Positions 1 through 64,000 of a DNA stretch of 64,000 nucleotides are shown one piece after another. The stretch comes from Natrarchaeobius chitinivorans (GTDB taxonomy: Archaea > Halobacteriota > Halobacteria > Halobacteriales > Natrialbaceae): contig NZ_REGA01000002.1 in NCBI RefSeq assembly GCF_003841505.1, forward strand, positions 310,001-374,000, in the 5' to 3' direction. The notes under the pieces are model-generated. The model ran no database searches and was not told the origin of the DNA. It saw only the letters and a list, made by a program, of their open reading frames with translations. The position numbers and the translations under genes were made by a program. Each line of letters opens with the position of its first letter. Within the stretch, counting starts at the first letter, position 1.

Positions 1-669
1 TACTTCCTTCCGTTGAAGATTCTGACGGAGAACCCGGCTGACCTCCCGGCAGAGCAGCGTCTGGCAGCCTACGAGATGCTGATGTACGAACTCAATCGCA
101 CCCATCTCGGTCAGGGAATGGACATCTGCTGGCACAACGAACACGAGGTGCGGGTCACCCCCGCCCAGTACCTCGAGATGTGTGCGTGCAAGACCGGTTG
201 CCTCGGACGGATCGTCGCTCGACTGGCGGCGATAATCACGGATCAACCACCCGAGGTCGAGGAAGCCGTTGCGAACTACGCCGAACTGACGGCGGTCGCG
301 TTCCAGATCGGCGACGATATTTTAGACGTCGAAAACTCGCTTGGACGTGCCGGAGAGTTCGGCAAGGAGTTCGGAAACGACGTCCGCGAGGGGAAGAAAA
401 CGTTGCTCGTTATCCATGCCATCGAAGAGAGTCCTCCGGATCGGGCCCAGCGTCTCCAGGAGATTCTCGAGGCCAACGCCAACACCGACGAGGAAGTGCT
501 CGAAGCGCTGTCGATCATCGAGGAGGCGGGGAGCATCGAGGACGCCCGCGAACGGGCCCTCGAACTCGCAGCGCAGGCTCGCGAAGAGATCGACGGGCTC
601 GATTTCGATGCGGAGACGTCACGAAAGCTTCGGGAGTTCACCCAGTTCGTTATCGATCGCGACGTGTGA
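1..669 (+). CDS. Polyprenyl (geranylgeranyl-type) diphosphate synthase, 5'-truncated by window edge
   Basis: Family trans-isoprenyl diphosphate synthase, which condenses IPP onto allylic diphosphates to make the C20/C25 chains of archaeal lipids and quinones. The reading frame is already open at base 1, so the start and the first Asp-rich motif lie upstream. Visible hallmarks are the MCACKTG segment (K-T-G binds the diphosphate) and the second Asp-rich motif GDDILD near the middle of the retained part, followed by the K-K region (EGKKTLL). The C-terminus is complete (ends VIDRDV). Chain-length specificity cannot be read without the first DDxxD. The TGA stop is also the first three bases of the conserved border TGATACGG of a repeat element that follows directly. 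Confidence 0.9.
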   Translation, partial: YFLPLKILTENPADLPAEQRLAAYEMLMYELNRTHLGQGMDICWHNEHEVRVTPAQYLEMCACKTGCLGRIVARLAAIITDQPPEVEEAVANYAELTAVAFQIGDDILDVENSLGRAGEFGKEFGNDVREGKKTLLVIHAIEESPPDRAQRLQEILEANANTDEEVLEALSIIEEAGSIEDARERALELAAQAREEIDGLDFDAETSRKLREFTQFVIDRDV

Positions 670-748
670 TACGGTCTATTGAAACGATGTACCGACGAGA
701 CCGCGATCCGTCTGCGAACCCACCAGCAACGACGTACAATAGTCCGTC
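670..748. repeat. 80-bp inverted-repeat element, copy D (degenerate)
   Basis: About 79 bp bounded by TACGGTCTATTG and CAATAGTCCGT, an imperfect terminal inverted repeat. It aligns end to end with the better-preserved copies at 12344, 13459 and 33812 (shared border TGATACGG, then ACGATGTACCG). The preceding TGA, at 667-669, is the stop codon of the prenyl synthase gene. The internal palindrome is eroded here. No coding capacity. Confidence 0.7.
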
Positions 749-849
749 TGAGTGACGAGTGACATCCTCCTCGCGCTAAACGCGAATCCCTCCGAACGGT
801 GTCAAACCACCCCACAACGTTTTTCTCGAATACGCTCCCTCTGTGAGTC

Positions 850-2904
850 GTGCCTCTTGCGTTCACGTCGCTTCACGCGGCCTCTCTCGTCTCCGTCGGG
901 CTCTTGAACCTCGCACTCGCCGCCCTGATTCTCGAGACGCGGTCGGACCAGGACGTCCGTCCCCTCGGCGCGTTCCTCGTCGGGATCGCGTTGTGGACGA
1001 TCCCGCAGGGGTTCTTGCTCGTCGAAACCGACCCTACCATCGGGTTCGCGCTGTCGGTCGTGATCAACTCGGGGGCCGTAATCATGGCGACGGGGCTCTT
1101 TCATTTCGCGCTTGCGTACACGGGCCGCACCGACTGGCTCAGGCCGGATCGAATAGGCCTGATCTACCTCGGCACGTGTCTCTGGCTTCTCGTGATCTGG
1201 ACGGACCCGATCCACCACTGGATGCACCAGCCGATGGAGTATACAGAGGTCTTGCTCCCGGTCGTCGAATACCAGAACACCGGCTACTGGCTCTACGTCT
1301 TCTGGAACTGGTCGCTCTCGGCCGGGGGGATCTTCCTCTTTTTCCTCGAGTACGTCAACGCCCGTGGGAGCGGCGTTTATCACAGACAGTCACGTCTGGT
1401 TGTACTCGCACCGCTCATCCCGGGGACAGCGAACGTCTTCGCGTTCCTCGAGGTGACCAGCGTCAACTACTCGGTCTGGGGGTTTGGTGCGACGGGGATC
1501 CTCATCGCCATCGCCCTCTACCGGTACCGGTGGCTCGACCTCGTTCCGATCGCCCGCGACCGAGTCATCGACGAGATGCGCGACGGCTATCTCGTGATCG
1601 ACGACGACCGGCGCGTCGTCGATTACAACGCTGCAGCCCGTTCGATCGTCGACGAGGACGTCGCCATCGGTGAGCCGATACGGACCGTCCTCCCGGAAGC
1701 TGGCACCCTGCTCGACGGCGAACGGACCGAGCTAACGATCTCTCGTGGCACGACAATCGTCGACGCGACCGTCTCGAGCGTCGGCGACGAACGAACCGAG
1801 AGAGCGGTGTTGATGCTCAGAGACGTCACCGAACAGCGCCGGGCCGAGCGACGATTCCAGGCGCTCATCGAGAACGTCACCGACGTCGTCATAGTGGTGA
1901 CTGGCGACGGTCAGATCACCTACGCAAGCCCCTCGGTACACTCCGTCCTCGGCTACCAGCCTGCCGACGTTATCGGTGAGTCGGTGTTCGACTTCGTCCA
2001 CGACGAGGATCGACAGCGTGCCATCGACGCGTTCGACGAACTCCGAACGGGACCCGCCGAGGAGACGCGGTTCGAGTATCGAGGTCGCCACCGCGATGGC
2101 TCCTGGGTCGGCCTCGAGGGAGGATCCGTCGACCTGCTCGACAACGATATCGTCGGCGGAGTCGTCGTCAGTATCCGTGACGTCACCGAGCGCAACGAGC
2201 GCGAGCGGGAACTCGAGCGAACGAACCAGCGTCTCGACGAGTTCGTCGGCCTCATCAGCCACGACTTGCAGAACCCACTCGGATTGGCGAAAAACTACAC
2301 GCGACTGGCCAGGACGTCGGGACGCCCCGAGGACGTTCAGATGGTCGAGGACGTCCTCGATCGCATGGAGCGGATGATCTACCGGTTTCTGTCGATGGCC
2401 CGGGCGGGAACGACCATCACCGAGACCGAACCGGTATCGATTGCTTCCGTCGCCAGGGATTCGTGGGACGCGACGGCGACACAGGGGTCGACCCTCGAGT
2501 GTGAGTTGCCGCCCGACTGGACGGTCGACGGCGACTACCATCGGTTGCGCCACGTCTTCGAGAACCTCTTTCGTAACGCCGTCGTCCACAACGATCGGTC
2601 CGTGACCGTTCGGGTCGGAGCTCTCGGTCCCGAGAGCTGTTCGACCCCGGACGGAGACGAGTCAATTCACGAAGACGAACGGAACGCCACCGTGAATCCG
2701 TTCGGCGTCTTCGTCGAGGACGACGGCGCGGGAATTCCGGAGTCGATCCGCCCGTTCGTGTTCGAGCGTGGCCACACCACGAGCGACGACGGAGCCGGGT
2801 TCGGTCTCGCCATCGTCCGTGACGTCGTGAAAGCACACGGGTGGCGCGTCGCACTCGAGGACGGACGCGATGGCGGTGCGCGATTCGAAATCGTCACGAC
2901 GTGA
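850..2904 (+). CDS. 7TM-PAS-PAS sensor histidine kinase
   Basis: Membrane sensor kinase of 684 residues, GTG start. Residues 1 to about 220 form seven hydrophobic segments of the histidine-kinase N-terminal 7TM type. Two PAS-like domains follow: one around 235-320 (ending before EQRRAERRF) and one around 335-450 (VTDVVIVVTGDGQITY... to DVTERNERE). The HisKA helix holds SHDLQNPLG with phospho-acceptor His near 471. The ATPase domain is intact: N box ENLFRNAVVHN near 572, DDGAGI near 626 and a G2 box GAGFGLAIV. The stimulus is unknown; PAS domains often bind redox or light cofactors, but no LOV cysteine motif is seen here. The next gene, 182 bp downstream on the same strand, encodes a receiver protein and is a natural partner. 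Confidence 0.85.
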   Translation: MPLAFTSLHAASLVSVGLLNLALAALILETRSDQDVRPLGAFLVGIALWTIPQGFLLVETDPTIGFALSVVINSGAVIMATGLFHFALAYTGRTDWLRPDRIGLIYLGTCLWLLVIWTDPIHHWMHQPMEYTEVLLPVVEYQNTGYWLYVFWNWSLSAGGIFLFFLEYVNARGSGVYHRQSRLVVLAPLIPGTANVFAFLEVTSVNYSVWGFGATGILIAIALYRYRWLDLVPIARDRVIDEMRDGYLVIDDDRRVVDYNAAARSIVDEDVAIGEPIRTVLPEAGTLLDGERTELTISRGTTIVDATVSSVGDERTERAVLMLRDVTEQRRAERRFQALIENVTDVVIVVTGDGQITYASPSVHSVLGYQPADVIGESVFDFVHDEDRQRAIDAFDELRTGPAEETRFEYRGRHRDGSWVGLEGGSVDLLDNDIVGGVVVSIRDVTERNERERELERTNQRLDEFVGLISHDLQNPLGLAKNYTRLARTSGRPEDVQMVEDVLDRMERMIYRFLSMARAGTTITETEPVSIASVARDSWDATATQGSTLECELPPDWTVDGDYHRLRHVFENLFRNAVVHNDRSVTVRVGALGPESCSTPDGDESIHEDERNATVNPFGVFVEDDGAGIPESIRPFVFERGHTTSDDGAGFGLAIVRDVVKAHGWRVALEDGRDGGARFEIVTT

Positions 2905-3086
2905 TCGACTGGGTGAGGCGATGGACCGGTGACCGCATAGAGGCGAGTGGGTATCAGGGCCAGACCCGAGTCCTCGCCGACGGTCGTCGAAAGAGATAGG
3001 TTCCTCTCCCCCAAACGTCTGGGGGTGACTCCGGACAGTCGTGATGGGACATCATCCGATTGCCCGCAGCCGTCACGGGTGATACG

Positions 3087-4187
3087 ATGACGGAAACTAG
3101 CTCTCTCGACGTGTTGTTGCTCGAGGACAATCCCGACGAGGCAGTGCTCGTCGAACGGGTCGTTCGCGGGAGCGGAGCGATCGAATCCCGCGGACAGGAC
3201 GCGATCGTAAACGTCGGAGAGTGGCATCACGCCGTGTCTCTCGAAGAGGCGGTCGACGTCCTGGGTCGGACGTCCGTCGACATCGTGCTCTCTGACCTCA
3301 TGGTTCCCGACAGTCGGGGAGTCGATACGATCGCCACACTGGTTGGCCACGCGCCGACCGTACCGATCATCGCGCTGACGTCACACGACGAGACAGTCGC
3401 CGGCACACAGACGATCGAGGCTGGTGCCCAGGACTATATCGCCAAGGGGCAGGTTGAAAGCGAACTCGTGGGGCGGGCGATCCGGTATGCAATTCAGCGA
3501 AAGCAACACGAACTCGAGTTAGTCGAGGCGAACCGACGACTCGCGCTCCTCAACCGGATCATCGGTCACGACGTCCAGCGCGAGATGAGCGTCGCCGTCG
3601 GTCGGGCCGGCCAACTCGGGACACAGATGGACGCCGACGACACCGAAGCGTTCGAATCCTTAAACGACGCCCTCGAAAACGTCGTCAAATTCACCGATGC
3701 GGCCGCGGACGTCGTGACTCTCGTCGAGCAGGGGGCCGAAGATGCCCTCGAGAGCAGGTCGATCGACGCCATCGTCGAGGCGGAAGTCGACCGGTTCACG
3801 CGCGAACATCCGACCGTCGAATTCAGTGTCGACGGGACGGAAAGCGAGGCGACGGTTCTCGCGACGCCGATGCTGGGATCAGTGTTCGAGCACCTCTTTG
3901 CCGAGGCCATCCGACACCACGACCACGAACACCCTCGGCCACACGTCGCCATCGCTGACGACGACGAGAGCGTCACCGTGACGATCCAGGGAGAGGGAGT
4001 CGCCCTCTCCGACGGGCAAGAGGCGTTCCTGAACGCTCAGGGAACGCCGCCGGAAGCCGCTCGTCGAATGCGAACCGGACTGTATCTCGCCACGACCGCG
4101 ATCGAACAGCTCGGTGGGACGATTTCGGTGACCCCTGGTCCGGAGATTGTGGTGGCGCTCGAGCGTTCACTCGAGTCGGATGAATGA
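3087..4187 (+). CDS. Receiver domain fused to a degenerate histidine kinase
   Basis: 366 residues. I chose ATG 3087 because GGGTGAT lies just upstream and the receiver fold starts at once (LDVLLLEDNPDE); an in-frame TTG exists at 3060. The receiver is complete: acidic pocket EDNPDE, acceptor Asp about 70 in DIVLSDLMVP, Thr in LTSHDE and Lys in DYIAKGQ. The second half resembles a HisKA/HATPase module with a His in IGHDVQREM, but the ATPase part is worn: the N box reads LFAEAIRHH with no Asn, and the DxGxG motif is replaced by QGEGVALS. It therefore probably does not phosphorylate and may act as a phospho-regulated docking or phosphotransfer module for the 7TM kinase upstream. Activity state is inferred from motifs only. 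Confidence 0.8.
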   Translation: MTETSSLDVLLLEDNPDEAVLVERVVRGSGAIESRGQDAIVNVGEWHHAVSLEEAVDVLGRTSVDIVLSDLMVPDSRGVDTIATLVGHAPTVPIIALTSHDETVAGTQTIEAGAQDYIAKGQVESELVGRAIRYAIQRKQHELELVEANRRLALLNRIIGHDVQREMSVAVGRAGQLGTQMDADDTEAFESLNDALENVVKFTDAAADVVTLVEQGAEDALESRSIDAIVEAEVDRFTREHPTVEFSVDGTESEATVLATPMLGSVFEHLFAEAIRHHDHEHPRPHVAIADDDESVTVTIQGEGVALSDGQEAFLNAQGTPPEAARRMRTGLYLATTAIEQLGGTISVTPGPEIVVALERSLESDE

Positions 4188-4248
4188 TTGACCTCCTCCG
4201 CGTGAACGCGTGGAATCAATCGGGAGTTGATGTCACGGGGAGTCGATG

Positions 4249-7200
4249 TCAACGCGTTCTGTTAGGGTGATGCGCTAACCGAACAGCGGCAAGCAGCACA
4301 ACGAAGATGGAGATGACGACTCCGAAGCCAGGAACGCTGTCCGAGTCACCATCTGCGTCCACATCATCGCCTCCCTCACCCGGCGTTTCGCTGTCATCGT
4401 CATGTCCGGTTTCGTCGATGCTCGTAGCGGAATCGTCGCCGGGAGCAGAAGCGCCGTCACGGACGGAATCGTCGTCGTCCGAAACAGACGAGTCGTCACC
4501 GTCGTCATCGGACACAGGCGAGTCGTCACCGTCGTCATCGGACACAGGCGATTCATCCTCGTCCACTTGAGACGTATCATCATCTGCTGGTGGTGGAGAT
4601 GACCCGCCGTCGCTGCCACCACTGCCCCCACCATTACTGCCGCCACCGGGCGATCCGGTCGATGATGATGCGACCTCGAAGTCCACCTCGTGGGTCGCCT
4701 CGTTGCCCGCCTCGTCGGAGACCGAGAGGACCACGTCGTAGGCGGTGCCGTCCTCGACGTCGAGCGTTCCCTCGAGCCACGACGAGTTGTACGTGAAGTC
4801 CTCGGTGCGGTCGACGCCGTCGACCTCGAGCGTCACGGAGCTCGAATCGATTCCCGAGTACGGGTCCTCGAACGTGAACTCGAAGTCGACTCCTTCGGTG
4901 TCCGGATCGAAGACAGCCCCGTTAGCTGGGCTCTCGACGACGGTGAGTTCCGGATCAGTCGTGTCCGGGACCACCGCGCCGTACGTCGAGAAGTGCGGGA
5001 CCGTCGCAGTGACGAACGGATCGTCGCCGGCTCGATCGACGTCAGATCCGGCGACGGGGTCCCAGGCGTCGTTCACCTCGTCGTAGTACTGGAGTTTGAC
5101 GTCTTCGGCAACCGCGTCCCCTGGGAGTTCGCTTTCGTCGATCGGCATCGAGATGGTCGCGCCCGCTACGGTGCCGTCGTCCATGTAGTCGTGAAGGACG
5201 TCGTCCATCTCTGCGGAGAGGAATCCGACACCGACGTGGCTATCGTCGACGTTCGCGTCGACGGCGCTCTCGGAGAAGGCGAGGAACAACTCGTCGGAGA
5301 CCACCGCATCGTCGGCGACGTCGAACTCGATCGTCGTCCCGGTCGCGTCGATCGTGATCCCGTCGTCGGCGATCGAAAAGCCTGTGAAGATGACCGCCGA
5401 CGTGGAGTCCTCGGCGGTGTTTCCAGCCAGGTCCGTCCCGGTGGCCGTAATGGAGTAGTTACCCGACTCGTCGAATTCGATGGTCCCCGTGTAAGTTGTT
5501 CCACCCATGCCACCGGAATCCATCGTCACGGTGGGCTCGTCCCCTCCGTCATCGAACGTCGCGTCGACGTCGGGGACCCCCTCGAGTGGGTCGGAGCTCT
5601 CGACGACGATCGTCGCGTCCTCACTCGAGATGTCCTCGATACTGACCGACAACGACGGGTCCTCGGTGTCGACGACGAGCGTTCGGTCGGCGTCCAGTTC
5701 ACCCGGTGTGTCGAACTCATCGATCGCGAGTGCGGAGACGTCGTAGGCACCGTCATCCAGGACGCCCTCGATCGGAATCTCGGCCGACCACACCTCGCCC
5801 GCGACGTGCGTCGCTTCGACCTCGTGGAAGAAGGTCGTCTCCTGGGACTCGACGAAGACGTAGACTTCCTCGATCGGGAGGTCGGAGTCGACCGTCACGG
5901 AGACGGTCGGGTCGTCGCTCGCGTACTCGAGGTCGTGATCGACGCCGGCGCTCGCTCCTTCGATGTCGACTGCAGTGACCTCGACCTGGGGTTCGCTGAC
6001 GGTGACCGTTCCTGCGTTTCGATCGCCGAGGAAGAGTTCGTACGTCCCAGCTGCGTCGGAGTCGAACGCGGCGGATACGTTCAGCCCCCCCAGGTGGTAC
6101 CAGCCCGGCGTAAGCGAGACGTCCTCTGCTGTGTTCAGCGTCACCGTTTCACCGGAATCGTCGTGTACCGCGGTCAGTGCGACCTCGTCGGGACCTTCGA
6201 TCGTACCACTCTGGTAGATGCTCCCGACCACGTGAAACGTCTCACCGTGTGCGACGTCTTCTGCGTCCGCCGATGCCGCGATCACCGTGACGTCCGAGGC
6301 CGCTTCGAGGACCTCGATCTCACCGACATCCCGGTCACCGAGTTCCAGGTCGTACGTTCCCGGATCCATCTCCTCGTCGATCGTCGCGGACAGATTTAGC
6401 CCACCCAGGTAGTACCAGCCCGGCGTGAGCGTCTCCTCCGTCGCGTTCAGCGTCAGCGTCTCCTCGGTCCCCTGGCGTGTCGCATTCAGCGCGATCTCCT
6501 GGGGTCCGTCGATCGTCCCGTTCTGGTACGTGCTTCCGACTACGTGGAAGGAATCGCCCTGAACGACCTCCTCCGCGTCAGCCGACGCCGCGATCACACG
6601 GATGTCGGATTTCGCTTCGAGGATCTCGATCTCACCGACGTCCCGGTCACCGAGTTCCAGGTCGTACGTTCCCGGATCCATCTCATCGTCGATCGTCGCG
6701 GACAGGTTTAGCCCACCCAGGTAGTACCAGCCCGGCGTGAGCGTCTCCTCCGTCGCGTTCAGCGCCACCGTCTCCTCAGTCTCCTGGTGCGTCGCGTTCA
6801 GTGCGATCTCCTGGGGTCCGTCGATCGTCCCGTTCTGGTAGGTGCTTCCGACCACGTTGAAGGATTCGCCCTGAACGACCTCCTCTACGTCTGCCGACCC
6901 CGCGATCACCGTGATATCCGAGGCTGCCTCGAGCACCTCGACCTCACCGACGCTCCGGTCGCCGAGCGTCAACTCGTACGTTCCCGGGGGGAACTCCTCG
7001 TCGATCGCCGCCGTCACGTTCACCCCACCCAGGTGGTAAAATCCTGGGTCGAGCGTCGTCTCCGTCGTGGTCAACGTCACCGACTCGTCCGCAGAACCGC
7101 CTACGGGCGTCGCGTTCAGTGCGATCTCCTGGGGACCCTCGATCGTCCCGTTCTGGTAGGTGCTTCCGACCACGTTGAAGGAATCGCCCTGAACGACCTC

Positions 7201-10200
7201 CTCCGCGTCCGCCGACGCCGCGATCACACGGATGTCGGATTTCGCTTCGAGGACCTCCAGCGTTCCTGCGTCGTGTCCGCCTAGCTCGAGATCGTAGGTG
7301 CCCGGCTCGTCGATCGAGAATGAGATGTTTATCGCACCCAGGTGGTACGTACCCGGCTCGAGGTCGACTTCCTGCGCTCCGAGTTCCATCGGTTCACGGT
7401 TCCCGTCGGTAGGCGTCGCAGTCAGCGGGACGGTCTCCGTCCAGTCGCCGCCGTTTGCCGTCCCGTTCTGGTAGACGCTCCCGACGACGCTCAGATTCTC
7501 GTCTTCGACGACTTCGATCTCCGAGAGCGACGCTGCGATCACCTGAACGTCGGAGGGCGACTCCTCCACGCCGATCGTACCAGCGTCGTGCCCGCCCAAA
7601 GTGAGGTCGTACCGCCCGGGTCCGAGGTCGAACTCGTCGAACGACGCGGAGACGTTCACCCCACCCAGGTAGTACCAGCCCGGATCGAGCGTCACCTCGG
7701 TCTCGTTCAGGGTCACCGTCTCGCCGTCCTCGCCATCTACGGGCGTCGCGTTCAGCGCGATTTCCTGCGGACCGTCGGTCGTCCCGTTCTGGTAGATGCT
7801 TCCGGTCACGTGGAAAGTCTCCGATTCCGTGACGTTCATCTCGGAGGGAGTGGCGGCGATCACCTGAATATCCGAGTAGGCTTCGATCACCGCGATTTCC
7901 CCGACGTGCCGGTCACCGAGCGTGAGTTCGTACGTTCCCGGATCCATCTCCTCGTCGAACGACGCGGAGACGTTCACTCCACCCAGGTGGTACCAGCCCG
8001 GTCGCAGTTCCGTCTCCTCGGACCAGTTCAGTGTCTCCGTCTCACCGTCGGTACCACCCACGGGCGTCGCATTCAGCGCGAGACGCTGTGGATCGTCCGT
8101 CGTCCCGTTCTGGTAGATGGAGCCGACCACGTGGAAGGTCTCGTTCTGAACGACCTCCTCTGCGTCCGCCGACGCCGCGATCACCTCGAGGTCAGAGTAG
8201 GCTTCGAGGACCTCGACCTCACCGACGTCCCGGTCACCGAGCGTGAGTTCGTACGTTCCCGGCTCCATCTCCTCGCCGAACGATGCGGAGACGTTCACTC
8301 CACCCAGGTGGTACCAGCCCGGTCGCAGTTCCGTCTCCTCGGACCAGTTCAGTGTCTCAGTCTTCTCGGTTTCCTGGTGTGTCGCGTTCAGCGCGAGAGT
8401 CTGTGGATCGTCCGTCGTCCCGTTCTGGTAGATGGAGCCGACCACGTGGAAGGTCTCGTTCTGGACGACCTCTTCTGCGTCCGCCGACGCCGCGATCACC
8501 TCGAGGTCAGAGTAGGCTTCGAGGACCTCGACCTCGCCGACGTCCCGGTCACCGAGCGTGAGTTCGTACGTTCCCGGATCCATCTCCTCGTCGAACGACG
8601 CGGAGACGTTCACCCCACCAAGGTAGTACCAGCCCGGCCCCAGTTCCGTCTCCTCGGACCAGTTCAGTGTCTCCGTCTCACCGTCGGTACCGCCGACTGG
8701 CGTCGCGTTCAGCGCGAGACGCTGTGGATCGTCCGTCGTCCCGTTCTGATAAATAGAGCCGACCACGTGGAAGGTCTCGTTCTGGACGACCTCCTCTGCG
8801 TCCGCCGACGCCGCGATCACCTCGAGGTCAGAGTAGGCTTCGAGGACCTCGACCTCACCGACATCCCGGTCACCGAGCGTGAGTTCGTACGTTCCCGGCT
8901 CCATCTCCTCGTTGAACGACGCGGAGACGTTCACCCCACCCAGGTAGTACCAGCCCGGCGTGAGCGAGATCTCCTCCGTCGTGCTCAACGGCACCGTCTC
9001 CTCGGTCTCCTGGTGCGTCGCGTTCAGCGTCAGAGACTGTGGATCGTCCGTCGTCCCGTTCTGATAAATAGAGCCGACCACGTGGAAGGTCTCGTTCTGG
9101 ACGACCTCCTCTGCGTCCGCCGACGCCGCGATTACCTGGACGTCCGAGTAAGCTTCGGACACTTCGATCGTGCCGGCGCTTCTGTCACCGAGGGTGAGTT
9201 CGTACGTTCCCGGATCCATCTCCTCGTCGAACGACGCGGACAGATTTAGCCCGCCCAGGTAGTACCAGCCCGGCGTGAGCGAAATTTCCTCCGTCGTGGT
9301 CAACGGCACCGTCTCCTCGGTCTCCTGGTGTGTCGCGTTCAGCGCGATCTCCTGTGGCCCGTCGATCGTCCCCGCCTGGTAGATGCTCCCGGTCACGTAG
9401 AATGTCTCGTCCTGGACGATCTCTTCTGCATCTGCCGACGCCGCGATCACCTGAATGTCCGTAAACGAGTGCTCGAGCGGGAGCGTATCGACGGTCTGGT
9501 CGTTGAGCGTCAGCGTGACGGTATCGCTGTCGACCTCGAACGCTTCCTCGTCCAGATCCCACTCGAACTCGACTGCGTCGCGGGTGATCCCGGGTTCGAC
9601 GTCGTCGAACGTCTCGTTCGCGATGGATTCTTCCCCGATCTGTTCACCCTCGGCACGCAGTTCGATCGTCAGGGTCCCATCGACGTCGCCGCTGTTGTAC
9701 AGGTTCGCGGTGATCGTCGCCGTCTCATCGACGAGTAGCTCCGAACGATCCACGCTGGCTCCGAAGATCGTGACGTCCGCACTCGCGAGGACCGTTACGG
9801 TGCCTGCACCTACCCCGCCCACCGAGACGTCGTACTCACCGGACGAATCGAACGCGTGTGTGAACTCGACGTCGGTCTCGTTACCGACAGCCAGGTCGAC
9901 GGTTCTGTGATCGGCGACCTCGCCGTCGACTTCGAGTGGGACGACCAGTTCGCCGTCGGCCTCGCCGACGTTCTCGACCGTCGCAGTGATCGTGACGTTC
10001 TCTCCGGTTTCGAGTTCGTCCGGCAACCCGCCTACCTCCAGGACTTCCAGTTCCGGATCGTCTGTGCCGATATCGACCCTCGTGGTATCTCCTTCGGTCA
10101 CTTCGACGCCTTCGACAGTCTGGGGAAACTCGGGACTTTCGTGGTTGACCTGGATCGTGTGCGTCCCGGTTTCGACCTCGAGTTCGTACCAGCCGGATTC

Positions 10201-11301
10201 GTCGGTTATCACACCCGGCATCTGGCTGTCGGCCACTACGACCTGCGCACCCCACACGGGGGTACCGTCTTCCGTCGTTACGTACCCCTCGACGGTTCCG
10301 GTTTCGGGCACCGGATGGAGCTCAACATCGATCGTCGGAGCATCCCCGACGTGTGCTTCGTCGACGTCGACGAGTTTAGTGAAGTATCCGTCAGCGTCGA
10401 ATTCCACGGTGGACAGGGTGTCTTCAGGGAGGTTGATCGAGTACTCGCCGTCGGCGTTCGTCGTGGCCGTGTACAACGGATTGTTCCCCGTCAATCGTGA
10501 TTCGAGTTCGACCCCTTCGATGGGGTCGCCCGTCTCTGAATCCGTCACCGTACCACTGAGGACCGGTACGGGCGAGAGTTCGAAGTCCAGGTCCTCGTGT
10601 TCACCTGCTCCGATCTCGAGATTCTGACGGAACCCGTCGTCGTACCCGAGTGCCACGACGGTTATTTTGTACGCGCCCGGTGGCACATCGACCTCGAACG
10701 CACCGCTCTCGTCGGTCGAAGTGGTCGTCGTGAACCCGTCTTCGGCGGGATCTGGTTGGCCAACGTCGACCTGTTCGACCACCTCGACGTCCGCATCCGA
10801 GATCGGGGCTCCGTCCTCCGTCGTCACCTGCCCGGTGACGGTCCCTGTCTCGATTGCGTGAATCTCCAGTTCGACCGCTTTCTGCTCGCCAGTCGAGACG
10901 TCGACATCCGCTATATCGCCGAAATATCCATCCATCTCGGCGGTGACCGAGAGGCGGCCCTCGGGGACGGCGACGGTGAACTCACCGTGTTCGTCTGTCG
11001 TTGTCGTCTCGGAGAAATCATCCTCCAAATGAACAATCCCGACTTCCACGCCCGAAACCGACTTCCCGTCACCGTCGACTACCACTCCGGTGATCGAGGA
11101 TTTCTCCCTCTCGAGTTCGACGTCCGCCGTCGGTTCACCGTCCACAGCCACCGCGAGGTCCGTCGCTATCTCCCTGTCGGCGTCTGCAATCGCAACACCG
11201 CTACCACCAGCCACGAGGAATAATCCACAGAGCACCACAATCCCGATTACGTTGAACACGTCCGATCGTTGCCAGGACGTGTTCCATCCCAAAATCACCA
11301 T
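4249..11301 (-). CDS. Giant repeat-rich cell-surface glycoprotein/adhesin with PGF C-terminal anchor
   Basis: 2350 residues, exported. A signal peptide-like hydrophobic stretch is at 17-40. Residues about 66-412 hold four carboxypeptidase regulatory-like (CnaB-like) domains, each with the GxVxxxxGxPxxxAxV pattern and a DEHGEF/DADGEY-type turn. Two CARDB-like adhesion modules follow (about 416-611), then eleven copies of a roughly 105-residue repeat (613-1772), Ig-like/CARDB-type domains, a Gly/Ser linker, three 10-residue acidic repeats (SPVSDDDGDD type), and a C-terminal tail with PGFGVVIS plus a transmembrane helix and basic end. That tail matches PGF-CTERM, the signal processed by archaeosortase A and linked to a lipid anchor. 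About 40 NxS/T sequons lie in the repeats, so heavy N-glycosylation is likely. A likely role is adhesion or an outer surface layer; the ligand is unknown. The HxlR-receiver regulator lies 59 bp upstream on the same strand. Confidence 0.85.
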   Translation of the reverse strand: MVILGWNTSWQRSDVFNVIGIVVLCGLFLVAGGSGVAIADADREIATDLAVAVDGEPTADVELEREKSSITGVVVDGDGKSVSGVEVGIVHLEDDFSETTTTDEHGEFTVAVPEGRLSVTAEMDGYFGDIADVDVSTGEQKAVELEIHAIETGTVTGQVTTEDGAPISDADVEVVEQVDVGQPDPAEDGFTTTTSTDESGAFEVDVPPGAYKITVVALGYDDGFRQNLEIGAGEHEDLDFELSPVPVLSGTVTDSETGDPIEGVELESRLTGNNPLYTATTNADGEYSINLPEDTLSTVEFDADGYFTKLVDVDEAHVGDAPTIDVELHPVPETGTVEGYVTTEDGTPVWGAQVVVADSQMPGVITDESGWYELEVETGTHTIQVNHESPEFPQTVEGVEVTEGDTTRVDIGTDDPELEVLEVGGLPDELETGENVTITATVENVGEADGELVVPLEVDGEVADHRTVDLAVGNETDVEFTHAFDSSGEYDVSVGGVGAGTVTVLASADVTIFGASVDRSELLVDETATITANLYNSGDVDGTLTIELRAEGEQIGEESIANETFDDVEPGITRDAVEFEWDLDEEAFEVDSDTVTLTLNDQTVDTLPLEHSFTDIQVIAASADAEEIVQDETFYVTGSIYQAGTIDGPQEIALNATHQETEETVPLTTTEEISLTPGWYYLGGLNLSASFDEEMDPGTYELTLGDRSAGTIEVSEAYSDVQVIAASADAEEVVQNETFHVVGSIYQNGTTDDPQSLTLNATHQETEETVPLSTTEEISLTPGWYYLGGVNVSASFNEEMEPGTYELTLGDRDVGEVEVLEAYSDLEVIAASADAEEVVQNETFHVVGSIYQNGTTDDPQRLALNATPVGGTDGETETLNWSEETELGPGWYYLGGVNVSASFDEEMDPGTYELTLGDRDVGEVEVLEAYSDLEVIAASADAEEVVQNETFHVVGSIYQNGTTDDPQTLALNATHQETEKTETLNWSEETELRPGWYHLGGVNVSASFGEEMEPGTYELTLGDRDVGEVEVLEAYSDLEVIAASADAEEVVQNETFHVVGSIYQNGTTDDPQRLALNATPVGGTDGETETLNWSEETELRPGWYHLGGVNVSASFDEEMDPGTYELTLGDRHVGEIAVIEAYSDIQVIAATPSEMNVTESETFHVTGSIYQNGTTDGPQEIALNATPVDGEDGETVTLNETEVTLDPGWYYLGGVNVSASFDEFDLGPGRYDLTLGGHDAGTIGVEESPSDVQVIAASLSEIEVVEDENLSVVGSVYQNGTANGGDWTETVPLTATPTDGNREPMELGAQEVDLEPGTYHLGAINISFSIDEPGTYDLELGGHDAGTLEVLEAKSDIRVIAASADAEEVVQGDSFNVVGSTYQNGTIEGPQEIALNATPVGGSADESVTLTTTETTLDPGFYHLGGVNVTAAIDEEFPPGTYELTLGDRSVGEVEVLEAASDITVIAGSADVEEVVQGESFNVVGSTYQNGTIDGPQEIALNATHQETEETVALNATEETLTPGWYYLGGLNLSATIDDEMDPGTYDLELGDRDVGEIEILEAKSDIRVIAASADAEEVVQGDSFHVVGSTYQNGTIDGPQEIALNATRQGTEETLTLNATEETLTPGWYYLGGLNLSATIDEEMDPGTYDLELGDRDVGEIEVLEAASDVTVIAASADAEDVAHGETFHVVGSIYQSGTIEGPDEVALTAVHDDSGETVTLNTAEDVSLTPGWYHLGGLNVSAAFDSDAAGTYELFLGDRNAGTVTVSEPQVEVTAVDIEGASAGVDHDLEYASDDPTVSVTVDSDLPIEEVYVFVESQETTFFHEVEATHVAGEVWSAEIPIEGVLDDGAYDVSALAIDEFDTPGELDADRTLVVDTEDPSLSVSIEDISSEDATIVVESSDPLEGVPDVDATFDDGGDEPTVTMDSGGMGGTTYTGTIEFDESGNYSITATGTDLAGNTAEDSTSAVIFTGFSIADDGITIDATGTTIEFDVADDAVVSDELFLAFSESAVDANVDDSHVGVGFLSAEMDDVLHDYMDDGTVAGATISMPIDESELPGDAVAEDVKLQYYDEVNDAWDPVAGSDVDRAGDDPFVTATVPHFSTYGAVVPDTTDPELTVVESPANGAVFDPDTEGVDFEFTFEDPYSGIDSSSVTLEVDGVDRTEDFTYNSSWLEGTLDVEDGTAYDVVLSVSDEAGNEATHEVDFEVASSSTGSPGGGSNGGGSGGSDGGSSPPPADDDTSQVDEDESPVSDDDGDDSPVSDDDGDDSSVSDDDDSVRDGASAPGDDSATSIDETGHDDDSETPGEGGDDVDADGDSDSVPGFGVVISIFVVLLAAVRLAHHPNRTR
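5990..9465 (-). repeat. Eleven tandem ~315-bp coding repeats in the surface protein
   Basis: Each unit encodes about 105 residues starting with a form of SDxxVIAASADAEE, then GSxYQNGT, ALNAT, PGWYYLGG and PGTYELTLGDR. Copies 2-5 counted from the protein N-terminus (roughly 8160-9160) are almost identical at the DNA level and share alternating cassettes (one type with LNATHQETE, one with LNATPVGGTDGE). The outer copies are more diverged. The pattern suggests recent duplication or gene conversion among central copies. Copy number may be unstable between strains or mis-assembled. Confidence 0.9.
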
Positions 11302-11360
11302 ACTATGCAGTAAATTCAGCGTGTAATAACGTTCTGCTTAGGGTGAATGTAGTACCCCAC

Positions 11361-12188
11361 TTAGCTTTCCCTAACCGACTTACTTTCGAGCTCCCGCAGT
11401 CTAGCGTGTGCGTTTTCGACTCGAGGATCGTCCTCCAGGATCAGTTTCGAGTGTTCCGATTCGAGCAGGGAGAGCTTCGATTCGATCGCTTCACGATCCC
11501 GATCAGCAGGTGTTTGGCCGATCCGTTCGACTTGGCGGACGACTGCCGTGATCAGTACGTCTTTCGAAAGGAGCTTGCGTAGAATATCGTCGACGGGCCA
11601 GTCACAGAGCGACGGTTCAGGACGGTCACTGACGAGAGCGATACGCCGGGTCGGCCCGGGGCAGTGTTCGTCGAATATCGCAGGCTCATCTGCCCACAGG
11701 TCGGTATCAAAAACGACGACGTCCGGGTTTTCGTGAAGTCGTCGTTGGAGTTGCTCCCGATCGCGTACTTCGATGACCTCGAATCGGTCGCGCAGCCATC
11801 CGCTGTAGAGATCGACCAGGCGACGGTCACGGTCGGCAAGAACAACCGTCGGCTGGACGGAATCGATGTGTTCGTTCCCCCACAGAGAGAGGGAATCGAA
11901 CACGGGTTGCATCTCGTATCCAGCGTCGGTCAACTCGTAGGTCACCCTGAGCGGTGACTCGCTGAGGACAGATCGCCCGACGAGGCCGTGTTCCGACAGC
12001 GACTCGAGCGTCTGTGTGAGCATATTCGGTGAGATCCCAGGGATTGTTCTCTCGAGTTCACTGAATCGGAGCGGCCCGGATTCCAGAAGAACGACCAGTA
12101 CAACCGGATCCCACTTCTTCGAGAGCAACGAGAGGGCATCAAGGGCAGCCCTCGTATCTGGTGGAACGAGAACGTCATCTTTGTCCAT
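11361..12188 (-). CDS. HxlR-type winged-helix regulator fused to a receiver-like domain and HalX-like tail
   Basis: 275 residues, ATG start. Residues 13-105 are an HxlR/ArsR-like winged helix (LLSKKWDPVVLVVLL, then ISPNMLTQTLESLSEHGLV as recognition region). Residues about 113-220 look like a response-regulator receiver: acidic ADRDRR near 119-121, strand VVVFD with acceptor candidate Asp161, and a Lys near 205-209. The last 50 residues (ADRDREAIESKLSLLESEHSKL) resemble the HalX helix pair of haloarchaeal response regulators. HxlR proteins normally end after the winged helix, so this is an unusual one-piece output-plus-receiver protein. It lies directly upstream of, and parallel to, the giant surface protein and may control it; that link is inference from position. 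Confidence 0.8.
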   Translation of the reverse strand: MDKDDVLVPPDTRAALDALSLLSKKWDPVVLVVLLESGPLRFSELERTIPGISPNMLTQTLESLSEHGLVGRSVLSESPLRVTYELTDAGYEMQPVFDSLSLWGNEHIDSVQPTVVLADRDRRLVDLYSGWLRDRFEVIEVRDREQLQRRLHENPDVVVFDTDLWADEPAIFDEHCPGPTRRIALVSDRPEPSLCDWPVDDILRKLLSKDVLITAVVRQVERIGQTPADRDREAIESKLSLLESEHSKLILEDDPRVENAHARLRELESKSVRES

Positions 12189-12343
12189 ACACGTACATGG
12201 CTCACAATACTATGTAACGGTGAGTGTGTTCTGGGACGTGCCCAGTGCGTATGCAGACCTCTCGTCTCGCCCGGTTCCTGTGTCTCTTCGGTCACTCGAC
12301 CGAGTTCCTTCTCGGCCGGATGCCCCACTGTAATAACAACTGA

Positions 12344-12423
12344 TACGGATTACTGTGACTGTGTACCGCCGCACCCGCCGCCCGGGTCGCGGATGCGCCG
12401 GCAACGACTCACAGTAAACCGTA
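12344..12423. repeat. 80-bp inverted-repeat element, copy A
   Basis: Bounded by TACGGATTACTGT and ACAGTAAACCGTA, with an inner GC-rich palindrome. TGA precedes it at 12341-12343. Reads in the same direction as copy D and opposite to copies B and C. It fills most of the 339-bp gap (12189-12527) between the HxlR-receiver gene and the CBS-ParB gene; I see no gene in that gap. Copies A and B face each other across the CBS-ParB gene. Confidence 0.85.
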
Positions 12424-12527
12424 TGAAACGATGTACACACCGATCGCCGATTCGTCTGGCGATCGGGTGTGCAATGACGTTCAGTGGCTACTATATCAAA
12501 CCACGCTGCCTGTCGTCTGTCGGGGCG

Positions 12528-13334
12528 TCATCTTTCGGACTGAAGGCGCTTTGTCGTCTGTACCAGTGGATGTCGCGCGTAGTCGACGACCTCGATGTCC
12601 TGGATACGTTCGAGACCCTCCTTTGCGGCCGTTTTGGCCATCCCGAGTTCGATTTCGTGGTCGATGACGATGACGTAGGCGTCCATCTCGTCGATTCCGA
12701 GCCGATCGGCTGCGAGCACGCGATGGTGGCCGTCCGCGAGCAAGAACGTCCCGGCGTTATCGATAACGACCAGGGGCTCTGCCAGCCCGCGCTCGAGTTC
12801 GTATCGACGACCCTCGAGTTCGTCCGCGTACACTCGCCCCTGTGTGGGCGTGAGTTCGGCGAGCGGTACGGTCCGGCGTTCCTCCGCGAGTTCGATTTCG
12901 TGGATCTCCTCGAGAGTCTGCTTTAATTTGCCGACTTTCTCGGGCGTCGCACGTTCGATCTGGCTTCGAATGACGTCGGCGTTAGAGATGATTCCGACGA
13001 GATTGCCTGCATCGTCGACGACGGGGAGTTTCTGAATGCCGGATCGGAGAATGACTCGCGCCGCGTCGGTTACTTTCATATCGGGGTGGGCGACGAGCAG
13101 ATCGGTGGTCATCACTTTGAAGATGGGTTCGTCGTCGTCGGCGAGCAACAGATCGCGGGCGCTGACGAATCCCTCGACGCGACGACGTTCACAGACGGGA
13201 AAGCCACTGTGTTCCTCGCTTTCGGCGATCCGTGTCGCGACCGACCCGACGGTGGTATCGGGGGAGACGGTCACCACGTCCCGAGTCATATACTCCTCGA
13301 CCTGTGGTTTCCTCCTGTCCGACGCGATGTCCAT
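12528..13334 (-). CDS. CBS-pair protein with C-terminal ParB-like domain
   Basis: 268 residues from ATG 13334 (MDIASDRRK); the open frame extends upstream through repeat element B but lacks coding character there. Two CBS motifs (EYMTRDVVTVSP to about residue 70, and VMTTDLLVAHP to about 135) form one adenosyl-nucleotide-binding Bateman module. After a helical linker comes a ParB-type fold: VPLAELTPTQ, a basic segment, and LLADGHHRVLAA, which carries the family's DGxHR-like signature. The CBS pair may sense ATP/AMP or a similar ligand and gate the ParB-like part, which in relatives binds DNA or hydrolyses nucleotides. The gene is bracketed by two oppositely oriented copies of the 80-bp element. 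Function is unknown. Confidence 0.8.
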   Translation of the reverse strand: MDIASDRRKPQVEEYMTRDVVTVSPDTTVGSVATRIAESEEHSGFPVCERRRVEGFVSARDLLLADDDEPIFKVMTTDLLVAHPDMKVTDAARVILRSGIQKLPVVDDAGNLVGIISNADVIRSQIERATPEKVGKLKQTLEEIHEIELAEERRTVPLAELTPTQGRVYADELEGRRYELERGLAEPLVVIDNAGTFLLADGHHRVLAADRLGIDEMDAYVIVIDHEIELGMAKTAAKEGLERIQDIEVVDYARHPLVQTTKRLQSER

Positions 13335-13458
13335 GCCTATCCTACCGGCCGCCCGCGCAAAAGTACTGCTATGCCGACTGCCCCCGATCGCTCCCTCGAG
13401 TTTCACCGCCGATGGCAACCGATTTTCACGTTGACCGCTCGCGGACCTGGCCGTTTCA

Positions 13459-13539
13459 TACGGTTTACTGGAAGTCAGTTCCGGCACACCAGCGACCCGG
13501 ACAGCTTGGTTCGCCGGAACATCGGTACAGCAATCCGTA
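13459..13539. repeat. 80-bp inverted-repeat element, copy B
   Basis: Bounded by TACGGTTTACTG and ACAGCAATCCGTA. The bases just outside its right end (13540-13542, TCA) are the complement of the conserved TGA border and at the same time the stop codon of the RCK_N-DHH gene. An internal CCGGCACA/GCCGG hairpin is partly preserved. It lies between the DHH gene and the CBS-ParB gene, both on the minus strand, so it is the 3' end of one and upstream of the other. Confidence 0.85.
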
Positions 13540-15072
13540 TCACTCCTCGCTGTCTACGCTCGAGTCAGTTCGTAACGAAGGGCTCCCCTCGGGGCTTTCC
13601 CGTTGTGTAAACAGCCACTCGCTGGTCTGGGTGTACGCGCCGACTGGAACACCGGGTCGCGTCTCGATGGCCTCGAAAAATCGGTTCGTGATCACTTCTT
13701 CGACGACGCTGACGATCGATTCGACCTCGTCTGCGTCGTCGATATCACCGAGAATGCCGATCTTTAGCTGTGCGCCGGCCATGTCCGCGTGGCCACCCGC
13801 ACTCCCGATCCTGTCGAAGGCGTCTCGGAGCGTCTCGCCGAGGTCGACGTCGCTCGCTCGCGATCTGGCCGAGAGAAACGCCATCTCGTCTCTGAATCCG
13901 AACACGAGCGTCGTATCGACGCCGTCCATGGCGAGCAACTGATCTGCAGCCTGCGGGAGTGCGTCGCGGTTTGCGATTCGGCCGGCGCTCGCGACGACGA
14001 TCGATCCCTCCTGCGTTCGGTTTTTGATCGCGCGTGCGATCGTCTCGAGCGTTTCGCCCTCGATCGTCGGCTGTTCGATCTGTTCGAGGACGGCCGTATC
14101 GACGTGGGGCCAGAGGACCGAGGCTGCCCGGAAATCCGCCGGTGAAACTTCCCGTGAGAAATCGTTCGTATCGACCCTGATACCGTACAGTAACGCGGTT
14201 GCGGTGGTCGAATCGAACGCCAGGTCGATCCGATCGACGTACTCGGTCATCACAGTGCTGGTCGCACCGGCGTGTTCACGCAGATCGACGAACGCGGCAG
14301 AAACCGGTCCTCGAGGCGGGTGGTGGTCGATGACGACGTCGACGAAGAGGTCCTCGGGGAGTTGATCGTTAACCCCCGGTCGCGAGTGATCGACCAGCGC
14401 GAACGCTTCGTACGCTTCGAGGGACGCGTCGGGATCGAGGTTCCGGAGATCGAGCGAGAGTAAGTTGACCATCGCTCGATTTTCCTGGTGGGATATCTCG
14501 CCGAAGTAGCAGGCGTCGGCCTCGACGCCCAGCGATTCGGCGATCCTGGTGAGTGCGACGGCGCTCGCGATCGCGTCGGGGTCCGGATTGTCGTGCATGA
14601 CCACAGCCAGCCGACCGTCGATCGACTCGAGGCGCGATCTGAGTTCGATGGTCGTCTCGGCGGCCGGTCGGGCAGTCTCCTCGAGGACGTTGTCGACGAT
14701 CGAACTGTCCGCGTCGACGACGTGATTCGCGAGGTCAGCGAACGCCCGACGGTCGCCGGCAGTCGGATTCCCTCCCAGAAACGCGACGATCGACGCGTTC
14801 GGGTATCGGCTTCTGGCTCCCTCGAGTGCGGTTCGATTGCGGTCGGTTCGATCCCCGCCGATGACGATCACGTCCGGCCGCTCGAGGTTCGCGACGACCG
14901 CCGGATCAGTCGGGTCGTCGAGTCGGGCGGGCACGCTTTCATCACGAAGCGTTTCGACGACGCTCTCGTCGTCGGTGATGACCAGGAGCCGATCGGCCCC
15001 GTCGCGCTCGGATAGCTGCTCGACGACGTGGCGACCCGCGGTCCCACACCCGAGCACGAGCCGGAAAACCAT
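13540..15072 (-). CDS. RCK_N (TrkA-N)-DHH-DHHA1 phosphoesterase
   Basis: 510 residues. Residues 3-115 are a Rossmann nucleotide-binding domain of the TrkA/RCK type (LVLGCGTAGRHVVEQL). Residues about 150-330 form a DHH domain with the full metal-ligand set: HDNPDPDA (160-167), VDHS (227-230), DHH (249-251) and RVDTNDF (Asp301). DHHA1 follows with GSAGGHADMAG (423-433). DHH-DHHA1 enzymes cleave nanoRNA, pAp or cyclic di-AMP. Coupling to an RCK-type domain hints at control by, or of, nucleotides linked to K+ homeostasis; c-di-AMP is made by haloarchaea, but substrate choice here is inference. The acidic tail ends at a TGA shared with repeat copy B. Confidence 0.85.
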   Translation of the reverse strand: MVFRLVLGCGTAGRHVVEQLSERDGADRLLVITDDESVVETLRDESVPARLDDPTDPAVVANLERPDVIVIGGDRTDRNRTALEGARSRYPNASIVAFLGGNPTAGDRRAFADLANHVVDADSSIVDNVLEETARPAAETTIELRSRLESIDGRLAVVMHDNPDPDAIASAVALTRIAESLGVEADACYFGEISHQENRAMVNLLSLDLRNLDPDASLEAYEAFALVDHSRPGVNDQLPEDLFVDVVIDHHPPRGPVSAAFVDLREHAGATSTVMTEYVDRIDLAFDSTTATALLYGIRVDTNDFSREVSPADFRAASVLWPHVDTAVLEQIEQPTIEGETLETIARAIKNRTQEGSIVVASAGRIANRDALPQAADQLLAMDGVDTTLVFGFRDEMAFLSARSRASDVDLGETLRDAFDRIGSAGGHADMAGAQLKIGILGDIDDADEVESIVSVVEEVITNRFFEAIETRPGVPVGAYTQTSEWLFTQRESPEGSPSLRTDSSVDSEE

Positions 15073-15126
15073 GTGTCGCGGGTTGCGACCCCGTCGGGTA
15101 AAAACTACCGGGTTTCCGTGGACGGA

Positions 15127-16650
15127 TCAGGCGACGACGACTGCCGCCGCGTCCAGTGCAGTGTCGACGACCGGACCGAAACCGGGGAGCAAGACGACCG
15201 TCATCACCGCGGCGAAGACGATGGCCGCGTACAGCCCCGTCGGCTGGCTCAGCGAGTCGCGTTCGACGACCGGATCGTCGATCCAGACGGCCTTGACCAG
15301 CCGCGCGTAGTAATAAAGCGAGAGCGCGCTGTTGACGACGAGCGCGGCGGCGACGACGAGCAAGCCGGCCTCGATCGCGCCGGTAAACAGGAAGTACTTG
15401 CTGAAGAAGCCGCCGAAGGGCGGTATGCCGGCCAGACTGAACATGAAGACCGCGAGCGCAGCGCAGGCGATCGGCGCTTGCTTCGCGAGTCCGTTGTAGT
15501 CCTCGAACGTCCTGCCGACGCCCCAGTGTTCGGCCAGTCCGACGAACAGGAACGCGCCGGTGTTCATGAAGCCGTAGACGAGCAGGTGCATCATCGCCGC
15601 ACCCATGACGGTCTCGCTGCCAGCGCCGAGGCCGGCGAGGCCGATTAGCGCGTAGCCCGCGTGTCCGATCGAGGAGTACGCGAGCATGCGTTTGACGTTG
15701 TCCTGGGTCGCGGCCGCGAAGTTGCCGACCGTCATCGTGACGACCGCGAGGATGACGAAGGCGACCGTCCAGTCGACGCCGATGAGTTCCGTGGTGACGT
15801 CGAGCGGGAACGCGGTCGTGAACACGCGGAACGCGATCACGAAGCCGGCCGCCTTCGAGGCCGACGAGAGGAACGCGCTGATAGGAGCGGGCGCGCCCTC
15901 GTACGCTTCAGGGGCCCAGAAGTGGAACGGAACGCTCGCGGTCTTGAACGCGAAGCCCCCGATCAACATCAGGATGCCGAGGCCGAGCAAGCCGCCGAAG
16001 TCGCCGCCGTCGCCGGCCGCGAGCGCCTCGAGTTCGACCGCGATCGCGTCGAGTTGCAGGAAGCCGGTCGCTCCGTAGACCAGCGAGATCCCGTAGACGA
16101 AGATCGCCGACGAGAGCGCGCCGACCAAGAAGTACTTCAGGCCGGCCTCGACGCTGCCGCGGTTGTCCTTCAGGATCGAGACGAGCGCGTACGACGGCAG
16201 GCTCGCCAGTTCGAGGGCGATGAAGATGGTGACGAGGCTGTTCGCAGCGGCCATCGTCGCCATCCCGGTCGCCGCGAGCATGACGAGCGAGTAGTACTCG
16301 GCCTGGTAGGCGTGGCCCTCCATGTAGTCGTAGCTCGCGACCGAGACGAGTGCGGTGACGACCGCGACGACGATCATGAAGTAAAGCGCCATCTGGTCGA
16401 CGATCAACTGCCCGTCGAACAGTTCGATGACGCCGAAGCCGTCCATCCCCGGCGCGCCGACTCCGGCGGCGGTGAACCAGACGGCGACGGCGAGTGCGGC
16501 AAGCGAGCCGGCGGTCGCCGTCCCGGCGAGTATCGTCCGGTTCGTCGACCGCGGACTGATGCTGTCGATGACGAACAGCGCCAGCGCGGTGCCGGCCAGG
16601 AGCAACATCGGTGCGAGTGCGGCCCACTCGGGTAGCTCGACGAGTACCAT
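15127..16650 (-). CDS. nuoN: Complex I-like subunit N, proton-pumping antiporter-like
   Basis: 507 residues, about 14 transmembrane helices of the Mrp-antiporter fold (Proton_antipo family). It carries the helix with KYFLVGALSSAIFVYG and the discontinuous-helix region KTASVPFHFWAPEAYEGAP, with the conserved Lys and His used in proton translocation. Last gene of the nuo operon; its start codon overlaps the stop of nuoM by one base. Works in the membrane arm next to NuoM and NuoL. Confidence 0.95.
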   Translation of the reverse strand: MVLVELPEWAALAPMLLLAGTALALFVIDSISPRSTNRTILAGTATAGSLAALAVAVWFTAAGVGAPGMDGFGVIELFDGQLIVDQMALYFMIVVAVVTALVSVASYDYMEGHAYQAEYYSLVMLAATGMATMAAANSLVTIFIALELASLPSYALVSILKDNRGSVEAGLKYFLVGALSSAIFVYGISLVYGATGFLQLDAIAVELEALAAGDGGDFGGLLGLGILMLIGGFAFKTASVPFHFWAPEAYEGAPAPISAFLSSASKAAGFVIAFRVFTTAFPLDVTTELIGVDWTVAFVILAVVTMTVGNFAAATQDNVKRMLAYSSIGHAGYALIGLAGLGAGSETVMGAAMMHLLVYGFMNTGAFLFVGLAEHWGVGRTFEDYNGLAKQAPIACAALAVFMFSLAGIPPFGGFFSKYFLFTGAIEAGLLVVAAALVVNSALSLYYYARLVKAVWIDDPVVERDSLSQPTGLYAAIVFAAVMTVVLLPGFGPVVDTALDAAAVVVA

Positions 16651-18188
16651 TATAGCTCACCTCCCTCGAGTATCGGATCGACAGCGTCGGTTATCATCTC
16701 GAATATCAGGTCGGGGGCGACGCCTAGGGCGATGATCAGTCCGAGCAACACGAACATCGGCGCGACGTCGTGAAGCGGTGCCCGACGGACGTCGTAGTCG
16801 GTCTCTAAGTTGTACGGTCCGAAGACGGCCCGCTGCATCGCAAACAGCAGGTAGCCAGCGACGACGACGATGCCGAACATCGCGAGCGCCGTGAATATCG
16901 GCGCGTACTCGAGGAACTCGGAGCCGAACGCGCCGAAGAAGATGAAGTACTCCGCGGCGAAGCCGCTCATCAGCGGCAGACCCATGTAGCCGAACGCGCC
17001 CGCGATGAGGATGCCGACGGCGACGGGCATTCGGTCGGCCATCCCGGACATGTCGGTGACCATCCGGGTGTGGGTCGCGTTGTAGATGACGCCGACGGCC
17101 ATGAACATCAGTCCGGAGATGAGGCCGTGACTGACCATCTGGAACGTCGCGCCCCCGACGCCGAACTGGGTGAACGCGATCAGGCCGAGAATAACGTAGC
17201 CCATCGACGACACCGAGGAGTAGGCGACGATCCGTTTCAGGTCGGTCTGTGCCAGCGCGAGCATCGCGCCGTAGATGACGCTGATCACCGCGATCACCGC
17301 GATCGGAACCACGAACGGTTCGATGACGTCCGTGGGGAACATCGTGAAGTTGAATCTGAGCAGGGCGTAGGTCCCCATCTTCAACAGAATGCCGGCCAAC
17401 AGTACCGACGCCGGCGTCGGCGCTTCGACGTGAGCGTCGGGGAGCCACGTGTGGAACGGAACCACCGGTACCTTCACCGCGAACCCGATGAACATCGCGA
17501 CGAACACCGCCGACATGAGCGTCGTTCCGCCGACCCCGAAGAAGCCGTCGGGGCCCCCATCGAGCATCGCTGCCGTGATCTCTGGCAGAGCGAAACTCGT
17601 GACGGCGTCGCCGAGACCGAAGACGAGCGCGATAAAGGCACCGAACATCAGAAGCGACGCCACGTTCGTGTAGACGAAGAACTTGATCGCGGCGTACTTC
17701 CGACGCGGACCGCCCCAGATGCCGATCAACAGATACATCGGGATCAGGACGGCCTCCCAGAAGATAAACCAGAGGAAGAAATCAAGCGCCACGAAGACGC
17801 CGATCAGGTTCGCCTCGATGAACAACACGAGTCCGTAAAACTGGGATTCGCGGTCGTCGATCGGCGTCCACGAGCTGACGATCGCGAGCGAGACGAGGAT
17901 CGTCGTCAACACGACCAGCGGCAGCGAAATCCCGTCGAGCCCGACGAACCACGAGATGGCGTACGCGCCGAACTGAATCCACTCCGCCTGGGATTCGAAG
18001 GCGAGTTCGCCGCCCAGCAAGGCGTTCCCGCTGCCGTCGAACGTCGCGAACATCCACAGCGACAGCGCCGCGGGGATCAGACTGATCGCGAACGCCAGTT
18101 TGCCCGCGATGCGATTCGGCGCGAGAAACGTCACGAGCGCGCCGATCAGTGCGACCCCGATCAGTGCTTCGATCATCATATGAACCAC
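16650..18188 (-). CDS. nuoM: Complex I-like subunit M, proton-pumping antiporter-like
   Basis: 512 residues of multi-pass membrane protein. Family signs include FFLWFIFWEAVLIPMY (conserved Glu of TM5), KFFVYTNVASLLM, and KVPVVPFHTWLPDAHVEAPT with the key Lys and His, then LLKMGTYALLRF. It starts 13 bases inside the end of nuoL, so translation is probably coupled. One of three antiporter-like proton channels in the membrane arm. Confidence 0.95.
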   Translation of the reverse strand: MVHMMIEALIGVALIGALVTFLAPNRIAGKLAFAISLIPAALSLWMFATFDGSGNALLGGELAFESQAEWIQFGAYAISWFVGLDGISLPLVVLTTILVSLAIVSSWTPIDDRESQFYGLVLFIEANLIGVFVALDFFLWFIFWEAVLIPMYLLIGIWGGPRRKYAAIKFFVYTNVASLLMFGAFIALVFGLGDAVTSFALPEITAAMLDGGPDGFFGVGGTTLMSAVFVAMFIGFAVKVPVVPFHTWLPDAHVEAPTPASVLLAGILLKMGTYALLRFNFTMFPTDVIEPFVVPIAVIAVISVIYGAMLALAQTDLKRIVAYSSVSSMGYVILGLIAFTQFGVGGATFQMVSHGLISGLMFMAVGVIYNATHTRMVTDMSGMADRMPVAVGILIAGAFGYMGLPLMSGFAAEYFIFFGAFGSEFLEYAPIFTALAMFGIVVVAGYLLFAMQRAVFGPYNLETDYDVRRAPLHDVAPMFVLLGLIIALGVAPDLIFEMITDAVDPILEGGEL

Positions 18189-20212
18189 CCTCCAGCGTAG
18201 CCGAGGACGAGCAGTAAGACGATGAACCCGGTCACGATGAGTGCCGCGTAGTTCGTCACGATACCCGTCTGCAGTCGTTTCATGCGATCACTGCCGAACA
18301 AACTCGCGGTCGAGACACCGTCGACGGCCCCGTCGATCGCGGTTTGATCGAACCGGTCAGCGGCTCGAGACAGCGGTAACGTAAGCCCCTCCGCGAGCCA
18401 GACTTGGTACTCGTCCTGGTAGTAGTTCGCCTCGACGACGTCGCCGATGCGTCCGAGCCGATCCCGGTAGACGACCGGTTCGGGCACGTTGTACAGTTTC
18501 CAGGCGGCCCCAGCGCCGGAGAACGCGAGCAGCAACGAGAGGCCGGCGGCGATCAGGACGGTCGTCTCTTCGGTTCCGATGAAGCCACTGTCGTAGTGGG
18601 CCAACTCGGCGTACGCACCGTACGTGACCCCTTCGATCGCGCCGTACTCGCCGTCGAGCCAGGACTCGAGGAACGTAAACTCGAGCCCGGTGAGCTTGTA
18701 CACCGGTGCGAGGTTAGCCGCTCCGGCGACGACGGCGAGAACGCCCAGCACGATGAGCGGCGCTTTGATCGACCAGCCGATCGGATGCGGATCTTCGGCG
18801 GCGTCCGACCGCGGTTCGCCGTGGAAGGTCAAAAAGACCATCCGGAACGTGTAGAAGCCGGTGAAGAAGACGGCGACGAGCCCCATCGCGTACGCCGCGA
18901 GGATGATCGGCTCCTCGAGGCCGACGATGAACGCGTCGTACAGAATTTCGTCTTTGGACCAGAACCCAGAGAACGGGATGATCCCCGCGAGTGCGAGCGC
19001 ACCGGCGAGGAAGGTCCAGTAGGTGACGGGCGCTTTCTCCTTGAGTCCGCCCATCTTCCACATGTCCTGTTCGTGGTGCATGAGGACGATGACGGAACCG
19101 GCCCCGAGGAACAAAAGCGCCTTGAAGAAGGCGTGGTTCATCAGGTGGAAGACGCCGGCGACGTAGCCGCCGACACCCAGTCCCAGCATCATATAGCCGT
19201 ACTGGCTGATCGTCGAGTACGCCAGCACCTGCTTGATGTCGTCTTTGACGACGCCCATCGTCGCGGCGAAGAGCGCGGTGAAGCCGCCGACGAACGCGAT
19301 GATCGCGAGCGCCGTCGGGCTCAACGCGTAGTAGCCGAACATTCGGGCGACGAGGTAGACGCCGGCCGCGACCATCGTCGCCGCGTGAATGAGCGCGGAG
19401 ACGGTGGTCGGGCCTTCCATGGCGTCGGGAAGCCAGGTGTGGAATGGGAACTGTGCGGACTTGCCGAGCACGCCGCCCAGCACGAGCAGCCCCGTGATCG
19501 TCACCCACGTCTGGGCGTCGAAGCCGAACAGGGTCGTGCCGTCGTCGATCGCAGTCTGTGCGGCGGCGACGAACGAGTCGTCGCCCGCAAACTGTAGCGT
19601 TCCGAACGTCGCCGCGATGGCGACGACGCCGACCAGGAAGAAGTAGTCACCGAACCGGGTGACGAGAAACGCCTTCTTCGCCGCCGACGGGGCGGATTTC
19701 GTCCGGAACCAGAAGCCGATCAACAGGAACGAACACAGGCCCACGAGCTCGAAGAACATAAACGCCATCAGCAGGTTGTCCGCGTAGACGAACGCGAGCA
19801 TGCTGAACGTAAAGAGCCCGAGGCCGGCGTAGTACCGCGGCAGCCCGGTCTCGCCCTCGGCGTTCATGTACCCGAGGCTGAAGACGTGGACGAGGAATGC
19901 GACCAGCGAAACGATGACGAGCATCAGCGCCGCCAGCGGATCGATCAGGATGCCGAACGTGAACTCGATCCCCGTGACGTCGGTGGCGCTCGTCGCGTCG
20001 CCGATCGCCCACTCGTACAGCGTCTCGTGATACACTTCGCCGCTCGCGACCGCCGCGAGCATCAACGCCGAGAGGAGCAACGATCCTCCGGTTGCGATGA
20101 TGCCCGGAATGGCCCCCTTCTTCGGCAGGTAGTTGCCGAAGGCGAGGGCGACGACGAACGCCACGAGCGGGAACACCGCGATCGCCGGCGCGTAGTTGAA
20201 TACACCTTCCAT
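18176..20212 (-). CDS. nuoL: Complex I-like subunit L, proton-pumping antiporter-like
   Basis: 678 residues, close to the usual NuoL length. Diagnostic segments are FFELVGLCSFLLIGFW, KAFLVTRFGDYFFLVG, and KSAQFPFHTWLPDAMEGPTTVSALIHAATMVAAG, with the conserved Lys/His of the channel. The C-terminal part holds the long lateral-helix region typical of NuoL and ends LGYAGGWFI. One base separates it from nuoK upstream and it overlaps nuoM downstream. Confidence 0.96.
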   Translation of the reverse strand: MEGVFNYAPAIAVFPLVAFVVALAFGNYLPKKGAIPGIIATGGSLLLSALMLAAVASGEVYHETLYEWAIGDATSATDVTGIEFTFGILIDPLAALMLVIVSLVAFLVHVFSLGYMNAEGETGLPRYYAGLGLFTFSMLAFVYADNLLMAFMFFELVGLCSFLLIGFWFRTKSAPSAAKKAFLVTRFGDYFFLVGVVAIAATFGTLQFAGDDSFVAAAQTAIDDGTTLFGFDAQTWVTITGLLVLGGVLGKSAQFPFHTWLPDAMEGPTTVSALIHAATMVAAGVYLVARMFGYYALSPTALAIIAFVGGFTALFAATMGVVKDDIKQVLAYSTISQYGYMMLGLGVGGYVAGVFHLMNHAFFKALLFLGAGSVIVLMHHEQDMWKMGGLKEKAPVTYWTFLAGALALAGIIPFSGFWSKDEILYDAFIVGLEEPIILAAYAMGLVAVFFTGFYTFRMVFLTFHGEPRSDAAEDPHPIGWSIKAPLIVLGVLAVVAGAANLAPVYKLTGLEFTFLESWLDGEYGAIEGVTYGAYAELAHYDSGFIGTEETTVLIAAGLSLLLAFSGAGAAWKLYNVPEPVVYRDRLGRIGDVVEANYYQDEYQVWLAEGLTLPLSRAADRFDQTAIDGAVDGVSTASLFGSDRMKRLQTGIVTNYAALIVTGFIVLLLVLGYAGGWFI

Positions 20213-20213
20213 C

Positions 20214-20519
20214 TTACCACCTCATCGTCGTCGGAACCGTGACGTCGACGTCACGGAAGTTGCGGTACAACACCAGGATGATACCGAGCCCGACGGCGAC
20301 CTCTGCGGCGGCAAGCGCCATGACGAACAGGCCGAACACCTGCCCCGTGAGGTTGCCGTGGTAGAACGCGAACGCGATCAGATTGATGTTCGCCGCGTTC
20401 AACATGAGTTCGACGGACATCAGGAACATCAGTGCGTTTCGACGCGTCAGGATGCCGAACAGCCCGATGCAGAACAGGGCCATCGAGAGCAGGACGTAGT
20501 ACTCGATCGCGACCGTCAT
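20214..20519 (-). CDS. nuoK: Complex I-like subunit K
   Basis: 101 residues and three helices, the standard size. It contains RRNALMFLMSVELMLNAANINLIAF with the two membrane glutamates needed for proton movement (one in MSVELMLN, one in AAAEVAVGLGI). Start overlaps the end of the preceding nuoJ half by four bases (ATGA type). Confidence 0.95.
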   Translation of the reverse strand: MTVAIEYYVLLSMALFCIGLFGILTRRNALMFLMSVELMLNAANINLIAFAFYHGNLTGQVFGLFVMALAAAEVAVGLGIILVLYRNFRDVDVTVPTTMRW

Positions 20520-20983
20520 CGAGTGTCACCTCCCGTCTCGCCCGCCCCGTCCGCATCGTCGCTCGAGTCCCCGCGGCCGCCGTCGGTGGCGGTCGTCCGG
20601 TCGGAACTGCCCGCACCGGATCGGGTTCCGTCTCCGGGACCCTGCCGCTGGCTCACGAGCGGCGTGACCGGTTCGCCCTCCTCCTCGCGTTTGGCAAGGA
20701 CGAGCGAGGCGTCGAGTGCCGCATCGAGCGTGACGGCGATCAGCAAGAACGCTGCGAGGAAGGCTTCGGTGTCGGGGATCGAGCCCTCGGTCGACTGTAA
20801 CGCATCGAGATCGAACATCGCGTAGCCGATCTCGGCCGTGATCGAGTCGACGCCCTCGAAGCCTTCCATCTCGGGCGAAAAGCCCGTGTTCAGAGCGATC
20901 ATCGCCATGAGTCCGAACAGGACGACCGCGAGGATACCGGGTGCGAGCGCCCCGCCGAGTCTGAGTTCCGGTCGGTTCGTCAT
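20516..20983 (-). CDS. nuoJ2: Complex I-like subunit J, C-terminal half with acidic tail
   Basis: 155 residues. Two helices (about 12-30 and 72-92) match the second half of bacterial NuoJ, which in haloarchaea is encoded as a separate gene. After residue 100 there is a long hydrophilic, Gly/Asp/Ser-rich tail not found in bacterial NuoJ. Overlaps nuoJ1 and nuoK by four bases each. Assignment rests on position and hydrophobic pattern; sequence identity to NuoJ is low. Confidence 0.8.
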   Translation of the reverse strand: MTNRPELRLGGALAPGILAVVLFGLMAMIALNTGFSPEMEGFEGVDSITAEIGYAMFDLDALQSTEGSIPDTEAFLAAFLLIAVTLDAALDASLVLAKREEEGEPVTPLVSQRQGPGDGTRSGAGSSDRTTATDGGRGDSSDDADGAGETGGDTR

Positions 20984-21261
20984 GTCCGAGTCACCTCGTC
21001 CGTCTCCGCCTCTGTCTCCGGTTCCTCACGCTGGGTCAGCATTACCGCGAACGTGATGAGGATGAGCACCCCGCCGACGTAGACGAGGATCTGCATCATC
21101 GCGACGAACTCGGCCGCGAGCATCACGTAGAAGACGGCGACGCTCAGTAACGCAACGCCGAGCATGAGCGCCGAGTGCCAGGGGTCCTTCAGGAGGACCA
21201 CGCCCAGCGCGCTGGTGAGCGTCACGAACGCAAACAGCGCGAACGCGATCGTATCCAACAT
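20980..21261 (-). CDS. nuoJ1: Complex I-like subunit J, N-terminal half
   Basis: 93 residues, three helices. The segment LKDPWHSALMLGVALLSVAVFYVMLAAEFVAMMQILVYVGGVLILITFAVML matches the core of NuoJ, including the pi-bulge helix with VYVGGV. Lies 2 bp after nuoI and overlaps nuoJ2 by four bases. Confidence 0.92.
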   Translation of the reverse strand: MLDTIAFALFAFVTLTSALGVVLLKDPWHSALMLGVALLSVAVFYVMLAAEFVAMMQILVYVGGVLILITFAVMLTQREEPETEAETDEVTRT

Positions 21262-21263
21262 TG

Positions 21264-21725
21264 TTACTGGTAGTCGACCTCCCCTTCACCCTCCCCGATC
21301 CACGCGCCCCGGTCGGGTTCGCGCGACTCGAGCGGGTCGATATCCTTGTACCACGGTACCGATTTCAACTGTTCTTTGTTGTAGACGAACTCGTGTTTGG
21401 TGTCAGCCGTAAACTCGAAGTTCTGCGTGAGCAAAATGGCGTCGACCGGACACACCTCTTCACAGAGCCGACAGTAAATGCACTGTCCGATGTGGAGGTT
21501 GTACTGTTCGCCGTTTCGCTGGTCGTCCATCACGATCTGAATCGTATCGTTCGGACAGACGTTCTCACACTGGCGACACCAGATACACCGTTCCTGGCTG
21601 AACTTGTGGACGCCCCTGAATCGGGGGGAGACGTCCGGTGCCGTTTCGGGATACTCGACCGTGAACGTCGAGCCGTCCAGTGCGTGTTTCATCGTCGTCG
21701 CCATGGATTTGAGTAGTCCGATCAT
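21264..21725 (-). CDS. nuoI: Complex I-like subunit I, 2x[4Fe-4S] ferredoxin-type protein
   Basis: 153 residues from ATG 21725, which overlaps the nuoH stop by four bases; the longer open frame upstream is inside nuoH. Two cluster motifs are clear: CIWCRQCENVCP and CIYCRLCEEVCP, each CxxCxxCxxxCP, ligating the two 4Fe-4S clusters (N6a/N6b) that pass electrons towards NuoB. The N-terminal KSMATTMKHAL helix packs on the membrane in relatives. Confidence 0.95.
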   Translation of the reverse strand: MIGLLKSMATTMKHALDGSTFTVEYPETAPDVSPRFRGVHKFSQERCIWCRQCENVCPNDTIQIVMDDQRNGEQYNLHIGQCIYCRLCEEVCPVDAILLTQNFEFTADTKHEFVYNKEQLKSVPWYKDIDPLESREPDRGAWIGEGEGEVDYQ

Positions 21726-22816
21726 GCGATCACCCCTACGATTGCCGCAGTGAGAGCGAGATTCGCAAAGGAGAGAACCAGCAGTCCCTTCCAGCCGATC
21801 TCGATCAGCTGGTCGATACGGACGCGTGGAATCGCCGAGCGGAGCCACTGGGTGAGCAAGAACACCGCCCAGATCTTGAGCAGGAACCAGACGATTCCGA
21901 GTTCAGCGGGTCCGGGTCCGGCCGGGCCGCCGAGGAAGATGGTCGCGATGATCGCCCCGCCGAGGAAGATGTGGAGGAACTCGCCGAGGTAGACCAGCAC
22001 GAAGTAGACCGAGGAGTACTCGGTCTGGTAGCCGGCGATCAGCTCAGCCGGCGCTTCCGGCATGTCGAATGGGTTCCGTCCGACCTCGGCGAAGTTCGCG
22101 ATCAGGAACAGCACGAATGCGAACGGGTTGACCAGCGCGAACCACGCCGGCACCGCCCACTCGAGGCCGGGAATCGTAAACAGCGTCGTCTCGGTCTGGA
22201 CCGCAACGATCTCGCTCATTCGCAGTGAGCCCGCAAAGAGAACGACCGACATCCCGGTGACGACCAGCGGAATCTCGTAGGCGATGTTCTGTGCGACCGC
22301 GCGCAGTCCACCGAGCATCGAGTACTTGTTGCCCGACGCGTAGCCGGCCATTATCAGGCCGATCGAGGCGATGCCGGCGACAGCGAAGACGAACGCCAGA
22401 CCGACCTCGGGATCTGCGAGGTGGATGCCGCTTCCCATCGGGATCACGGCGAAGCCGAGCAGCGCCGAGCCCGCGATGACGATGGGGGCGAGGTCGTACG
22501 CCGGGCGATCCGCGTTCTCCGGAATGATGTTTTCTTTCGAGAGAAGGCGGACCGCGTCGGCGACGATGATGAAGATGCCGGCCGGACCGAGGTGGTTAAC
22601 CGCGATTCGATCCGTGAAAGCGGCGGTAATCTTCCGTTTCGCCCACGGCCCGGCGACGCCGGTCATCGCCAACATCAGATTGGCGATGATGAACGCGCCG
22701 AGAAACGCCGCGAGCAACTCCCCGGCGACGCCCAGTTCCCCGAGACCGGTCAGATCCGCGATCCGCTCGGGCAACAACACGGTGTCGCCGTTTTGTAGGG
22801 GGACGGCCCCGTTCAT
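21722..22816 (-). CDS. nuoH: Complex I-like subunit H, quinone-site membrane protein
   Basis: 364 residues, eight or nine helices. Conserved quinone-channel segments are present: KRKITAAFTDRIAVNHLGPAG (usually QxRxGPxxxGxxG), FAEVGRNPFDMPEAPAELIAGYQTEYSS with the essential glutamates, and RSAIPRVRIDQL. Sits between nuoCD (four-base overlap) and nuoI (four-base overlap). Confidence 0.95.
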   Translation of the reverse strand: MNGAVPLQNGDTVLLPERIADLTGLGELGVAGELLAAFLGAFIIANLMLAMTGVAGPWAKRKITAAFTDRIAVNHLGPAGIFIIVADAVRLLSKENIIPENADRPAYDLAPIVIAGSALLGFAVIPMGSGIHLADPEVGLAFVFAVAGIASIGLIMAGYASGNKYSMLGGLRAVAQNIAYEIPLVVTGMSVVLFAGSLRMSEIVAVQTETTLFTIPGLEWAVPAWFALVNPFAFVLFLIANFAEVGRNPFDMPEAPAELIAGYQTEYSSVYFVLVYLGEFLHIFLGGAIIATIFLGGPAGPGPAELGIVWFLLKIWAVFLLTQWLRSAIPRVRIDQLIEIGWKGLLVLSFANLALTAAIVGVIA

Positions 22817-24468
22817 CGATCCACCTCCCCGAGCACGATGTCGAGGCTACCGAGCGAGGCGATCAGGTCGGGAATGTACTCGCCTTCGGACATCTCCCCT
22901 AACGCTTGCAGGTTCGAAAAGCACGGGCTGCGGATCTTGAACCGGGCCGGCTTGTCCGTTCCGTCCGAGCGCATGTAGATGCCGAGTTCGCCCTTCGCTG
23001 CCTCGACGGCGCGGTAGGTTTCCGTATCCGCGTCCGGCTTCAGCGTCCGCGGAACGTTCGCCTGTACCTCGCGGTCGTCTTCCGGCCAGTCCTCGAGCAG
23101 GTCGAGACACTGTTCGACGATCTTTGCCGACTCTTCGACTTCCTCCATTCGACAGAGGACGCGAGCGTAGTTGTCACAGCCGTCGCGCGTAACGACGTCC
23201 CACTCCAGGTTCTCGTAGTAGCCGTAGGGGTCGTCTCGACGGAGGTCGTAGTCGACACCGGAGCCGCGAGCGACGGGACCCGTACAGCCGTAGTCTTTCG
23301 CGACGTCGGGTTCGAGAACGCCGGTGTCGATACACCGCGTCTGGAAGATCTCGTTGGTCGTGATCAGATCGTTGTACTCCGCGACTTTCGCCGGCAGTTC
23401 GTCGAGGAAGTCCCGCGTCTGCTCGAAAAAGTCCTCGCGGGGTTCGGGCAGGTCCCAGGCAACCCCGCCGACGCGGAAGTAGTTGAACATCATCCGCTGG
23501 CCGGTCAGATCTTCCAGGATGTCCTGGACCAGCTCCCGGTCGCGAAACGTGTACATGAACGTCGCGGTGAACTCCCCGTAGACGTCCAGCGCGAACGTCC
23601 CGAGTGCCAGCATGTGCGAGGCGATCCGACACAGCTCCGCGCCGAGCGTGCGGACGATCTGTGCGTACTCGGGGACGTCGATGTCCGCGAGATCCTCGAT
23701 CGCCCGCGCGTACGCCCACTCGTTGAGCAGCCCCGACGACACGTAGTCCCAGCGGTCGGGGTAGGGCATGATCTGGTGGCGGTAGGTTCCCTGCTGGCAC
23801 ATCTGCTCTTCACAGCGGTGCAGGTAGCCGATGTCGGGCTCGAGGTCGGCGATCGTCTCCCCGTCCAAGACCGTCTTGACGTGGAGGACGCCGTGAGTCG
23901 CCGGGTGGTGGGGCCCGACGTTCAGGAACATCGTATCCGACTCGGGATCTCTGTGGTCGGACTCGAGCGGGTTCGCGTGTTCGGTGAGTGTGACGACCTG
24001 CGGTTTCTCCTGGTCGTAATCGGCCGACAGAGGGTGACCTTGCCACGTCTCCGGGAGCAGAATTCGGCGGAGATCGGGGTGGCCCTCGTAGCCGATTCCG
24101 ACGAGGTCGTAGGCCTCGCGCTCGTGCCAGTCGGCCGTCCGGTAGACGGGTTCGGCGCTTTTGCTCACCGGATCGGAAAGCGGCGTCGGTACGACGATGC
24201 TGACCTCGTCGGTCGGATCGGCGTACTTCTTGAGGTGATAGATCGTCTCGAAGCGGTCCTCGTACTGTTGTGCGGTGACACAGGAGCAGTGGTCGTAGCC
24301 CGCCTCGTCGCGCAGATCGAACAGGACGTCCTGAACGTCGTCGGGATTGACGACGAATCCTGGAGCGTTGAGGTGTTCGTCTCGTGCGAGGGCGCGGTCA
24401 CCGATCAACGCCTCGAGTTCGGCCTCGCCAGTTTCGGCGTCCGACTGCGTCTCGATTCCGGTGCTCAT
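22813..24468 (-). CDS. nuoCD: Complex I-like fused subunit CD
   Basis: 551 residues. Residues about 20-160 are NuoC-like (WHEREAYDLVGIGYEGHPDLRRILLPETWQGHPL). The rest is the NuoD/49-kDa part, related to hydrogenase large subunits: NVGPHHPATHGVLH with the quinone-site His pair, EKxxE-like EEQMCQQGTYRH, and the end GSLDIVLGEVDR. NuoD reduces the quinone at its interface with NuoB. C-D fusion is also known in E. coli. Overlaps both neighbours by four bases. Confidence 0.95.
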   Translation of the reverse strand: MSTGIETQSDAETGEAELEALIGDRALARDEHLNAPGFVVNPDDVQDVLFDLRDEAGYDHCSCVTAQQYEDRFETIYHLKKYADPTDEVSIVVPTPLSDPVSKSAEPVYRTADWHEREAYDLVGIGYEGHPDLRRILLPETWQGHPLSADYDQEKPQVVTLTEHANPLESDHRDPESDTMFLNVGPHHPATHGVLHVKTVLDGETIADLEPDIGYLHRCEEQMCQQGTYRHQIMPYPDRWDYVSSGLLNEWAYARAIEDLADIDVPEYAQIVRTLGAELCRIASHMLALGTFALDVYGEFTATFMYTFRDRELVQDILEDLTGQRMMFNYFRVGGVAWDLPEPREDFFEQTRDFLDELPAKVAEYNDLITTNEIFQTRCIDTGVLEPDVAKDYGCTGPVARGSGVDYDLRRDDPYGYYENLEWDVVTRDGCDNYARVLCRMEEVEESAKIVEQCLDLLEDWPEDDREVQANVPRTLKPDADTETYRAVEAAKGELGIYMRSDGTDKPARFKIRSPCFSNLQALGEMSEGEYIPDLIASLGSLDIVLGEVDR

Positions 24469-25172
24469 GGCGAATCAGCCCAGTTGTATCGCATGACGAG
24501 GTCGTCCTCGTCGATTTCGCTCGCGAGTTTCTGTACCAGTTCGTCCTCCGGGAGGTCGCCGAACTCCTCGAGTTCGTACGGTTTGACCACCACGGGAGAG
24601 GATTCGCCGTTCTGGATCCGCTCTTGCAGTTTGAGGATGCCGTAGATCAGCGCCTCGGGACGAGGGGGACAGCCCGGAACGTGAATGTCGATCGGGATGA
24701 TCTCCTCTGCGCCCTTGACGACGTTGTATCCCTCCTGGAACGGGCCGCCAGAGATCGTACACGATCCCATCCCGACCACGAACTTGGGCTCGGGCATCTG
24801 ATCGTAGACCCGCTTCATGCGGGGACCGAACTTCGAGACGATCGTTCCCGGAACGATCATGACGTCGGCCTGGCGGGGGGAAGCGCGGGGAACGCCCGCG
24901 CCGTATCGGTCGACATCGTGTTTGATCGCGTACGTGTGGATCATCTCGATGCTACAGCAGGCGATGCCGAACTGCAGCATGAACATCGAGTTCCCGCGGA
25001 CCCAGTTCATGAACTGGTCGAACTTCGTGAGGATGAACGGCGACGTGCCGAACGCCTCCCGAAGCTTCGAGTTGAACCGGTCGTCGACGCCTTCGCCCAT
25101 CCGCGCCTCGCGAGTATCCGTCGACGGAGCGGTGCTACCGTGGATCGTTTGCCGTGGTTCGTCGCTACTCAT
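24465..25172 (-). CDS. nuoB: Complex I-like subunit B, [4Fe-4S] N2 cluster protein
   Basis: 235 residues, somewhat longer than bacterial NuoB because of a hydrophilic N-terminus of about 55 residues. Cluster N2 ligands are seen as the tandem Cys pair in GIACCSIEMIHT, the Cys in GMGSCTISGGPF and the Cys in VPGCPPRPEA. N2 hands electrons to quinone. Between nuoA and nuoCD, with four-base overlaps on both sides. Confidence 0.96.
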   Translation of the reverse strand: MSSDEPRQTIHGSTAPSTDTREARMGEGVDDRFNSKLREAFGTSPFILTKFDQFMNWVRGNSMFMLQFGIACCSIEMIHTYAIKHDVDRYGAGVPRASPRQADVMIVPGTIVSKFGPRMKRVYDQMPEPKFVVGMGSCTISGGPFQEGYNVVKGAEEIIPIDIHVPGCPPRPEALIYGILKLQERIQNGESSPVVVKPYELEEFGDLPEDELVQKLASEIDEDDLVMRYNWADSP

Positions 25173-25582
25173 GATCGGTTACTCTCTGTCTCCACCTGAC
25201 GAGTCGTCTGTGCCCACTGTACAGCGCCGTTTCGCCACGCCCACGCGAGCCCGACGAACAGGATGAGGACGAACGCGACCATCGGCCCGAGAATCTCGAG
25301 CAACGAGACGGCATCGGATTCGATCGCATCCAGATACACGACCGCCCACGGAAACAGGAGGACGGTTTCGATATCGAAGACGACGAACAGAAGCGCAACC
25401 ATGTAGTACTGGATGTTAAACCGAATGCGCGTCCCGCCGGTCGGCACCTCGCCACTCTCGTAGGTGGCACGTTTGCTCGTTTCTGGAACGCTCGGCCGCA
25501 GGAGATACGATACCGCCATCATTCCGAGCGGTATCAATAGCCCCACGAACGCCAACGCCCCTATGGCTATCCAGTCGTTCAT
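25169..25582 (-). CDS. nuoA: Complex I-like subunit A; first gene of the nuo operon
   Basis: 137 residues from ATG 25582 (MNDWIAIG). The open frame extends further upstream but that part is hydrophilic and overlaps a likely promoter. Three helices; YESGEVPTGGTRIRFNIQYYMVALLFVVFDIETVLLFPWA is diagnostic, with the loop Cys of bacterial NuoA replaced by Ser. A TATA-like CCTTATG on the minus strand near 25612-25624 lies about 35 bp upstream. The operon lacks nuoE, F and G, the NADH-oxidising module, as in other haloarchaea, so the electron donor is probably not NADH directly. Confidence 0.93.
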   Translation of the reverse strand: MNDWIAIGALAFVGLLIPLGMMAVSYLLRPSVPETSKRATYESGEVPTGGTRIRFNIQYYMVALLFVVFDIETVLLFPWAVVYLDAIESDAVSLLEILGPMVAFVLILFVGLAWAWRNGAVQWAQTTRQVETESNRS

Positions 25583-25778
25583 CTCCGTAACGTCCGAACG
25601 TTCAAACCGCACCCACATAAGGGTTGATTGTTCGTTTTTCCGGTAAACGCAGGCCAAGCGGGGGTTTCAGTGCCGAACGAAAGTCCCGTATTGACACGGA
25701 GTAGACGCGATGTCGAGCCATCCGCCGAGATAGGCGACCTGCACCGGTGTTTCCCACCCGACACGGAGTATCAATCCA

Positions 25779-26417
25779 TTACCGTTCGCGTTCTTGAAAC
25801 GCAGCCGTGCCGCCGTCGTGGAGATCCCTCGAGACCGTACCCACGGCTTCGCGAAGATCTTCGTGGTAGGCAAGGAGTCTGTCACGAACCTCGTCGTACT
25901 GGCGGGCGAGAATCTGGGCCGCCGACAGCGCCGCGTTGAACGACTTGCCCGCGTCGACGGCGACGATCGGCGCGCCCGTCGGCATCCCGATCACGCTGTC
26001 GACTGACTTCTCCTGGACGGGAACGCCGATGATCGGCAGCGGGAACGCGATCGAAGCCGTCATGTTCGGCAGATCCGCGGACTTTCCGCCGGCACCCGCG
26101 ATGATCACCTCGAGGCCGCGATCTTCTGCCGTTTCGGCGTACGCGGTCATGAGATCCGGCGTCCGGTGGGCCGAGGTCACGTACGTCTCGAAGGTGAATC
26201 GCTCGTCGGGCGGATTTTCGTAATCGGTCTGCTCGTCGAAGCCGAGTTCGTCGACGAAGGCGTCGTACGCGCCGCGGCGCTTTCCGCCCGTCATCATCGT
26301 CTCGAGGTCCGAGTCGCTGCCCATGACGATGCCGACGTCGGGTGTCTCCTCGGACGGTCGATCCTGGTCGGCTTCGCGGTTCAACCGATCGATCAGGTCG
26401 CGAACGCTGTCGCTCAT
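25779..26417 (-). CDS. purE: N5-carboxyaminoimidazole ribonucleotide mutase
   Basis: 212 residues from ATG 26417. Converts N5-CAIR to CAIR in purine synthesis. The PurE core is complete: GIVMGSDSDLETM at about 29-41, VTSAHRTPDLM with the catalytic His, IIAGAGGKSADLPNM, and GVPVQEKSVDSVIGMPTGAP. The N-terminus is about 25 residues longer than bacterial PurE and a short insert follows GSDSDLETM, as in other haloarchaea. Lies 90 bp downstream of purK on the same strand, the usual pairing. Confidence 0.95.
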   Translation of the reverse strand: MSDSVRDLIDRLNREADQDRPSEETPDVGIVMGSDSDLETMMTGGKRRGAYDAFVDELGFDEQTDYENPPDERFTFETYVTSAHRTPDLMTAYAETAEDRGLEVIIAGAGGKSADLPNMTASIAFPLPIIGVPVQEKSVDSVIGMPTGAPIVAVDAGKSFNAALSAAQILARQYDEVRDRLLAYHEDLREAVGTVSRDLHDGGTAAFQERER

Positions 26418-26507
26418 ACACGAGGGTGGTCGTGGAGGTGACTTCAATGGGCGGTAAACGAAGCGAACGCGCACCGTAAGCGAGTCGGGTTCGATACGAA
26501 GCGACGG

Positions 26508-27671
26508 TCAGTCCCGGAACGTGACGACGTCCTCGAGGTCGCGGGCGGTCTCCAGCAACTCGTCGACGGCCGTGTTCTCGTCGCGTCCGGACACCGTCAC
26601 GTGTCCCATCTTCCTGCCCGGACGCGCCTCCCGTTTGCCGTACCAGTGGAGGTGTGCGCCGGGCGTCTCGAGGACGCGGTCGACGTTTCGAAGCTGTGCG
26701 TCCCGACTCTCCTCGACGTCCGCCAGCAGGTTGGCGAGCGCCGTCGGCGAGCGGAGTTCGGTCGAGCCGAGCGGCCAGCCGAGGACGGCACGGACGTGCT
26801 GCTCGAACTGCGAGCTCTGGGCTCCCTCGATCGTCCAGTGACCCGAGTTGTGCGGGCGCGGCGCGATCTCGTTGAGCAACACGTCTCCGTCGGTGGTTTC
26901 GAAGAGTTCGATACCGTAGACACCGCGGCCGTCCATCACGGAGAGAACGTCCTCCGCGACGGCCAGCGCCCGCCTTTCGACGGCCTCGCTCGAGCGAGCG
27001 GGGACGACCGTCTCCCGCAGGATTTCGTCGACGTGAACGTTCTCCCCCAGGGGAAACGTGGCGACGTCGTCGACGCCGTTGACCGCGATCACCGATACCT
27101 CGCGTTCGAACTCGACGAACGACTCGACCATCGCGGGGCCGGCGACCGACTCGAGGGCCGCGTCGGCGTCGTCTTTCGACTCGACTGGAACGTTTCCGCG
27201 GCCGTCGTAGCCGCCCGTGCGAGCCTTGAGCATCACCGGCGCGCCGTAGTCGTCGATGGCGTCGCGGATATCGTCGGCGTTCTCGACCCCGCGAAACGGC
27301 GGGACGGGAACGCCAGCGTCCGCGAGCTCGCGTTTCTGGACGAGCTTGTCGTGGATCGTCTCGAGCGTCGCCGGCTTCGGGTGGACCGGCGTTCCGGTCT
27401 CCGCCTCCACGCGCTCGAGGACGGTCTGGTCGGCCAGTTCGATCTCGAAGGTGAGGACGTCGGATCGGTCGGCGAGTTCTCGAATCCCATCCTCGTCGTC
27501 GAAGTCGGCGACGATCTGGTCGCGAGCGACCGTCGCTGCCGGACAGTCCGGCGTCGGGTCGAGGACGATCAGATCGACGCCAAGCGGTGACGCAGCCTCC
27601 GCGAGCATTCGACCGAGCTGTCCGCCTCCGACGACCCCGACCGTCGGTCCCGGCGTCTCGAGCGTAGTCAT
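26508..27671 (-). CDS. purK: N5-carboxyaminoimidazole ribonucleotide synthase (ATP-grasp)
   Basis: 387 residues from ATG 27671 (MTTLETPGPTVGVVGGGQLGRML). Carboxylates AIR with ATP and bicarbonate. GGGQLGRMLA is the PurK N-terminal signature; an ATP-grasp domain follows with PVMLKARTGGYDGRGN (ATP-binding Lys and Gly loop), EFEREVSVIAV, and GVYGIELFETTDGDVLLNEIAPRPHNSGHWTIEG with the metal-binding Glu and Asn. Upstream of purE, probably co-transcribed. Confidence 0.95.
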   Translation of the reverse strand: MTTLETPGPTVGVVGGGQLGRMLAEAASPLGVDLIVLDPTPDCPAATVARDQIVADFDDEDGIRELADRSDVLTFEIELADQTVLERVEAETGTPVHPKPATLETIHDKLVQKRELADAGVPVPPFRGVENADDIRDAIDDYGAPVMLKARTGGYDGRGNVPVESKDDADAALESVAGPAMVESFVEFEREVSVIAVNGVDDVATFPLGENVHVDEILRETVVPARSSEAVERRALAVAEDVLSVMDGRGVYGIELFETTDGDVLLNEIAPRPHNSGHWTIEGAQSSQFEQHVRAVLGWPLGSTELRSPTALANLLADVEESRDAQLRNVDRVLETPGAHLHWYGKREARPGRKMGHVTVSGRDENTAVDELLETARDLEDVVTFRD

Positions 27672-27718
27672 TGCGCGGCGGTTGACGACGGCTGTGCTTA
27701 AGGATTCGCAAATACACA

Positions 27719-27745
27719 CTCGAGGAGAGTCCCTTCCTCCTCGAG
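27719..27745. promoter_or_regulatory. Perfect 9-bp inverted repeat between kinase gene and purK
   Basis: CTCGAGGAG and CTCCTCGAG separated by nine bases. It is 48 bp upstream of the purK start and 75 bp past the stop of the LOV kinase gene, both on the minus strand. It could be an operator or an RNA hairpin ending the kinase transcript; no T-run follows on the minus strand, so simple termination is not obvious. Confidence 0.35.
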
Positions 27746-27820
27746 AAGGGGTCACACACGGGGGAATCCGGATTTCGAGAGGCACCAACCGAGAATTGGT
27801 CACAAATCCGTGACGGTGGA

Positions 27821-29977
27821 TTACGCCCGCGGCAGTTCGATCGAGACGACCGCGCCGCGCGACTCGTGGTCGTCGAACTCGAGTGACCCGCCTGCGCGGG
27901 AGACGAACCAGTGTACGAACCAGAGCCCGATCCCCTCCTGGTGAGAGAGCGAGTCGGGGAGCATCTCCGTCGAGAACAGTTCCTCGGCGGTCGTCGGAAT
28001 GCCCGGTCCCTCGTCGATCACCGAAATCGTAACCGTGTCGGCGTTCGATTCGACCTGGATCTCGACGGTGGGGCGATCACACTCGGCGTGGACGATCGCG
28101 TTCTCGAGGAGTTCGACGAGTGCATCGGTGAGGTGATCGCTGCCAACGACGCTGACGGGGGATGGTCCCGTCACGACCGAAACGTCGGCATCGGGGTACG
28201 CCGATTCGATTCGTTCGACGGCAGCGTCGACGAGCGGTGCTATCCGACGCGTGTGTCTCGCCGGTTCTTCGGAGAGTAACTGTGCGACTCGACGCTCTTT
28301 CTCTGCGAGGGTCACGAGGTCGCGCGCAGTCGTTTCGATCGTCCGGGCCGACTCTGCGAGGGGTCCAGACGTCTCCTCCGCGATCATTTCGGCGTGTCCG
28401 AGAACGGTGTTCATGTCGTTTCTGATGTTGTGGCGTAACACCCGATCGAGAACTGCAATACGTTGTTCGCGTTCGATTTTGGCCGTAATGTCGCTCTGTA
28501 TCGCGACGAACCCCGTCACGTCGTCGTCTTCGTCGATAAGCGGTGCGATCGTCTGATGTGCGTGATACCGATGGCCCGACTTGCCCTCGTCGACGATCCG
28601 TTCTTCGAACGTCTCTCCGGCGAGGATCGTTTCCCAGAGACGTTCGAAGTACGATCGAGGCATATCGCCCGAGTTGAGCACGTTCGGTGTTTTCCCGTAG
28701 ATCTCGGATCGTTCGTACCCGGTCAACTCCACGAAACTGTCGTTGACGTACTCGATGTGGCCGTCACGATCAGTGATGTAGATCGCGTGACCCGCGTGTT
28801 CGACCGCACGCTCGAACTGCCGGCGGCGCTGTTCGGTTTCCTTCCGTTCCGTAACGTCCTCCTGAAAGCCGACGAAGTGGGTGACGGTGTCGTCAGTACC
28901 GATCGGGGCGATAGTGAGACGGTTCCAGAACGCGCTCCCGTCCTCCCGATAGTTTTTTATCTCGGTCCTGATTGGGGCGTTCTGGTCGAGTGCGTCTCTG
29001 ATCGCCGACACGGTCTCCGGATCGGTCCCCTCACCCTGGAGGAACCGACAGCTTCGCCCGATCGCTTCCTCCACGTCGTATCCCGTAAGATCGGCGAAAG
29101 CCTCGTTCGCGTAGACCAGCGGTTCCCCCTCTCGAGTCGCATCACGGATCGTGATCCCGACCGGGGCACTGTCGACTGCCCGTCGAAGCAACGCCAGATC
29201 CCTGTCGAGTTTCGTTTCGGGCGTGACGTCTCGAATCGCCCCTCTGATCACGTTCCGCTCTCCATTGACGGTCACCGGTTCGCCGATCGTTCGAACCCAT
29301 TTCCACTCGCCTGCCGACGGCTGAATCCGTGCGGTGAGGTCGTACCGCTCGCCCTGTTCGACCGCACGTTCGACTGCGGTTTCGATCGCGTCACGGTCGT
29401 CAGGATGGTAAAACGAGAGTGCGTCCTCGAGCGTCGGTTCGTACCGCTTGTCGACGCCGTGAATTCGACGCGTCTCCCGCGTCCAGAACAGTTGCTCCGT
29501 CTCGAGGTCGAACTCCCACCCGCCAGTTCGTGCGAGCCGCTCGGTTTGCTCGAGCAGACCTCGCTTGTCAGGCCCATCGACGGTCGAATCCTCCTCGCAG
29601 GATGTCTCCGCGTTCTCCCTCCGTGTCTCCGGATCGACTAACAACACGGTTGCCTCGGTTTCCTCGGGTACGATCCAGCCGTAAACCGTTCGCCCGTCCG
29701 CGCCGGGACGATCGGAACTCGGCGTTCGGACGGTGATCGACGACGGAACGCCGTCATCGATGGCGTTTCTCAGTTTTCGACGGACCGAGTTCGGTCGCCG
29801 ACAGAGCAGCGAAAAGACCTCCCGACCGACGAGTGCACCGCGCGTCTCGTCGAACGTGGCGAGTGCGCCGTCGTCGATCGCCGTACACGTCCCTTCCCGG
29901 TCGACGGTGAGTCGACCGTCGGTGACGGACTCGAGCGGCCCCGTTTTCGAACTGTCGGTCGATGATCGCCCCTTCAT
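27821..29977 (-). CDS. Multi-PAS histidine kinase with a LOV-type domain
   Basis: 718 residues, no transmembrane helix, so cytosolic. An N-terminal divergent PAS-like region (20-115) is followed by a PAS with PAC (about 140-255). The next PAS (265-378) has LOV hallmarks: GRSCRFLQGEGTDP with the photoactive-type Cys310, Asn342 in IKNYREDG, Asn352 in FWNRL, and Gln372 in GFQEDVT, the residues that bind flavin in LOV proteins. Another PAS follows (385-500), then a haloarchaeal DHp helix VLRHNIRNDMN with His516, and an ATPase domain (ELLENAIVH, DEGPGI, GIGLWFVHW). It could sense blue light or redox state through flavin. No partner regulator lies beside it. Confidence 0.85.
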   Translation of the reverse strand: MKGRSSTDSSKTGPLESVTDGRLTVDREGTCTAIDDGALATFDETRGALVGREVFSLLCRRPNSVRRKLRNAIDDGVPSSITVRTPSSDRPGADGRTVYGWIVPEETEATVLLVDPETRRENAETSCEEDSTVDGPDKRGLLEQTERLARTGGWEFDLETEQLFWTRETRRIHGVDKRYEPTLEDALSFYHPDDRDAIETAVERAVEQGERYDLTARIQPSAGEWKWVRTIGEPVTVNGERNVIRGAIRDVTPETKLDRDLALLRRAVDSAPVGITIRDATREGEPLVYANEAFADLTGYDVEEAIGRSCRFLQGEGTDPETVSAIRDALDQNAPIRTEIKNYREDGSAFWNRLTIAPIGTDDTVTHFVGFQEDVTERKETEQRRRQFERAVEHAGHAIYITDRDGHIEYVNDSFVELTGYERSEIYGKTPNVLNSGDMPRSYFERLWETILAGETFEERIVDEGKSGHRYHAHQTIAPLIDEDDDVTGFVAIQSDITAKIEREQRIAVLDRVLRHNIRNDMNTVLGHAEMIAEETSGPLAESARTIETTARDLVTLAEKERRVAQLLSEEPARHTRRIAPLVDAAVERIESAYPDADVSVVTGPSPVSVVGSDHLTDALVELLENAIVHAECDRPTVEIQVESNADTVTISVIDEGPGIPTTAEELFSTEMLPDSLSHQEGIGLWFVHWFVSRAGGSLEFDDHESRGAVVSIELPRA

Positions 29978-30531
29978 TTCGGCTTAGACCGCTGACAACG
30001 GGGGCAACCGTCGGACGTTCCCACCCACGTCTTCGTCGAGGGAGCGCAACGAACGACCCGGATGTCGCGAGTACGCACCGCGTACTGGCCTCTCGAGCCT
30101 GAACGGATGGATCGAACGAGTACTGCTCGGTAGATCCGACCCGTGCGTCGACGCTCGGAAGAGTGCCTCGCGACGGGGACCGGCCGTCGATTCGGTCGTC
30201 ACTACGATAGATCGAACCGGTTTCATTGGTCTCGAGTAGTGTCCAGTCCGTATGTATACCCCAGGAAAAGTACCACGTTCTGGGAGCGTTCCGCTTCCAC
30301 GATAGCTGCGGTAACCGTGAGAGCGTCGTAGAACTGTTACAACGCAGAGTTCGGCTACGTCACATCCCATCGGTACTAATGACATTTCACCACCCGGGCT
30401 GTGCGACGAACTGTCGGCCAAGATTGACTACGGCGACGGAACGAATCTCGATCTCGACGCGAACCTCGAGCGCGATAGTACAACTGTGCTAGACCGATGG
30501 AACCAATATCAGTGGGTCTGAAATTATTGGC
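29978..30531. other. Gene-free interval
   Basis: About 550 bp between the LOV kinase (leaving leftwards) and the lipoprotein gene (leaving rightwards), so it should hold two divergent promoters. Open frames here have poor composition and no family features. I see no RNA gene or repeat. Confidence 0.5.
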
Positions 30532-30921
30532 GTGTATCGACGATCCGTTCTCTCGGCAGGGGCGGTCCTGACGGCGAGTGTAACAGCCGGTTGTTTCGCT
30601 GACTCGAGTCGTGCGGAGATAACGGTCGTAGACGGGTACGTCGAACGCGAGAACGACGTCTTCGAGACGATGCTCGAGTTAGAGCGGACGGGCTCTGGCG
30701 GAACGTACGAGATTTTCGTTCGGATTGACGATGGAACCGGTAACATCTTTTCGTTCGATCGGATCCACGGAGACGTTTCCGAGGAGGTCAGAAGATCGAC
30801 CGAGTCCGCACAGACGACGCCTCCCGACGAGATGGGAGAAATAGACGACGAGTACGATGCAACCGCGACGGTGTTCGAGGAGGCCACCCCCATCGAAGAG
30901 TTCGACCTCGAGACCCGGTGA
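30532..30921 (+). CDS. Small Tat-exported lipoprotein, unknown function
   Basis: 129 residues from a GTG start. The N-terminus has twin arginines (MYRRSVLSAG), a hydrophobic stretch, and a lipobox ending SVTAGC with Cys21, typical of haloarchaeal Tat lipoproteins anchored on the outer face of the membrane. The mature part is acidic with beta-strand-like patterns (TYEIFVRIDDGTGN) and no family I recognise. It lies just upstream of ribH, 107 bp apart. Confidence 0.7.
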   Translation: MYRRSVLSAGAVLTASVTAGCFADSSRAEITVVDGYVERENDVFETMLELERTGSGGTYEIFVRIDDGTGNIFSFDRIHGDVSEEVRRSTESAQTTPPDEMGEIDDEYDATATVFEEATPIEEFDLETR

Positions 30922-31028
30922 AACGCCCAACTCGAGACGAGGAGGCGATCCAGCCAACCGCCGCGAGCGATCCGGCGAGTTCGGCGGAGAACGGTACCTC
31001 TTTTACTCACCCTCTCTACCGCTCGCGT

Positions 31029-31442
31029 ATGACCACGCTCGGACTGGTGGTCGCGCAGTTCAATCGCCCGATCACCGAGCAGATGGAGGAGGCGGCTCTC
31101 GAGGCGGCGAACGCCGCGGGCGCGGCGGTTTACGACACCGTCCACGTTCCCGGCGCGTACGACGCCCCGCTGGCTGCCGATCGCCTCGCTCGTCTCGAGG
31201 AGATCGACGCCGTCGTCGTCGTCGGCACGGTCATCACCGGCGACACCGATCACGATCAGGTGATCTCCGACGCGACGGCCCAGCGGCTGTCCGACGTCAG
31301 TCTCGAGCGTGATACCCCCGTTACCCTCGGCGTAACGGGCCCCGGAATGTCTGCCGCGGAAGCGCGCGAGCGCGTCGAAAACGCGGCGAAAGCCGTCGAC
31401 GGCGCGCTCGACCTCGTTTCCGAACTGCCGAGCCCCGAGTGA
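31029..31442 (+). CDS. ribH: 6,7-dimethyl-8-ribityllumazine synthase
   Basis: 137 residues from ATG 31029; the open frame extends upstream to 30918 but that part does not resemble the family. Makes lumazine, the last intermediate before riboflavin. Core segments: VAQFNRPITEQM (substrate-binding Phe-Asn), VHVPGAYDAPLAADRLA (normally PGxxExP, here PGAYDAP), VVVVGTVITGDTDHDQVISDA (with catalytic His in TDHDQ), and LGVTGPGMSAAEA. Only 4 bp before the aminotransferase gene, so probably one transcript. Confidence 0.93.
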   Translation: MTTLGLVVAQFNRPITEQMEEAALEAANAAGAAVYDTVHVPGAYDAPLAADRLARLEEIDAVVVVGTVITGDTDHDQVISDATAQRLSDVSLERDTPVTLGVTGPGMSAAEARERVENAAKAVDGALDLVSELPSPE

Positions 31443-31446
31443 TACG

Positions 31447-32595
31447 ATGACGATGGAATTCACCGACCGCGTAACCCGAGTCGAACCGTCCGCAACGCTC
31501 GCCATCTCCGCGCTGGCCACCGAACTCGAGGCCGACGGCGCGGACGTCGTCGACCTCTCAGTCGGCGAACCAGATTTCCCGACCCCACAGAACATCGTCG
31601 ACGCCGGCCAGGAGGCGATGGACGCCGGCCACACCGGCTACACCACGTCTGCAGGAATCCTCGAGCTACGCGAAGCGATCTCGCAGAAGCTCGCGGACGA
31701 CGGCCTGGATCACGGCACCGACGAGATCATCGTCACTCCCGGCGCGAAGCAGGCGCTGTACGAGATCGTCAGCGCGCTCGTCCAGGACGGCGACGAGGTC
31801 GTCCTGCTGGACCCCGCGTGGGTCTCCTACGAGGCGATGGTGAAGATGGCGGGCGGCTCGCTGTCGCGCGTCGACCTCTCGCCCCACGACTTCCAGCTCG
31901 AACCGGCGCTCGACGAGCTTTCGGATGCCGTCTCCGACGACACCGAACTGCTGATCGTCAACTCGCCGTCGAACCCCACCGGAGCCGTCTATTCGGACGC
32001 AGCACTCGAGGGCGTCCGCGACCTGGCGGTCGAACACGACGTCACCGTCATCTCCGACGAGATCTACAAGGAGATCACCTACGGCGTCGAGCCGACCAGC
32101 CTGGGAACGCTCGAGGGGATGGCCGACCGCACGGTGACGGTCAACGGCTTCTCGAAGGCCTACTCGATGACCGGCTGGCGACTCGGCTACTTCGCCGGCC
32201 CCGAGGAACTGATCGACCAGGCCGGCAAGCTCCACAGCCACTCGGTCTCCTCGGCCGTCAACTTCGTCCAGCACGCAGGCATCGAGGCGCTCGAGAACAC
32301 CGACGAGGCCGTCGAGGAGATGGTCGAGGCGTTCGAGGGACGCCGCGATCTGGTCGTCGACCTGCTCGCCGAGCATGACGTCGACGTCGCGGTGCCCGAC
32401 GGCGCGTTCTACATGATGCTCCCGGTGGACGACGACGATCAAGCGTGGTGCGAGGGCGCGATCGAAGACGCCCACGTCGCCACGGTGCCCGGCAGCGCAT
32501 TCGGCACGCCCGGCTACGCGCGGATCTCCTACGCCGCGAGCGAGGAGCGACTCCGCGAGGGTATCGAGCGGCTGGCAGCGGAAGGGTACCTGTAA
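31447..32595 (+). CDS. PLP-dependent class I/II aminotransferase (aspartate aminotransferase-like)
   Basis: 382 residues, fold-type I. Motifs: LSVGEPDFPTP near 34, TGYTTSAGILELREAI, NSPSNPTGAVY with the PLP-contacting Asn and the cis-Pro loop, SDEIYKEITYG with the pyridine-N Asp, and NGFSKAYSMTGWRLGYF with the Schiff-base Lys near 235, then the C-terminal Arg in GYARISYA that binds the substrate carboxylate. An aspartate or alanine amino-donor enzyme is most likely; exact substrate cannot be read. Confidence 0.9.
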   Translation: MTMEFTDRVTRVEPSATLAISALATELEADGADVVDLSVGEPDFPTPQNIVDAGQEAMDAGHTGYTTSAGILELREAISQKLADDGLDHGTDEIIVTPGAKQALYEIVSALVQDGDEVVLLDPAWVSYEAMVKMAGGSLSRVDLSPHDFQLEPALDELSDAVSDDTELLIVNSPSNPTGAVYSDAALEGVRDLAVEHDVTVISDEIYKEITYGVEPTSLGTLEGMADRTVTVNGFSKAYSMTGWRLGYFAGPEELIDQAGKLHSHSVSSAVNFVQHAGIEALENTDEAVEEMVEAFEGRRDLVVDLLAEHDVDVAVPDGAFYMMLPVDDDDQAWCEGAIEDAHVATVPGSAFGTPGYARISYAASEERLREGIERLAAEGYL

Positions 32596-32872
32596 CGGGA
32601 TTCCGACCTCGAGGCGCTTTTGTGTAGCATATGGCCACAGAGCCACGGTTGGACGCTATTGAAACGAGATGACCGATCGTTCTCCTCGCGGCGGAAAGTA
32701 ACACTATAGTGCCCACAGACCTGACTGACGTATACGGAATAGACGTCGAGCGCCGGTGAGTAAATTAGAAGGATTTACGTGTCCCACGCGGTTTCGAACT
32801 AGTAGGAAGGCCCGTGGTGGTGAGCAGTCCCGAAGGAACTGCGAGGTACACAGGCCGACGAGTGAAACGAGG

Positions 32873-32975
32873 AGTCCCGTGGTGTAGTGGCCAATCATCT
32901 GAGCCTTTGGACGTGTCCGGTTCCGGCCGTCACGGAAGCGAGCTCAGGACGGCGGTTCGAATCCGCCCGGGACTA
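32873..32975 (+). tRNA. tRNA-Gln (anticodon TTG) with a ~30-nt intron
   Basis: The acceptor stem AGTCCCG (32873-32879) pairs with CGGGACT (32968-32974), discriminator A 32975. The D-arm has TGGTGTAGTGGCC, and the T-arm GGCGG-TTCGAAT-CCGCC. The anticodon stem TGAGC (32900-32904) pairs with GCTCA (32942-32946). Loop reads C-T-[TTG]-G before the intron and A after it, giving anticodon TTG at 32907-32909. Without the intron the tRNA is about 73 nt. CCA is not encoded. A 31-nt intron in tRNA-Gln(UUG) is known in Haloferax volcanii, which supports the reading. Confidence 0.92.
32911..32940 (+). other. Archaeal tRNA intron in tRNA-Gln
   Basis: Inserted after the base 3' of the anticodon (position 37/38), the canonical archaeal site, expected to be removed by the tRNA splicing endonuclease at a bulge-helix-bulge. 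It is GC-rich with TCCGG/CCGG and CCGT/ACGG pairings that can form the helix. Ends may shift by one base. Confidence 0.8.
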
Positions 32976-33053
32976 CTTTTGCGCCGAACAAACCCGTGAG
33001 GCGCAAATATCTTCGGCGGTTCGAGCCCAGAAGGCGAGAGGACTCGAGCCTTC

Positions 33054-33077
33054 GCGGTTCGAATCCGCCCGGGACTA
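33054..33077 (+). repeat. 24-bp exact copy of the tRNA-Gln 3' end (possible attachment-site scar)
   Basis: Bases 33054-33077 repeat 32952-32975 exactly: the T-arm and acceptor 3' strand, starting GCGGTTCGAATCC and ending GGGACTA. The next ~70 bp after each copy are also similar (CGAACAAA, CCG, GAG, then GCCCAGA), so a unit of about 102 bp is imperfectly duplicated in tandem. Many archaeal integrases recombine in the 3' half of tRNA genes and leave such copies. No integrase gene is visible nearby. Confidence 0.8.
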
Positions 33078-33228
33078 TCCTGCTGCGAACAAATCCGCGA
33101 GCGGCGAATGTCCTCGCGAACTCGGGCCCAGAGGACGAGCGAACGTGCCGACGATGATCGGCGGCGAGCAACCGTGTGACCGTCTCGAGCGGACTGGTTG
33201 TATTCCTCGGGCTCCCGACGGTCCGGGC

Positions 33229-33831
33229 TCAGTTTCCGGGACCGCCACTTTCCGAGAGGGTGTCCGGCGGGCCAGCGTCGTCCGGTGGACCAGTGTCATC
33301 CGGTGGACCAGCATCGTCCGGTGGGCCAGTGTCGTCCGGTGGACCGGATTGGTCACCGTCGGCGGGTCCGGAGTCGTCGTCGGGGGGCGGATCGACGTCG
33401 TCCGAGATTTCGAGCCCCTCGAGGACCGAATCAGCATCGGGCGCGTCGATATCGGCCGCCGGACCGACGTCGCCGTTGCCGTCGTCGCTATCGTCAGTCG
33501 AATCGGCCTCGTCGGACTCGGCGGTCCCCTCCAGCGTATCGACGTCTTCATCGTCACTGGTGGTTGGCCTCTCACCGATCGCATCGCCGTCCTCCGAGTC
33601 GGGGTCGGCACTGAAGCCGTCGTTCTCGGCTCCGTCGCTGTCGTCGACCCCCGCTAGCCCATCGTCACTCGAGCCGTTCGGTGACTCGCTGACCTCGACG
33701 CTCGAGTCGTCGCCTGCGGCGAAGAGCCCGGGCATCAGTAACGCCGCGAGCAGGCAGAACGTAAGGAAGACCACCACGATGGTCCCGAACAGGGCAAGCG
33801 GCGACGTCTCATACGGTTTACTGTAAGTCAT
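33229..33831 (-). CDS. Small surface protein with N-terminal membrane helix and acidic/Pro repeat tail
   Basis: 200 residues. After nine residues encoded mostly by repeat element C (MTYSKPYET) comes a single hydrophobic helix (LALFGTIVVVFLTFCLLAALLM), then an Asp/Ser/Glu-rich region and a C-terminal run of five GPPDDT/GPPDDA units. The extracellular part is probably unfolded and extended. No enzymatic domain is seen. The only plausible start, ATG 33831, lies at the inner edge of the inverted repeat, so the element must contribute the leader and the first codons. Function unknown; a wall-spanning or shielding role is a guess. Confidence 0.7.
   Translation of the reverse strand: MTYSKPYETSPLALFGTIVVVFLTFCLLAALLMPGLFAAGDDSSVEVSESPNGSSDDGLAGVDDSDGAENDGFSADPDSEDGDAIGERPTTSDDEDVDTLEGTAESDEADSTDDSDDGNGDVGPAADIDAPDADSVLEGLEISDDVDPPPDDDSGPADGDQSGPPDDTGPPDDAGPPDDTGPPDDAGPPDTLSESGGPGN
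33262..33351 (-). repeat. 18-bp tandem repeats (x5)
   Basis: Five units of GTCCGGTGGACCAGYRTC type with few mismatches, coding for (GPPDDT/A) in the surface protein on the minus strand. Such short units expand or shrink by slippage. Confidence 0.85.
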
Positions 33832-33891
33832 TTCCGGCGCAACCGTCGCCCAGGTCGCGGTTGCGCCGGTAAATCGTTACAGTAATCCGTA
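33812..33891. repeat. 80-bp inverted-repeat element, copy C (best preserved hairpin)
   Basis: Bounded by TACGGTTTACTGT and ACAGTAATCCGTA, followed by TCA (complement of TGA) at 33892-33894. Nested inside are CCGGCGCAACC and GGTTGCGCCGG, an 11-bp inverted repeat around GTCGCCCAGGTCGC, so the whole unit can fold into a long two-part hairpin. Same orientation as copy B. Its left part overlaps the first codons of the surface protein at 33831. Confidence 0.9.
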
Positions 33892-34033
33892 TCAGTGGCA
33901 GGTGGCGAACTGGCCATCGGCCTGTCTGGCTACCCCACTGCGAAGCTTTGTTAACGACAGCCCACAGCCTCGAGTCGCCGACGTACCGTCGAGCCACTTG
34001 CCGTAAACGCGGCCACGAACCTCACCCGTTGGG

Positions 34034-34168
34034 ATGGTCGACGACAAAAGCTACGCGATCGCGGACGTCTACGCCCACTATCGCCGAATATGTGGCGACG
34101 ACGTGGTCCATCCGATCGGCTGGGATGCCTTCGGCCTCCCCGCGGAATACGCCGGATGCGACCGGTAG
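34034..34168 (+). pseudogene. leuS fragment (45 codons)
   Basis: The translation from 34034 runs in frame to a TAG and contains [20 protein letters not shown] and [16 protein letters not shown]. It matches residues just after the HMGH motif of the leucyl-tRNA synthetase that starts at 63275 in this window ([36 protein letters not shown]). Nothing before or after it continues the homology, so it is an isolated internal piece, not a working enzyme. It may come from a partial gene copy or from an integration event. Confidence 0.85.
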
Positions 34169-34314
34169 AACGATTCCGAGTCCCGAGCCCAGGATACGAT
34201 CGCTGTTCTTTACTCACCGAATATGTCCTCCATTTCCACCGTATATTCCCGCTGAGATCTAATTCGTGGGATTTCTAGAAACGATTATTTGTGGTTTCGT
34301 GTGGTCTGCAGAGT

Positions 34315-35109
34315 ATGGGAGGCAGAATAATAACTGACGGTGATGTGGATAGGTTACTGGAGTCGATATCGGAGGATCTCGTACTGATCGAATCCGAATC
34401 GGCCGATTCCGACGTTATCACACGGGAGATAGAATCCATCGAATCGCTACGGGACCCAACCGCCGTTTCGAGCCCGTTCGGTGACACCGCGGTCGTTGCA
34501 CGGTATAATCACCTGTCAGACACGTCACTCGACGAGATATCTGCCCTCCTCGAACCATCGGTTACTGACGTCGAAGTATCTCACGAACCCGTTCAAGTGT
34601 TACGTAGTGAGGGGTACGATCCGGACGCGCTCAAAGAGAAACTCAAAGCGCAACTTCCAGATGCCGACGATCTCCACACCAAGTTTATGAAATCGCTCCC
34701 CGGGGTCGTTATTGCGGTGTGGGTCACGATCCAACTCGTTCTGGAACAGGCGGCTGACGTTCCTGGCTGGTTGGACTGGGGAGCGTTTTTCGCGGTGGGA
34801 ATTCTGGCACCGGTGAGTATGATCGCAGTCACCCGTACTCGGTGGCTCGAAATGCCGCTGCTCAATGACCGAGTTCGTCTCTGCCAGATCGGATTTGCCC
34901 TTCTCTCGTTCGTCGTTTGGGCGTATTCTCTCGGAGGTCCATTCGAGCGTACAGGAGCGGTTCCGTACGATCCACTCGTCGGCGCAGTCGTGCTCTTCAT
35001 TTACACCGGATTTATGATCGCTATCCTCGAGATAGTCACATTCTTTTACGACGAGTCCACTGAAGATCCGTTTGCTACGGTCGACCGAGATGACTCTCCG
35101 ACGACCTAA
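34315..35109 (+). CDS. Unknown four-helix membrane protein
   Basis: 264 residues from ATG 34315 (GTG 34291 is an alternative). The soluble N-terminal 120 residues are acidic with ARYNHLSDTSLDEISALLEP-type patterns; then come about four hydrophobic helices (VVIAVWVTIQLVLEQ, WGAFFAVGILAPVSMIAV, LCQIGFALLSFVVWAY, LVGAVVLFIYTGFMIAILEIV). No known family recognised. Its base composition is more AT-rich than the genome average, in line with the accessory look of this region. Confidence 0.65.
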   Translation: MGGRIITDGDVDRLLESISEDLVLIESESADSDVITREIESIESLRDPTAVSSPFGDTAVVARYNHLSDTSLDEISALLEPSVTDVEVSHEPVQVLRSEGYDPDALKEKLKAQLPDADDLHTKFMKSLPGVVIAVWVTIQLVLEQAADVPGWLDWGAFFAVGILAPVSMIAVTRTRWLEMPLLNDRVRLCQIGFALLSFVVWAYSLGGPFERTGAVPYDPLVGAVVLFIYTGFMIAILEIVTFFYDESTEDPFATVDRDDSPTT

Positions 35110-35943
35110 CAGTTCGAGACGATTTACCCGAACGGAGGTTACATCATGAGACACACACTTATTGATTTATATATTATTATAGGGGTGTAGTGGTAACGAT
35201 GAGGGTTCGCAGGTCCTGATGTGTGAATTGGCCTACGAACGTCCCAAAGAGAACTGGAAACGACGAATTTCGAATCCGAAGTCGGAGAGTTCCTACTGGC
35301 ACCCTCGCATCGTTCGTCACCTGTTTTCTCGCGCTCCAGTGTCTAATCAGAGAAACGTACCGACAAGTGGTGTTGTATAATATAGGGCTATTTCTACACA
35401 TATGGACCACCATATACTTGTCATTAAAAATGGCTGTAGTGCAGACCGATGGATACTCTTCCGAATAATTCTGCCAGAAATCACGATCTCTCGGAGGCAG
35501 ACTCATGGAGAAATTTGTCAATTCAATCTCTCTACCCAGTATTCGGGTGGCCAGATAGATTATGATGGCCTGGTTCGTCCCGAACAGTTCTTCCACACCG
35601 ATAGCGTTTCAAACGGGGGGATTTTCTTTCTGTGGAATTGACCATAAGGACAGTATATGTTTCTATCGTGGTTATCTTTCACACTACTGCCCAATCAGTG
35701 TCCGCATTCCCACTGGGAGAACCTCGACGTAGGAAACGTCAACGATTCTTTCCAACATGGCGGAAATATACTATAGTAATATATTTTATAATAACCCACA
35801 ATCGAGAACTCGTCCATTGGTTCCAACTCCCTCGAGCACGCCTCGAATCGGCCAGAAAGGAACGCACCGAAGAGAGTGTCAACTGATCACAACTAGCAAC
35901 GTCACTCGATATATATGCCTCGAGCGCAAACCACCAACCCACG
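35110..35943. other. AT-rich gene-free interval
   Basis: About 830 bp clearly poorer in GC than the rest, with runs such as TTATATATTATTAT. Open frames in it lack haloarchaeal codon use and recognisable domains. The right end carries the promoter of the AOR-like gene: TATATAT at 35910-35916, 28-34 bp before its ATG. The rest could be decayed mobile DNA; I see no terminal repeats. Confidence 0.5.
35910..35916 (+). promoter_or_regulatory. TATA box of the AOR-like gene
   Basis: TATATAT centred about 31 bp before ATG 35944. In archaea transcription begins roughly 25 bp after the TATA box, so the mRNA would be nearly leaderless; no Shine-Dalgarno is seen before the ATG. Confidence 0.6.
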
Positions 35944-37749
35944 ATGGTGAGTCGTCCGTATATCATACGAGCGGATCTTTCCGCGGGGACTGTCCAGAAA
36001 GAACGGATACCTGAATCGTGGCGACGGACCCACCTTGGCGGCAAGGGAATCGGTGCCCGATATCTCTACGAGGAACTGTCCGCCGGAGCTGACCCACTCG
36101 GTCCCGAAAACGTACTCGCGTTCTGTGTGGGACCGCTGGCCGGAGCGCTTCCGGGTGGGACCCGCTACGCTGCCGTCACGAAGTCCCCGCTTACGGGACT
36201 ATTTCTCGACTCCTACGCCGGCGGCACGTTCGCCGAGCGGTTCGCCGGTTCGCTCGAGGACTGTCTGGCGCTGCTCGTGACCGGGCGAAGCGAGTCGCCC
36301 GTTCGAATCGTCGTCGGTGGAGGATCGGCCGAAGTCGAACCCGCCGAAACGTGGGGAGAAGACACGGTCGCCACTGCGGAGAATCGATCCGATGCGGCCA
36401 CTGCGTGTATCGGACCGGCGGGGGAGAACGAAGTCCGGTACGCGACGATCGCTTCTGACGCCGGTGACCACCACGCTGGGCGGGGAGGTGCCGGCGCGGT
36501 GATGGGATCGAAACACCTCAAAGCGGTCGTAGCCGAAGGGGAGCCGGTCGATCCGCCGACGCCGGAGTTGACACGCCTCCACGAGGAGTACACCGACCGA
36601 TACGCGAACGACGAGACGGGGGCCTGGCAGGCCAGCAGCGAGACCCTCGAGTCAGTCGACTTCGCCGACGAAGTTGGTGCGCTGGCGACGGAGGGCTGGC
36701 GGGACAGCGAGTTCGAGGGAGCAAGGGAGATCGGCATCGAGGCGGTACGCGACGCGTCGGTCGGCCGCGAATACCCCGACGAGGCGGTTCCGGGCGGATT
36801 CCGGATCGAAACGGACGAGGGAGAGACGGTCCCGAGGGGTGGCACGCAGATGACTCTGGGCGCGGGGCTCGGTATCGACGACTTCGACACCGTCGCGGCG
36901 CTTGGCGAGCTGTGCGACCGGCTCGGCCTCGACGTGATCTCGGCGGGGAACGCAGTCGCGTGGGCGATCCGTGCAGCAGAGACGGAGGCGATCGATGCCG
37001 ACCTCGAGTTCGGTGATGGCGACGCGGCAACACGGCTTCTCGAGGCCATCGCGACGGACGCGAGCGGGCCGTGTGATCGACGCGTCGTCGAGACACTCAG
37101 GGACGGCGTCGACGCCGCAGCGAAAGCGTTCGACGTCGAGACGATCCCGACGGTCAAGTCGATGGAGCTTCCCACCTACGATCCTCGCCGTGCCGCGGGG
37201 ATGGCGCTCGCGTACGCGACGAGCGATCGGGGTGGATGTCACCGCCGGGCACGCCCCATCGAAGAGGAACTGTTCGAGACCTGGGGGGACGACGAACGGG
37301 TGACAGCCGTCGTAACCGCCCAGGATATTCGCTCGCTCCTGTGGAGCCTCATCGTAGACGATTTCGCGGGAGAAGTGCTGTGGCGCGACTGCGGCGCGGC
37401 GTTTCTCGAGGCGCTAAACGACGATGCCAGTCTCGCGTACCCGACCGCTCCCTCCGAACTCCGTCGTCTCGGCGAGCGCAACTGGACGCTGGTCCGTCTG
37501 TTCAACGTCCGCGAGGGTGTCGACAGAACCGGGGATAGACTCCCTGACTCGCTTCTCGACCCGAATAGCGACGACCGCGCCCACATCGACGCGAACGATC
37601 TTGAGAGGCTTCTCGACGCCTACTACCGTATGCGGGGGTGGGGCATCGACGGACGCCCAACCGAAACGACGCTCGAGCGACTCGACCTCGCGGACGTCAG
37701 AGACGAAACGACGCCGGCGGGGACTCCGTTCGACGCTACCAACGACTAA
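35944..37749 (+). CDS. Aldehyde ferredoxin oxidoreductase-family protein lacking the main Fe-S cysteines
   Basis: 601 residues covering the whole AOR length. N-terminal domain signs: GGKGIGARYLYEEL, GPLAGALPGGTRYAAVTKSPLTG, YAGGTFAERF and GRGGAGAVMGSKHLKAV. Middle/C-terminal signs: LGAGLGIDDFDTVAALGELCDRLGLDVISAGN and SDRGGCHRRA. AORs oxidise aldehydes with a tungsten-bispterin cofactor and a [4Fe-4S] cluster held by CxxCxxxC plus a late Cys. Here the segment that should hold CxxCxxxC (residues about 278-292, near EAVPGGFRIET) has no cysteine, while the late Cys (432) remains. The protein may have lost the cluster, use another electron route, or be non-catalytic. An AOR origin is secure; activity is not. 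Confidence 0.8.
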   Translation: MVSRPYIIRADLSAGTVQKERIPESWRRTHLGGKGIGARYLYEELSAGADPLGPENVLAFCVGPLAGALPGGTRYAAVTKSPLTGLFLDSYAGGTFAERFAGSLEDCLALLVTGRSESPVRIVVGGGSAEVEPAETWGEDTVATAENRSDAATACIGPAGENEVRYATIASDAGDHHAGRGGAGAVMGSKHLKAVVAEGEPVDPPTPELTRLHEEYTDRYANDETGAWQASSETLESVDFADEVGALATEGWRDSEFEGAREIGIEAVRDASVGREYPDEAVPGGFRIETDEGETVPRGGTQMTLGAGLGIDDFDTVAALGELCDRLGLDVISAGNAVAWAIRAAETEAIDADLEFGDGDAATRLLEAIATDASGPCDRRVVETLRDGVDAAAKAFDVETIPTVKSMELPTYDPRRAAGMALAYATSDRGGCHRRARPIEEELFETWGDDERVTAVVTAQDIRSLLWSLIVDDFAGEVLWRDCGAAFLEALNDDASLAYPTAPSELRRLGERNWTLVRLFNVREGVDRTGDRLPDSLLDPNSDDRAHIDANDLERLLDAYYRMRGWGIDGRPTETTLERLDLADVRDETTPAGTPFDATND

Positions 37750-38551
37750 CTCGAATACAGGTCTCACATTCCAGCATTCTTTTGATATATTTGGGTAGTG
37801 ATCTATACCGGTTCGTTCTCGAGACTGCTGTCATGTTTCGGATCTGTCTCGGCCGAGATTACAGCGAGAACGATCCATCGAGTGTCTGGACTGAAATGGA
37901 CGGGGTGTCGATGAATCTGCCTATTGTACAGTGATTCAACTGATTTTCCGCCAGGACGAGGACGCACGTATCGCAAAAATCGTGTACAGAAGAAGCTGTC
38001 GTATAGTCGGCCGAGCGAGTGGGTGTCTCCTGTTTCCCATACTGGGGAATTATCGACTAGATAATATATTAGGTTCGACTGCGTGGCGCAATACTATCTC
38101 TTGATTTTCGTCGTGTTACCCGTCCAAAAAATAATCTGATCGAACTCCCTCGTGGGAGGCAGTCGGTCACGTCACCGGCGAACCGATTCACAGTGTCCGT
38201 CCTGGGTCGATCGCTTTCTATTACGGTCATACTACTGTAAACACACGCTGGTATTTCACCTCGTCGTATTAGTAAAGTACCATTTATAGGTTCGTTCGAG
38301 CTCGAGATATAGTAGCCACTGGAAGTCACTGCACACCTGATCGCACGACCAGAGCGCGGTTCTCGTTCGTTTCACTCACTCCGAACCGCGGAATGGCGAG
38401 CGGCGACCACGGGGAGCCGTGCGCGAGTGGATACGAGTGAGAACCGCGATGATGCGAACGGGGGAACGCAGTGACCCGTGAGCTGTGCGATGGATGTGTA
38501 AATTGTTCCAGTTGGTACTATAACACTCACGCCGTGGACTGTCCGATATCG
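37750..38551. other. Gene-free interval between AOR-like gene and etfA (convergent)
   Basis: About 800 bp with an AT-rich left part. No credible gene. A 10-bp inverted repeat CGCGGTTCTC (38355-38364) / GAGAACCGCG (38439-38448) lies 104-197 bp beyond the etfA stop and could fold into a stem, possibly ending transcripts. Confidence 0.45.
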
Positions 38552-39523
38552 TCACGCCTCGCGTATCGTGTCGTTCAGTTCTGGAACGATTTCGTGGAGG
38601 TCGCCGATGACCGCGTAGTCCGCCTTCTGTATGATCGCGGCCTCCGGATCGGTGTTGATCGCGAGGATGGTTTCGGCACCTTTGCAGCCGACCATGTGTT
38701 GGACTGCCCCGCTGATCCCGCAGGGGATGTAGATGTCCGGGCTGATCTTCGCACCCGTCTGCCCGATCTGATCGTCGTGGGGTCGCCATCCCTCGTTAAC
38801 TGCGGCTCGAGACGCACCCACCGTCCCGCCGAGTAGATCCGCCAGTTCCTCGAGTTGGTCGTACGCGTCTGGCCCGCCGACGCCCCGACCACCGCCGATC
38901 ACGACTCTTGCTTCCCCAAGTGGAATCCCTTCTTCGTCCGCCCGTTCGACCCGCTCGACCTGAACCCGAAACTGGGTGTCCTCGAGCGACGGGGTAAACT
39001 CGCTTTCTGACGGATCAGTCGTCGATTCGGCTTTCTCGATCGGAAACTCGTGCTCTGCCGGCGTGAGGAGTGTCGTCCCTGCCTCGAGGCGTGCGTGCTC
39101 GATCAGGCTGCCGCCCCATCGATTTCGCCGCAGTTCGTACGCTCCGTCCTCGACGACGTCGATTCCGATGCAGTTCGCTGCCATCGGCACGTCGAGGGTC
39201 GCTCCGACGTGAGCCAGCACTTCGTGGCCCCGATCGGTGCCCGGAGCGACCACCGCGCTCGGGTCGACGTCGGAGGCGAGTTGTGCGACGCTCTCTCCCC
39301 ACGCCTCCGGCGCGTAGCCGTCGAGTCGATCGTGTACCACGTGATAGACCTCGTCGACGCCGTAGGCACCGAGTTCGTCGACCGAGAGCCGACTCCCGCC
39401 AGCGAATGCGACGACGTCGAGGGACTCGCCGTCCCCGTCCGCCAGCTCGCGAGCCAGCGTGAGCATCTCGAGGGTCTCTTCCGTCGGATCGGACCCCTCG
39501 CGTTCGACGAACGCGAGCGTCAT
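38552..39523 (-). CDS. etfA: Electron transfer flavoprotein, alpha subunit
   Basis: 323 residues. The C-terminal FAD-binding domain is diagnostic: GRGVGGPDAYDQLEELADLLGG, GASRAAVNEGW, IGQTGAKISPDIYIPCGISGAVQHMVG and ILAINTDPEAAI. ETF accepts electrons from acyl-CoA or N-methyl dehydrogenases and passes them to the quinone pool through ETF-quinone oxidoreductase, which is not in this window. Overlaps etfB by four bases, in one apparent operon with the dimethylglycine dehydrogenase-like gene, which suggests that protein is its donor. Confidence 0.95.
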   Translation of the reverse strand: MTLAFVEREGSDPTEETLEMLTLARELADGDGESLDVVAFAGGSRLSVDELGAYGVDEVYHVVHDRLDGYAPEAWGESVAQLASDVDPSAVVAPGTDRGHEVLAHVGATLDVPMAANCIGIDVVEDGAYELRRNRWGGSLIEHARLEAGTTLLTPAEHEFPIEKAESTTDPSESEFTPSLEDTQFRVQVERVERADEEGIPLGEARVVIGGGRGVGGPDAYDQLEELADLLGGTVGASRAAVNEGWRPHDDQIGQTGAKISPDIYIPCGISGAVQHMVGCKGAETILAINTDPEAAIIQKADYAVIGDLHEIVPELNDTIREA

Positions 39524-40293
39524 ATCACTTCGACCTCCGACTCGAGTACGTCGACGACGTTCGCTACGGCATCGGTGCCATCACCGAGTATTTCGGCTTC
39601 GGATTCGGCGGTCTCGGGTGCTTCCAGGCGGACTTTCTCGTACGTTCCGGCACCCGTATCGGCGGTCGGTTCGCGTCGATCGACGTCCTGGCGACGCGCC
39701 TGCATCTTTGCGCGCATCGAGGCGTACCGCGGCTCGTTGATCCCCTCTTTGACCGTGATAACGGCCGGGAGGGCGATCTCGTACACCTCCTCGCCGCCGG
39801 AAACCTCGCGCCTGGCGATCGCCGTCCCGTCCTCGACGTCGAGCGATTTGATCCCCGTTACACACGGGAGGTCGAGTTCGGCCGCGACGCGAGTACCGAC
39901 CTGATAGTTCGCCGCATCTGCTGACTCGTTACCGAACAACAACAGATCGAATTCGGCTCCATCATCGCCGAGTTCGCGGACCCCGTTCGCGATAGCGCTG
40001 GCGGTCGCTCGCGGTCCCCACTCTTCGTCTCCGGCTTCGAGTAACGTGGCCTCGTCGGCCTGCATGGCAAGTCCGGTTCGGAGTTGTTCGGTCGCTTCCT
40101 CTGGCCCGAGCGTAAGGACGTGTGCCGAACCGCCGTGTGCTTCGGTTTGCTGGACGGCTTCTTCGATTGCACACTCCTCGTGGGGGCTCATGGTAAAGCC
40201 CAGATTGGTCGTGTCGATTCGCTGTTCGTCGTCGGTCAGTACGATCTTTGCGCCGGTGTTCGGCACCCGTTTGATACAGGCGAGTACGTTCAT
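39520..40293 (-). CDS. etfB: Electron transfer flavoprotein, beta subunit
   Basis: 257 residues. Starts MNVLACIKRVPNTGAKI as in the family, then MSPHEECAIEEAVQ and VLTLGPEEATEQLRTGLAMQADEATLL, LLFGNESADAANYQVGTRVAAELDLPCVTG and the signature LPAVITVKEGINEPRYASMRAKMQAR. Pairs with EtfA to bind FAD and AMP. Starts 65 bp after the dehydrogenase gene and overlaps etfA. Confidence 0.95.
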   Translation of the reverse strand: MNVLACIKRVPNTGAKIVLTDDEQRIDTTNLGFTMSPHEECAIEEAVQQTEAHGGSAHVLTLGPEEATEQLRTGLAMQADEATLLEAGDEEWGPRATASAIANGVRELGDDGAEFDLLLFGNESADAANYQVGTRVAAELDLPCVTGIKSLDVEDGTAIARREVSGGEEVYEIALPAVITVKEGINEPRYASMRAKMQARRQDVDRREPTADTGAGTYEKVRLEAPETAESEAEILGDGTDAVANVVDVLESEVEVI

Positions 40294-40358
40294 TGTGTCG
40301 TAGTGAAGAGGCCGGCGACGGCCTCCGTGTGTTCGATAGCGGTCCCTGTGTGTGGCGG

Positions 40359-42893
40359 TTAGCCGCGGATTCGTTCGTTCTCGGGGTCGAACAGCGGTCT
40401 GCTCCCAACGACCTCGACGGTTACCGGATACCGTTCGCCCATGTACTCGACGTGGAGATCCTGCCCTTCCTCGGCGTACTCCGGCGGGAGGTACGCCATG
40501 AGGAGGTGCTTGCCGACGGTCGGTCCGGTCCCCGCGCTCGTCACGTACGATTCGCGACCCTCGCCGTCGACGATCACGTCGCCCTCTTCGTCCAGTATCG
40601 GCTCGTTACCCAGCATGAATCGCCGCTCGCCGTCTGCCGACAGGTGATCGACGACCGAGAGCGTACACAACGTGGCCGCGTTCTCCTCTTCGATCGCGTC
40701 CGCGTACGCGTCCTTGCCGACGAAGTCCGCGTCTTTGACGCCGTGGAACGTCAGACCGGCTTCCGCGGGCGTGTACTCGAGTTCGAGTTCGTGACCGTAG
40801 AGGCGATACCCCTTCTCCATCCGACCGGTCGTTCCGTAGACGCCCATTCCGACGGGTCGAATGTCGTACTCCTCGCCAGCCTCGGCGATGGTATCCCAGA
40901 GCCGTCGTCCCTGTCCCATCGGCGCGTAGACCTCCCACCCGAGTTCGCCCACGTAGGAGAGACGCATCGCCCAGGCGTCGACTTCGCCGACGGTTAAATC
41001 CTGGGCCGTGTACGGCGGGAACGCCTCGTCGGACACGTCTTCTTCGGCGACGTCGGCGATCACGTCGCGGGCGTCGGGCCCCCAGATGCCGAGCGTACAG
41101 AGCGACTCGGATCGGTCGATCAGACTCACGTTCCCGGTATCCGGAATGTGGCGTGTGAACCATGCACGATCGGAGCCGGCCGCCGCACCGCCGGTTATCA
41201 CCCGGTACCGTTCGGGGCCGAGACGTGCGATCGTCAGATCGGAGACGAAACCGCCGTTCTCCGCGAGAATCGGTGTATAAACCGTTTTGCCGACGTCGAC
41301 GTCGGTTCGACCGACGGCCATCCGTTCCATATATTCGGGAACGTCGGATCCGACGAAGTCGAAGATGCCAAAACCCATGTCGCCGATCATGGCGACGTTG
41401 TCGCGCATGTGACAGTGTTCGGCGAGGATGATCGGCGACCACCAGCGCGAATCCCACTCGTTGGGGCGCGTAAGCCCTGCAAGTTCGGTGTTGTACTCCG
41501 TGAGCAGATCCCGGTTCGACTCGAACCACTGTGGACGCTCCCAGCCGGCGGCCTCGAAAAACTGCGCGTCGAGGTCCTCTTGCCGGTCGTAGAACGCGCT
41601 GGTTCGAAGCGGCCGCGAACTCTGCCACTGTTCGGCCGGATGGACGATGCCGTAGATCTTCTGGAACCCCTCTCGAGAGCGGTTCTCGACGAACGTTCGG
41701 GAGGTCCCGTACTCGTAAAAACGGTTGACGTTCGACGCGTGGAGGTCAATGTCGGACCAGCCACGCGTCATCCACTGGGCGACGGCCTCACCGATCGCCG
41801 GCGCTTCCTTGATCCAGACGGCCGCACACGACCACAGCCCCTCGACGTCCTGCAGCGGGCCGAGTAGCGGCATCCCGTCCGGGGTCTGTGAGAGGAGTCC
41901 GTCGATCTCGTGGCGGACCCCGGCCTCCGGATCGTCGAGCAACTGGGGGACGATCTCGAGGGCGTCCGCCATCGACTGTTCGAACGCGTCGTCGGTCAGC
42001 GGCGGCTGGGTCGGCGAGAGCGGTGCCTCCTCGATCGACGGCACGTCGTCGACGTCCCAGAGGATCGGTCGGTGCTGATAGGAGCCGACCTCGAGGTCGT
42101 TGCCGTGCTGGCGTTCGTACATCTGCGTGTCCATATCCCGTATGACGGGAAACGAGATCTCGCCTTCGTACTCCTCGAAGTACGAGATCGGTCCGACGCT
42201 GACCATCTGGTGGACCGCAGGTGTCAGCGGGATCTCGACGCCGGCCATCGCGGCTATCTTTGGGCTCCACAGTCCCGCTGCGATCACTACCTCGTCAGCC
42301 TGAACGGTTCCGCGATCCGTCTCGACGGCCCGGATGGCTCCGTCCTCGACGTGGAGGTCGAGCACCGTCGTGTTCGGCGAGACCGTCAGTCCGCCGTCGG
42401 CGGCGTGGTCCGCTCGAGCACGCATGACCTCGCCCGCCCGGAGCGGATCACAGGTCCCGGCACTCGGGCTGTAGAACCCACCTTCGATGATCTCCGTGTT
42501 GAGATAGGGGACCATCTCCTCGACCTCGTCGACGTCGAGCATCCTGCCGGGTTCGCCCCAGGCTTTGGCCGACTGGACGCGTCGCTCGAGTTCGTCCATG
42601 CGCTCTTCCGTACGGGCCACCTCGAGCCCGCCGCTTTCGGTGAACGTGTCCATGTCCTCGTACTGCTCGATACTCCGGCGGGTCAGGTGGGTCATCTCCT
42701 TCGAGTGTTCGACGGGCATGAGGAAGTTCGACGCGTGGCCCGTCGACCCGCCGGGGTCCGGCAGCGGTCCCTTGTCCAGTACGACGAGGTCCGTTCGGCC
42801 CTGCTCAGTGAGGTGGTAGGCGAGACTGTTCCCGACGATCCCGGCCCCGATGATGACTGTCTCCGCACTCGAGGGGAGGTCGCGTTCGCTCAT
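40359..42893 (-). CDS. Dimethylglycine/sarcosine dehydrogenase-like flavoprotein with C-terminal GcvT domain
   Basis: 844 residues from ATG 42893; the frame extends upstream without family likeness. Residues about 10-400 are a DAO-type FAD oxidoreductase: ETVIIGAGIVGNSLAYHL dinucleotide-binding loop and GGSTGHASNF, where His53 is placed like the His that carries covalent FAD in dimethylglycine dehydrogenase. Residues about 430-844 are folate-binding GcvT-like (YGTTGRMEKGYRLYGHELELEYTPAEAG, FVGKDAY, GKHLLMAYLP). Such enzymes demethylate dimethylglycine or sarcosine and hand the carbon to tetrahydrofolate as methylene-THF. The etfBA genes downstream fit the electron path. Substrate (dimethylglycine, sarcosine, or another N-methyl compound) is not decided. 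Confidence 0.88.
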   Translation of the reverse strand: MSERDLPSSAETVIIGAGIVGNSLAYHLTEQGRTDLVVLDKGPLPDPGGSTGHASNFLMPVEHSKEMTHLTRRSIEQYEDMDTFTESGGLEVARTEERMDELERRVQSAKAWGEPGRMLDVDEVEEMVPYLNTEIIEGGFYSPSAGTCDPLRAGEVMRARADHAADGGLTVSPNTTVLDLHVEDGAIRAVETDRGTVQADEVVIAAGLWSPKIAAMAGVEIPLTPAVHQMVSVGPISYFEEYEGEISFPVIRDMDTQMYERQHGNDLEVGSYQHRPILWDVDDVPSIEEAPLSPTQPPLTDDAFEQSMADALEIVPQLLDDPEAGVRHEIDGLLSQTPDGMPLLGPLQDVEGLWSCAAVWIKEAPAIGEAVAQWMTRGWSDIDLHASNVNRFYEYGTSRTFVENRSREGFQKIYGIVHPAEQWQSSRPLRTSAFYDRQEDLDAQFFEAAGWERPQWFESNRDLLTEYNTELAGLTRPNEWDSRWWSPIILAEHCHMRDNVAMIGDMGFGIFDFVGSDVPEYMERMAVGRTDVDVGKTVYTPILAENGGFVSDLTIARLGPERYRVITGGAAAGSDRAWFTRHIPDTGNVSLIDRSESLCTLGIWGPDARDVIADVAEEDVSDEAFPPYTAQDLTVGEVDAWAMRLSYVGELGWEVYAPMGQGRRLWDTIAEAGEEYDIRPVGMGVYGTTGRMEKGYRLYGHELELEYTPAEAGLTFHGVKDADFVGKDAYADAIEEENAATLCTLSVVDHLSADGERRFMLGNEPILDEEGDVIVDGEGRESYVTSAGTGPTVGKHLLMAYLPPEYAEEGQDLHVEYMGERYPVTVEVVGSRPLFDPENERIRG

Positions 42894-43224
42894 CGTCGCT
42901 CCTGGCCTCCGCCGGAAGAGCGTTCGTTCTCCGGGTCGGACCGTACTCTCGGTTCGGTGGCGTACAGTATCATCGTCGTGTGGGAGTGACCACCGCACGG
43001 AGTATTAAAAGACCGCATACTTGACAGTATCGAGGAAAGTCGAGGAACGGCCACGACGGCCGGTGTTCGTCGATCCGCAGCCGAATTTAGCCGTATAAGG
43101 GTTGGAAGCGACGTTTTCGGAGTGAGTCTCGAGGGAGTTGGCCCCACGCCGGGGGACGGCCTCGAGGAACTCCTGGTGCCCACTCCACAACGTAAATCCG
43201 TTCTAACTCGTTGGGGAGTGTGGT
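42894..43224. other. Upstream region of the dehydrogenase-etfBA operon
   Basis: About 330 bp between the folCP stop and the dehydrogenase start, both on the minus strand. It has AT-rich patches (TATTAAAAG near 43000 and TTAGCCGTATAAGG near 43088) that could be promoter elements. No gene seen. Confidence 0.4.
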
Positions 43225-45705
43225 CTATCGACGAAATTCGGTTCGCTGTGCAGTGGCGATGGCCGCAGCGTTCGGTTCGACGTCGTGGACGCGAACGAGG
43301 TCGACGCCGCGCTCGGCTGCGAGCGTCGTCGCGGCGATCGTCGGAGCGAGCCGGTCGCCCTCGGGGTGGGTCACGGATTCGAGCATCGACTTTCGGGAGT
43401 GTCCGACCATAAGCGGTGTCCCGAGCGCCCGGAACTCCGCGAGTCGGTCGAGCAGTTCGAAGCTCTGGGACGGCGTCGTGCCAAAGCCGAGTCCCGGATC
43501 GACGATCAACTGGGATCGATCGATTCCCGCGCGCTCGGCGAGGATGATACGTTCGGTGAGGGTCTCGAGGACGTCCTCGACGACGTCGTGGGAGACGTAC
43601 CGGCGATCGGGATCGACCGGAACCGACGGGCTGTGCATGAGCACTGCCGGAACGTCGTACTCGGCGACCACCTCCCGTACCCGCGAGTCCGTGAGTCCGG
43701 TCACGTCGTTTACCATCTCGGCCCCCGCATCGAGCGCGGCCTCGGCGACCGACGGTTTGTGCGTATCGATCGAAATCGTCGCGTCGAGACCGTCGAGACG
43801 ATCGAGGACGGGAAGAACCCGCTCGCGTTCCGTTTCGGCGCTGATCGGTTCGGCTCCCGGCCGAGTCGACTCGCCGCCGACGTCGATGACGTCCGCCCCC
43901 GCAGCCACCATCTCTTCGGCGCGGACGACCGCGTCCTCGACCGCGTCGTACTCGCCCCCGTCGTGGAACGAATCCGGCGTCACGTTCAGAATCCCCATCA
44001 CGGCCGTTTCGCTGGCCCAGGGATACTCGCCGCTCGAGTCGTCGCTTCCGAGACCGACCGCGTTCGTCAACTGCTCGGCGAGTCGCCGGCCGCCGATCGC
44101 CCGGCCGCGCAGTCGCGCCGTGAGCGTTTTGAACTGGGCGATCGTCCCTGCGAGCACCACCTCGACGTGTTGATCCGTCGCCTCGACGCCGGAGACCGCA
44201 CAGGTTCCACCCAGCGACGCCATCAGCGTACGTAACTCGGCCGCCTCGTCGTGACGGACGTGAACTCGAACCGTTCGTCGGGGGATCCGATCGACGCAGT
44301 TCCGATGCCTGGCCGCAGGGACGTCCGCCTGGGTCAGCACTCTCCGGGCCTGTTCCCGCGTCGAGGTCCGAACCGATCGAATCGACCGCGTCCACCGATC
44401 GCGGGCCTCGGCCACGACGGAGAGCGACCCGGTTACGAGGACGCAGTCCGACGGGTCGGCGGTCCGAAGCGCCCGGTCGAGCGCGACGAGGACCGATTCG
44501 TAGCGATCGATCGTCGCATCCGTCTGGTCGTCGAATATCGCTGCGAGTGAATCCGTCCCCCGGGCGCGCTCGACGTCCGGTGACGCGAGGTAGACCCGGT
44601 CGGATTCCGGAAGCGCACGACACATTCCGGGGACGTCTTTCTCGCGCAACGCGCCGAAGACGAGGTGAAGGTCGTCGTACTCGAACCGCTCGAGAAGCGT
44701 CGCGACGGTCGAACACGCGTCGGGATTGTGCGCGCCATCGAGGATCGAAAGCGGTTCGTCGCCGACGAGTTCGAACCGACCGGGCCAGCGGACGTTTCGG
44801 ATCCCGGCTGTGATATCGTCGGTCGACGGATCGGCGACCTGTCGCGCGAGGGTGGCCGCGATACCGGCGTTGACGGCCTGGTGCGATCCCAGAAGCGGTA
44901 TTCGACTTCGGATCTCCCACTCCGGCCCGACGATCGAAACCGAAGACATCGTCTTCGTCACCATTCCCCCCTCTTTGACCCGAACGTCGGGAACCGAATC
45001 GGATGCGTCGATCGAGTCGCCGCTCGCCCGAGCCGTCCCCGAATCGGATTCGCCGGCGGGCCCGACCGTCACGACGTCGGTCTCACGACGAATCTCGGAG
45101 AGCGCCTCACCCGTCGCGCCGGTCACCAGCGGTGCGTCGCCGGGGGCAACCTGTGCCTTGTCGCGTGCGATTTCGGCGACCGTCGATCCGAGGATGTCGG
45201 TGTGCTCGAGACTGACGGAGGTGACCGCGGCTGCGACGGGATCGACGACGCTCGTCGCGTCGTACCGACCGCCGATTCCGACCTCGAGGACGGCGACGTC
45301 GACCCCCTCGCGCTCGAAGTGCCAGAGGGCCATCGCCGTGAGTACCTCGAAGAACGTCGGTGCCTTGCTCTCCGTGGACCGTTCGATCACGTGTGGCCAG
45401 ATCGCTTCGACGAAGTCGACGACCTCCGCCTTCGGGATCTTCCGTCCGTCTACCGTGATCCGTTCGCGTCGATCGTTCAGGTCGGGCGAAGTGTAACAGC
45501 CGACGGTGGCCCCGGATTCCCGCAGAATTCGATCCAGCAGTCGGGCCGTGCTGCCTTTCCCGTTCGAGCCGGCGATCTGGACGGCGACGAGTTCTTCCTG
45601 GGGATTTCCGATCTCCGCGAGCATCGCTTCGGTCGCGTCCGTCCCCATCTCGGGCCGCAGACGTCGCAGTCGTTCCAGCCTGTTAATCGCCTCGTGATAC
45701 TCCAT
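43225..45705 (-). CDS. folCP: Bifunctional dihydrofolate synthase/dihydropteroate synthase
   Basis: 826 residues from ATG 45705 (MEYHEAINRLERL). The N-terminal ~420 residues are FolC (Mur-ligase fold): AGSNGKGSTARLLD P-loop, YTSPDLNDRRERI, LEVGIGGRYDATSV, LEHTDILG, and ILDGAHNPDA. The C-terminal ~280 are FolP: MGILNVTPDSFHDGGEY, DVGGESTRPGAEPIS, NDVTGL, VDPGLGFGTTPSQSFELL and VGHSRKSML. Between them is a ~130-residue linker domain. FolP joins pterin to p-aminobenzoate and FolC adds glutamate. Haloarchaea are known for this fusion. It supplies the THF used by fhs, the dehydrogenase and the GcvT-like proteins nearby. Confidence 0.94.
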   Translation of the reverse strand: MEYHEAINRLERLRRLRPEMGTDATEAMLAEIGNPQEELVAVQIAGSNGKGSTARLLDRILRESGATVGCYTSPDLNDRRERITVDGRKIPKAEVVDFVEAIWPHVIERSTESKAPTFFEVLTAMALWHFEREGVDVAVLEVGIGGRYDATSVVDPVAAAVTSVSLEHTDILGSTVAEIARDKAQVAPGDAPLVTGATGEALSEIRRETDVVTVGPAGESDSGTARASGDSIDASDSVPDVRVKEGGMVTKTMSSVSIVGPEWEIRSRIPLLGSHQAVNAGIAATLARQVADPSTDDITAGIRNVRWPGRFELVGDEPLSILDGAHNPDACSTVATLLERFEYDDLHLVFGALREKDVPGMCRALPESDRVYLASPDVERARGTDSLAAIFDDQTDATIDRYESVLVALDRALRTADPSDCVLVTGSLSVVAEARDRWTRSIRSVRTSTREQARRVLTQADVPAARHRNCVDRIPRRTVRVHVRHDEAAELRTLMASLGGTCAVSGVEATDQHVEVVLAGTIAQFKTLTARLRGRAIGGRRLAEQLTNAVGLGSDDSSGEYPWASETAVMGILNVTPDSFHDGGEYDAVEDAVVRAEEMVAAGADVIDVGGESTRPGAEPISAETERERVLPVLDRLDGLDATISIDTHKPSVAEAALDAGAEMVNDVTGLTDSRVREVVAEYDVPAVLMHSPSVPVDPDRRYVSHDVVEDVLETLTERIILAERAGIDRSQLIVDPGLGFGTTPSQSFELLDRLAEFRALGTPLMVGHSRKSMLESVTHPEGDRLAPTIAATTLAAERGVDLVRVHDVEPNAAAIATAQRTEFRR

Positions 45706-45833
45706 ACCCAGAGGTTGACACGCCACCCAATAAAGGTCATGTGAGTCGAACGTCCCGAACGACTCGGCCGCTCCCGTCGCCCCGCCCGCTTCGGTTTCCC
45801 GCTCGTGTCTACGATCGGAAACGTATATCAACA

Positions 45834-45839
45834 TTTATA
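45834..45839 (+). promoter_or_regulatory. TATA box of fhs
   Basis: TTTATA centred about 30 bp before ATG 45866 in an AT-rich run (ATATCAACATTTATAC). Spacing implies a leaderless fhs transcript. Confidence 0.6.
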
Positions 45840-45865
45840 CAGCGGTCACGAGAAGATGGCCGCGT

Positions 45866-47584
45866 ATGACAACAACTGGCGAGGATGACGAATCGACACA
45901 GACGGACTACGAGATCGCACAGTCCGTGGAAACGGACCCCATCGTTGACGTCGTCGAACCGTTCGGACTCTCGGAAGACGATCTGGAACTGATGGGCGAG
46001 GAGAAAGCCAAAGTAACGCTCGAGGCGATCGAACGCATCAAACGAGAAAAAGACGATGACGGGAAACTCGTCCTCGTCACCGGCATGACGCCGACGCCGC
46101 TCGGAGAGGGCAAGACCGTAACGACGGTCGGGCTCGGACAGGCGTTCAACCAGATCGGGAAAGACGCGCTCGTCGCGGTTCGGGAACCGTCGCTCGGGCC
46201 CGTCTTCGGAGTCAAAGGCGGTGCCGCCGGCGGCGGATACTCGCAGGTGCTTCCGATGGAGGACATCAACCTCCACTTTACCGGAGACCTCCACGCCCTC
46301 ACGTCGGCGCACAACCTCATCGCGACGATGCTCGACAACCACATCAAGCAGGGCAACGAGTTGAACATCTCGGTCAACCAGGTCAACTGGCCGCGTGCGA
46401 TCGACATGAACGACCGGGCGCTGCGCGAGACCGTCGTCGGCCTCGGCGGCGACGTCACCGGCGTCCCACGGGAAGACGGGTTCATCCTGACCGCCGCGTC
46501 GGAACTGATGGCCGTGCTCTGTCTGGCCGACAGCATCGAGGATCTCAAAGCGCGTATCGGCCGCATCATCGTCGCCTACGACGAGGACGGCGATCCGATC
46601 ACGGTCGACGACATCGGCGCGACGGGAGCCGCTTCGATCCTGTTGAAAGACGCACTGAAACCGAACGTCGTCCAGACCATCGAGGGAACGCCCGCGTTCG
46701 TCCACGGCGGTCCGTTCGCGAACATCGCCCACGGAACCAACTCGTTGATCGCTGACGACGTCGCCTCTCATCTCTCGGAGTACCTGGTCACCGAGGCCGG
46801 CTTCGGCTCCGACCTGGGAGCCGAGAAGTTCATGAACATCGTCTGCCGGTTCGGCGACATGGAACCCGACGCGGTCACGCTCGTCGCCTCCGTGCGGGCG
46901 CTCAAGTACCACGGCCAGGAGATGTGGCCACCCGACCTCGACGAACTCGAAGCGGAAGACGTCGACGCAGTAGAGCGCGGCCTCGAGAACCTCGACAAGC
47001 ACGTCACCAACCTGCAGAAGTTCGGCGTGCCAGTCGTCGTCGCGCTCAACCGGTTCCCCGGCGACACCGACGCGGAGGTCGACGCCGTCCTCGATCACTG
47101 CCGTGACGAACTCGGAATCCGTGCCGCGGAGTCGACCGTCTTCGGTGAGGGCGGCGAGGGCGGAATCGAACTCGCCGAGAACCTGGTCGACGCAGCGGAG
47201 TCCGAATCGGAGTACGAACCGCTGTACGACATCGACGCCCCGATCAAAGAGAAGATCGAAACCGTCGCAACCGAGATTTACGGCGCTGACGGCGTCAACT
47301 TCAGCAGCGACGCCGAGGACGACATGGAGCGACTCACTGACCACGGCTTCGACGACGTCCCGATCTGTATGTCGAAGACGTTCCACTCGCTCAGCGACGA
47401 CGCGAGCAAGAAGGGCGTTCCCGAAGACTGGACGCTCGACGTAAACGAAATCTACCCCTCGGCGGGAGCCGGGTTCCTCGTTGTACTGACGGCGGACGTA
47501 CTCACGCTCCCCGGCCTTCCGGGCGAACCGGCGGCTGCAGGGATGGATCTCGACTCCGACGGAAACGTCTCCGGCCTGTTCTAG
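45866..47584 (+). CDS. fhs: Formate-tetrahydrofolate ligase
   Basis: 572 residues, full length for the family. Catalyses formate + ATP + THF to 10-formyl-THF, reversibly. The P-loop is TPTPLGEGKTVTTVGL (about 75-90); other hallmarks are REPSLGPVFGVKGGAAGGGYSQV, DINLHFTGD, ITAxxNL-like LTSAHNLIATMLDNH, AFVHGGPFANIAHG and EAGFGSDLGAEKF. Divergent from folCP. In a demethylation pathway it could run in reverse, giving ATP and formate from 10-formyl-THF, or forward to feed purine synthesis; the sequence cannot tell. Confidence 0.96.
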   Translation: MTTTGEDDESTQTDYEIAQSVETDPIVDVVEPFGLSEDDLELMGEEKAKVTLEAIERIKREKDDDGKLVLVTGMTPTPLGEGKTVTTVGLGQAFNQIGKDALVAVREPSLGPVFGVKGGAAGGGYSQVLPMEDINLHFTGDLHALTSAHNLIATMLDNHIKQGNELNISVNQVNWPRAIDMNDRALRETVVGLGGDVTGVPREDGFILTAASELMAVLCLADSIEDLKARIGRIIVAYDEDGDPITVDDIGATGAASILLKDALKPNVVQTIEGTPAFVHGGPFANIAHGTNSLIADDVASHLSEYLVTEAGFGSDLGAEKFMNIVCRFGDMEPDAVTLVASVRALKYHGQEMWPPDLDELEAEDVDAVERGLENLDKHVTNLQKFGVPVVVALNRFPGDTDAEVDAVLDHCRDELGIRAAESTVFGEGGEGGIELAENLVDAAESESEYEPLYDIDAPIKEKIETVATEIYGADGVNFSSDAEDDMERLTDHGFDDVPICMSKTFHSLSDDASKKGVPEDWTLDVNEIYPSAGAGFLVVLTADVLTLPGLPGEPAAAGMDLDSDGNVSGLF

Positions 47585-47693
47585 CCACACCACTCTGTAG
47601 ACGATTTTCAGCTTTTTCACTGTCAGATCACCTGCACCCCACGAGAGACGCCAGTAGCTATAATTCGGTGGACACCGTTCGGCGACGCGTGTG

Positions 47694-47849
47694 ATGTCAG
47701 ACCGGATCGCAACTGGTGGCCTGGTCGCCGCGTTCGGACTGGCGATCGTCGCGTTTTTCGCCTTCGTCAGGGGACAGTACATGCTTGCCGGAACGTGTTT
47801 TATCCTGCTTAGCGTCGCCATTTACCTCAGAGAAACCCGATCGGAGTAG
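47694..47849 (+). CDS. 51-residue two-helix membrane protein
   Basis: ATG 47694 to TAG 47849. Starts MSDRIATGGLVAAFGLAIVAF and ends in a basic/acidic tail (LRETRSE). Two hydrophobic helices (about 9-25 and 30-46) are separated by RGQ. Codon use is haloarchaeal. It lies between fhs and the universal stress protein on the same strand, 50 bp before the latter. Function unknown. Confidence 0.6.
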   Translation: MSDRIATGGLVAAFGLAIVAFFAFVRGQYMLAGTCFILLSVAIYLRETRSE

Positions 47850-47898
47850 GCTAACTTATTTGCAATAGCTCCGCGAATATTCTCACGGAGGAGCGAGG

Positions 47899-48336
47899 AT
47901 GTACGAGAAGATTCTCATCCCGACAGACGGGAGCGACCCCGCACAGGATGCCGTCGATCACGGCATCGAACTCGCGAAGGGGTTCGATTCGACCGTTCAC
48001 GCGCTTTACGTGATCGAAACCAAAGCCCACTACGTCTTTACGGCCGCAGGACACGACCCAGAAGAGATGGAGGAGTATCGGGAGTACGGCACAGAAATCG
48101 TCGAGGAAGTCGTCGACGCTGCCGCGGACGCGGGCCTCGACGGCGAGGGAGTCATAAAGACCGGTAGCGTCGCCCAGGAAATCGTCAGATACGCAGACGA
48201 AAACGGTATGGGGTGTATCGTCATGGGTGTGCAAGGCCGAAGCGGTATCGACGACTATCTGGTCGGCAGCACGACCGAAAAGGTCGTCCGGACCTCGAAC
48301 GTTCCGGTTACGACCATTCGTCACGACGAGGTGTGA
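47899..48336 (+). CDS. Universal stress protein, UspA family
   Basis: 145 residues with one Usp fold. Starts MYEKILIPTDGSDPAQDAVDHGIELA and carries the ATP-binding motif GVQGRSGIDDYLVGSTTEKVVRTSNVPV (G-2x-G-9x-G-S/T). A clear GGAGG ribosome site lies 9-13 bases upstream. Single-domain ATP-binding Usps are often next to transporters and stress genes; here a BCCT transporter follows on the other strand. Confidence 0.93.
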   Translation: MYEKILIPTDGSDPAQDAVDHGIELAKGFDSTVHALYVIETKAHYVFTAAGHDPEEMEEYREYGTEIVEEVVDAAADAGLDGEGVIKTGSVAQEIVRYADENGMGCIVMGVQGRSGIDDYLVGSTTEKVVRTSNVPVTTIRHDEV

Positions 48337-48473
48337 ACTGAGGCGAAACGATCGGTTACGAACCGTCGAAAAGTCGGGTATAGCATCCGTCTCATGCGGA
48401 TTGCTGCCACTGTTTAGCGGAGGCCCAGCACGGCGCCGGTCTCCGGAAGAGACTGAAATGAAAGTAAAACGTA

Positions 48474-50255
48474 TCAGTCGTCGTCTGCTGTTCCCCTCCT
48501 GCCCGTCTCCTGGATGTTGGTCACCACCCCCGAACCCGACTTCCTGACGACGACGTCCCGTTCGTCTTTGATGTCGTCGACCCACTCTGCGAACTCGTCG
48601 GACTCGAGCGTCCTGTACTCCTTCGATAACCCCAGGTAGAGGCTGTAGCAGAGGAACACGAGGACCAGGGCGAACGGAAGTCCCGCCGTGATCGCGGCCG
48701 TCTGTAACGCGCCGAGACCGCCCCCGATCAGCAGGACGGACGCGACGACACCTTCCGCGAGTGCCCAGGCGATTCGCTGGTTTCGGGGTGCGTCGTGTTT
48801 CCCTCCGGAGGAGAGGTGACCGAGGACCAGCGATCCGGAATCCGAAGAGGTCACGAAGAACGTCGTCACCAGAATCACAGCCAGAACTGAGAGTACGATG
48901 GTAAACGGCAACAGGGTGAACAGTTCGAACATGGCGACTTCTTCGCCGACGTCGAACACCGTTCCCATGATGCCCTGATCGGTGAACAGCTCGAAGTTGA
49001 GCGCGGTGCCACCGAAGACGGCCATCCAGAAAAACGAGAAGATAGCCGGCAGTATCAGGACGCCGCCGACGAACTCCCGAACCGTCCGTCCACGTGAGAT
49101 GCGAGCGATGAACAGTCCAACGAACGGCGACCACGAGATCCACCACCCCCAGTAGAAGACCGTCCAGGCGTCGAGCCAGCCCTCGTACGGAGCGCCACCG
49201 AAGCTGTCCGCCCACAGCGACAGCTGGGGAAAGTTCGTCAGGTAGGTGCCCAACGCCTGCGGGAAGAGTCCGAGGACGAAAACGGTCGGGCCGACGATCA
49301 GGACCGTAAACAGCAACGCAAACATGAGCCCCACGTTGAGATTACTGAGTCGGCGAATCCCCTTGTCCAGCCCGGCACCGACCGACAGGAGTGCGATCGC
49401 GGTTATGACCGCGATGATCGCGACCTGTGCGCCCGTCCCAGAGGGGACGGTCGTCCCGACGACCTCGTCGCCGAGAAACGAGAGACCAGCCGAGATCTGT
49501 AAGGCGCCCAGTCCCAGCGAGGTTGCGATGCCGAACAGCGTGGCAAAGATCGTCAGGATGTCGATGACGTGACCCGGCCAGCCGTATATCCGATCGCCGA
49601 GGACCGGCCAGAAGACCGACCGGAAGGTAAGGGGAAGCCCGCGGTTGAACGAGAAAAACGCCAGACCGAGTCCGACCAGCCCGTAGATCGCCCACGGGTG
49701 AAAACCCCAGTGGAAGTACGTAATCGCCATCCCGACCTCGGCACCGGCTGCGGTTTCACCCTCTGCACCTAGCAGCGGATCGGCGAAGTGAAACAGCGGT
49801 TCGCCGACGCTCCAGAACATGAGGCCGATCCCCATCCCTGCACTGAACAGCATCGCGATCCACGAGACGTCGCTGAACTCTTTTTCCGCGTCGACACCGC
49901 CGAGTCGAATCTTCCCGTACTTGCTGAACGCGAAGAATAGAACGACGACGATGAAGAGGTTGACCGCCAGAATGTAGAACCAGCCGAAGTTCGAGGCGAT
50001 TCCTCCCTGGAGCCACTCGAACGCACCTTCCGCCGACGCGAACGTCTCGCCGAGCGCGTTTGCAGCGAACTCAGCCGGGTAAAACAGCGTTACCAGAATA
50101 AACGCGACGATCACTCCGATCGAAATGAAAAATACGTGTGGCTGGACGTCCATTCCGGCTATCTGTACGTTCGTATCCCCCGGCTCGACGTCCGTGTCCG
50201 CTTCGAACCAGTCGTCCGTCAGTCGCTCTTTCCACGGGTTGTCATCTCCCACCAT
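48474..50255 (-). CDS. BCCT-family transporter 1 (betaine/choline/carnitine-type)
   Basis: 593 residues, 12 helices. BCCT signatures: GMGIGLMFWSVGEPLFHF (the family Gly-rich TM3 site and following Glu-Pro), FHWGFHPWAIY, WWISWSPFVGLFIARISRGRTVREF (TM8 Trp box that binds trimethylammonium groups), and SSDSGSLVLGHLSSGG in TM10. The charged N- and C-terminal tails are cytosolic and may sense osmotic stress as in BetP. Likely imports glycine betaine or a related compound with Na+ or H+. Convergent with the Usp gene. Confidence 0.93.
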   Translation of the reverse strand: MVGDDNPWKERLTDDWFEADTDVEPGDTNVQIAGMDVQPHVFFISIGVIVAFILVTLFYPAEFAANALGETFASAEGAFEWLQGGIASNFGWFYILAVNLFIVVVLFFAFSKYGKIRLGGVDAEKEFSDVSWIAMLFSAGMGIGLMFWSVGEPLFHFADPLLGAEGETAAGAEVGMAITYFHWGFHPWAIYGLVGLGLAFFSFNRGLPLTFRSVFWPVLGDRIYGWPGHVIDILTIFATLFGIATSLGLGALQISAGLSFLGDEVVGTTVPSGTGAQVAIIAVITAIALLSVGAGLDKGIRRLSNLNVGLMFALLFTVLIVGPTVFVLGLFPQALGTYLTNFPQLSLWADSFGGAPYEGWLDAWTVFYWGWWISWSPFVGLFIARISRGRTVREFVGGVLILPAIFSFFWMAVFGGTALNFELFTDQGIMGTVFDVGEEVAMFELFTLLPFTIVLSVLAVILVTTFFVTSSDSGSLVLGHLSSGGKHDAPRNQRIAWALAEGVVASVLLIGGGLGALQTAAITAGLPFALVLVFLCYSLYLGLSKEYRTLESDEFAEWVDDIKDERDVVVRKSGSGVVTNIQETGRRGTADDD

Positions 50256-50636
50256 ACTTCCATCCTCCGTCGGTTCGCTCGGTGAGTTTTCGTTCGGTCA
50301 TGGTTTGTGTCGGTAGCTGTGGTTTGGCTGCTGGCTGTGACGTCTCCGTGTGCCTGGCGTGAGGGCTGGAACCACCACACACATTGCACACAGATAACAG
50401 AAAACTCCGCGCAAAGACTTCATTGTTTCCCCACTCACCACGTTTCAAGAATATTCTCGTTAATCCTATTGGAAAAGCAATAAATCAGATAGACCTTTTG
50501 CAAATACTTCTGTGAACGACAACAACTGCCAATGTATTTATTGAATCAGGATGGTAACTCGAGGTTCAGCGATCGATTCCATAGGCGGGTACGCGAACCG
50601 GAGACGACAACGTCCTCGTCACCCGTGCGAACCCGG
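50256..50636. other. Promoter region of BCCT transporter 1
   Basis: About 380 bp, GC-poor between 50390 and 50545 (for example CAATAAATCAGATAG). Upstream of the minus-strand transporter and downstream of the minus-strand zinc-ribbon gene. No gene or repeat supported. Confidence 0.45.
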
Positions 50637-50930
50637 CTATTTCGATCCGAAAACCGTCTCGAGTCGAGATGGGGTGACGACGAACGACACCAGGAACACG
50701 ACGCCGGCGAGTACCAGCGATGCGAACGCGGCGACGACCAGATAGGGTCCGACGACTGGTGCGACCGGGATCGTTACCATCGCCAGGAATACCAGTCCGA
50801 TCGTTCCGATAAGAGCCGCGATTGCGATCCGTAACCCAGAATCTCGAGGGTTGAACTCGCAGTGAGGACACACCGTCTCGTCTCCGCGCAACCGGCCTCC
50901 ACAGTTCGAGCAGTTCGATTCCCGGGCCAT
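50637..50930 (-). CDS. Zinc-ribbon membrane protein
   Basis: 97 residues from ATG 50930 (MARESNCSNCGG). A zinc ribbon CSNCGG...CPHC occupies the first 30 residues, followed by two helices (LRIAIAALIGTIGLVFLAMV and LVVAAFASLVLAGVVFLVSFVV). Haloarchaea encode many such short ribbon-plus-helices proteins; their function is not known. Confidence 0.7.
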   Translation of the reverse strand: MARESNCSNCGGRLRGDETVCPHCEFNPRDSGLRIAIAALIGTIGLVFLAMVTIPVAPVVGPYLVVAAFASLVLAGVVFLVSFVVTPSRLETVFGSK

Positions 50931-51088
50931 TACGATACTGGGTCGATTCTCCCGTTGCGTACGGCCACGCCCACGGTGAAGGGTCTTCCGGTCGCACCGA
51001 TAACACTTCGGACGAGTCGGCCGACCCCACAGATGGCGGCCGACCTCACAGAACACGTCATCCGACCCCACAGATTTACTGTTCGCAC

Positions 51089-52282
51089 GTGGTACCGGCG
51101 AAGGTGGCTACCGACAGTTCGGAGACGGGATCGAAAACCGCCCTCGAGGAGCTTTTTTACCACACGGACGGCGTCAGATTCATCTACTGGCGGCAGTTTA
51201 CGGGAGCCAGACCGGCAGTGTATCTGACCGCCCTCGTCGCGGTCGCCGCATTCGTAACCGGTCTCTCACATCTCAGTCGGGACGTCGTCCTGCTGGAGGG
51301 GCCGCTCGCTCCCGTTCTTCCGATTTCCGAGGGATCCGCCAGTATCGCTGGAGTAGTCGTTGCCTTCCTACTGGTTGCGCTCACGTTCGGCCTGATCCGA
51401 CGGAAACGGGTGGCCTGGTACTGTATTATCGTCGCCGTTCCGCTGTCGGCGGTCGTCCCGCTCGCGACGTTACAGTCGACGGATCTCCCGCTTCTGTTGC
51501 TGATACTGGTTACGTTTCCACTACTCGTTCGAAACCGACACCAGTTCGATCGACGACTCGACCTCTCGGCGATACAGATCGCGTCGCTCTCGTCGATCGT
51601 CGGCGTCCTGTTGTACGGAACGGTGGGCTCGTACGCCATTCGCGATCAGTTCGTCACGATCGACACCTGGGGGGACGCGGTTTACTACGTCATCGTCACT
51701 ATCGCAACCGTCGGCTACGGGGACATTACGCCGGTTACGTCACAGGCCAAGTGGTTCTCCCTCTCGGTTATCCTCCTCGGGACGGGAGCGTTCACGGCCG
51801 TCCTCGGGAGCTTCATCGTTCCGGCGATCGAAAAGCGAATGGCGGCAGCAGTCGGAACCATGAGTCCGGATCTCACACTCCACGAGGATCACGTCCTGGT
51901 CCTCGGATACGGCACGATCGCAGCGGCGATGATAGAGACGCTCGACGACGTCGACGTCGTCGTCGTGACCGCCGAGGCCGACACGGCCTCGTCTCTGAAC
52001 GGAACGAACGTCGACGTGGTCGCCGACGATCCGGCGAGTACGTCGACGCTCCAGGCCGCCAACATCGACGCCGCACGTGGTGTCGTCGTCGCAACCGAAG
52101 ACGATGCGCGAGACGTTCTGGCGATCGTCGCCGCGAAACAGGCGAACCCGGACGTCCGAATCGTCGCAGCGGCGAACGAACAACGTCACGCCGACAAACT
52201 CGAAGCAGTCGGGGCGGACGACGTCGTCAGTCCGACGCTGATCGCCGGCAAACTGCTCGGCGAGTCCGTCCTCGAGCGATAA
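51089..52282 (+). CDS. Potassium channel with TrkA-N (RCK) domain
   Basis: 397 residues, GTG start (an in-frame GTG at 51104 is an alternative). Five or six hydrophobic helices precede the pore loop TIATVGYGDITPV, the K+ selectivity filter (near 212-220). After the inner helix comes an RCK Rossmann domain with VLVLGYGTIAAAMIE and acidic strand ends (VVVTAEAD, VVADDPAS). It probably lets K+ cross in response to a cytosolic ligand or voltage. Lying between two BCCT genes, it suggests a block for osmotic adjustment. Confidence 0.9.
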   Translation: MVPAKVATDSSETGSKTALEELFYHTDGVRFIYWRQFTGARPAVYLTALVAVAAFVTGLSHLSRDVVLLEGPLAPVLPISEGSASIAGVVVAFLLVALTFGLIRRKRVAWYCIIVAVPLSAVVPLATLQSTDLPLLLLILVTFPLLVRNRHQFDRRLDLSAIQIASLSSIVGVLLYGTVGSYAIRDQFVTIDTWGDAVYYVIVTIATVGYGDITPVTSQAKWFSLSVILLGTGAFTAVLGSFIVPAIEKRMAAAVGTMSPDLTLHEDHVLVLGYGTIAAAMIETLDDVDVVVVTAEADTASSLNGTNVDVVADDPASTSTLQAANIDAARGVVVATEDDARDVLAIVAAKQANPDVRIVAAANEQRHADKLEAVGADDVVSPTLIAGKLLGESVLER

Positions 52283-52376
52283 CCGTCACGGTTCTCTGAC
52301 CCGGAGCACGTCGACACCGGTGATCCGGATCTCCCTCGACAGAACTACTATCACCGGCGAAGTGGTACCGTCTGTC

Positions 52377-54221
52377 ATGGCTACCCACGGTACGGGTGGG
52401 ATAGAGCGGACTCTCCGACGCGCGCTCGTCCCCCTGTTCGCCCTCTCTGGAGCCGTCGTGGTCACGGCGTTTTTCTTTCCGGCGATCGTCGGGGACGTCG
52501 TCTCGGGACGCGTCTGGCTGTTCCTGTCTCTCGTCTTCTTCGGCTCGGGGTTGAGCTACGTCTCCCTGTTGCCCCTCGAGGCCGAAGAGGGGGAAAAAAC
52601 TGACGAACCGGACGATCCACGCCGCGTCCTGACCGTCCGTCGAATTTCCCGTCTCGATACGGCACGGGAGTTTTTCGCCGGACAGGATCCGATCGTCTTC
52701 GGCACGTCGGTGGGCGGGCTTACGGCCTTTTTCGGACTGTATCTGCTTGCACCGGCGACGATGGCCACCTCGATCAGCGTCGTTCGGAACGTCCTCTTGC
52801 GGGAGTTTGGGTGGCTGTTTGCGGCTCCGATCCTCGTCTCCGTGGTGTTCTGTCTGTACCTGCTCGTCGGCCCCTGGGGCGACATCAAACTCGGCGGTCC
52901 GGACGCGACCCCGGGGTACACGTATCCAGTGTACTTCACGATGTTTTTCACCGCGGGAATCGCCGCTGGAATCGTCTTCTGGGGGCCTGCGGAAGCCCTC
53001 TTTCACTATCGGGAGCCGCCGCCGTCCATGGCGGCCGAACCCCGATCGGACGCGGCCGTCGTTGGCGCACTGACCTACGCCCTGTTCCACTGGGGGTTCT
53101 CGGCCTGGAGCGCATACGTCGTCGTCGGCGTGCCGATCGCGTACTTCGTCTACCAGCACGGAGCCCCCCTCCGCGTTTCGACGGCGCTGGCGCCGTTTCT
53201 CGGCCTCGAGGGACTCGATTCCGTCTGGGCTCGATTCGTCGACTTGCTCGCGGTACTCGCGACGATCGGTGGAATCGCGACCTCGATCGCGCTCGTGAGT
53301 CAACAGTTTCTCGCGGGGATCGATCATCAGTGGGCCGTAACGTACGGGACCGGCGGATCCGTCCTGTTCGTGACGGGTCTGACGGCAATTTTCGTCATTT
53401 CGGCTCGAACTGGAGTCCACCGCGGCATCCGACGTCTCTCGGCGATCACGATACTCCTCTTCGCGCTCGTTTCGGTCGTCCTGTTCGTTCTCGGTCCACG
53501 GTGGTTCGTTCTCGAGCAGGGTGCCGCCGCGGTCGGGCGCTACGCCGTCACGTTCGTGCCGATGAGCGTCGAGTTCGGCACCGAGTGGGCCGCCGGCTGG
53601 ACCGTCTGGAACTGGTCGTGGTGGTTCTCGTGGGCCCCCTTCGCCGGATTATTTCTCGCCGCACTCTCGAAGGGAAGACGTATCAGGACGGTCGTCCTCA
53701 CCGGATTCGTCGCGACCTCGATGGCCACGATGACGTGGTTTCTCCTCCTGGGGGGAACCGCAATTCAGTTCCAGCGGTCCGGTCGCGCCGACATCCTCGG
53801 TGCCGTCGAAGCGTTCGGCGGTTCGGAGGCGGTCGCCGGCTTTCCGCTGTTCCAGGCGCTGGCGCTCGGCCAGTTGCTTACGTTTCTCTTTCTCGCGCTC
53901 ATCATTTGCTTTATCGCGACGTCGGCAGACACCTCGACGCTCGTCGTCGCGATCCTCGCGGCCAGACACGAGGTCGCCCCGACGACCGGTGCGGTCGTCT
54001 TCTGGGGTCTCTTTCAGGGCGTCGTCGCCGTCTCCGTGCTGGTCACGGGGAGCGCACAGACACTCCAGACCGCGGCGGTGTTGACAGGCGCTCCGATCGC
54101 GCTCGTGTCGGTCGTCGCAGTGGTCGGTCTAACGCGATTTTGCCTCGAGCACGAGCGCGGACACGCATCGGCGTTCGGACGACTTCGGTCAGTCGTCCTC
54201 GAGCGTGAAACCGACGACTGA
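52377..54221 (+). CDS. BCCT-family transporter 2, divergent
   Basis: 614 residues from ATG 52377 (in-frame ATG at 52320 has no better support). Twelve helices. Core signs: GPWGDIKLGG, FTAGIAAGIVFWGPAEALFHY (Gly-rich TM3, Glu-Ala in place of Glu-Pro), FHWGFSAWSAYVVVG, WNWSWWFSWAPFAGLFLAALSKGRRIRT (Trp box), and ATSADTSTLVVAIL. The TM1-TM2 link is unusually long and acidic (EAEEGEKTDEPDD). The departures from transporter 1 suggest a different substrate or coupling ion. Confidence 0.88.
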   Translation: MATHGTGGIERTLRRALVPLFALSGAVVVTAFFFPAIVGDVVSGRVWLFLSLVFFGSGLSYVSLLPLEAEEGEKTDEPDDPRRVLTVRRISRLDTAREFFAGQDPIVFGTSVGGLTAFFGLYLLAPATMATSISVVRNVLLREFGWLFAAPILVSVVFCLYLLVGPWGDIKLGGPDATPGYTYPVYFTMFFTAGIAAGIVFWGPAEALFHYREPPPSMAAEPRSDAAVVGALTYALFHWGFSAWSAYVVVGVPIAYFVYQHGAPLRVSTALAPFLGLEGLDSVWARFVDLLAVLATIGGIATSIALVSQQFLAGIDHQWAVTYGTGGSVLFVTGLTAIFVISARTGVHRGIRRLSAITILLFALVSVVLFVLGPRWFVLEQGAAAVGRYAVTFVPMSVEFGTEWAAGWTVWNWSWWFSWAPFAGLFLAALSKGRRIRTVVLTGFVATSMATMTWFLLLGGTAIQFQRSGRADILGAVEAFGGSEAVAGFPLFQALALGQLLTFLFLALIICFIATSADTSTLVVAILAARHEVAPTTGAVVFWGLFQGVVAVSVLVTGSAQTLQTAAVLTGAPIALVSVVAVVGLTRFCLEHERGHASAFGRLRSVVLERETDD

Positions 54222-54346
54222 ACGGTTCGAGCAGCCGCCTAACAACAGATGAACAGTTCCAAACGGGCCGTTCGGATCCGTTCTATCGACGACTATAGAT
54301 CGAGCGAGAGAAACGCTCTTCTACCCGTGTCATGTTAGTAAGTACC

Positions 54347-54742
54347 ATGGGAGATATCGGTGGCTGGTGGGTCGCGAGTCACGACGCGAACCCTGGCGAG
54401 GAGACGATCGCCACGTATCACGTCAACTACCTCCGACCCGATCGGCGACCCCTCGGCGGCAAACTGTACCTCACCGACCAGCGACTCCTGTTCAGCCCGC
54501 ATCTGATCGACTCCCTCCTCGGCGGGGAAACGGTCGCAATCGACGTCCGAGATATCGACGACGCAGCGCGAGCATCCGGCGGCGAGAACGGTGGGCCGCC
54601 GACGGATTCTCTCCGCCTCGAACTGGCGAGTGGGGAATCCGAGTCGTTCGTCGTCGACGAACTCGAGGACGCGATCGGGCAGATCCGGTCCGCGCTCCCG
54701 TCGTCGGGGGCCTCCCGGAGCGATTCACCGAGACGGTCGTAG
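54347..54742 (+). CDS. GRAM/PH-like domain protein
   Basis: 131 residues from ATG 54347. GGKLYLTDQRLLFSPHLIDSLLGGE and VAIDVRDIDDAARA match the beta-strand pattern of GRAM/bacterial-PH domains, followed by a C-terminal helix ELEDAIGQIRSAL. Small single-domain proteins like this may bind lipids or peptides. No specific role visible. Confidence 0.65.
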   Translation: MGDIGGWWVASHDANPGEETIATYHVNYLRPDRRPLGGKLYLTDQRLLFSPHLIDSLLGGETVAIDVRDIDDAARASGGENGGPPTDSLRLELASGESESFVVDELEDAIGQIRSALPSSGASRSDSPRRS

Positions 54743-54798
54743 CATCGCGGAGTCCACGCCGAGATCGTGTTTCGGCTGGAGACATCCGGGAGAAAACA

Positions 54799-56079
54799 CT
54801 ATCCGTCGGCCCCGTAATTCCCCACCGGCGACTCCGCAGGCGCACGGTTCACCACGTCGACGTCGTAGCCGTGATCGGTGATCGACTCGACGATGTTGCG
54901 GGCGTGTTCAGCACCGCTCGTCTCGACCTGAAAGATGAGATAGGCCTCGCCGACGTCTAAGTCCTCGAGGGCACGGTCGTGTCGAACGGTCTGAATGTTC
55001 GCATCGTGGTCCGCGATGACTCCCGAGAGTTCCGCCATCTTCCCGGGTCGATCGTCGATGTGAACGCGGAGTCGCAGGATCTGCCGGCGGTGAGTCAGGG
55101 CGTGGATCAGTATCGCCCGGAGCATCGTCATGTCCAGGTTGCCCCCACAGAGCAACGGCATCACGCGTTCCCCCTCGACGTCGAGTTCGTCGCCTTGGAT
55201 CGCCGCGACTGCGGCCGCGCCGGCCCCTTCGACCAGTTGCTTCGACCGCTCGAGCAAGACGAGGACGGCGTCGGCGATTTCCCCGTTCGTGACGGTTACG
55301 ATTTCGTCGACGTGGCGTTCGATGATCGACAGCGTCAGCTCCGAGACGCCGCCGGTCGCGATTCCGTCGGCGATCGTATCGACCGACTCGAGAGTCTGTG
55401 GAACGCCCTTGTCGAGGCTGTCCAGAACCGTCACGGCCCCGGCCGCCTGAACGCCAACGACCCGCGTGTCGGGGCTTCGTTCGGCGAAGGCGGTCGCAAT
55501 TCCACTTATTAGACCACCGCCACCGATCGGAACGACGACCGTCTCCGCGGCCGGGTAGTCCTCGACCATCTCGAGTCCGAGCGTCCCCTGCCCGGCGACG
55601 ATCGCCGGATCGTCGAAGGCGTGGACGAACTCCGCCTCTCCCTCATCGGCGAGCGTTCGTGCGTGGGTCGTCGCTTCCTGAAAGTCCTGCCCGACGAGCT
55701 CGACCGACGCGCCGTAGCCGCGGGTCGCGTCGATTTTTGTCTGGGGAGCGGTCTTCGGCATCACGACCGTCGATTCGATCCCGAGTTTCGTCGCAGCCAG
55801 TGCGACGCCCTGTGCGTGGTTGCCGGCGCTGGCTGCGACGACCCGTTCGGTACCTCGTTCCTCGAGACAGCGTCTGATCTTGTTGTACGCGCCCCGCGTC
55901 TTGAACGAGCCAGTCCACTGGAGATGCTCGAGTTTGAGGACGACCTCTGCGGCACCGGTCATCGACTCGAGGGAGGTGCTTCGTTCGGTCGGCGTTCGTT
56001 TGACGACCGACGGGTCGTCAAGTCGCTCCCGTGCAGCCTCGATATCGGCGAACGAAACGGATTCGTCTCCGTCGCTCAT
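54799..56079 (-). CDS. ilvA: Threonine/serine dehydratase with ACT domain
   Basis: 426 residues from ATG 56079, preceded on the minus strand by a strong GGAGGTGA ribosome site; a longer open frame upstream lacks family likeness. PLP enzyme, fold type II: WTGSFKTRGAYNKI with the Schiff-base Lys, AASAGNHAQGVALAA, PIGGGGLISGIATAF phosphate loop, and LCGGNLDM. The C-terminal ACT domain (LRLRVHIDDRPGKMAELSGVI) may bind an amino-acid effector. It deaminates threonine to 2-oxobutyrate and usually also serine to pyruvate, which would fit with serine formed from glycine plus methylene-THF in this neighbourhood. Confidence 0.93.
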   Translation of the reverse strand: MSDGDESVSFADIEAARERLDDPSVVKRTPTERSTSLESMTGAAEVVLKLEHLQWTGSFKTRGAYNKIRRCLEERGTERVVAASAGNHAQGVALAATKLGIESTVVMPKTAPQTKIDATRGYGASVELVGQDFQEATTHARTLADEGEAEFVHAFDDPAIVAGQGTLGLEMVEDYPAAETVVVPIGGGGLISGIATAFAERSPDTRVVGVQAAGAVTVLDSLDKGVPQTLESVDTIADGIATGGVSELTLSIIERHVDEIVTVTNGEIADAVLVLLERSKQLVEGAGAAAVAAIQGDELDVEGERVMPLLCGGNLDMTMLRAILIHALTHRRQILRLRVHIDDRPGKMAELSGVIADHDANIQTVRHDRALEDLDVGEAYLIFQVETSGAEHARNIVESITDHGYDVDVVNRAPAESPVGNYGADG

Positions 56080-56593
56080 CGCCGGGTCACCTCCCGTCGT
56101 TGGTCCGAGCGAGTTCTCGAAGCACAACGTATCGCCCTCCAGACGCGAATTGTGAGGGGGCGATACCGGAGGAGTCGGTTGCTGCGCTCGTTCCGGTTCT
56201 GGTTCGATCTCTCGTCTCGGTCGATTTGGTTGCTCGCTCGAAACTGTCCCGTTCTGGCGGTACTGCGCTCTGAGTCGTGGATCATCGTTCGTTACTTCCT
56301 CGCCCACTGTCGGGTGTGGGCGTCTCTCCAGCCCTCACCGAACCAGGTCACCGTGCATCGGTATCAATACACAGGATGATCGGACGGTTCACAGGGTCAT
56401 CGAACGATCGAAGAGGATCTCGCGGGACCACTTCGTCGATACGATTCCACAAAATGTACGAATTATATCACTTGTTGGAACAGCATCTGGAAGACGGTGA
56501 TCGAATTCGATCGCACGTATTCTGGGCTTTATCGGCCACCAAATCCGGGTTTATCGATATCCGCTCCGCAGGAAGACCCTTGCCACTCCCACA

Positions 56594-56599
56594 TTTATG
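56594..56599 (+). promoter_or_regulatory. TATA box of the DmdA-like gene; 545-bp divergent interval
   Basis: TTTATG within ACATTTATGT, 26-31 bp before ATG 56625, which implies leaderless transcription from that ATG and supports it over earlier in-frame starts. The rest of 56080-56624 between this gene and ilvA holds no gene I can support. Confidence 0.6.
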
Positions 56600-56624
56600 T
56601 GCTGTGTCGTACATGTGTATCGTA

Positions 56625-58001
56625 ATGTCCGACAGCCAACCGCCGCGGACGGAGAGTCAGGACCACCCGAACTACCCGAGCGTCGATCAGTCCGATCGGA
56701 CGGTCCCGAGAAACCTTCGCCAGTCAGGCGATCCGGGTATCGAGATGCTCGTCTCCACGCGCGTCCGGAAATCACCGTTTTTCCACAAATCGTTCGTCGA
56801 GAACGGTGCCTGGCGCGCCACGGTTTACAACCGGATCTATCACCCTCGAGGGCTCGTCGAACCCGAAGAGGGCGGTATGATGGAGGAGTACGACGCGCTC
56901 GTCAACCGGGTCACCCTGTGGGACGTCGCGGTCGAACGCCAGATCCGCGTCGAAGGCCCTGACGCGGAGGCGCTTACCGATTACGTCATCACCCGGGACG
57001 CCACGGAGATCGAACCGATGCACGGCAAGTACGTCATCCTGTGTAACGAAGACGGCGGGATCCTCAACGATCCCGTCCTGTTGCGTCCCGGCGAGGACGA
57101 GTTCTGGTTTTCCATCTCGGATTCGACGCTGATGCAGTGGCTACAGGGCGTCAACGTCGGAAAAGGATTCGACGTCGAGATCGACGAAATCGATGTCGCG
57201 CCGATGCAGATCCAGGGGCCGCGGTCGGTCGACGTGATGGTCGACGTAGTCGGCGAAGAGGTCGAAGGGATTCCCTACTACGGCCTGATGGAAGCCGAGA
57301 TCGACGGCTGTCCGGTACTGGTCAGCCAGACTGGCTTCTCCGGCGAGAAGGGGTTCGAAATCTACGTTCACGACGCGACGAAACACGCCGAAGCCGTCTG
57401 GGACCCCGTCCTCGAGGCCGTCAGAGACCACGGTGGCATGCAGGTCGCACCGGCCCACCACCGCCGCATCGCCGCGGGAATCCTCTCGTGGGGACAGGAT
57501 ATGGACCACGAGACGTCGCCGTTTCAGGTCAACCTGGGCTATCAGGTCCCCGAGGACAAAGACGCCGACTACGTCGGCAAGGAAGAACTCGAGCGCCAGC
57601 GGGACCTGATCGCGGACGGCGAGTACCCGTTCGTCCACAAGATGGTCGGACTCAAACTCGCCGGCGAGCCGATCCGGGACTACGCGCCGGACTTCTGGCT
57701 CATCTCGGACCCGGAGACGGGAGAGGAGTGTGGATACGTCACCTCGCCGTGGTACAACCCCGAACTCGAGACGAATCTCGCACTCGGGTTCGTCCCCGCG
57801 GCGAAACTCGACGGCGACGTCTCCGAGGTGTACGACGGCGAAATCGAGACGGAGTTCCAGGTTCACCTCCCCGACGAGTACGCCGAGGAACCCGGAGAGC
57901 CGGTGTACGCCAAAGTCTCCGAAGTTCCGTTCAAACCGTCGGTCAACCCGAGCGCCCGCGAGCAGGCGAAACTGAACGCACGGGAGAAATCGACCGAATG
58001 A
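56625..58001 (+). CDS. GcvT-family THF-dependent demethylase, DmdA-like
   Basis: 458 residues. Not a normal glycine-cleavage T protein: it begins with the STRVRKSPFFHKSF block and then ATVYNRIYHP, LWDVAVERQIRVEG and NEDGGILNDPV, a layout like the DMSP demethylase DmdA (which has R-R-T-P-F, TVYNHM, LWDVSVERQV, NGGIVNDPV). Later segments QIQGPRSVDVM, GFSGEKGFEIYV and FVGKEEL-like YVGKEEL are shared by all GcvT folate proteins. It should transfer a methyl group from a methylated donor to THF, giving methyl-THF. The MetF-like gene 191 bp downstream could oxidise that product. Donor (DMSP, betaine, dimethylglycine or other) is unknown. Confidence 0.82.
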   Translation: MSDSQPPRTESQDHPNYPSVDQSDRTVPRNLRQSGDPGIEMLVSTRVRKSPFFHKSFVENGAWRATVYNRIYHPRGLVEPEEGGMMEEYDALVNRVTLWDVAVERQIRVEGPDAEALTDYVITRDATEIEPMHGKYVILCNEDGGILNDPVLLRPGEDEFWFSISDSTLMQWLQGVNVGKGFDVEIDEIDVAPMQIQGPRSVDVMVDVVGEEVEGIPYYGLMEAEIDGCPVLVSQTGFSGEKGFEIYVHDATKHAEAVWDPVLEAVRDHGGMQVAPAHHRRIAAGILSWGQDMDHETSPFQVNLGYQVPEDKDADYVGKEELERQRDLIADGEYPFVHKMVGLKLAGEPIRDYAPDFWLISDPETGEECGYVTSPWYNPELETNLALGFVPAAKLDGDVSEVYDGEIETEFQVHLPDEYAEEPGEPVYAKVSEVPFKPSVNPSAREQAKLNAREKSTE

Positions 58002-58192
58002 GCGACACGCACGGTGGTGCCGACCGTACGAGTGGTCCACGATGTCGTCCGGGCGATCCACGAGGTCGACCAATCGATACCGCCGGAAACACCGACTCGA
58101 CGGCCGACCGATCGTCCACAGCCGTCGCTGACGGGGACGGTCACCGACCCGCACGAAACAAGTCGACAGACACCCTGGTTCGAATCGAGTAG
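57998..58192 (+). CDS. Candidate small ORF (64 aa) wedged between the DmdA-like and MetF-like genes
   Basis: Its ATG overlaps the TGA of the preceding gene (ATGA) and its TAG touches the ATG of the next gene, so it fills the gap exactly. The product (MSDTHGGADRTSGPRC...) is hydrophilic, rich in Asp, Arg, Ser and Thr, with no fold or motif. It may be a real coupled peptide, a spacer kept open to couple translation, or chance. Codon use is not decisive. Confidence 0.4.
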   Translation: MSDTHGGADRTSGPRCRPGDPRGRPIDTAGNTDSTADRSSTAVADGDGHRPARNKSTDTLVRIE

Positions 58193-59059
58193 ATGGCATC
58201 GGAAATAGAACGCATCGACACGGGTGAGGGCATCAGGACGTTACTCGAGGAGCCGCGGTTCGAACTGATGCCGTTCGAGAGCATGGACGAACAGCTAGAA
58301 CACCTGCCTGAGGGGGCCGAAGTCGCCATCACGACCTCACCGACGCTCGGCCTGGAAGCGACGATCGACTGGACCGAACGGGCGTCTGAGCGCGGCTACG
58401 AGATCGTCCCCCACGTCGCCGCGCGGTACGTTCGAGACCGGGAACACCTCGAGGAACTCACGGGGCGACTCACTGATGCGGGCGTCACCGACGTCTTCGT
58501 CCCCGGCGGCGATCGCGAAGAACCGGTCGGCGAGTTTTCGTCCGCCTACGAACTGCTGTCTGCACTCGACGAACTCGACTCCGGGTTCGATGACGTCGGG
58601 ATTACCGGGTATCCCGAGGGACACGCGTTTCTCGACGATGAGGTCCTCGCCGAGTCGATGGCAGAAAAAGAGCCCTACGCCACCTACATCGTGACCCAGC
58701 TGTGTTACGACGCCGAGACGATCCTCGAGTGGATCGAGGACGTCCGGGACCGTGGCGTCGACCTCCCGGTCGAGATCGGCATTCCGGGCGTCATGAAGTA
58801 CCAGCGGTTGCTCGGTATCTCGAAGAAAGTCGGCGTTGGTGATTCGGTTCGATTCCTGCAAAAGACGACCGGGGTACTCGATTTCGTTCGCCGGTTCGTC
58901 GGCGCTCGCGGAATGTACACCCCGGCCGACCTCGTCGAGGGAATCGCCCCGTACGCGACCGATCCGTACTACGACGTACGCGGCGTCCACATCTACGCGT
59001 TCAACCAGGTACTCGACCTCGAGTCGTGGCGTGCGGAGACGCTCGACCAGCATCGGTGA
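58193..59059 (+). CDS. Methylenetetrahydrofolate reductase-like protein (MetF family)
   Basis: 288 residues, TIM-barrel flavoprotein family. Segments AITTSPTLGLEATIDWTERASERGYEIVPHVAARYVRD (substrate His in PHVAAR), VFVPGGDRE (usually ALRGD), GITGYPEGH, YIVTQLCYDAETILEWI and PVEIGIPGVM are typical. It interconverts methylene-THF and methyl-THF with FAD. Same strand as, and close to, the DmdA-like demethylase, so here it probably runs in the oxidative direction from methyl-THF. The cofactor that reoxidises FAD is unknown. Confidence 0.88.
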   Translation: MASEIERIDTGEGIRTLLEEPRFELMPFESMDEQLEHLPEGAEVAITTSPTLGLEATIDWTERASERGYEIVPHVAARYVRDREHLEELTGRLTDAGVTDVFVPGGDREEPVGEFSSAYELLSALDELDSGFDDVGITGYPEGHAFLDDEVLAESMAEKEPYATYIVTQLCYDAETILEWIEDVRDRGVDLPVEIGIPGVMKYQRLLGISKKVGVGDSVRFLQKTTGVLDFVRRFVGARGMYTPADLVEGIAPYATDPYYDVRGVHIYAFNQVLDLESWRAETLDQHR

Positions 59060-59138
59060 CGTCGATTCGGCCGGACTGGTGTTCCGGACACCAGCGGACC
59101 GGTCGCGGTCTTACCGGTCTATCGCGATTGGGGTCGTC

Positions 59139-59312
59139 TCACTGCTCGCGCCGGCGGTCGCCACGGACCTTCCCCCGCCGACCGAACAGCGTCGGTAGGC
59201 TGTTCAGAAGTCGACCGGTAATGCCCGAGTTCGTCGGCGTTCCGGGGAGGTAGAAATCGGGAGCAGAGGATTCGTTCGACGCGGATCGTTCGGCAGCGTT
59301 TCGATGGCTCAT
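59139..59312 (-). CDS. Candidate small basic protein (57 aa)
   Basis: ATG 59312 to TGA 59139 on the minus strand. Starts MSHRNAAERSASNESS and has PDFYLPGTPTNSGITGRLL before a basic tail (FGRRGKVRGDRRREQ). TTATGG about 27 bp upstream could be a leaderless-type TATA element, and codon use leans to G/C in third positions. No family recognised. Overall uncertain. The rest of 59060-59488 is AT-rich near 59395-59475 with nothing else visible. Confidence 0.4.
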   Translation of the reverse strand: MSHRNAAERSASNESSAPDFYLPGTPTNSGITGRLLNSLPTLFGRRGKVRGDRRREQ

Positions 59313-59488
59313 ATGAGGATATTAGATTTCGAACCCATAATGCTTCCGAAGTGGGCGTGGAGTGGCCGATTAACTCAGGTAACTGCTGCTAGTGCACAGT
59401 AAAATCACACACTATCTAGAAGTTCACCTTTTCATTCATGACTGAGCAAAATCTATATATTTTAATTTATATGAGTGCCGTTGACTTG

Positions 59489-60142
59489 TTACCGATCACG
59501 TCCGTCGATCAAACATTCCTCGACGAGTCGAACGGAGCCACGCCGAAGACGGCCACTGACTGCGGTCCGAGAAACGCCGAGCACCGATGTCAGCTCCTCC
59601 AGGGTGATCTCGCGGGGCTCGTCGTAGTAGCCGTGTCTGTACGCTGCGACCAGCGCGTCGGTTTGAGACGGTGTCAATCCGAATCCGGTCCGTTCGTCGA
59701 ACTCGTCTTCCTGTTTCAGTTTGAGCACGTCGAGGCGAATCCCCTCGGATCGTGCGTACTCGCCGAGTTCGTAGAGGACGTCGTGACCCTCGAGTTGTAA
59801 CTGCAACAACCAGCCGTTCAGGTAACTCTTCGACCCGAGCGTGAGCCCGCCACGGTCGGCGATCTCGGGCGTGATGAGCTTTGCATCGTTGCTATACAAA
59901 ATTCGATAAGTTCTGGAACCTCCCATTTCTATGACTGGAGAGAAGTCCGCGACGGTATGATCCGCCTCGAGTGCCGACTCCACGTCGTCGAACGCCGTCG
60001 CCTCGATTCGGAAGAAGTACACGTCGTGGTGTGGATCGGTACCGGCCTCGGAGATGACGGTAATCTCTCCGTCCGAGAGCGATCGGATCGTATCCGTCAG
60101 TGCGAGGTCGGGATGTTCGGCGTAGACGTGCGTCGAAATCAT
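59489..60142 (-). CDS. Bat-type HTH transcription regulator (HTH_10)
   Basis: 217 residues. The N-terminal 150 residues are the alpha/beta sensor-like module found in haloarchaeal Bat-family regulators. The C-terminal HTH_10 has LTPSQTDALVAAYRHGYYDEPREITLEELTSVLGVSRTAVSGRLRRG, the signature of the bacterio-opsin activator DNA-binding domain. Paired with a paralogue 42 bp upstream on the same strand; probably a duplicated unit. Targets unknown. Confidence 0.9.
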   Translation of the reverse strand: MISTHVYAEHPDLALTDTIRSLSDGEITVISEAGTDPHHDVYFFRIEATAFDDVESALEADHTVADFSPVIEMGGSRTYRILYSNDAKLITPEIADRGGLTLGSKSYLNGWLLQLQLEGHDVLYELGEYARSEGIRLDVLKLKQEDEFDERTGFGLTPSQTDALVAAYRHGYYDEPREITLEELTSVLGVSRTAVSGRLRRGSVRLVEECLIDGRDR

Positions 60143-60184
60143 GGCGAGAGGTCTCCTGGGTGCATCGTCATTTCACCGGGGCGG

Positions 60185-60955
60185 TTATCCATACTCCTGG
60201 TCGGTTCGAATCTGAACGGAAACGGATCCGTACCGGTCTCGGTACGTCGTGGCGTTGTGCTCGTCGAGAACCGACCGATCGCCGGACCCGTCGACGACGA
60301 GCGTCGCCTCGATGAGCGATCGGAGTCCGCGTCTGATGCGTCCGTTGACCGCCGACGGGGAGAGCCCGAGCGATTCGGCCAACTCCTCTAACGACGTTTC
60401 TCGAGGCTCGCTGAAGTACCCGTGTTCGTACGCCGTCACGAGGGCAACTCGCTGTCGGTCGGTCAGCGGCTCGGGCCCGCCTCCCGTGGCGTCCGCACCG
60501 AACCGCTGGTGGAGATCGAGTACCTCGAATTCGAACCCGGCTTCGCGTGCGTGATTCCAGATGCGGTGGACGCCGTCCTCGGCGGGAACGAACCACCGTT
60601 CGCACCATCCGCGGGGGTACCGATTCGCCGCGGAACTCCGTGCGTCTAGAACGAACCCACCCTCTTCCGTAACTTCCGGCGCGAGAAGTTCCGTCTCCGG
60701 GGTGAACTCGATCCCCCACATTCGCTCATCGGCGACTGCCGGGACCTGTTTCGCCTTCTCGACGGTGTGATCGTTCTCGAGAACCGGTTCGAGTTCCTCG
60801 GTAGTGACGTCGCCGAACCTGAAGAAGTAGACGTTTCGCCCGGGAACCGTACTCGTCTCTGGAACGGTCCTGACGGTCAGCCCGGGTATCGCCCCCAGCG
60901 TATCGACGAGCGCTCCGTTCTCGTGAGCGAATCGAACCTCGATGACGATGGCCAT
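60185..60955 (-). CDS. Bat-type HTH transcription regulator (HTH_10), paralogue
   Basis: 256 residues with the same layout as its neighbour: N-terminal sensor-like module (VRFAHENGALVDTLGAIPG, VYFFRFGDVTTEELEPVL matching VYFFRIEATAFDDVESAL), then LTDRQRVALVTAYEHGYFSEPRETSLEELAESLGLSPSAVNGRIRRG. The C-terminus is about 35 residues longer (VVDGSGDRSVLDEHN...), probably disordered. Likely first gene of a two-gene transcript. Confidence 0.9.
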   Translation of the reverse strand: MAIVIEVRFAHENGALVDTLGAIPGLTVRTVPETSTVPGRNVYFFRFGDVTTEELEPVLENDHTVEKAKQVPAVADERMWGIEFTPETELLAPEVTEEGGFVLDARSSAANRYPRGWCERWFVPAEDGVHRIWNHAREAGFEFEVLDLHQRFGADATGGGPEPLTDRQRVALVTAYEHGYFSEPRETSLEELAESLGLSPSAVNGRIRRGLRSLIEATLVVDGSGDRSVLDEHNATTYRDRYGSVSVQIRTDQEYG

Positions 60956-61052
60956 AGTGGGACTTCGCTATCCTCTATGCTAACCACACACACGGACATA
61001 AGCACGGGTGGTACTGTTCACCGCTCGAGAACGTCCACAGCGAAACCGTGGG

Positions 61053-62171
61053 CTACCCGACCGACGTTTCTCGGAGTTTGGCGACGATCTCTTCGGAGCT
61101 AATTTCGCGTTCGTGTTCGGTCGCAACCCGTCCGACGACGTACTCCACGAGGTCGAGTTGACTGAGGAGTTCGAACGTTTCGTCGCGTTCGAGGCCGAGG
61201 TCGTGTCTTACCTCGTAAATCGTACCCGAGTTCGACACCGTATCGACGAGCGCTTCGACGGTCACGTCGTCGGGGAGGCCGATTCCGTCGGTCAGAACGA
61301 CTGGCGCGGACTCGTCGGCGGACCGATTCGATTCCGTGCGGTCAGCGGAGCCGGCGAACCGATCCGATTCCGACTCCGATTCGTCAGTTTCGACGTCGGT
61401 ATCGTGATCCGCGCTCGGTTCGTCGTTTTCGCTCCCGCCAGTGTCGTACGACGTCGGCTCGTGAATGCCGTAATCGATCATGTACCGCCGGACCGTCTCT
61501 GCGGTGACGTCCATCTCGATCGCCTCGCTCATTTCGACGAACGTGTCACAGGAGTCGTACACCTCCGCGAGCAGTTCCGGATCTTCGAACGGCGGAACGT
61601 CACTTCCCCGACGTGCACTCGTGGGGACGCAGTCGGAGCTATCGCTTTTCGTGGTCCGCGTCTCTTCTTCGACAGCCTCTCCGTAGGCCCCTTCGACCCC
61701 TTCTTCGTCGGTTGTTTTTGCTCCTTCTTCGCTCGGCGATTCGACCCCTTTTTCACCGGTTGGTTCGACCCCCTCCCGATCGGTCGATCCGTCCTCGAGT
61801 CCCCCGGGATTCGCCGACTCGGGTTCGTCTCGAACGGAGGCGCGAACCGAAACTGAAACCGAACCGGACGCATCGATCGTCGGCTCCGTCGGACGTACTT
61901 CGACGTCGTAGTCGGCCGTCGGGACGACAGGAGTCGTAGACTCGAGCGTGAGCCGAAGCCGGCCGTCTGAATCGAACTGGACGTCCGCCGGTTCGAATTG
62001 CTCCTGATGTTGGCCCGCCGAGAACGCCGAGACCGCAAGATCGACGTCGGCATTCGCGCCGGTTTCCGGATCGATGCAGTCGGTGAACTCGACGTTACGG
62101 ACGGTGACCATCCCCGTTTCACACTCCTCGATGAAATGGCCGAACTCCCGAATGTTGGCACCAACACCCAT
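61053..62171 (-). CDS. Unknown acidic protein with two HTH-like modules
   Basis: 372 residues from ATG 62171 (an in-frame GTG lies at 62186). The first ~110 residues form a compact domain (MGVGANIREFGHFIEECETG, VRNVEFTDCIDPETGANADV, then beta-rich text). A Glu/Thr-rich linker follows. Then FEDPELLAEVYDSCDTFVEMSEAIEMDVTAETVRRYMIDYGIH looks like a short helix-turn-helix, and after another acidic linker VEALVDTVSNSGTIYEVRHDLGLERDETFELLSQLDL repeats that shape. DNA binding is possible but not shown. I do not recognise the family. Confidence 0.65.
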   Translation of the reverse strand: MGVGANIREFGHFIEECETGMVTVRNVEFTDCIDPETGANADVDLAVSAFSAGQHQEQFEPADVQFDSDGRLRLTLESTTPVVPTADYDVEVRPTEPTIDASGSVSVSVRASVRDEPESANPGGLEDGSTDREGVEPTGEKGVESPSEEGAKTTDEEGVEGAYGEAVEEETRTTKSDSSDCVPTSARRGSDVPPFEDPELLAEVYDSCDTFVEMSEAIEMDVTAETVRRYMIDYGIHEPTSYDTGGSENDEPSADHDTDVETDESESESDRFAGSADRTESNRSADESAPVVLTDGIGLPDDVTVEALVDTVSNSGTIYEVRHDLGLERDETFELLSQLDLVEYVVGRVATEHEREISSEEIVAKLRETSVG

Positions 62172-62333
62172 GGTGATTGGTGACACATTATTAGTGGCTA
62201 TGAGAATGCGTGATGAATAGTGGAGGTCTTTAAGTCAGTTGCCCACGACTGGAGTCGTCGGCTTCCTCCTTACATCTCTGTGAACGTCTCGGAGTGGGAC
62301 GTGTGTTCGAAAGGCGAAACACGACTCCGTACC

Positions 62334-62443
62334 ATACTGTCGGACAGAAGTCAGTGAGAAATCGGTCGCGAATTCGCGGCCGTCGCCATCGGAGACGGCC
62401 GCAGGAGAGCGACCGGTCTTCAAATAGTTCTGTTCGACAGTAT
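62334..62443. mobile_element. 110-bp MITE-like palindromic element
   Basis: Terminal inverted repeats ATACTGTCGGACAG (62334-62347) and CTGTTCGACAGTAT (62430-62443), 13 of 14 matching. Further in, CGGTCGC/GCGACCG and GCGGCCGTC/GACGGCCGC pair in order, so the unit folds nearly along its whole length. No open frame. It sits in the 549-bp divergent interval (62172-62720) between the unknown HTH-like gene and the SPW gene, where nothing else is seen. No target-site duplication is obvious. Confidence 0.7.
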
Positions 62444-62720
62444 CAGCATCCTCAGTCGGTTTCAGTACACTATCACCCCCGATCGACTGACGGTTTCGAC
62501 GACGCAGGCTCGACTCCGCTCGATCCGACGAGATCGGTCCGACGAAATCGGGATGGCCGAGTCGGGACGACCGACCGAAGAGTAAAACTGGTTTACCGAT
62601 GGTAATCCCGAGCGGATTGTCCGCTGTGTGTCGTCGCCTCTAGCGAGTATCGCTCCGACGGCGTGAACAGTCGTCGTGCTTTTTGCGCGGAGTCGATCAT
62701 CCCGCGAACGGCGATCATCG

Positions 62721-63176
62721 ATGAGTGAACCCACGACAGACGATCCGGCAGATGCACAGACGCGTGATCAGGGAGAACCGGACGGACAGAAGTGGTTGAG
62801 CGGAATCGTTTCTCTGATCGGCCTGTGGATTGTGCTCTCCCCGTTCGTCTACGAAACCGCCGCGGCGATCACGTGGAACAACGTCGCTATCGGCACCGCG
62901 ATCTTCCTGTTGGCCGGATACAACTTCTATCGTATTACGACGGGACACCCGACCAGCACCAGCGTCGCGACCCTCGTTGCACTGCTGGCGCTGTGGATAC
63001 TCGTTTCACCGTTCGCACTCGAGGGTCAGTTTGCGATAGACGGTCTCGAGGTGGCCGCAGACGGCCTCGTCTGGAGTAACGTCGTCTCGGGTGTCATCGC
63101 CGCGGCGATGGCCGCCTACGTCGCCTACGCCGCCGGACGCAGGGCACCCGCTGGAACGGCTGCCGGGACGCGCTGA
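62721..63176 (+). CDS. SPW-repeat membrane protein
   Basis: 151 residues from ATG 62721. After a hydrophilic 35-residue N-terminus there are two SPW-type repeats, each two helices: [20 protein letters not shown] + [20 protein letters not shown] and [18 protein letters not shown] + [19 protein letters not shown]. The name motif is S-P-W/F. Function of the family is unknown. Confidence 0.85.
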
Positions 63177-63274
63177 GAACGGTCGGACTTCCGTTTTTCG
63201 TCGACTCCGCTCTCGTGTCGTCGCGAGTGGCCAACAATGATATAGCCGGCACACCCAGAAGTGGACGAGGGCCC

Positions 63275-64000
63275 ATGTCGAGTCATTACGATCACGCGCA
63301 GGTACAGGAGTTCTGGCAGTACGTCTGGGAACGCGACGACGTCTACCGACTCGTCGACGATGCGACGGACCCGACCTACGTCCTCGGGATGTTTCCGTAC
63401 ACCTCCGGGACGTTGCATATGGGCCACGTCCGAAACTACGCGATCACCGACGCCTACGCCCGCTTCCGGCGGATGCGCGGCGACGACGTCCTCCACCCCA
63501 TGGGGTGGGACGCGTTCGGCCTCCCGGCGGAAAACGCCGCCTACGAGCGTGCGAGCGACCCGGAGTCGTGGACACAGGCGTGCATCCGCCGCATGCGCGA
63601 AGAACTCGAGACGATGGGCTTTGGCTACGACTGGTCCCGGGAGATCACCACCTGTGAACCCGACTACTACCGGTGGAACCAGTGGCTGTTCAAACGGCTC
63701 TACGAGGCCGGTCTCGTCGAATACGAGGCAGCGACTGTCAACTGGTGTCCCGACTGCGAGACGGTACTCGCCGATGCGCAAGTCGAGGTAGTCGACGGCG
63801 ACCGCCGATGCTGGCGGTGTGAGACTGCCGTCGGGCGTCGGGAACTCGATCAGTGGTTTTTCACGATCACGGAGTACGCAGAGGAACTGCACGACGGACT
63901 CGAGGACCTCGAGGGATGGCCCGAGGGCGTCCGGGAAATCCAGCGAAACTGGATCGGGCGCCAGGAAGGCACACGAATTAGTTTCGACGTCACTGCGGAC
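63275..64000 (+). CDS. leuS: Leucyl-tRNA synthetase, bacterial type, 3'-truncated by window edge
   Basis: First 242 residues. Charges tRNA-Leu. Class I signature [17 protein letters not shown] (HIGH motif HMGH near 47-50), then [13 protein letters not shown], the bacterial-type form of this loop, and [35 protein letters not shown] zinc-knuckle-like CPDC...CWRC (about 154-180) follows. The KMSKS motif and editing domain lie beyond the window. A short internal copy of this gene lies near 34.1 kb. Confidence 0.95.

Follow-up and report, generated by a model that had tools for sequence, protein, structure and literature searches.

A gene island of haloarchaea as a candidate tetrahydrofolate-based route for glycine betaine catabolism

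Introduction

The stretch of DNA analyzed here (hereafter, the window) comprises 64,000 nucleotides of the Natrarchaeobius chitinivorans genome (contig NZ_REGA01000002.1, positions 310,001 to 374,000), in which transporter, flavoprotein, demethylase-like and folate-related genes lie together. This raises the question of which methylated solute is taken up and demethylated, and where its methyl groups go. The use of betaine, dimethylglycine or sarcosine by haloarchaea was proposed in 2011 (PMC3102087), and a PNAS 2025 paper assigns the first demethylating step to enzymes of the Rieske (GbcAB), Bhmt and cobalamin (Mtg) kinds. In open-licence PubMed Central, we found no tested route for haloarchaeal feeding on glycine betaine.

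Results

Gene content of the island

Searches with Pfam and NCBIfam profiles recovered every gene named in the initial annotation, with its strand and with the dehydrogenase-etfBA and DmdA-MetF pairs (Table 1). That annotation had omitted the universal stress protein, K+-channel/TrkA_N and GRAM-domain genes. The etfA and etfB genes overlap by 4 bases, the open frame of the dehydrogenase-like flavoprotein extends to 42998, and the real starts of BCCT transporter 2 and IlvA probably lie inside the frames listed. Both scores of the FolC-FolP fusion exceed their cut-offs. The best NCBIfam match of BCCT transporter 1 is a glycine betaine uptake BCCT model (549 bits, below the cut-off of 650), and this gene product is a probable betaine uptake protein.

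Table 1. Genes in and around the island, with their positions in the window
Feature	Position	Strand	Supporting match
etfA, electron-transfer flavoprotein alpha	38552..39523	-	PF00766 4.5e-32, PF01012 1.7e-25
etfB, electron-transfer flavoprotein beta	39520..40293	-	PF01012 1.6e-32
Dimethylglycine/sarcosine dehydrogenase-like flavoprotein with C-terminal folate domain	40359..42893	-	DAO+FAO_M+GCV_T+GCV_T_C
FolC-FolP fusion (folylpolyglutamate synthase + dihydropteroate synthase)	43225..45834	-	FolC+DHPS; TIGR01499 300 bits, TIGR01496 292 bits
Fhs, formate-tetrahydrofolate ligase	45866..47584	+	NF010030 820.4 bits, above cut-off 652
Usp, universal stress protein	47899..48336	+	PF00582 6.8e-33
BCCT transporter 1	48474..50255	-	PF02028 1.3e-181
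K+-channel/TrkA_N protein	51089..52282	+	
BCCT transporter 2	within 52320..54221	+	PF02028 5.8e-132 from residue 126
GRAM-domain protein	54332..54742	+	
IlvA-type threonine/serine ammonia-lyase with ACT domain	within 54799..56307	-	TIGR01127 449.6 bits, above cut-off
DmdA-like GcvT-family protein	56625..58001	+	PDB best 3tfh (DmdA) 1.1e-41
MetF-like protein	58193..59059	+	PDB best 7xg9 2.8e-30
Two HTH_10 (bat-type) regulators	59489..60955	-	PF04967 9.6e-14 and 3.5e-16

Several of these families recur in the 34 stretch sets compared: BCCT transporter 1 in 27, the universal stress protein in 25, IlvA and the HTH_10 regulators in 22 each, and etfB next to the DMGDH-like flavoprotein gene in 11, in counts that come from a simple, GC-based gene caller and that score as misses G014 and G129, which yielded no families (genome searches placed DmdA-like, MetF and Fhs genes in or close to those stretches), and G073, whose stretch truncates its own DmdA-like gene. 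The two HTH_10 regulators possibly control the island.

Distribution across Halobacteria

The DmdA-like gene was found in 40 of 194 Halobacteria genomes. A MetF-like gene accompanies it in all 40, compared with 1 of the remaining 154, and a DMGDH-like gene likewise occurs in 40/40. In 33 of the 40 genomes, no more than 10 kb separates the DmdA-like gene from the MetF-like gene, and in two more they are on separate contigs; the distance from the start of a DMGDH-like gene is at most 40 kb to MetF in every case and to DmdA in 34. The clustering of the island genes is thus beyond chance. Lack of co-occurrence in related genomes had been named in advance as evidence against the proposed route, and co-occurrence is what was found. 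The island is no trait of Natrialbales, the order suggested for a synteny search: it is spread patchily over the whole class, and it is missing from the only two further genomes that represent the window's genus in the 194-genome set.

Plasmid pHH400 of Haloarcula hispanica carries the same island, and its proteins are annotated in haloarchaea as glycine cleavage T protein and MTHFR. In H. hispanica, HAH_RS18290 is the DmdA-like gene, HAH_RS18285 the MTHFR gene and HAH_RS18225 the Fhs gene. Some strain names contain 'GB' (Natronococcus A-GB1 and A-GB7, Halostagnicola A-GB9-2, Haloarculaceae H-GB1-1). These names might point to betaine enrichments, which we treat only as a lead; no paper on them was found in open-licence PubMed Central.

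The dehydrogenase-like flavoprotein

The flavoprotein has the domain architecture of dimethylglycine oxidases/dehydrogenases, and its best PDB match is the Arthrobacter dimethylglycine oxidase 1pj5 (2.2e-146). The equivalents of H48, H225, Y259 and D552 of that enzyme, which we take to be the FAD-linking His, the active-site His and Tyr, and the folate-site Asp, are identical in all 49 aligned rows, the window's protein included (6 of the 55 family rows were left out because of their length). The etfBA genes stand directly downstream, yet the sequence is nearer to the oxidase 1pj5 than to the DMGDH 5l46.

Relationship of the DmdA-like protein to DmdA

The DmdA-like protein reaches 235 bits against the NCBIfam equivalog model for DMSP demethylase (cut-off 410) and 125.7 bits against the GcvT model TIGR00528 (cut-off 235.85). 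Elsewhere in the genome are two other PF01571 genes, each directly 5' of a gcvH-like gene; gcvT, gcvH and gcvP-like genes are present. The haloarchaeal DmdA-like proteins form a separate clade (support 100/100), sister to a bacterial clade that includes DmdA (94/86), the two together being supported at 97/96; DmdA proteins from DMSP loci fall outside the haloarchaeal clade. The protein shares with DmdA the fold family, the VYN and NDP motifs and the folate residues, and its expected product is that of DmdA, 5-methyl-THF (PMC5395565). It differs in scoring under the family cut-off, in its separate clade, in lacking SKQGG and in having no recognised dmdBCD neighbours.

The SKQGG motif is found in 3tfh, in three proteins of DMSP-type loci and in one protein of another Phaeobacter locus, and the position reads SGE[KAE]G in 27/27 haloarchaeal proteins. 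This motif cannot decide on a DMSP role, because three relatives that adjoin acyl-CoA synthetase and hydratase genes carry SSELG there. A single Trp (3tfh W197, by our mapping W171 in the numbering of PMC7487153) was ruled out as a DMSP marker, since it is Tyr in two plasmid DmdA proteins; it is Phe in 27/27 haloarchaeal proteins. AlphaFold gave a weak model for the DmdA-like protein, with a mean pLDDT of 56.8.

Alternation with a Rieske oxygenase

Among the 60 genomes with a DMGDH-like gene, 19 of the 20 without a DmdA-like gene encode a GbcA-like Rieske oxygenase, compared with 8 of the 40 that carry the DmdA-like gene (Fisher 1.8e-8; by genus 8/9 versus 4/15, p=0.009; related genomes are not independent samples). 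Those eight genomes hold both genes, and only G053 has neither. Since the two alternate, the DmdA-like enzyme seems, judging from the genome comparison, to replace the oxygenase at the first betaine demethylation, giving 5-methyl-THF. The haloarchaeal oxygenase scores best against the glycine betaine monooxygenase family (141 bits, below the cut-off of 670). In stretches of ~20 kb from the 19 Rieske-type genomes, we found IlvA in 17 and BCCT in 16, and neither MetF nor Fhs in any.

In the window's genome, no GbcA-like Rieske protein was detected with a haloarchaeal query at E<=1e-70, and no MtgB-type (PF06253) or BHMT-type (PF02574) protein at E<=0.001. An MtgB/MttB-family (PF06253) protein occurs in 6 of the 194 genomes, that is, in 6/40 with the DmdA-like gene and 0/154 others. 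In each of these six genomes, Fhs is no further than 6 kb from the best copy; therefore, a cobalamin-type methyltransferase may perform the first step there.

MetF, Fhs and the fate of C1 units

The MetF-like protein is nearest to the MetF of Sphingobium SYK-6 in both sequence and fold: in the PDB sequence search, the next MTHFR after 7xg9 reached 2.6e-11, and the top three Foldseek matches of its model (pLDDT 81.6) were 7xg9/7xlf. According to a review, the SYK-6 MTHFR subfamily favours CH3-THF oxidation and has a LigM-type THF-dependent demethylase as its partner (PMC13001107). By analogy, the haloarchaeal protein is a candidate 5-methyl-THF oxidase, probably working from CH3-THF to CH2-THF. 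A relative of the window's MetF appears in 102 plasmid records; four of five bacterial loci examined from these have a GcvT-type protein and PurU next to it or close by, and the fifth differs.

Fhs is present in 39/40 genomes with the DmdA-like gene and in 1/20 other DMGDH genomes (by genus 15/15 versus 1/9; related genomes are again not independent samples). Such a contrast would follow if only the DmdA-like type passed all three methyls to THF. The window's genome also encodes FolD, FdhA and GlyA. The genome comparison supports the proposal that methylated amines are demethylated onto THF with an ETF-linked flavoprotein, as well as both proposed C1 fates, through Fhs/Fdh and through serine and IlvA.

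Discussion

From the observed genes, conserved residues, genome-wide co-occurrence and Rieske alternation, we propose that the island serves THF-based catabolism of glycine betaine, a reading to which we give a probability of about 0.55. BCCT proteins would import betaine, and the DmdA-like protein, a candidate THF-dependent glycine betaine demethylase, would move the first methyl directly onto THF, leaving dimethylglycine and producing 5-methyl-THF, which the SYK-6-type MetF would oxidise to methylene-THF. The flavoprotein would convert the remaining two methyls to methylene-THF, passing electrons to ETF. Glycine and one methylene-THF could then form serine (GlyA), from which IlvA would yield pyruvate and ammonia, and the two surplus C1 units would exit via FolD, ATP-forming reverse Fhs and formate dehydrogenase. 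We infer betaine as substrate from co-occurrence only, and likewise infer the direct methyl transfer and the directions of MetF and Fhs. A bolder claim, at somewhat under even odds, is that the DmdA-like protein represents an additional class of glycine betaine demethylase within the GcvT/DmdA family. Such an enzyme would transfer a quaternary ammonium methyl directly to THF with no need for oxygen, cobalamin or homocysteine; coupled to an oxidising MetF and to Fhs working in the ATP-forming direction, it would let haloarchaea begin betaine use without oxygen.

Several points stand against this. Eight genomes pair the DmdA-like gene with a Rieske gene, six encode an MtgB/MttB-family protein, and relatives of the DmdA-like protein at 36-39% identity stand in DMSP-like loci. 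Cobalamin-free methyl transfer to THF is chemically harder from a quaternary ammonium than from a sulfonium. The DMGDH-like gene is the only one in the window's genome at E<=1e-100, and would have to serve two demethylations. Betaine gave H. walsbyi no benefit, and H. utahensis was unable to grow on it, as cited in PMC3102087. Data on betaine growth, expression or enzyme activity for these genes were not found in open-licence PubMed Central.

The initial annotation had left open betaine or a DMSP-like solute. If the DmdA-like protein were a haloarchaeal demethylase for DMSP or another sulfonium, lying among osmolyte genes, and the flavoprotein used dimethylglycine from elsewhere, it would be natural that its closest solved structure is DmdA, that its clade is sister to the one holding DmdA, and that relatives at 36-39% identity adjoin acyl-CoA synthetase/hydratase genes or dmdD, in DMSP-like loci; a sulfonium is also the easier methyl donor. 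We nevertheless consider this unlikely: the protein falls well short of the DMSP demethylase cut-off, SGE[KAE]G replaces SKQGG throughout (although the motif is not decisive), no DmdB/C/D-like family is among the nameable island families (34 commonest examined, ten of them without a name), and both the DMGDH co-occurrence and the alternation with a betaine-type oxygenase would be left without explanation. The DmdA-like protein is thus more likely to carry out the first betaine-demethylating step than to be a DMSP enzyme. Betaine, already partly in print in 2011, gains from the Rieske alternation, and the DMSP-like option is less well supported.

The substrate could instead be another quaternary amine or betaine, such as choline, proline betaine or carnitine, as a precursor of dimethylglycine or in parallel to it. 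Both BCCT proteins and the Rieske relatives of GbcA include carnitine and stachydrine enzymes, and the island has further conserved genes without an assigned role, for example an M14 hydrolase. The product would have to account for DMGDH in 40/40 genomes, however, and the alternative oxygenase scores best as a glycine betaine monooxygenase, albeit under the cut-off, so that we hold this, too, to be improbable. Still less probable is a role in C1 supply, as suggested for Halodesulfurarchaeum, in which the island would turn formate into methyl-THF to be used in biosynthesis. This is the published reading of the Fhs, MTHFR, FolD and Etf genes in H. formicicum (PMC5437934), and 28 of 68 Fhs genomes have no DMGDH, so Fhs may supply biosynthetic methyl-THF there. 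It explains neither the association of DmdA-like, DMGDH and BCCT genes nor why MetF resembles the oxidising SYK-6 type so closely, and the same paper also considers it possible that surplus C1 units are oxidised to formate and CO2.

Set beside known systems, the catabolic reading of the island resembles O-demethylation by LigM-MetF in Sphingobium SYK-6, which pairs a GcvT-family THF-dependent demethylase with an oxidising-type MTHFR (PMC13001107) and whose bacterial relatives have PurU, and some FolD, nearby. The island differs in being archaeal, with Fhs in place of PurU; its demethylase groups with DmdA and not with the clade of bacterial MetF neighbours (which we label 'LigM-like'), and its DMGDH and BCCT partners indicate betaine rather than aromatics. 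With aerobic GbcAB/DMGDH degradation it shares the order betaine, dimethylglycine, sarcosine, glycine (PMC12478193), and with the haloarchaeal Rieske-type loci it has DMGDH-like, IlvA, GlyA and BCCT proteins in common; it differs in that no Rieske oxygenase was found in the window's genome and in THF-linked disposal via MetF and Fhs. In SAR11, a DmdA relative (SAR11_1265) adjoins metF, and a GcvT-like aminomethyltransferase (SAR11_1303) near betaine-type transport genes has been postulated to act in betaine metabolism; by the same account, SAR11_1265 is tied to the second DMSP methyl and the first betaine methyl is assigned to BHMT, and its passages on these genes describe no DMGDH-etfBA-fhs island (PMC3160333). 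Among the matches listed for open-licence PubMed Central, we found no report of a tested GcvT-family betaine demethylase. In the cobalamin-dependent MtgBCD system, the methyl also finishes on THF, but its PF06253 protein is rare in the class and was not found in the window's genome.

Glycine betaine is likely to be common in salt lakes. If a direct folate route operates, it would explain an island common to many haloarchaea, and betaine demethylation would be possible in oxygen-poor brines. The DmdA-like enzyme may be a betaine demethylase of a new type, independent of both oxygen and vitamin B12.

Genomic context of the island

The window corresponds to G000:C2:310001-374000 in a haloarchaeal assembly of 4.57 Mb. 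All of the genes that the initial annotation had named in this region were recovered by Pfam and NCBIfam matching, which confirms the observation. The flavoprotein gene lies upstream of etfB with a gap of 65 bases, and etfB and etfA overlap by 4 bases, so that the three genes look like one operon. The DmdA-like and MetF-like genes share a strand and are separated by 191 bases, with the MetF-like gene downstream.

Features of the island and related loci (G000, the window's genome; C, contig; L, stretches from individual genomes; no prefix, window positions)
Feature	Position	Strand
Open frame, 2350 residues, coding-like composition	4249-11301	-
Aldehyde ferredoxin oxidoreductase (AFOR_N, AFOR_C), 0.8 kb from etfA	35944-37749	
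etfA	38552-39523	-
etfB	39520-40293	-
DMGDH-like flavoprotein	40359-42893	-
Fhs	45866-47584	+
BCCT1	48474-50255	-
DmdA-like	56625-58001	+
MetF-like	58193-59059	+
Another MetF-like gene of the window's genome (46% identity), not in the island	G000:C5:27709-28527 (L095)	
GlyA, near FolD	G000:C3:34571	
FolD	G000:C3:36431	
Formate dehydrogenase alpha subunit, window's contig	G000:C2:274555	
Short open frame in the window's genome	L008:19148-19360	
DmdA-like paralogue, 68-70% identical	L167, L169, L170, L174, L175, L178, L179, L180 (matches from 10001)	
M14 deacylase-like gene, weak match to ectoine-pathway DoeB	L042, L053, L068, L080, L181:23937-24893	
115-127-residue protein beside GbcA-like gene (six stretch sets)	L091:5862-6230, L093, L092, L097, L099, L083	

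Co-occurrence and neighborhoods

We searched a class set of 194 genomes with five protein queries (DmdA-like, MetF-like, DMGDH-like, Fhs and GbcA-like Rieske) and with PF06253, the cobalamin-type MtgB/MttB methyltransferase family. DmdA-like orthologues, taken as pieces above 400 bits (ordinary GcvT proteins reach about 100 or less), occurred in 40 genomes. MetF-like proteins (E<=1e-20) were present in all 40 and in one more, DMGDH-like proteins (E<=1e-100) in 60 genomes including all 40, and Fhs (E<=1e-100) in 68, covering 39 of the 40; the sole exception, G184, is an assembly 93% complete. GbcA-like Rieske proteins (E<=1e-70, query from G118) were found in 28 genomes: 19 of the 20 DMGDH genomes without a DmdA-like gene versus eight of the 40 with one, and one of the 134 without DMGDH. 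Of the eight genomes that combine both types, two (G030, G126) have the Rieske copy at a distance of some 100 kb or more from DMGDH. The Fisher tests, run at genome and at genus level, assume independent units, which genomes and genera are not. PF06253 proteins occurred in six genomes (G001, G007, G017, G061, G063, G098), all with a DmdA-like gene, and in each the best copy is no more than 6 kb from Fhs; in these genomes the island may be supplemented by a cobalamin-type methyltransferase.

Neighborhoods were compared in stretches from 28 of the 40 genomes with a DmdA-like gene, among them the window's genome, and in six other stretch sets. Beside DMGDH and MetF, these 34 sets carried BCCT1 (27), Usp (25), Fhs, IlvA and HTH_10 (22 each), and less often FolCP (16), M14 hydrolase (14), FdhA (12), FolD and GlyA (11 each); the AFOR family was found in six, and its protein may handle stray formaldehyde. 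FdhA, FolD, GlyA, M14, Rieske and oxidase genes were named by NCBIfam, and CysE, RidA and PabA-/PabB-like genes by inspection. An uncharacterized protein of about 400 residues often lies between the M14 deacylase-like gene and MetF. The approximately 20-kb stretches of 19 genomes with the Rieske gene but no DmdA-like gene carried IlvA (17), BCCT (16), a monomeric sarcosine oxidase (MSOX)-type oxidase (13), FolD (4) and FolCP (1), and neither MetF nor Fhs in any of the 19; the G192 stretch ends short of its Rieske copies. The best NCBIfam match of this oxidase was N-methyl-L-tryptophan oxidase, and one copy of the small GbcA-associated protein gave no NCBIfam match.

A second collection comprised 80 named loci (the best 80 of 354), all haloarchaeal and partly overlapping the first set in species. 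MetF lay within about 10 kb of the DmdA-like gene in 40 of its 55 full-length loci. Eight of the other 15 are the DmdA-like paralogue, for which none of the partner genes looked for was found within about 10 kb in any of the eight; its substrate may be different.

Protein families

Among solved structures, the flavoprotein best matched Arthrobacter dimethylglycine oxidase (1pj5, E 2.2e-146), followed by human dimethylglycine dehydrogenase (5l46, 2.2e-90). The adjoining etfBA genes suggest that it may be a dehydrogenase. The counterparts of 1pj5 H48, H225, Y259 and D552, which we take to be the FAD-linking histidine, the active-site histidine and tyrosine, and the folate-site aspartate, were invariant in all 49 aligned haloarchaeal rows including the window's (six of 55 were excluded by length; numbering was derived from the alignment).

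The MetF-like protein matched the Sphingobium SYK-6 MTHFR at 2.8e-30, with the next enzyme at 2.6e-11 (phmmer). Its structure model from 21 input sequences had a mean pLDDT of 81.6, and the three top Foldseek matches were all SYK-6 structures. According to a 2026 review (PMC13001107), this subfamily prefers CH3-THF oxidation and has a LigM-type demethylase as partner. Among 102 matching plasmid records, we examined five bacterial loci. Four of them (two Rhodococcus opacus, Agrobacterium, Sphingobium) have a GcvT-type protein and PurU next to or close to the MetF relative, with FolD in two of these and pabB or folP in both Rhodococcus loci; the Arthrobacter locus differs, with gcvPTH, glyA and serine ammonia-lyase as neighbors. 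A sixth locus, from Lichenihabitans, was chosen for its DmdA-like protein, which occurs together with MetF, PurU and FolD.

The DmdA-like protein has Pelagibacter DmdA (3tfh, 1.1e-41) as its closest PDB entry, and its score of 235 bits is below the DMSP demethylase cut-off of 410. In a 30-row tree, whose root was placed for drawing only, ten haloarchaeal rows formed a single clade (100/100) next to a clade of eight bacterial rows including DmdA (94/86), the two being joined at 97/96. The motif SKQGG is found in 3tfh and four bacterial proteins (Phaeobacter DmdA, Marinovum DmdA, Marivivens and Phaeobacter G2), of which the Marivivens protein adjoins dmdD and the Phaeobacter G2 protein lacks such neighbors; all 27 haloarchaeal proteins have SGE[KAE]G at this position. 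As a test for DMSP, the motif is weakened by three relatives with SSELG, encoded in Loktanella and Phaeobacter loci that also contain genes for acyl-CoA synthetase and hydratase. The plasmid sample is small, with eleven bacterial records and one from H. hispanica examined among 488 matches. A tryptophan is named as key for DMSP in PMC7487153; we dropped it as a marker because two plasmid DmdA proteins have tyrosine there.

Proposed route

In PMC12478193, removal of the first methyl from betaine is described for GbcAB, Bhmt and Mtg enzymes. No PF06253, PF02574 (BHMT-type) or GbcA-like protein (E<=1e-70) was found in the window's genome. The short open frame in L008 resembles by eye the C-terminus of the Rieske-island MSOX-type oxidase, and is perhaps an oxidase remnant. 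The genome also encodes FolD, two GlyA proteins, the formate dehydrogenase alpha subunit (754 bits, above cut-off) and, on C7, a gcvT-gcvH-gcvP-like-lpd-like run downstream of an ilvA-like gene; the C7 genes were named by inspection, with GCV_T by Pfam domain match.

In the Rieske route, the Rieske enzyme and the MSOX-type oxidase would release two methyls as formaldehyde and leave one as methylene-THF, which would balance the glycine formed to give serine. In the DmdA-like route, all three methyls would pass onto THF, two of them in excess, and this surplus would require FolD, Fhs and formate dehydrogenase. We infer that this stoichiometry matches the opposite Fhs and Rieske patterns, an idea that came after the patterns were known.

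Dimethylglycine oxidase-like genes near BCCT transporters were described in four haloarchaea in 2011, with use of betaine, dimethylglycine or sarcosine proposed, no benefit from betaine in H. walsbyi and no growth on it in H. utahensis (PMC3102087); Halodesulfurarchaeum Fhs, MTHFR, FolD and Etf genes were interpreted as formate-linked C1 metabolism (PMC5437934); and in SAR11 a DmdA paralogue adjoins metF and another GcvT-like protein was postulated for betaine metabolism (PMC3160333). In the open-licence literature we found no prior report of the DmdA-MetF pairing as an island marker, nor of the DmdA-like/Rieske alternation, the Fhs pattern or the resulting assignment. We consider it very likely that through this island an N-methylated osmolyte is metabolized on folate. 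The best single reading, to which we give a probability of roughly 0.55, takes glycine betaine itself as the substrate demethylated by the DmdA-like protein, with the whole mechanism as proposed.

Follow-up and report, generated by a model that had tools for sequence, protein, structure and literature searches.

The 64,000-nucleotide stretch of Natrarchaeobius chitinivorans DNA analysed here (contig NZ_REGA01000002.1, positions 310,001 to 374,000; hereafter the window) raises the question of what a DmdA-like protein does in an archaeon, and from which compound it would take a methyl group. An earlier note on this DNA had described an ORF at 56625–58001 with the motifs RVRKSPFF, TVYNRIYHP, LWDVAVERQI and GGILNDPV and a MetF-like gene 191 bp downstream, all of which an ORF check and Pfam searches bore out. 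The ORF runs on the + strand from an ATG at 56625 to a stop at 58001 (458 aa) and contains all four motifs; its frame is open further upstream, to a GTG at 56277, and the conserved N-terminus is that starting from 56625. In Pfam, its GCV_T domain scored 141 bits against a cut-off of 25.6, with GCV_T_C marginal and slightly below its cut-off. The top named family was DmdA (NF009133, 236 bits), followed by GcvT and trimethylamine N-oxide (TMAO) demethylase at 153 bits each and sarcosine oxidase alpha at 106. The DmdA score is nonetheless 174 bits short of the equivalog cut-off of 410, whereas true DmdAs from marine bacteria reach 442–692 bits, and the protein also fell below the GcvT cut-offs (NF001567, 152.9 against 300; TIGR00528, 126.6 against 235.85). 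The TMAO demethylase Tdm and the LigM/DesA O-demethylases have the GCV_T fold and THF-linked demethylation in common with it but a different architecture, and match its sequence more weakly (Tdm, 153 bits for a cut-off of 1100; LigM, 38 bits for a cut-off of 580). We propose that it works in the cytoplasm as a THF-dependent demethylase and represents a subfamily of its own in the DmdA superfamily, with glycine betaine as its putative methyl donor.

Alignment revealed 14 residues of the superfamily's THF and methyl-transfer site shared with DmdA (R48, P51, Y68, N69, R105, Q106, R124, N148, D149, W161, S163, D166, E188 and S239). Among them, D149 at the THF site corresponds to D108 of the P. ubique DmdA structure 3TFH, of which R13, Y32, N33, R64, Q65, R83, W120, S122, D125 and the NDP motif are likewise conserved. 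N148, which precedes D149, stands where GcvT has D, and the DmdA-type R105, R124, W161, S163 and D166 also occupy positions at which GcvT residues differ. Unlike DmdA, the demethylase has N- and C-terminal extensions (458 versus ~369 aa); it is 27–33% identical to the true DmdAs in the alignment, and there are 19 positions at which its family and DmdA each have a fixed residue of their own. F238 stands where DmdA has W197, as read from the sequence alignment to 3TFH. This structure is the nearest by sequence (E 1e-41) and also came first in a Foldseek search (E 3.6e-35, TM 0.93 on target) with an AlphaFold2 model of mean pLDDT 83 and pTM 0.83, T. maritima GcvT being a close second. Since DmdA and GcvT both match the fold closely, the fold alone does not decide between them, and phylogeny does.

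We built a careful tree of 67 rows (haloarchaeal sequences, a paralog, bacterial orthologs, two bacterial DmdA-like groups, true DmdA and GcvT) and a separate quick tree that took in DMGDH domains. In the former, the demethylase family forms its own clade (support 100/99), whose sister group joins DmdA with bacterial DmdA-like groups A and B (98/91). The demethylase thus falls outside both this larger group and the DmdA clade proper (100/100), and its clade is split from GcvT with 100/100 support. Placement inside GcvT, the outcome that would have counted against the earlier note, was looked for in the trees and not seen, and the view of a DmdA-like rather than GcvT-like protein in an archaeon holds (236 bits for NF009133 versus 153 for GcvT). 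That the demethylase could be a normal T protein of the glycine cleavage system, or a paralog that moonlights, is a reading favoured by the same fold and domains, but it can be given almost no weight: besides the tree split and the DmdA-type residues in place of GcvT ones, the genome holds a further two genes that look like GcvT. We rejected a GcvT identity on tree and residues. The claim that the protein follows DmdA stands at the level of the superfamily and fails for DmdA itself, a DmdA identity being rejected on score, separate clade and gene neighbours. Joining the demethylase family to DmdA alone in one clade costs 33 log units, and with an AU p of 0.053 this arrangement is not strictly rejected.

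The haloarchaeal demethylases (100/100) are nested among bacterial orthologs that do not make up a single clade, an arrangement that fits transfer of the gene from bacteria to haloarchaea and is not proof of direction. A second haloarchaeal paralog (~65–70% identity), mostly unlinked to MetF or DMGDH, may use a different methyl donor. Separately, a large bacterial DmdA-like group with uncharacterised function (~363–398 bits to NF009133) occurs in many roseobacters in a conserved Lrp-OsmC-enoyl-CoA hydratase-acyl-CoA synthetase operon, and in Lichenihabitans and Marinobacterium with PurU, MetF and FolD.

The MetF-like gene (58193–59059, + strand, 288 aa), which begins 191 bp past the demethylase stop, is proposed to encode a methyl-THF oxidase that would convert 5-methyl-THF to 5,10-methylene-THF. 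Its product scored 45.9 bits for PF02219 (cut-off 24) and had 7xg9 as its best PDB match; its TIGR00676 equivalog score of 51.3 against 293.7 bits is so far below the cut-off that we regard it as a distant MetF member. The functional tie to this gene suggested by the earlier note proved strict in a survey of 292 Halobacteria genomes: MetF is present in 69/69 genomes with the demethylase versus 3/223 without, and the distance between the two genes is at most 10 kb in 59 of the 69 and at most 1 kb in 38, so that their pairing is not due to chance. MetF acts on methyl-THF, and the GcvT-type and DMGDH-type reactions yield methylene-THF, for which MetF is not needed; LigM systems are also paired with MetF. 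DmdA carries out a redox-neutral transfer that gives 5-methyl-THF, whereas GcvT gives 5,10-methylene-THF (PMC5395565). Given this difference in products, the strict tie to MetF points to methyl-THF production by the demethylase, and from the coupling we infer transfer of a methyl rather than a methylene group, the same redox-neutral chemistry as in DmdA, with MetF probably working as an oxidase. Support is good for the fold, the subfamily and the link to methyl-THF. Because split MetE is the usual methionine synthase of haloarchaea (PMC7857596), which methyl-THF could feed, part of the methyl groups may serve methionine synthesis. A second MetF-like gene (46% identity) was found at G000:C5:27709-28527, where Gfo/Idh-type, enolase-superfamily-like and FAH-like genes and an IclR-like regulator were read by eye; its locus is perhaps another demethylation pathway.

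The window places the demethylase within 20 kb of genes for uptake and dimethylglycine degradation. On the − strand lie a dimethylglycine dehydrogenase/oxidase-like gene (DMGDH, 40359–42998, likely start near 42893) with an FAD part and a GCV_T part, the electron transfer flavoprotein subunits EtfB (39520–40293), the proposed acceptor of DMGDH electrons, and EtfA (38552–39523), and a FolC-FolP fusion of ~869 aa (43225–45834; TIGR01499 300 bits and TIGR01496 292, both over cut-off), which would supply folate through folylpolyglutamate and dihydropteroate synthesis. Formate-THF ligase Fhs follows on the + strand (45866–47584; NF010030 820 bits, over the cut-off of 652). Two BCCT transporters complete this set, one closest to glycine betaine BCCT (48474–50255, − strand; NF047988 549 bits against a cut-off of 650, TIGR00842 498, over cut-off) and a more diverged one (52320–54221, + strand; NF047988 355 bits, below cut-off). 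Divergent from the demethylase is a threonine ammonia-lyase-type PLP enzyme (54799–56079, − strand; TIGR01127 450 bits, over cut-off), whose ORF opens at 56307 with a likely start at 56079, and which is linked to the demethylase in at least 12 loci.

Similar surroundings recur in relatives. Across forty 20-kb stretches, the recurrent neighbours of the primary gene were MetF, BCCT, DMGDH, the dehydratase, Fhs, universal-stress proteins and K-channel genes, with FolD, GlyA, FchA, PabA/PabB and an N-methyl amino acid oxidase in some; on pNG700 of Haloarcula marismortui, the gene is immediately preceded by dihydrofolate reductase and followed by MetF, two DMGDH and a Rieske gene. In none of the 40 haloarchaeal loci did we find dmdB-, dmdC- or dmdD-type neighbours, and the genome lacks a close DmdC, the 586-aa DmdC matching only generic acyl-CoA dehydrogenases of 406–438 aa. 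These neighbours, different from those of DmdA, bear on the possibility that the demethylase acts like DmdA on DMSP or another sulfonium compound, or takes the second DMSP methyl, as was speculated for SAR11_1265 (Sun et al. 2011, PMC3160333). DmdA is its closest named family and fold, DMSP transport is possible for BCCT/OpuAC proteins, and the AU value leaves room for a joint clade, yet the score deficit, the position outside the DmdA clade, the neighbours, the separate true DmdA owned by SAR11 and the constant presence of DMGDH, which DMSP would leave unexplained, make a sulfonium donor quite unlikely.

Gene counts across the 292 genomes gave further clues to the donor: 69 have the demethylase, 72 MetF, 100 DMGDH and 48 (44 of them strong) a Rieske oxygenase. 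DMGDH is present in 69/69 genomes with the demethylase but in only 31/223 without. The 100 genomes with DMGDH divide into 54 with the demethylase only, 29 with a GbcA-like Rieske oxygenase only, 15 with both and two with neither, so that one or the other occurs in 98/100; in 28 of the 29 Rieske-only genomes the Rieske gene is within 10 kb of DMGDH. This mutual replacement upstream of DMGDH resembles alternative routes from betaine to dimethylglycine, an argument that leans on an inferred function, the haloarchaeal Rieske proteins being only GbcA-like and, at 132 bits, well short of the GbcA cut-off of 670. Fisher p values were extreme, but with related genomes and genes that may move together they measure association rather than independent events. 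A single island may carry these genes from genome to genome; the substitution of demethylase and Rieske oxygenase is beyond what simple co-transfer explains. Of the four genomes of its genus, only this one has the trio of demethylase, MetF and DMGDH. Our search of this genome for other first-step enzymes covered two families, BHMT-type PF02574 and Rieske alpha PF00848, and detected neither; the reading that a Rieske enzyme starts the pathway here was rejected on this result.

That DMGDH accompanies the demethylase so strictly suggests dimethylglycine as the product, and hence glycine betaine as the donor. Together with the replacement by Rieske genes, the BCCT/OpuAC linkage and the missing dmdB/C/D-type neighbours, this co-occurrence narrows the choice left open by the earlier note (DMSP, betaine or dimethylglycine) to glycine betaine as the probable donor, the other two being less likely. 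We put at roughly 60% the probability that the demethylase acts as a glycine betaine:THF methyltransferase, with MetF oxidising the methyl-THF that it makes. In the proposed pathway, betaine would be imported through BCCT proteins and one methyl passed to THF, yielding dimethylglycine and 5-methyl-THF; the neighbouring MetF would form 5,10-methylene-THF, and DMGDH with EtfBA would take dimethylglycine via sarcosine to glycine. FolD and Fhs would oxidise the C1 unit to formate, Fhs as the last step, and GlyA and the dehydratase could carry glycine via serine to pyruvate, with the dehydratase putatively acting at the serine-to-pyruvate step.

Dimethylglycine itself, or sarcosine, as the substrate, with methyl-THF or methylene-THF as the product, would account for the DMGDH that always stands alongside, and the GCV_T parts of DMGDH use these compounds. 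DMGDH already covers this reaction with its own GCV_T part, and its constant presence disfavours dimethylglycine as donor; a THF protein on its own lacks the flavin needed for amine oxidation, non-oxidative methyl transfer is chemically harder from a tertiary than from a quaternary amine, and MetF would be unexplained, so that we consider this reading very improbable. Another quaternary N-methyl compound (choline, carnitine, proline betaine, homarine or trigonelline), with DMGDH-type enzymes processing the product and MetF oxidising the methyl-THF, is an unlikely donor, less easily set aside given that BCCT/Opu transporters are broad, BCCT and OpuAC proteins also carrying DMSP, choline and carnitine. 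The permease next to the SAR11 orthologs has a slightly higher score as choline permease, and the donor range of the family may vary, as the second paralog (~69% identity) is usually unlinked to MetF/DMGDH. Glycine betaine agrees best with the strict DMGDH co-occurrence and with a gene set that is complete from betaine to glycine. A report that some Haloarchaea do not use betaine (PMC3102087) may count against the glycine betaine reading. Fifteen haloarchaeal and some SAR11 genomes also carry a Rieske and/or BHMT-like gene, so that the demethylase may share the first step with other enzymes, or may have another donor there.

True bacterial orthologs (57–67% identity, ~435–452 aa) keep the same N-terminus, VDQSDR...NLRQ...STRVRKSP, and occur in SAR11, SAR86, roseobacter and other alphaproteobacterial genomes. 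The SAR11 ortholog (57% identity) overlaps metF, and in two SAR11 genomes an OpuAC-type binding protein, a ProW/ChoW-type permease (the one scoring slightly higher as choline permease), metF and the ortholog follow each other in this order on one strand, so that transporter genes of glycine betaine type stand immediately upstream of the pair; in one of the two genomes BHMT-like and DMGDH genes adjoin it. SAR11_1265 was described in 2011 as an aminomethyltransferase of unknown function and substrate adjacent to metF SAR11_1264 (PMC3160333), and the two fall together in stationary phase (PMC5069961). Adjoining metF and related to dmdA, as published (PMC3160333), the SAR11 orthologs appear to be of the SAR11_1265 type, the identity in HTCC1062 resting on gene order and these papers; for this type, Sun et al. 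guessed at the second DMSP methyl, whereas we propose glycine betaine. GbcA-like Rieske oxygenases (122–129 bits of the 670 cut-off) were also seen near the metF-demethylase pair in SAR11 genomes.

Glycine betaine is among the most abundant compatible solutes of saline waters. The known first steps of its breakdown are those of the Rieske GbcAB and BHMT (PMC12093977). GbcAB would share with the demethylase the betaine-to-dimethylglycine step and the neighbours DMGDH, BCCT and Etf, but it is an unrelated protein, an oxygenase that releases formaldehyde and makes no methyl-THF; BHMT also moves the betaine methyl non-oxidatively, but has an unrelated fold and homocysteine, not THF, as acceptor. 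The betaine cluster of Vibrio natriegens (BCCT, dgcAB-fixAB, gbcA, glyA, sdaB; PMC12093977) matches that in the window, with gbcA replaced by demethylase and metF. We see an even chance that a THF-dependent betaine demethylase family in haloarchaea and in marine bacteria that are themselves abundant (SAR11, SAR86, roseobacters), coupled to an oxidative MetF, interchangeable with GbcA-type Rieske oxygenases and passed from bacteria to haloarchaea, constitutes a third aerobic first step. If so, it would be a third oxygen-tolerant way to start glycine betaine breakdown, after Rieske and BHMT, and would explain entry of betaine methyl groups into folate as methyl-THF without oxygenase or homocysteine. 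One enzyme would then fill both the function gap of SAR11_1265 and the first-step gap left in haloarchaea, where dimethylglycine oxidases beside BCCT transporters were reported in 2011 with no named first-step enzyme (PMC3102087), and such genes should not be counted as dmdA in DMSP surveys. In the open-access journal literature, searches on DmdA or DMSP in haloarchaea and on THF-linked betaine demethylation turned up no paper naming such a betaine demethylase.

Elsewhere in the window, an open frame of 2350 aa (4249–11301, − strand) possibly encodes a very large surface protein, and a gene run at 15127–25657 (− strand) looks, by eye, like a cluster for respiratory complex I (nuo/fpo-type).
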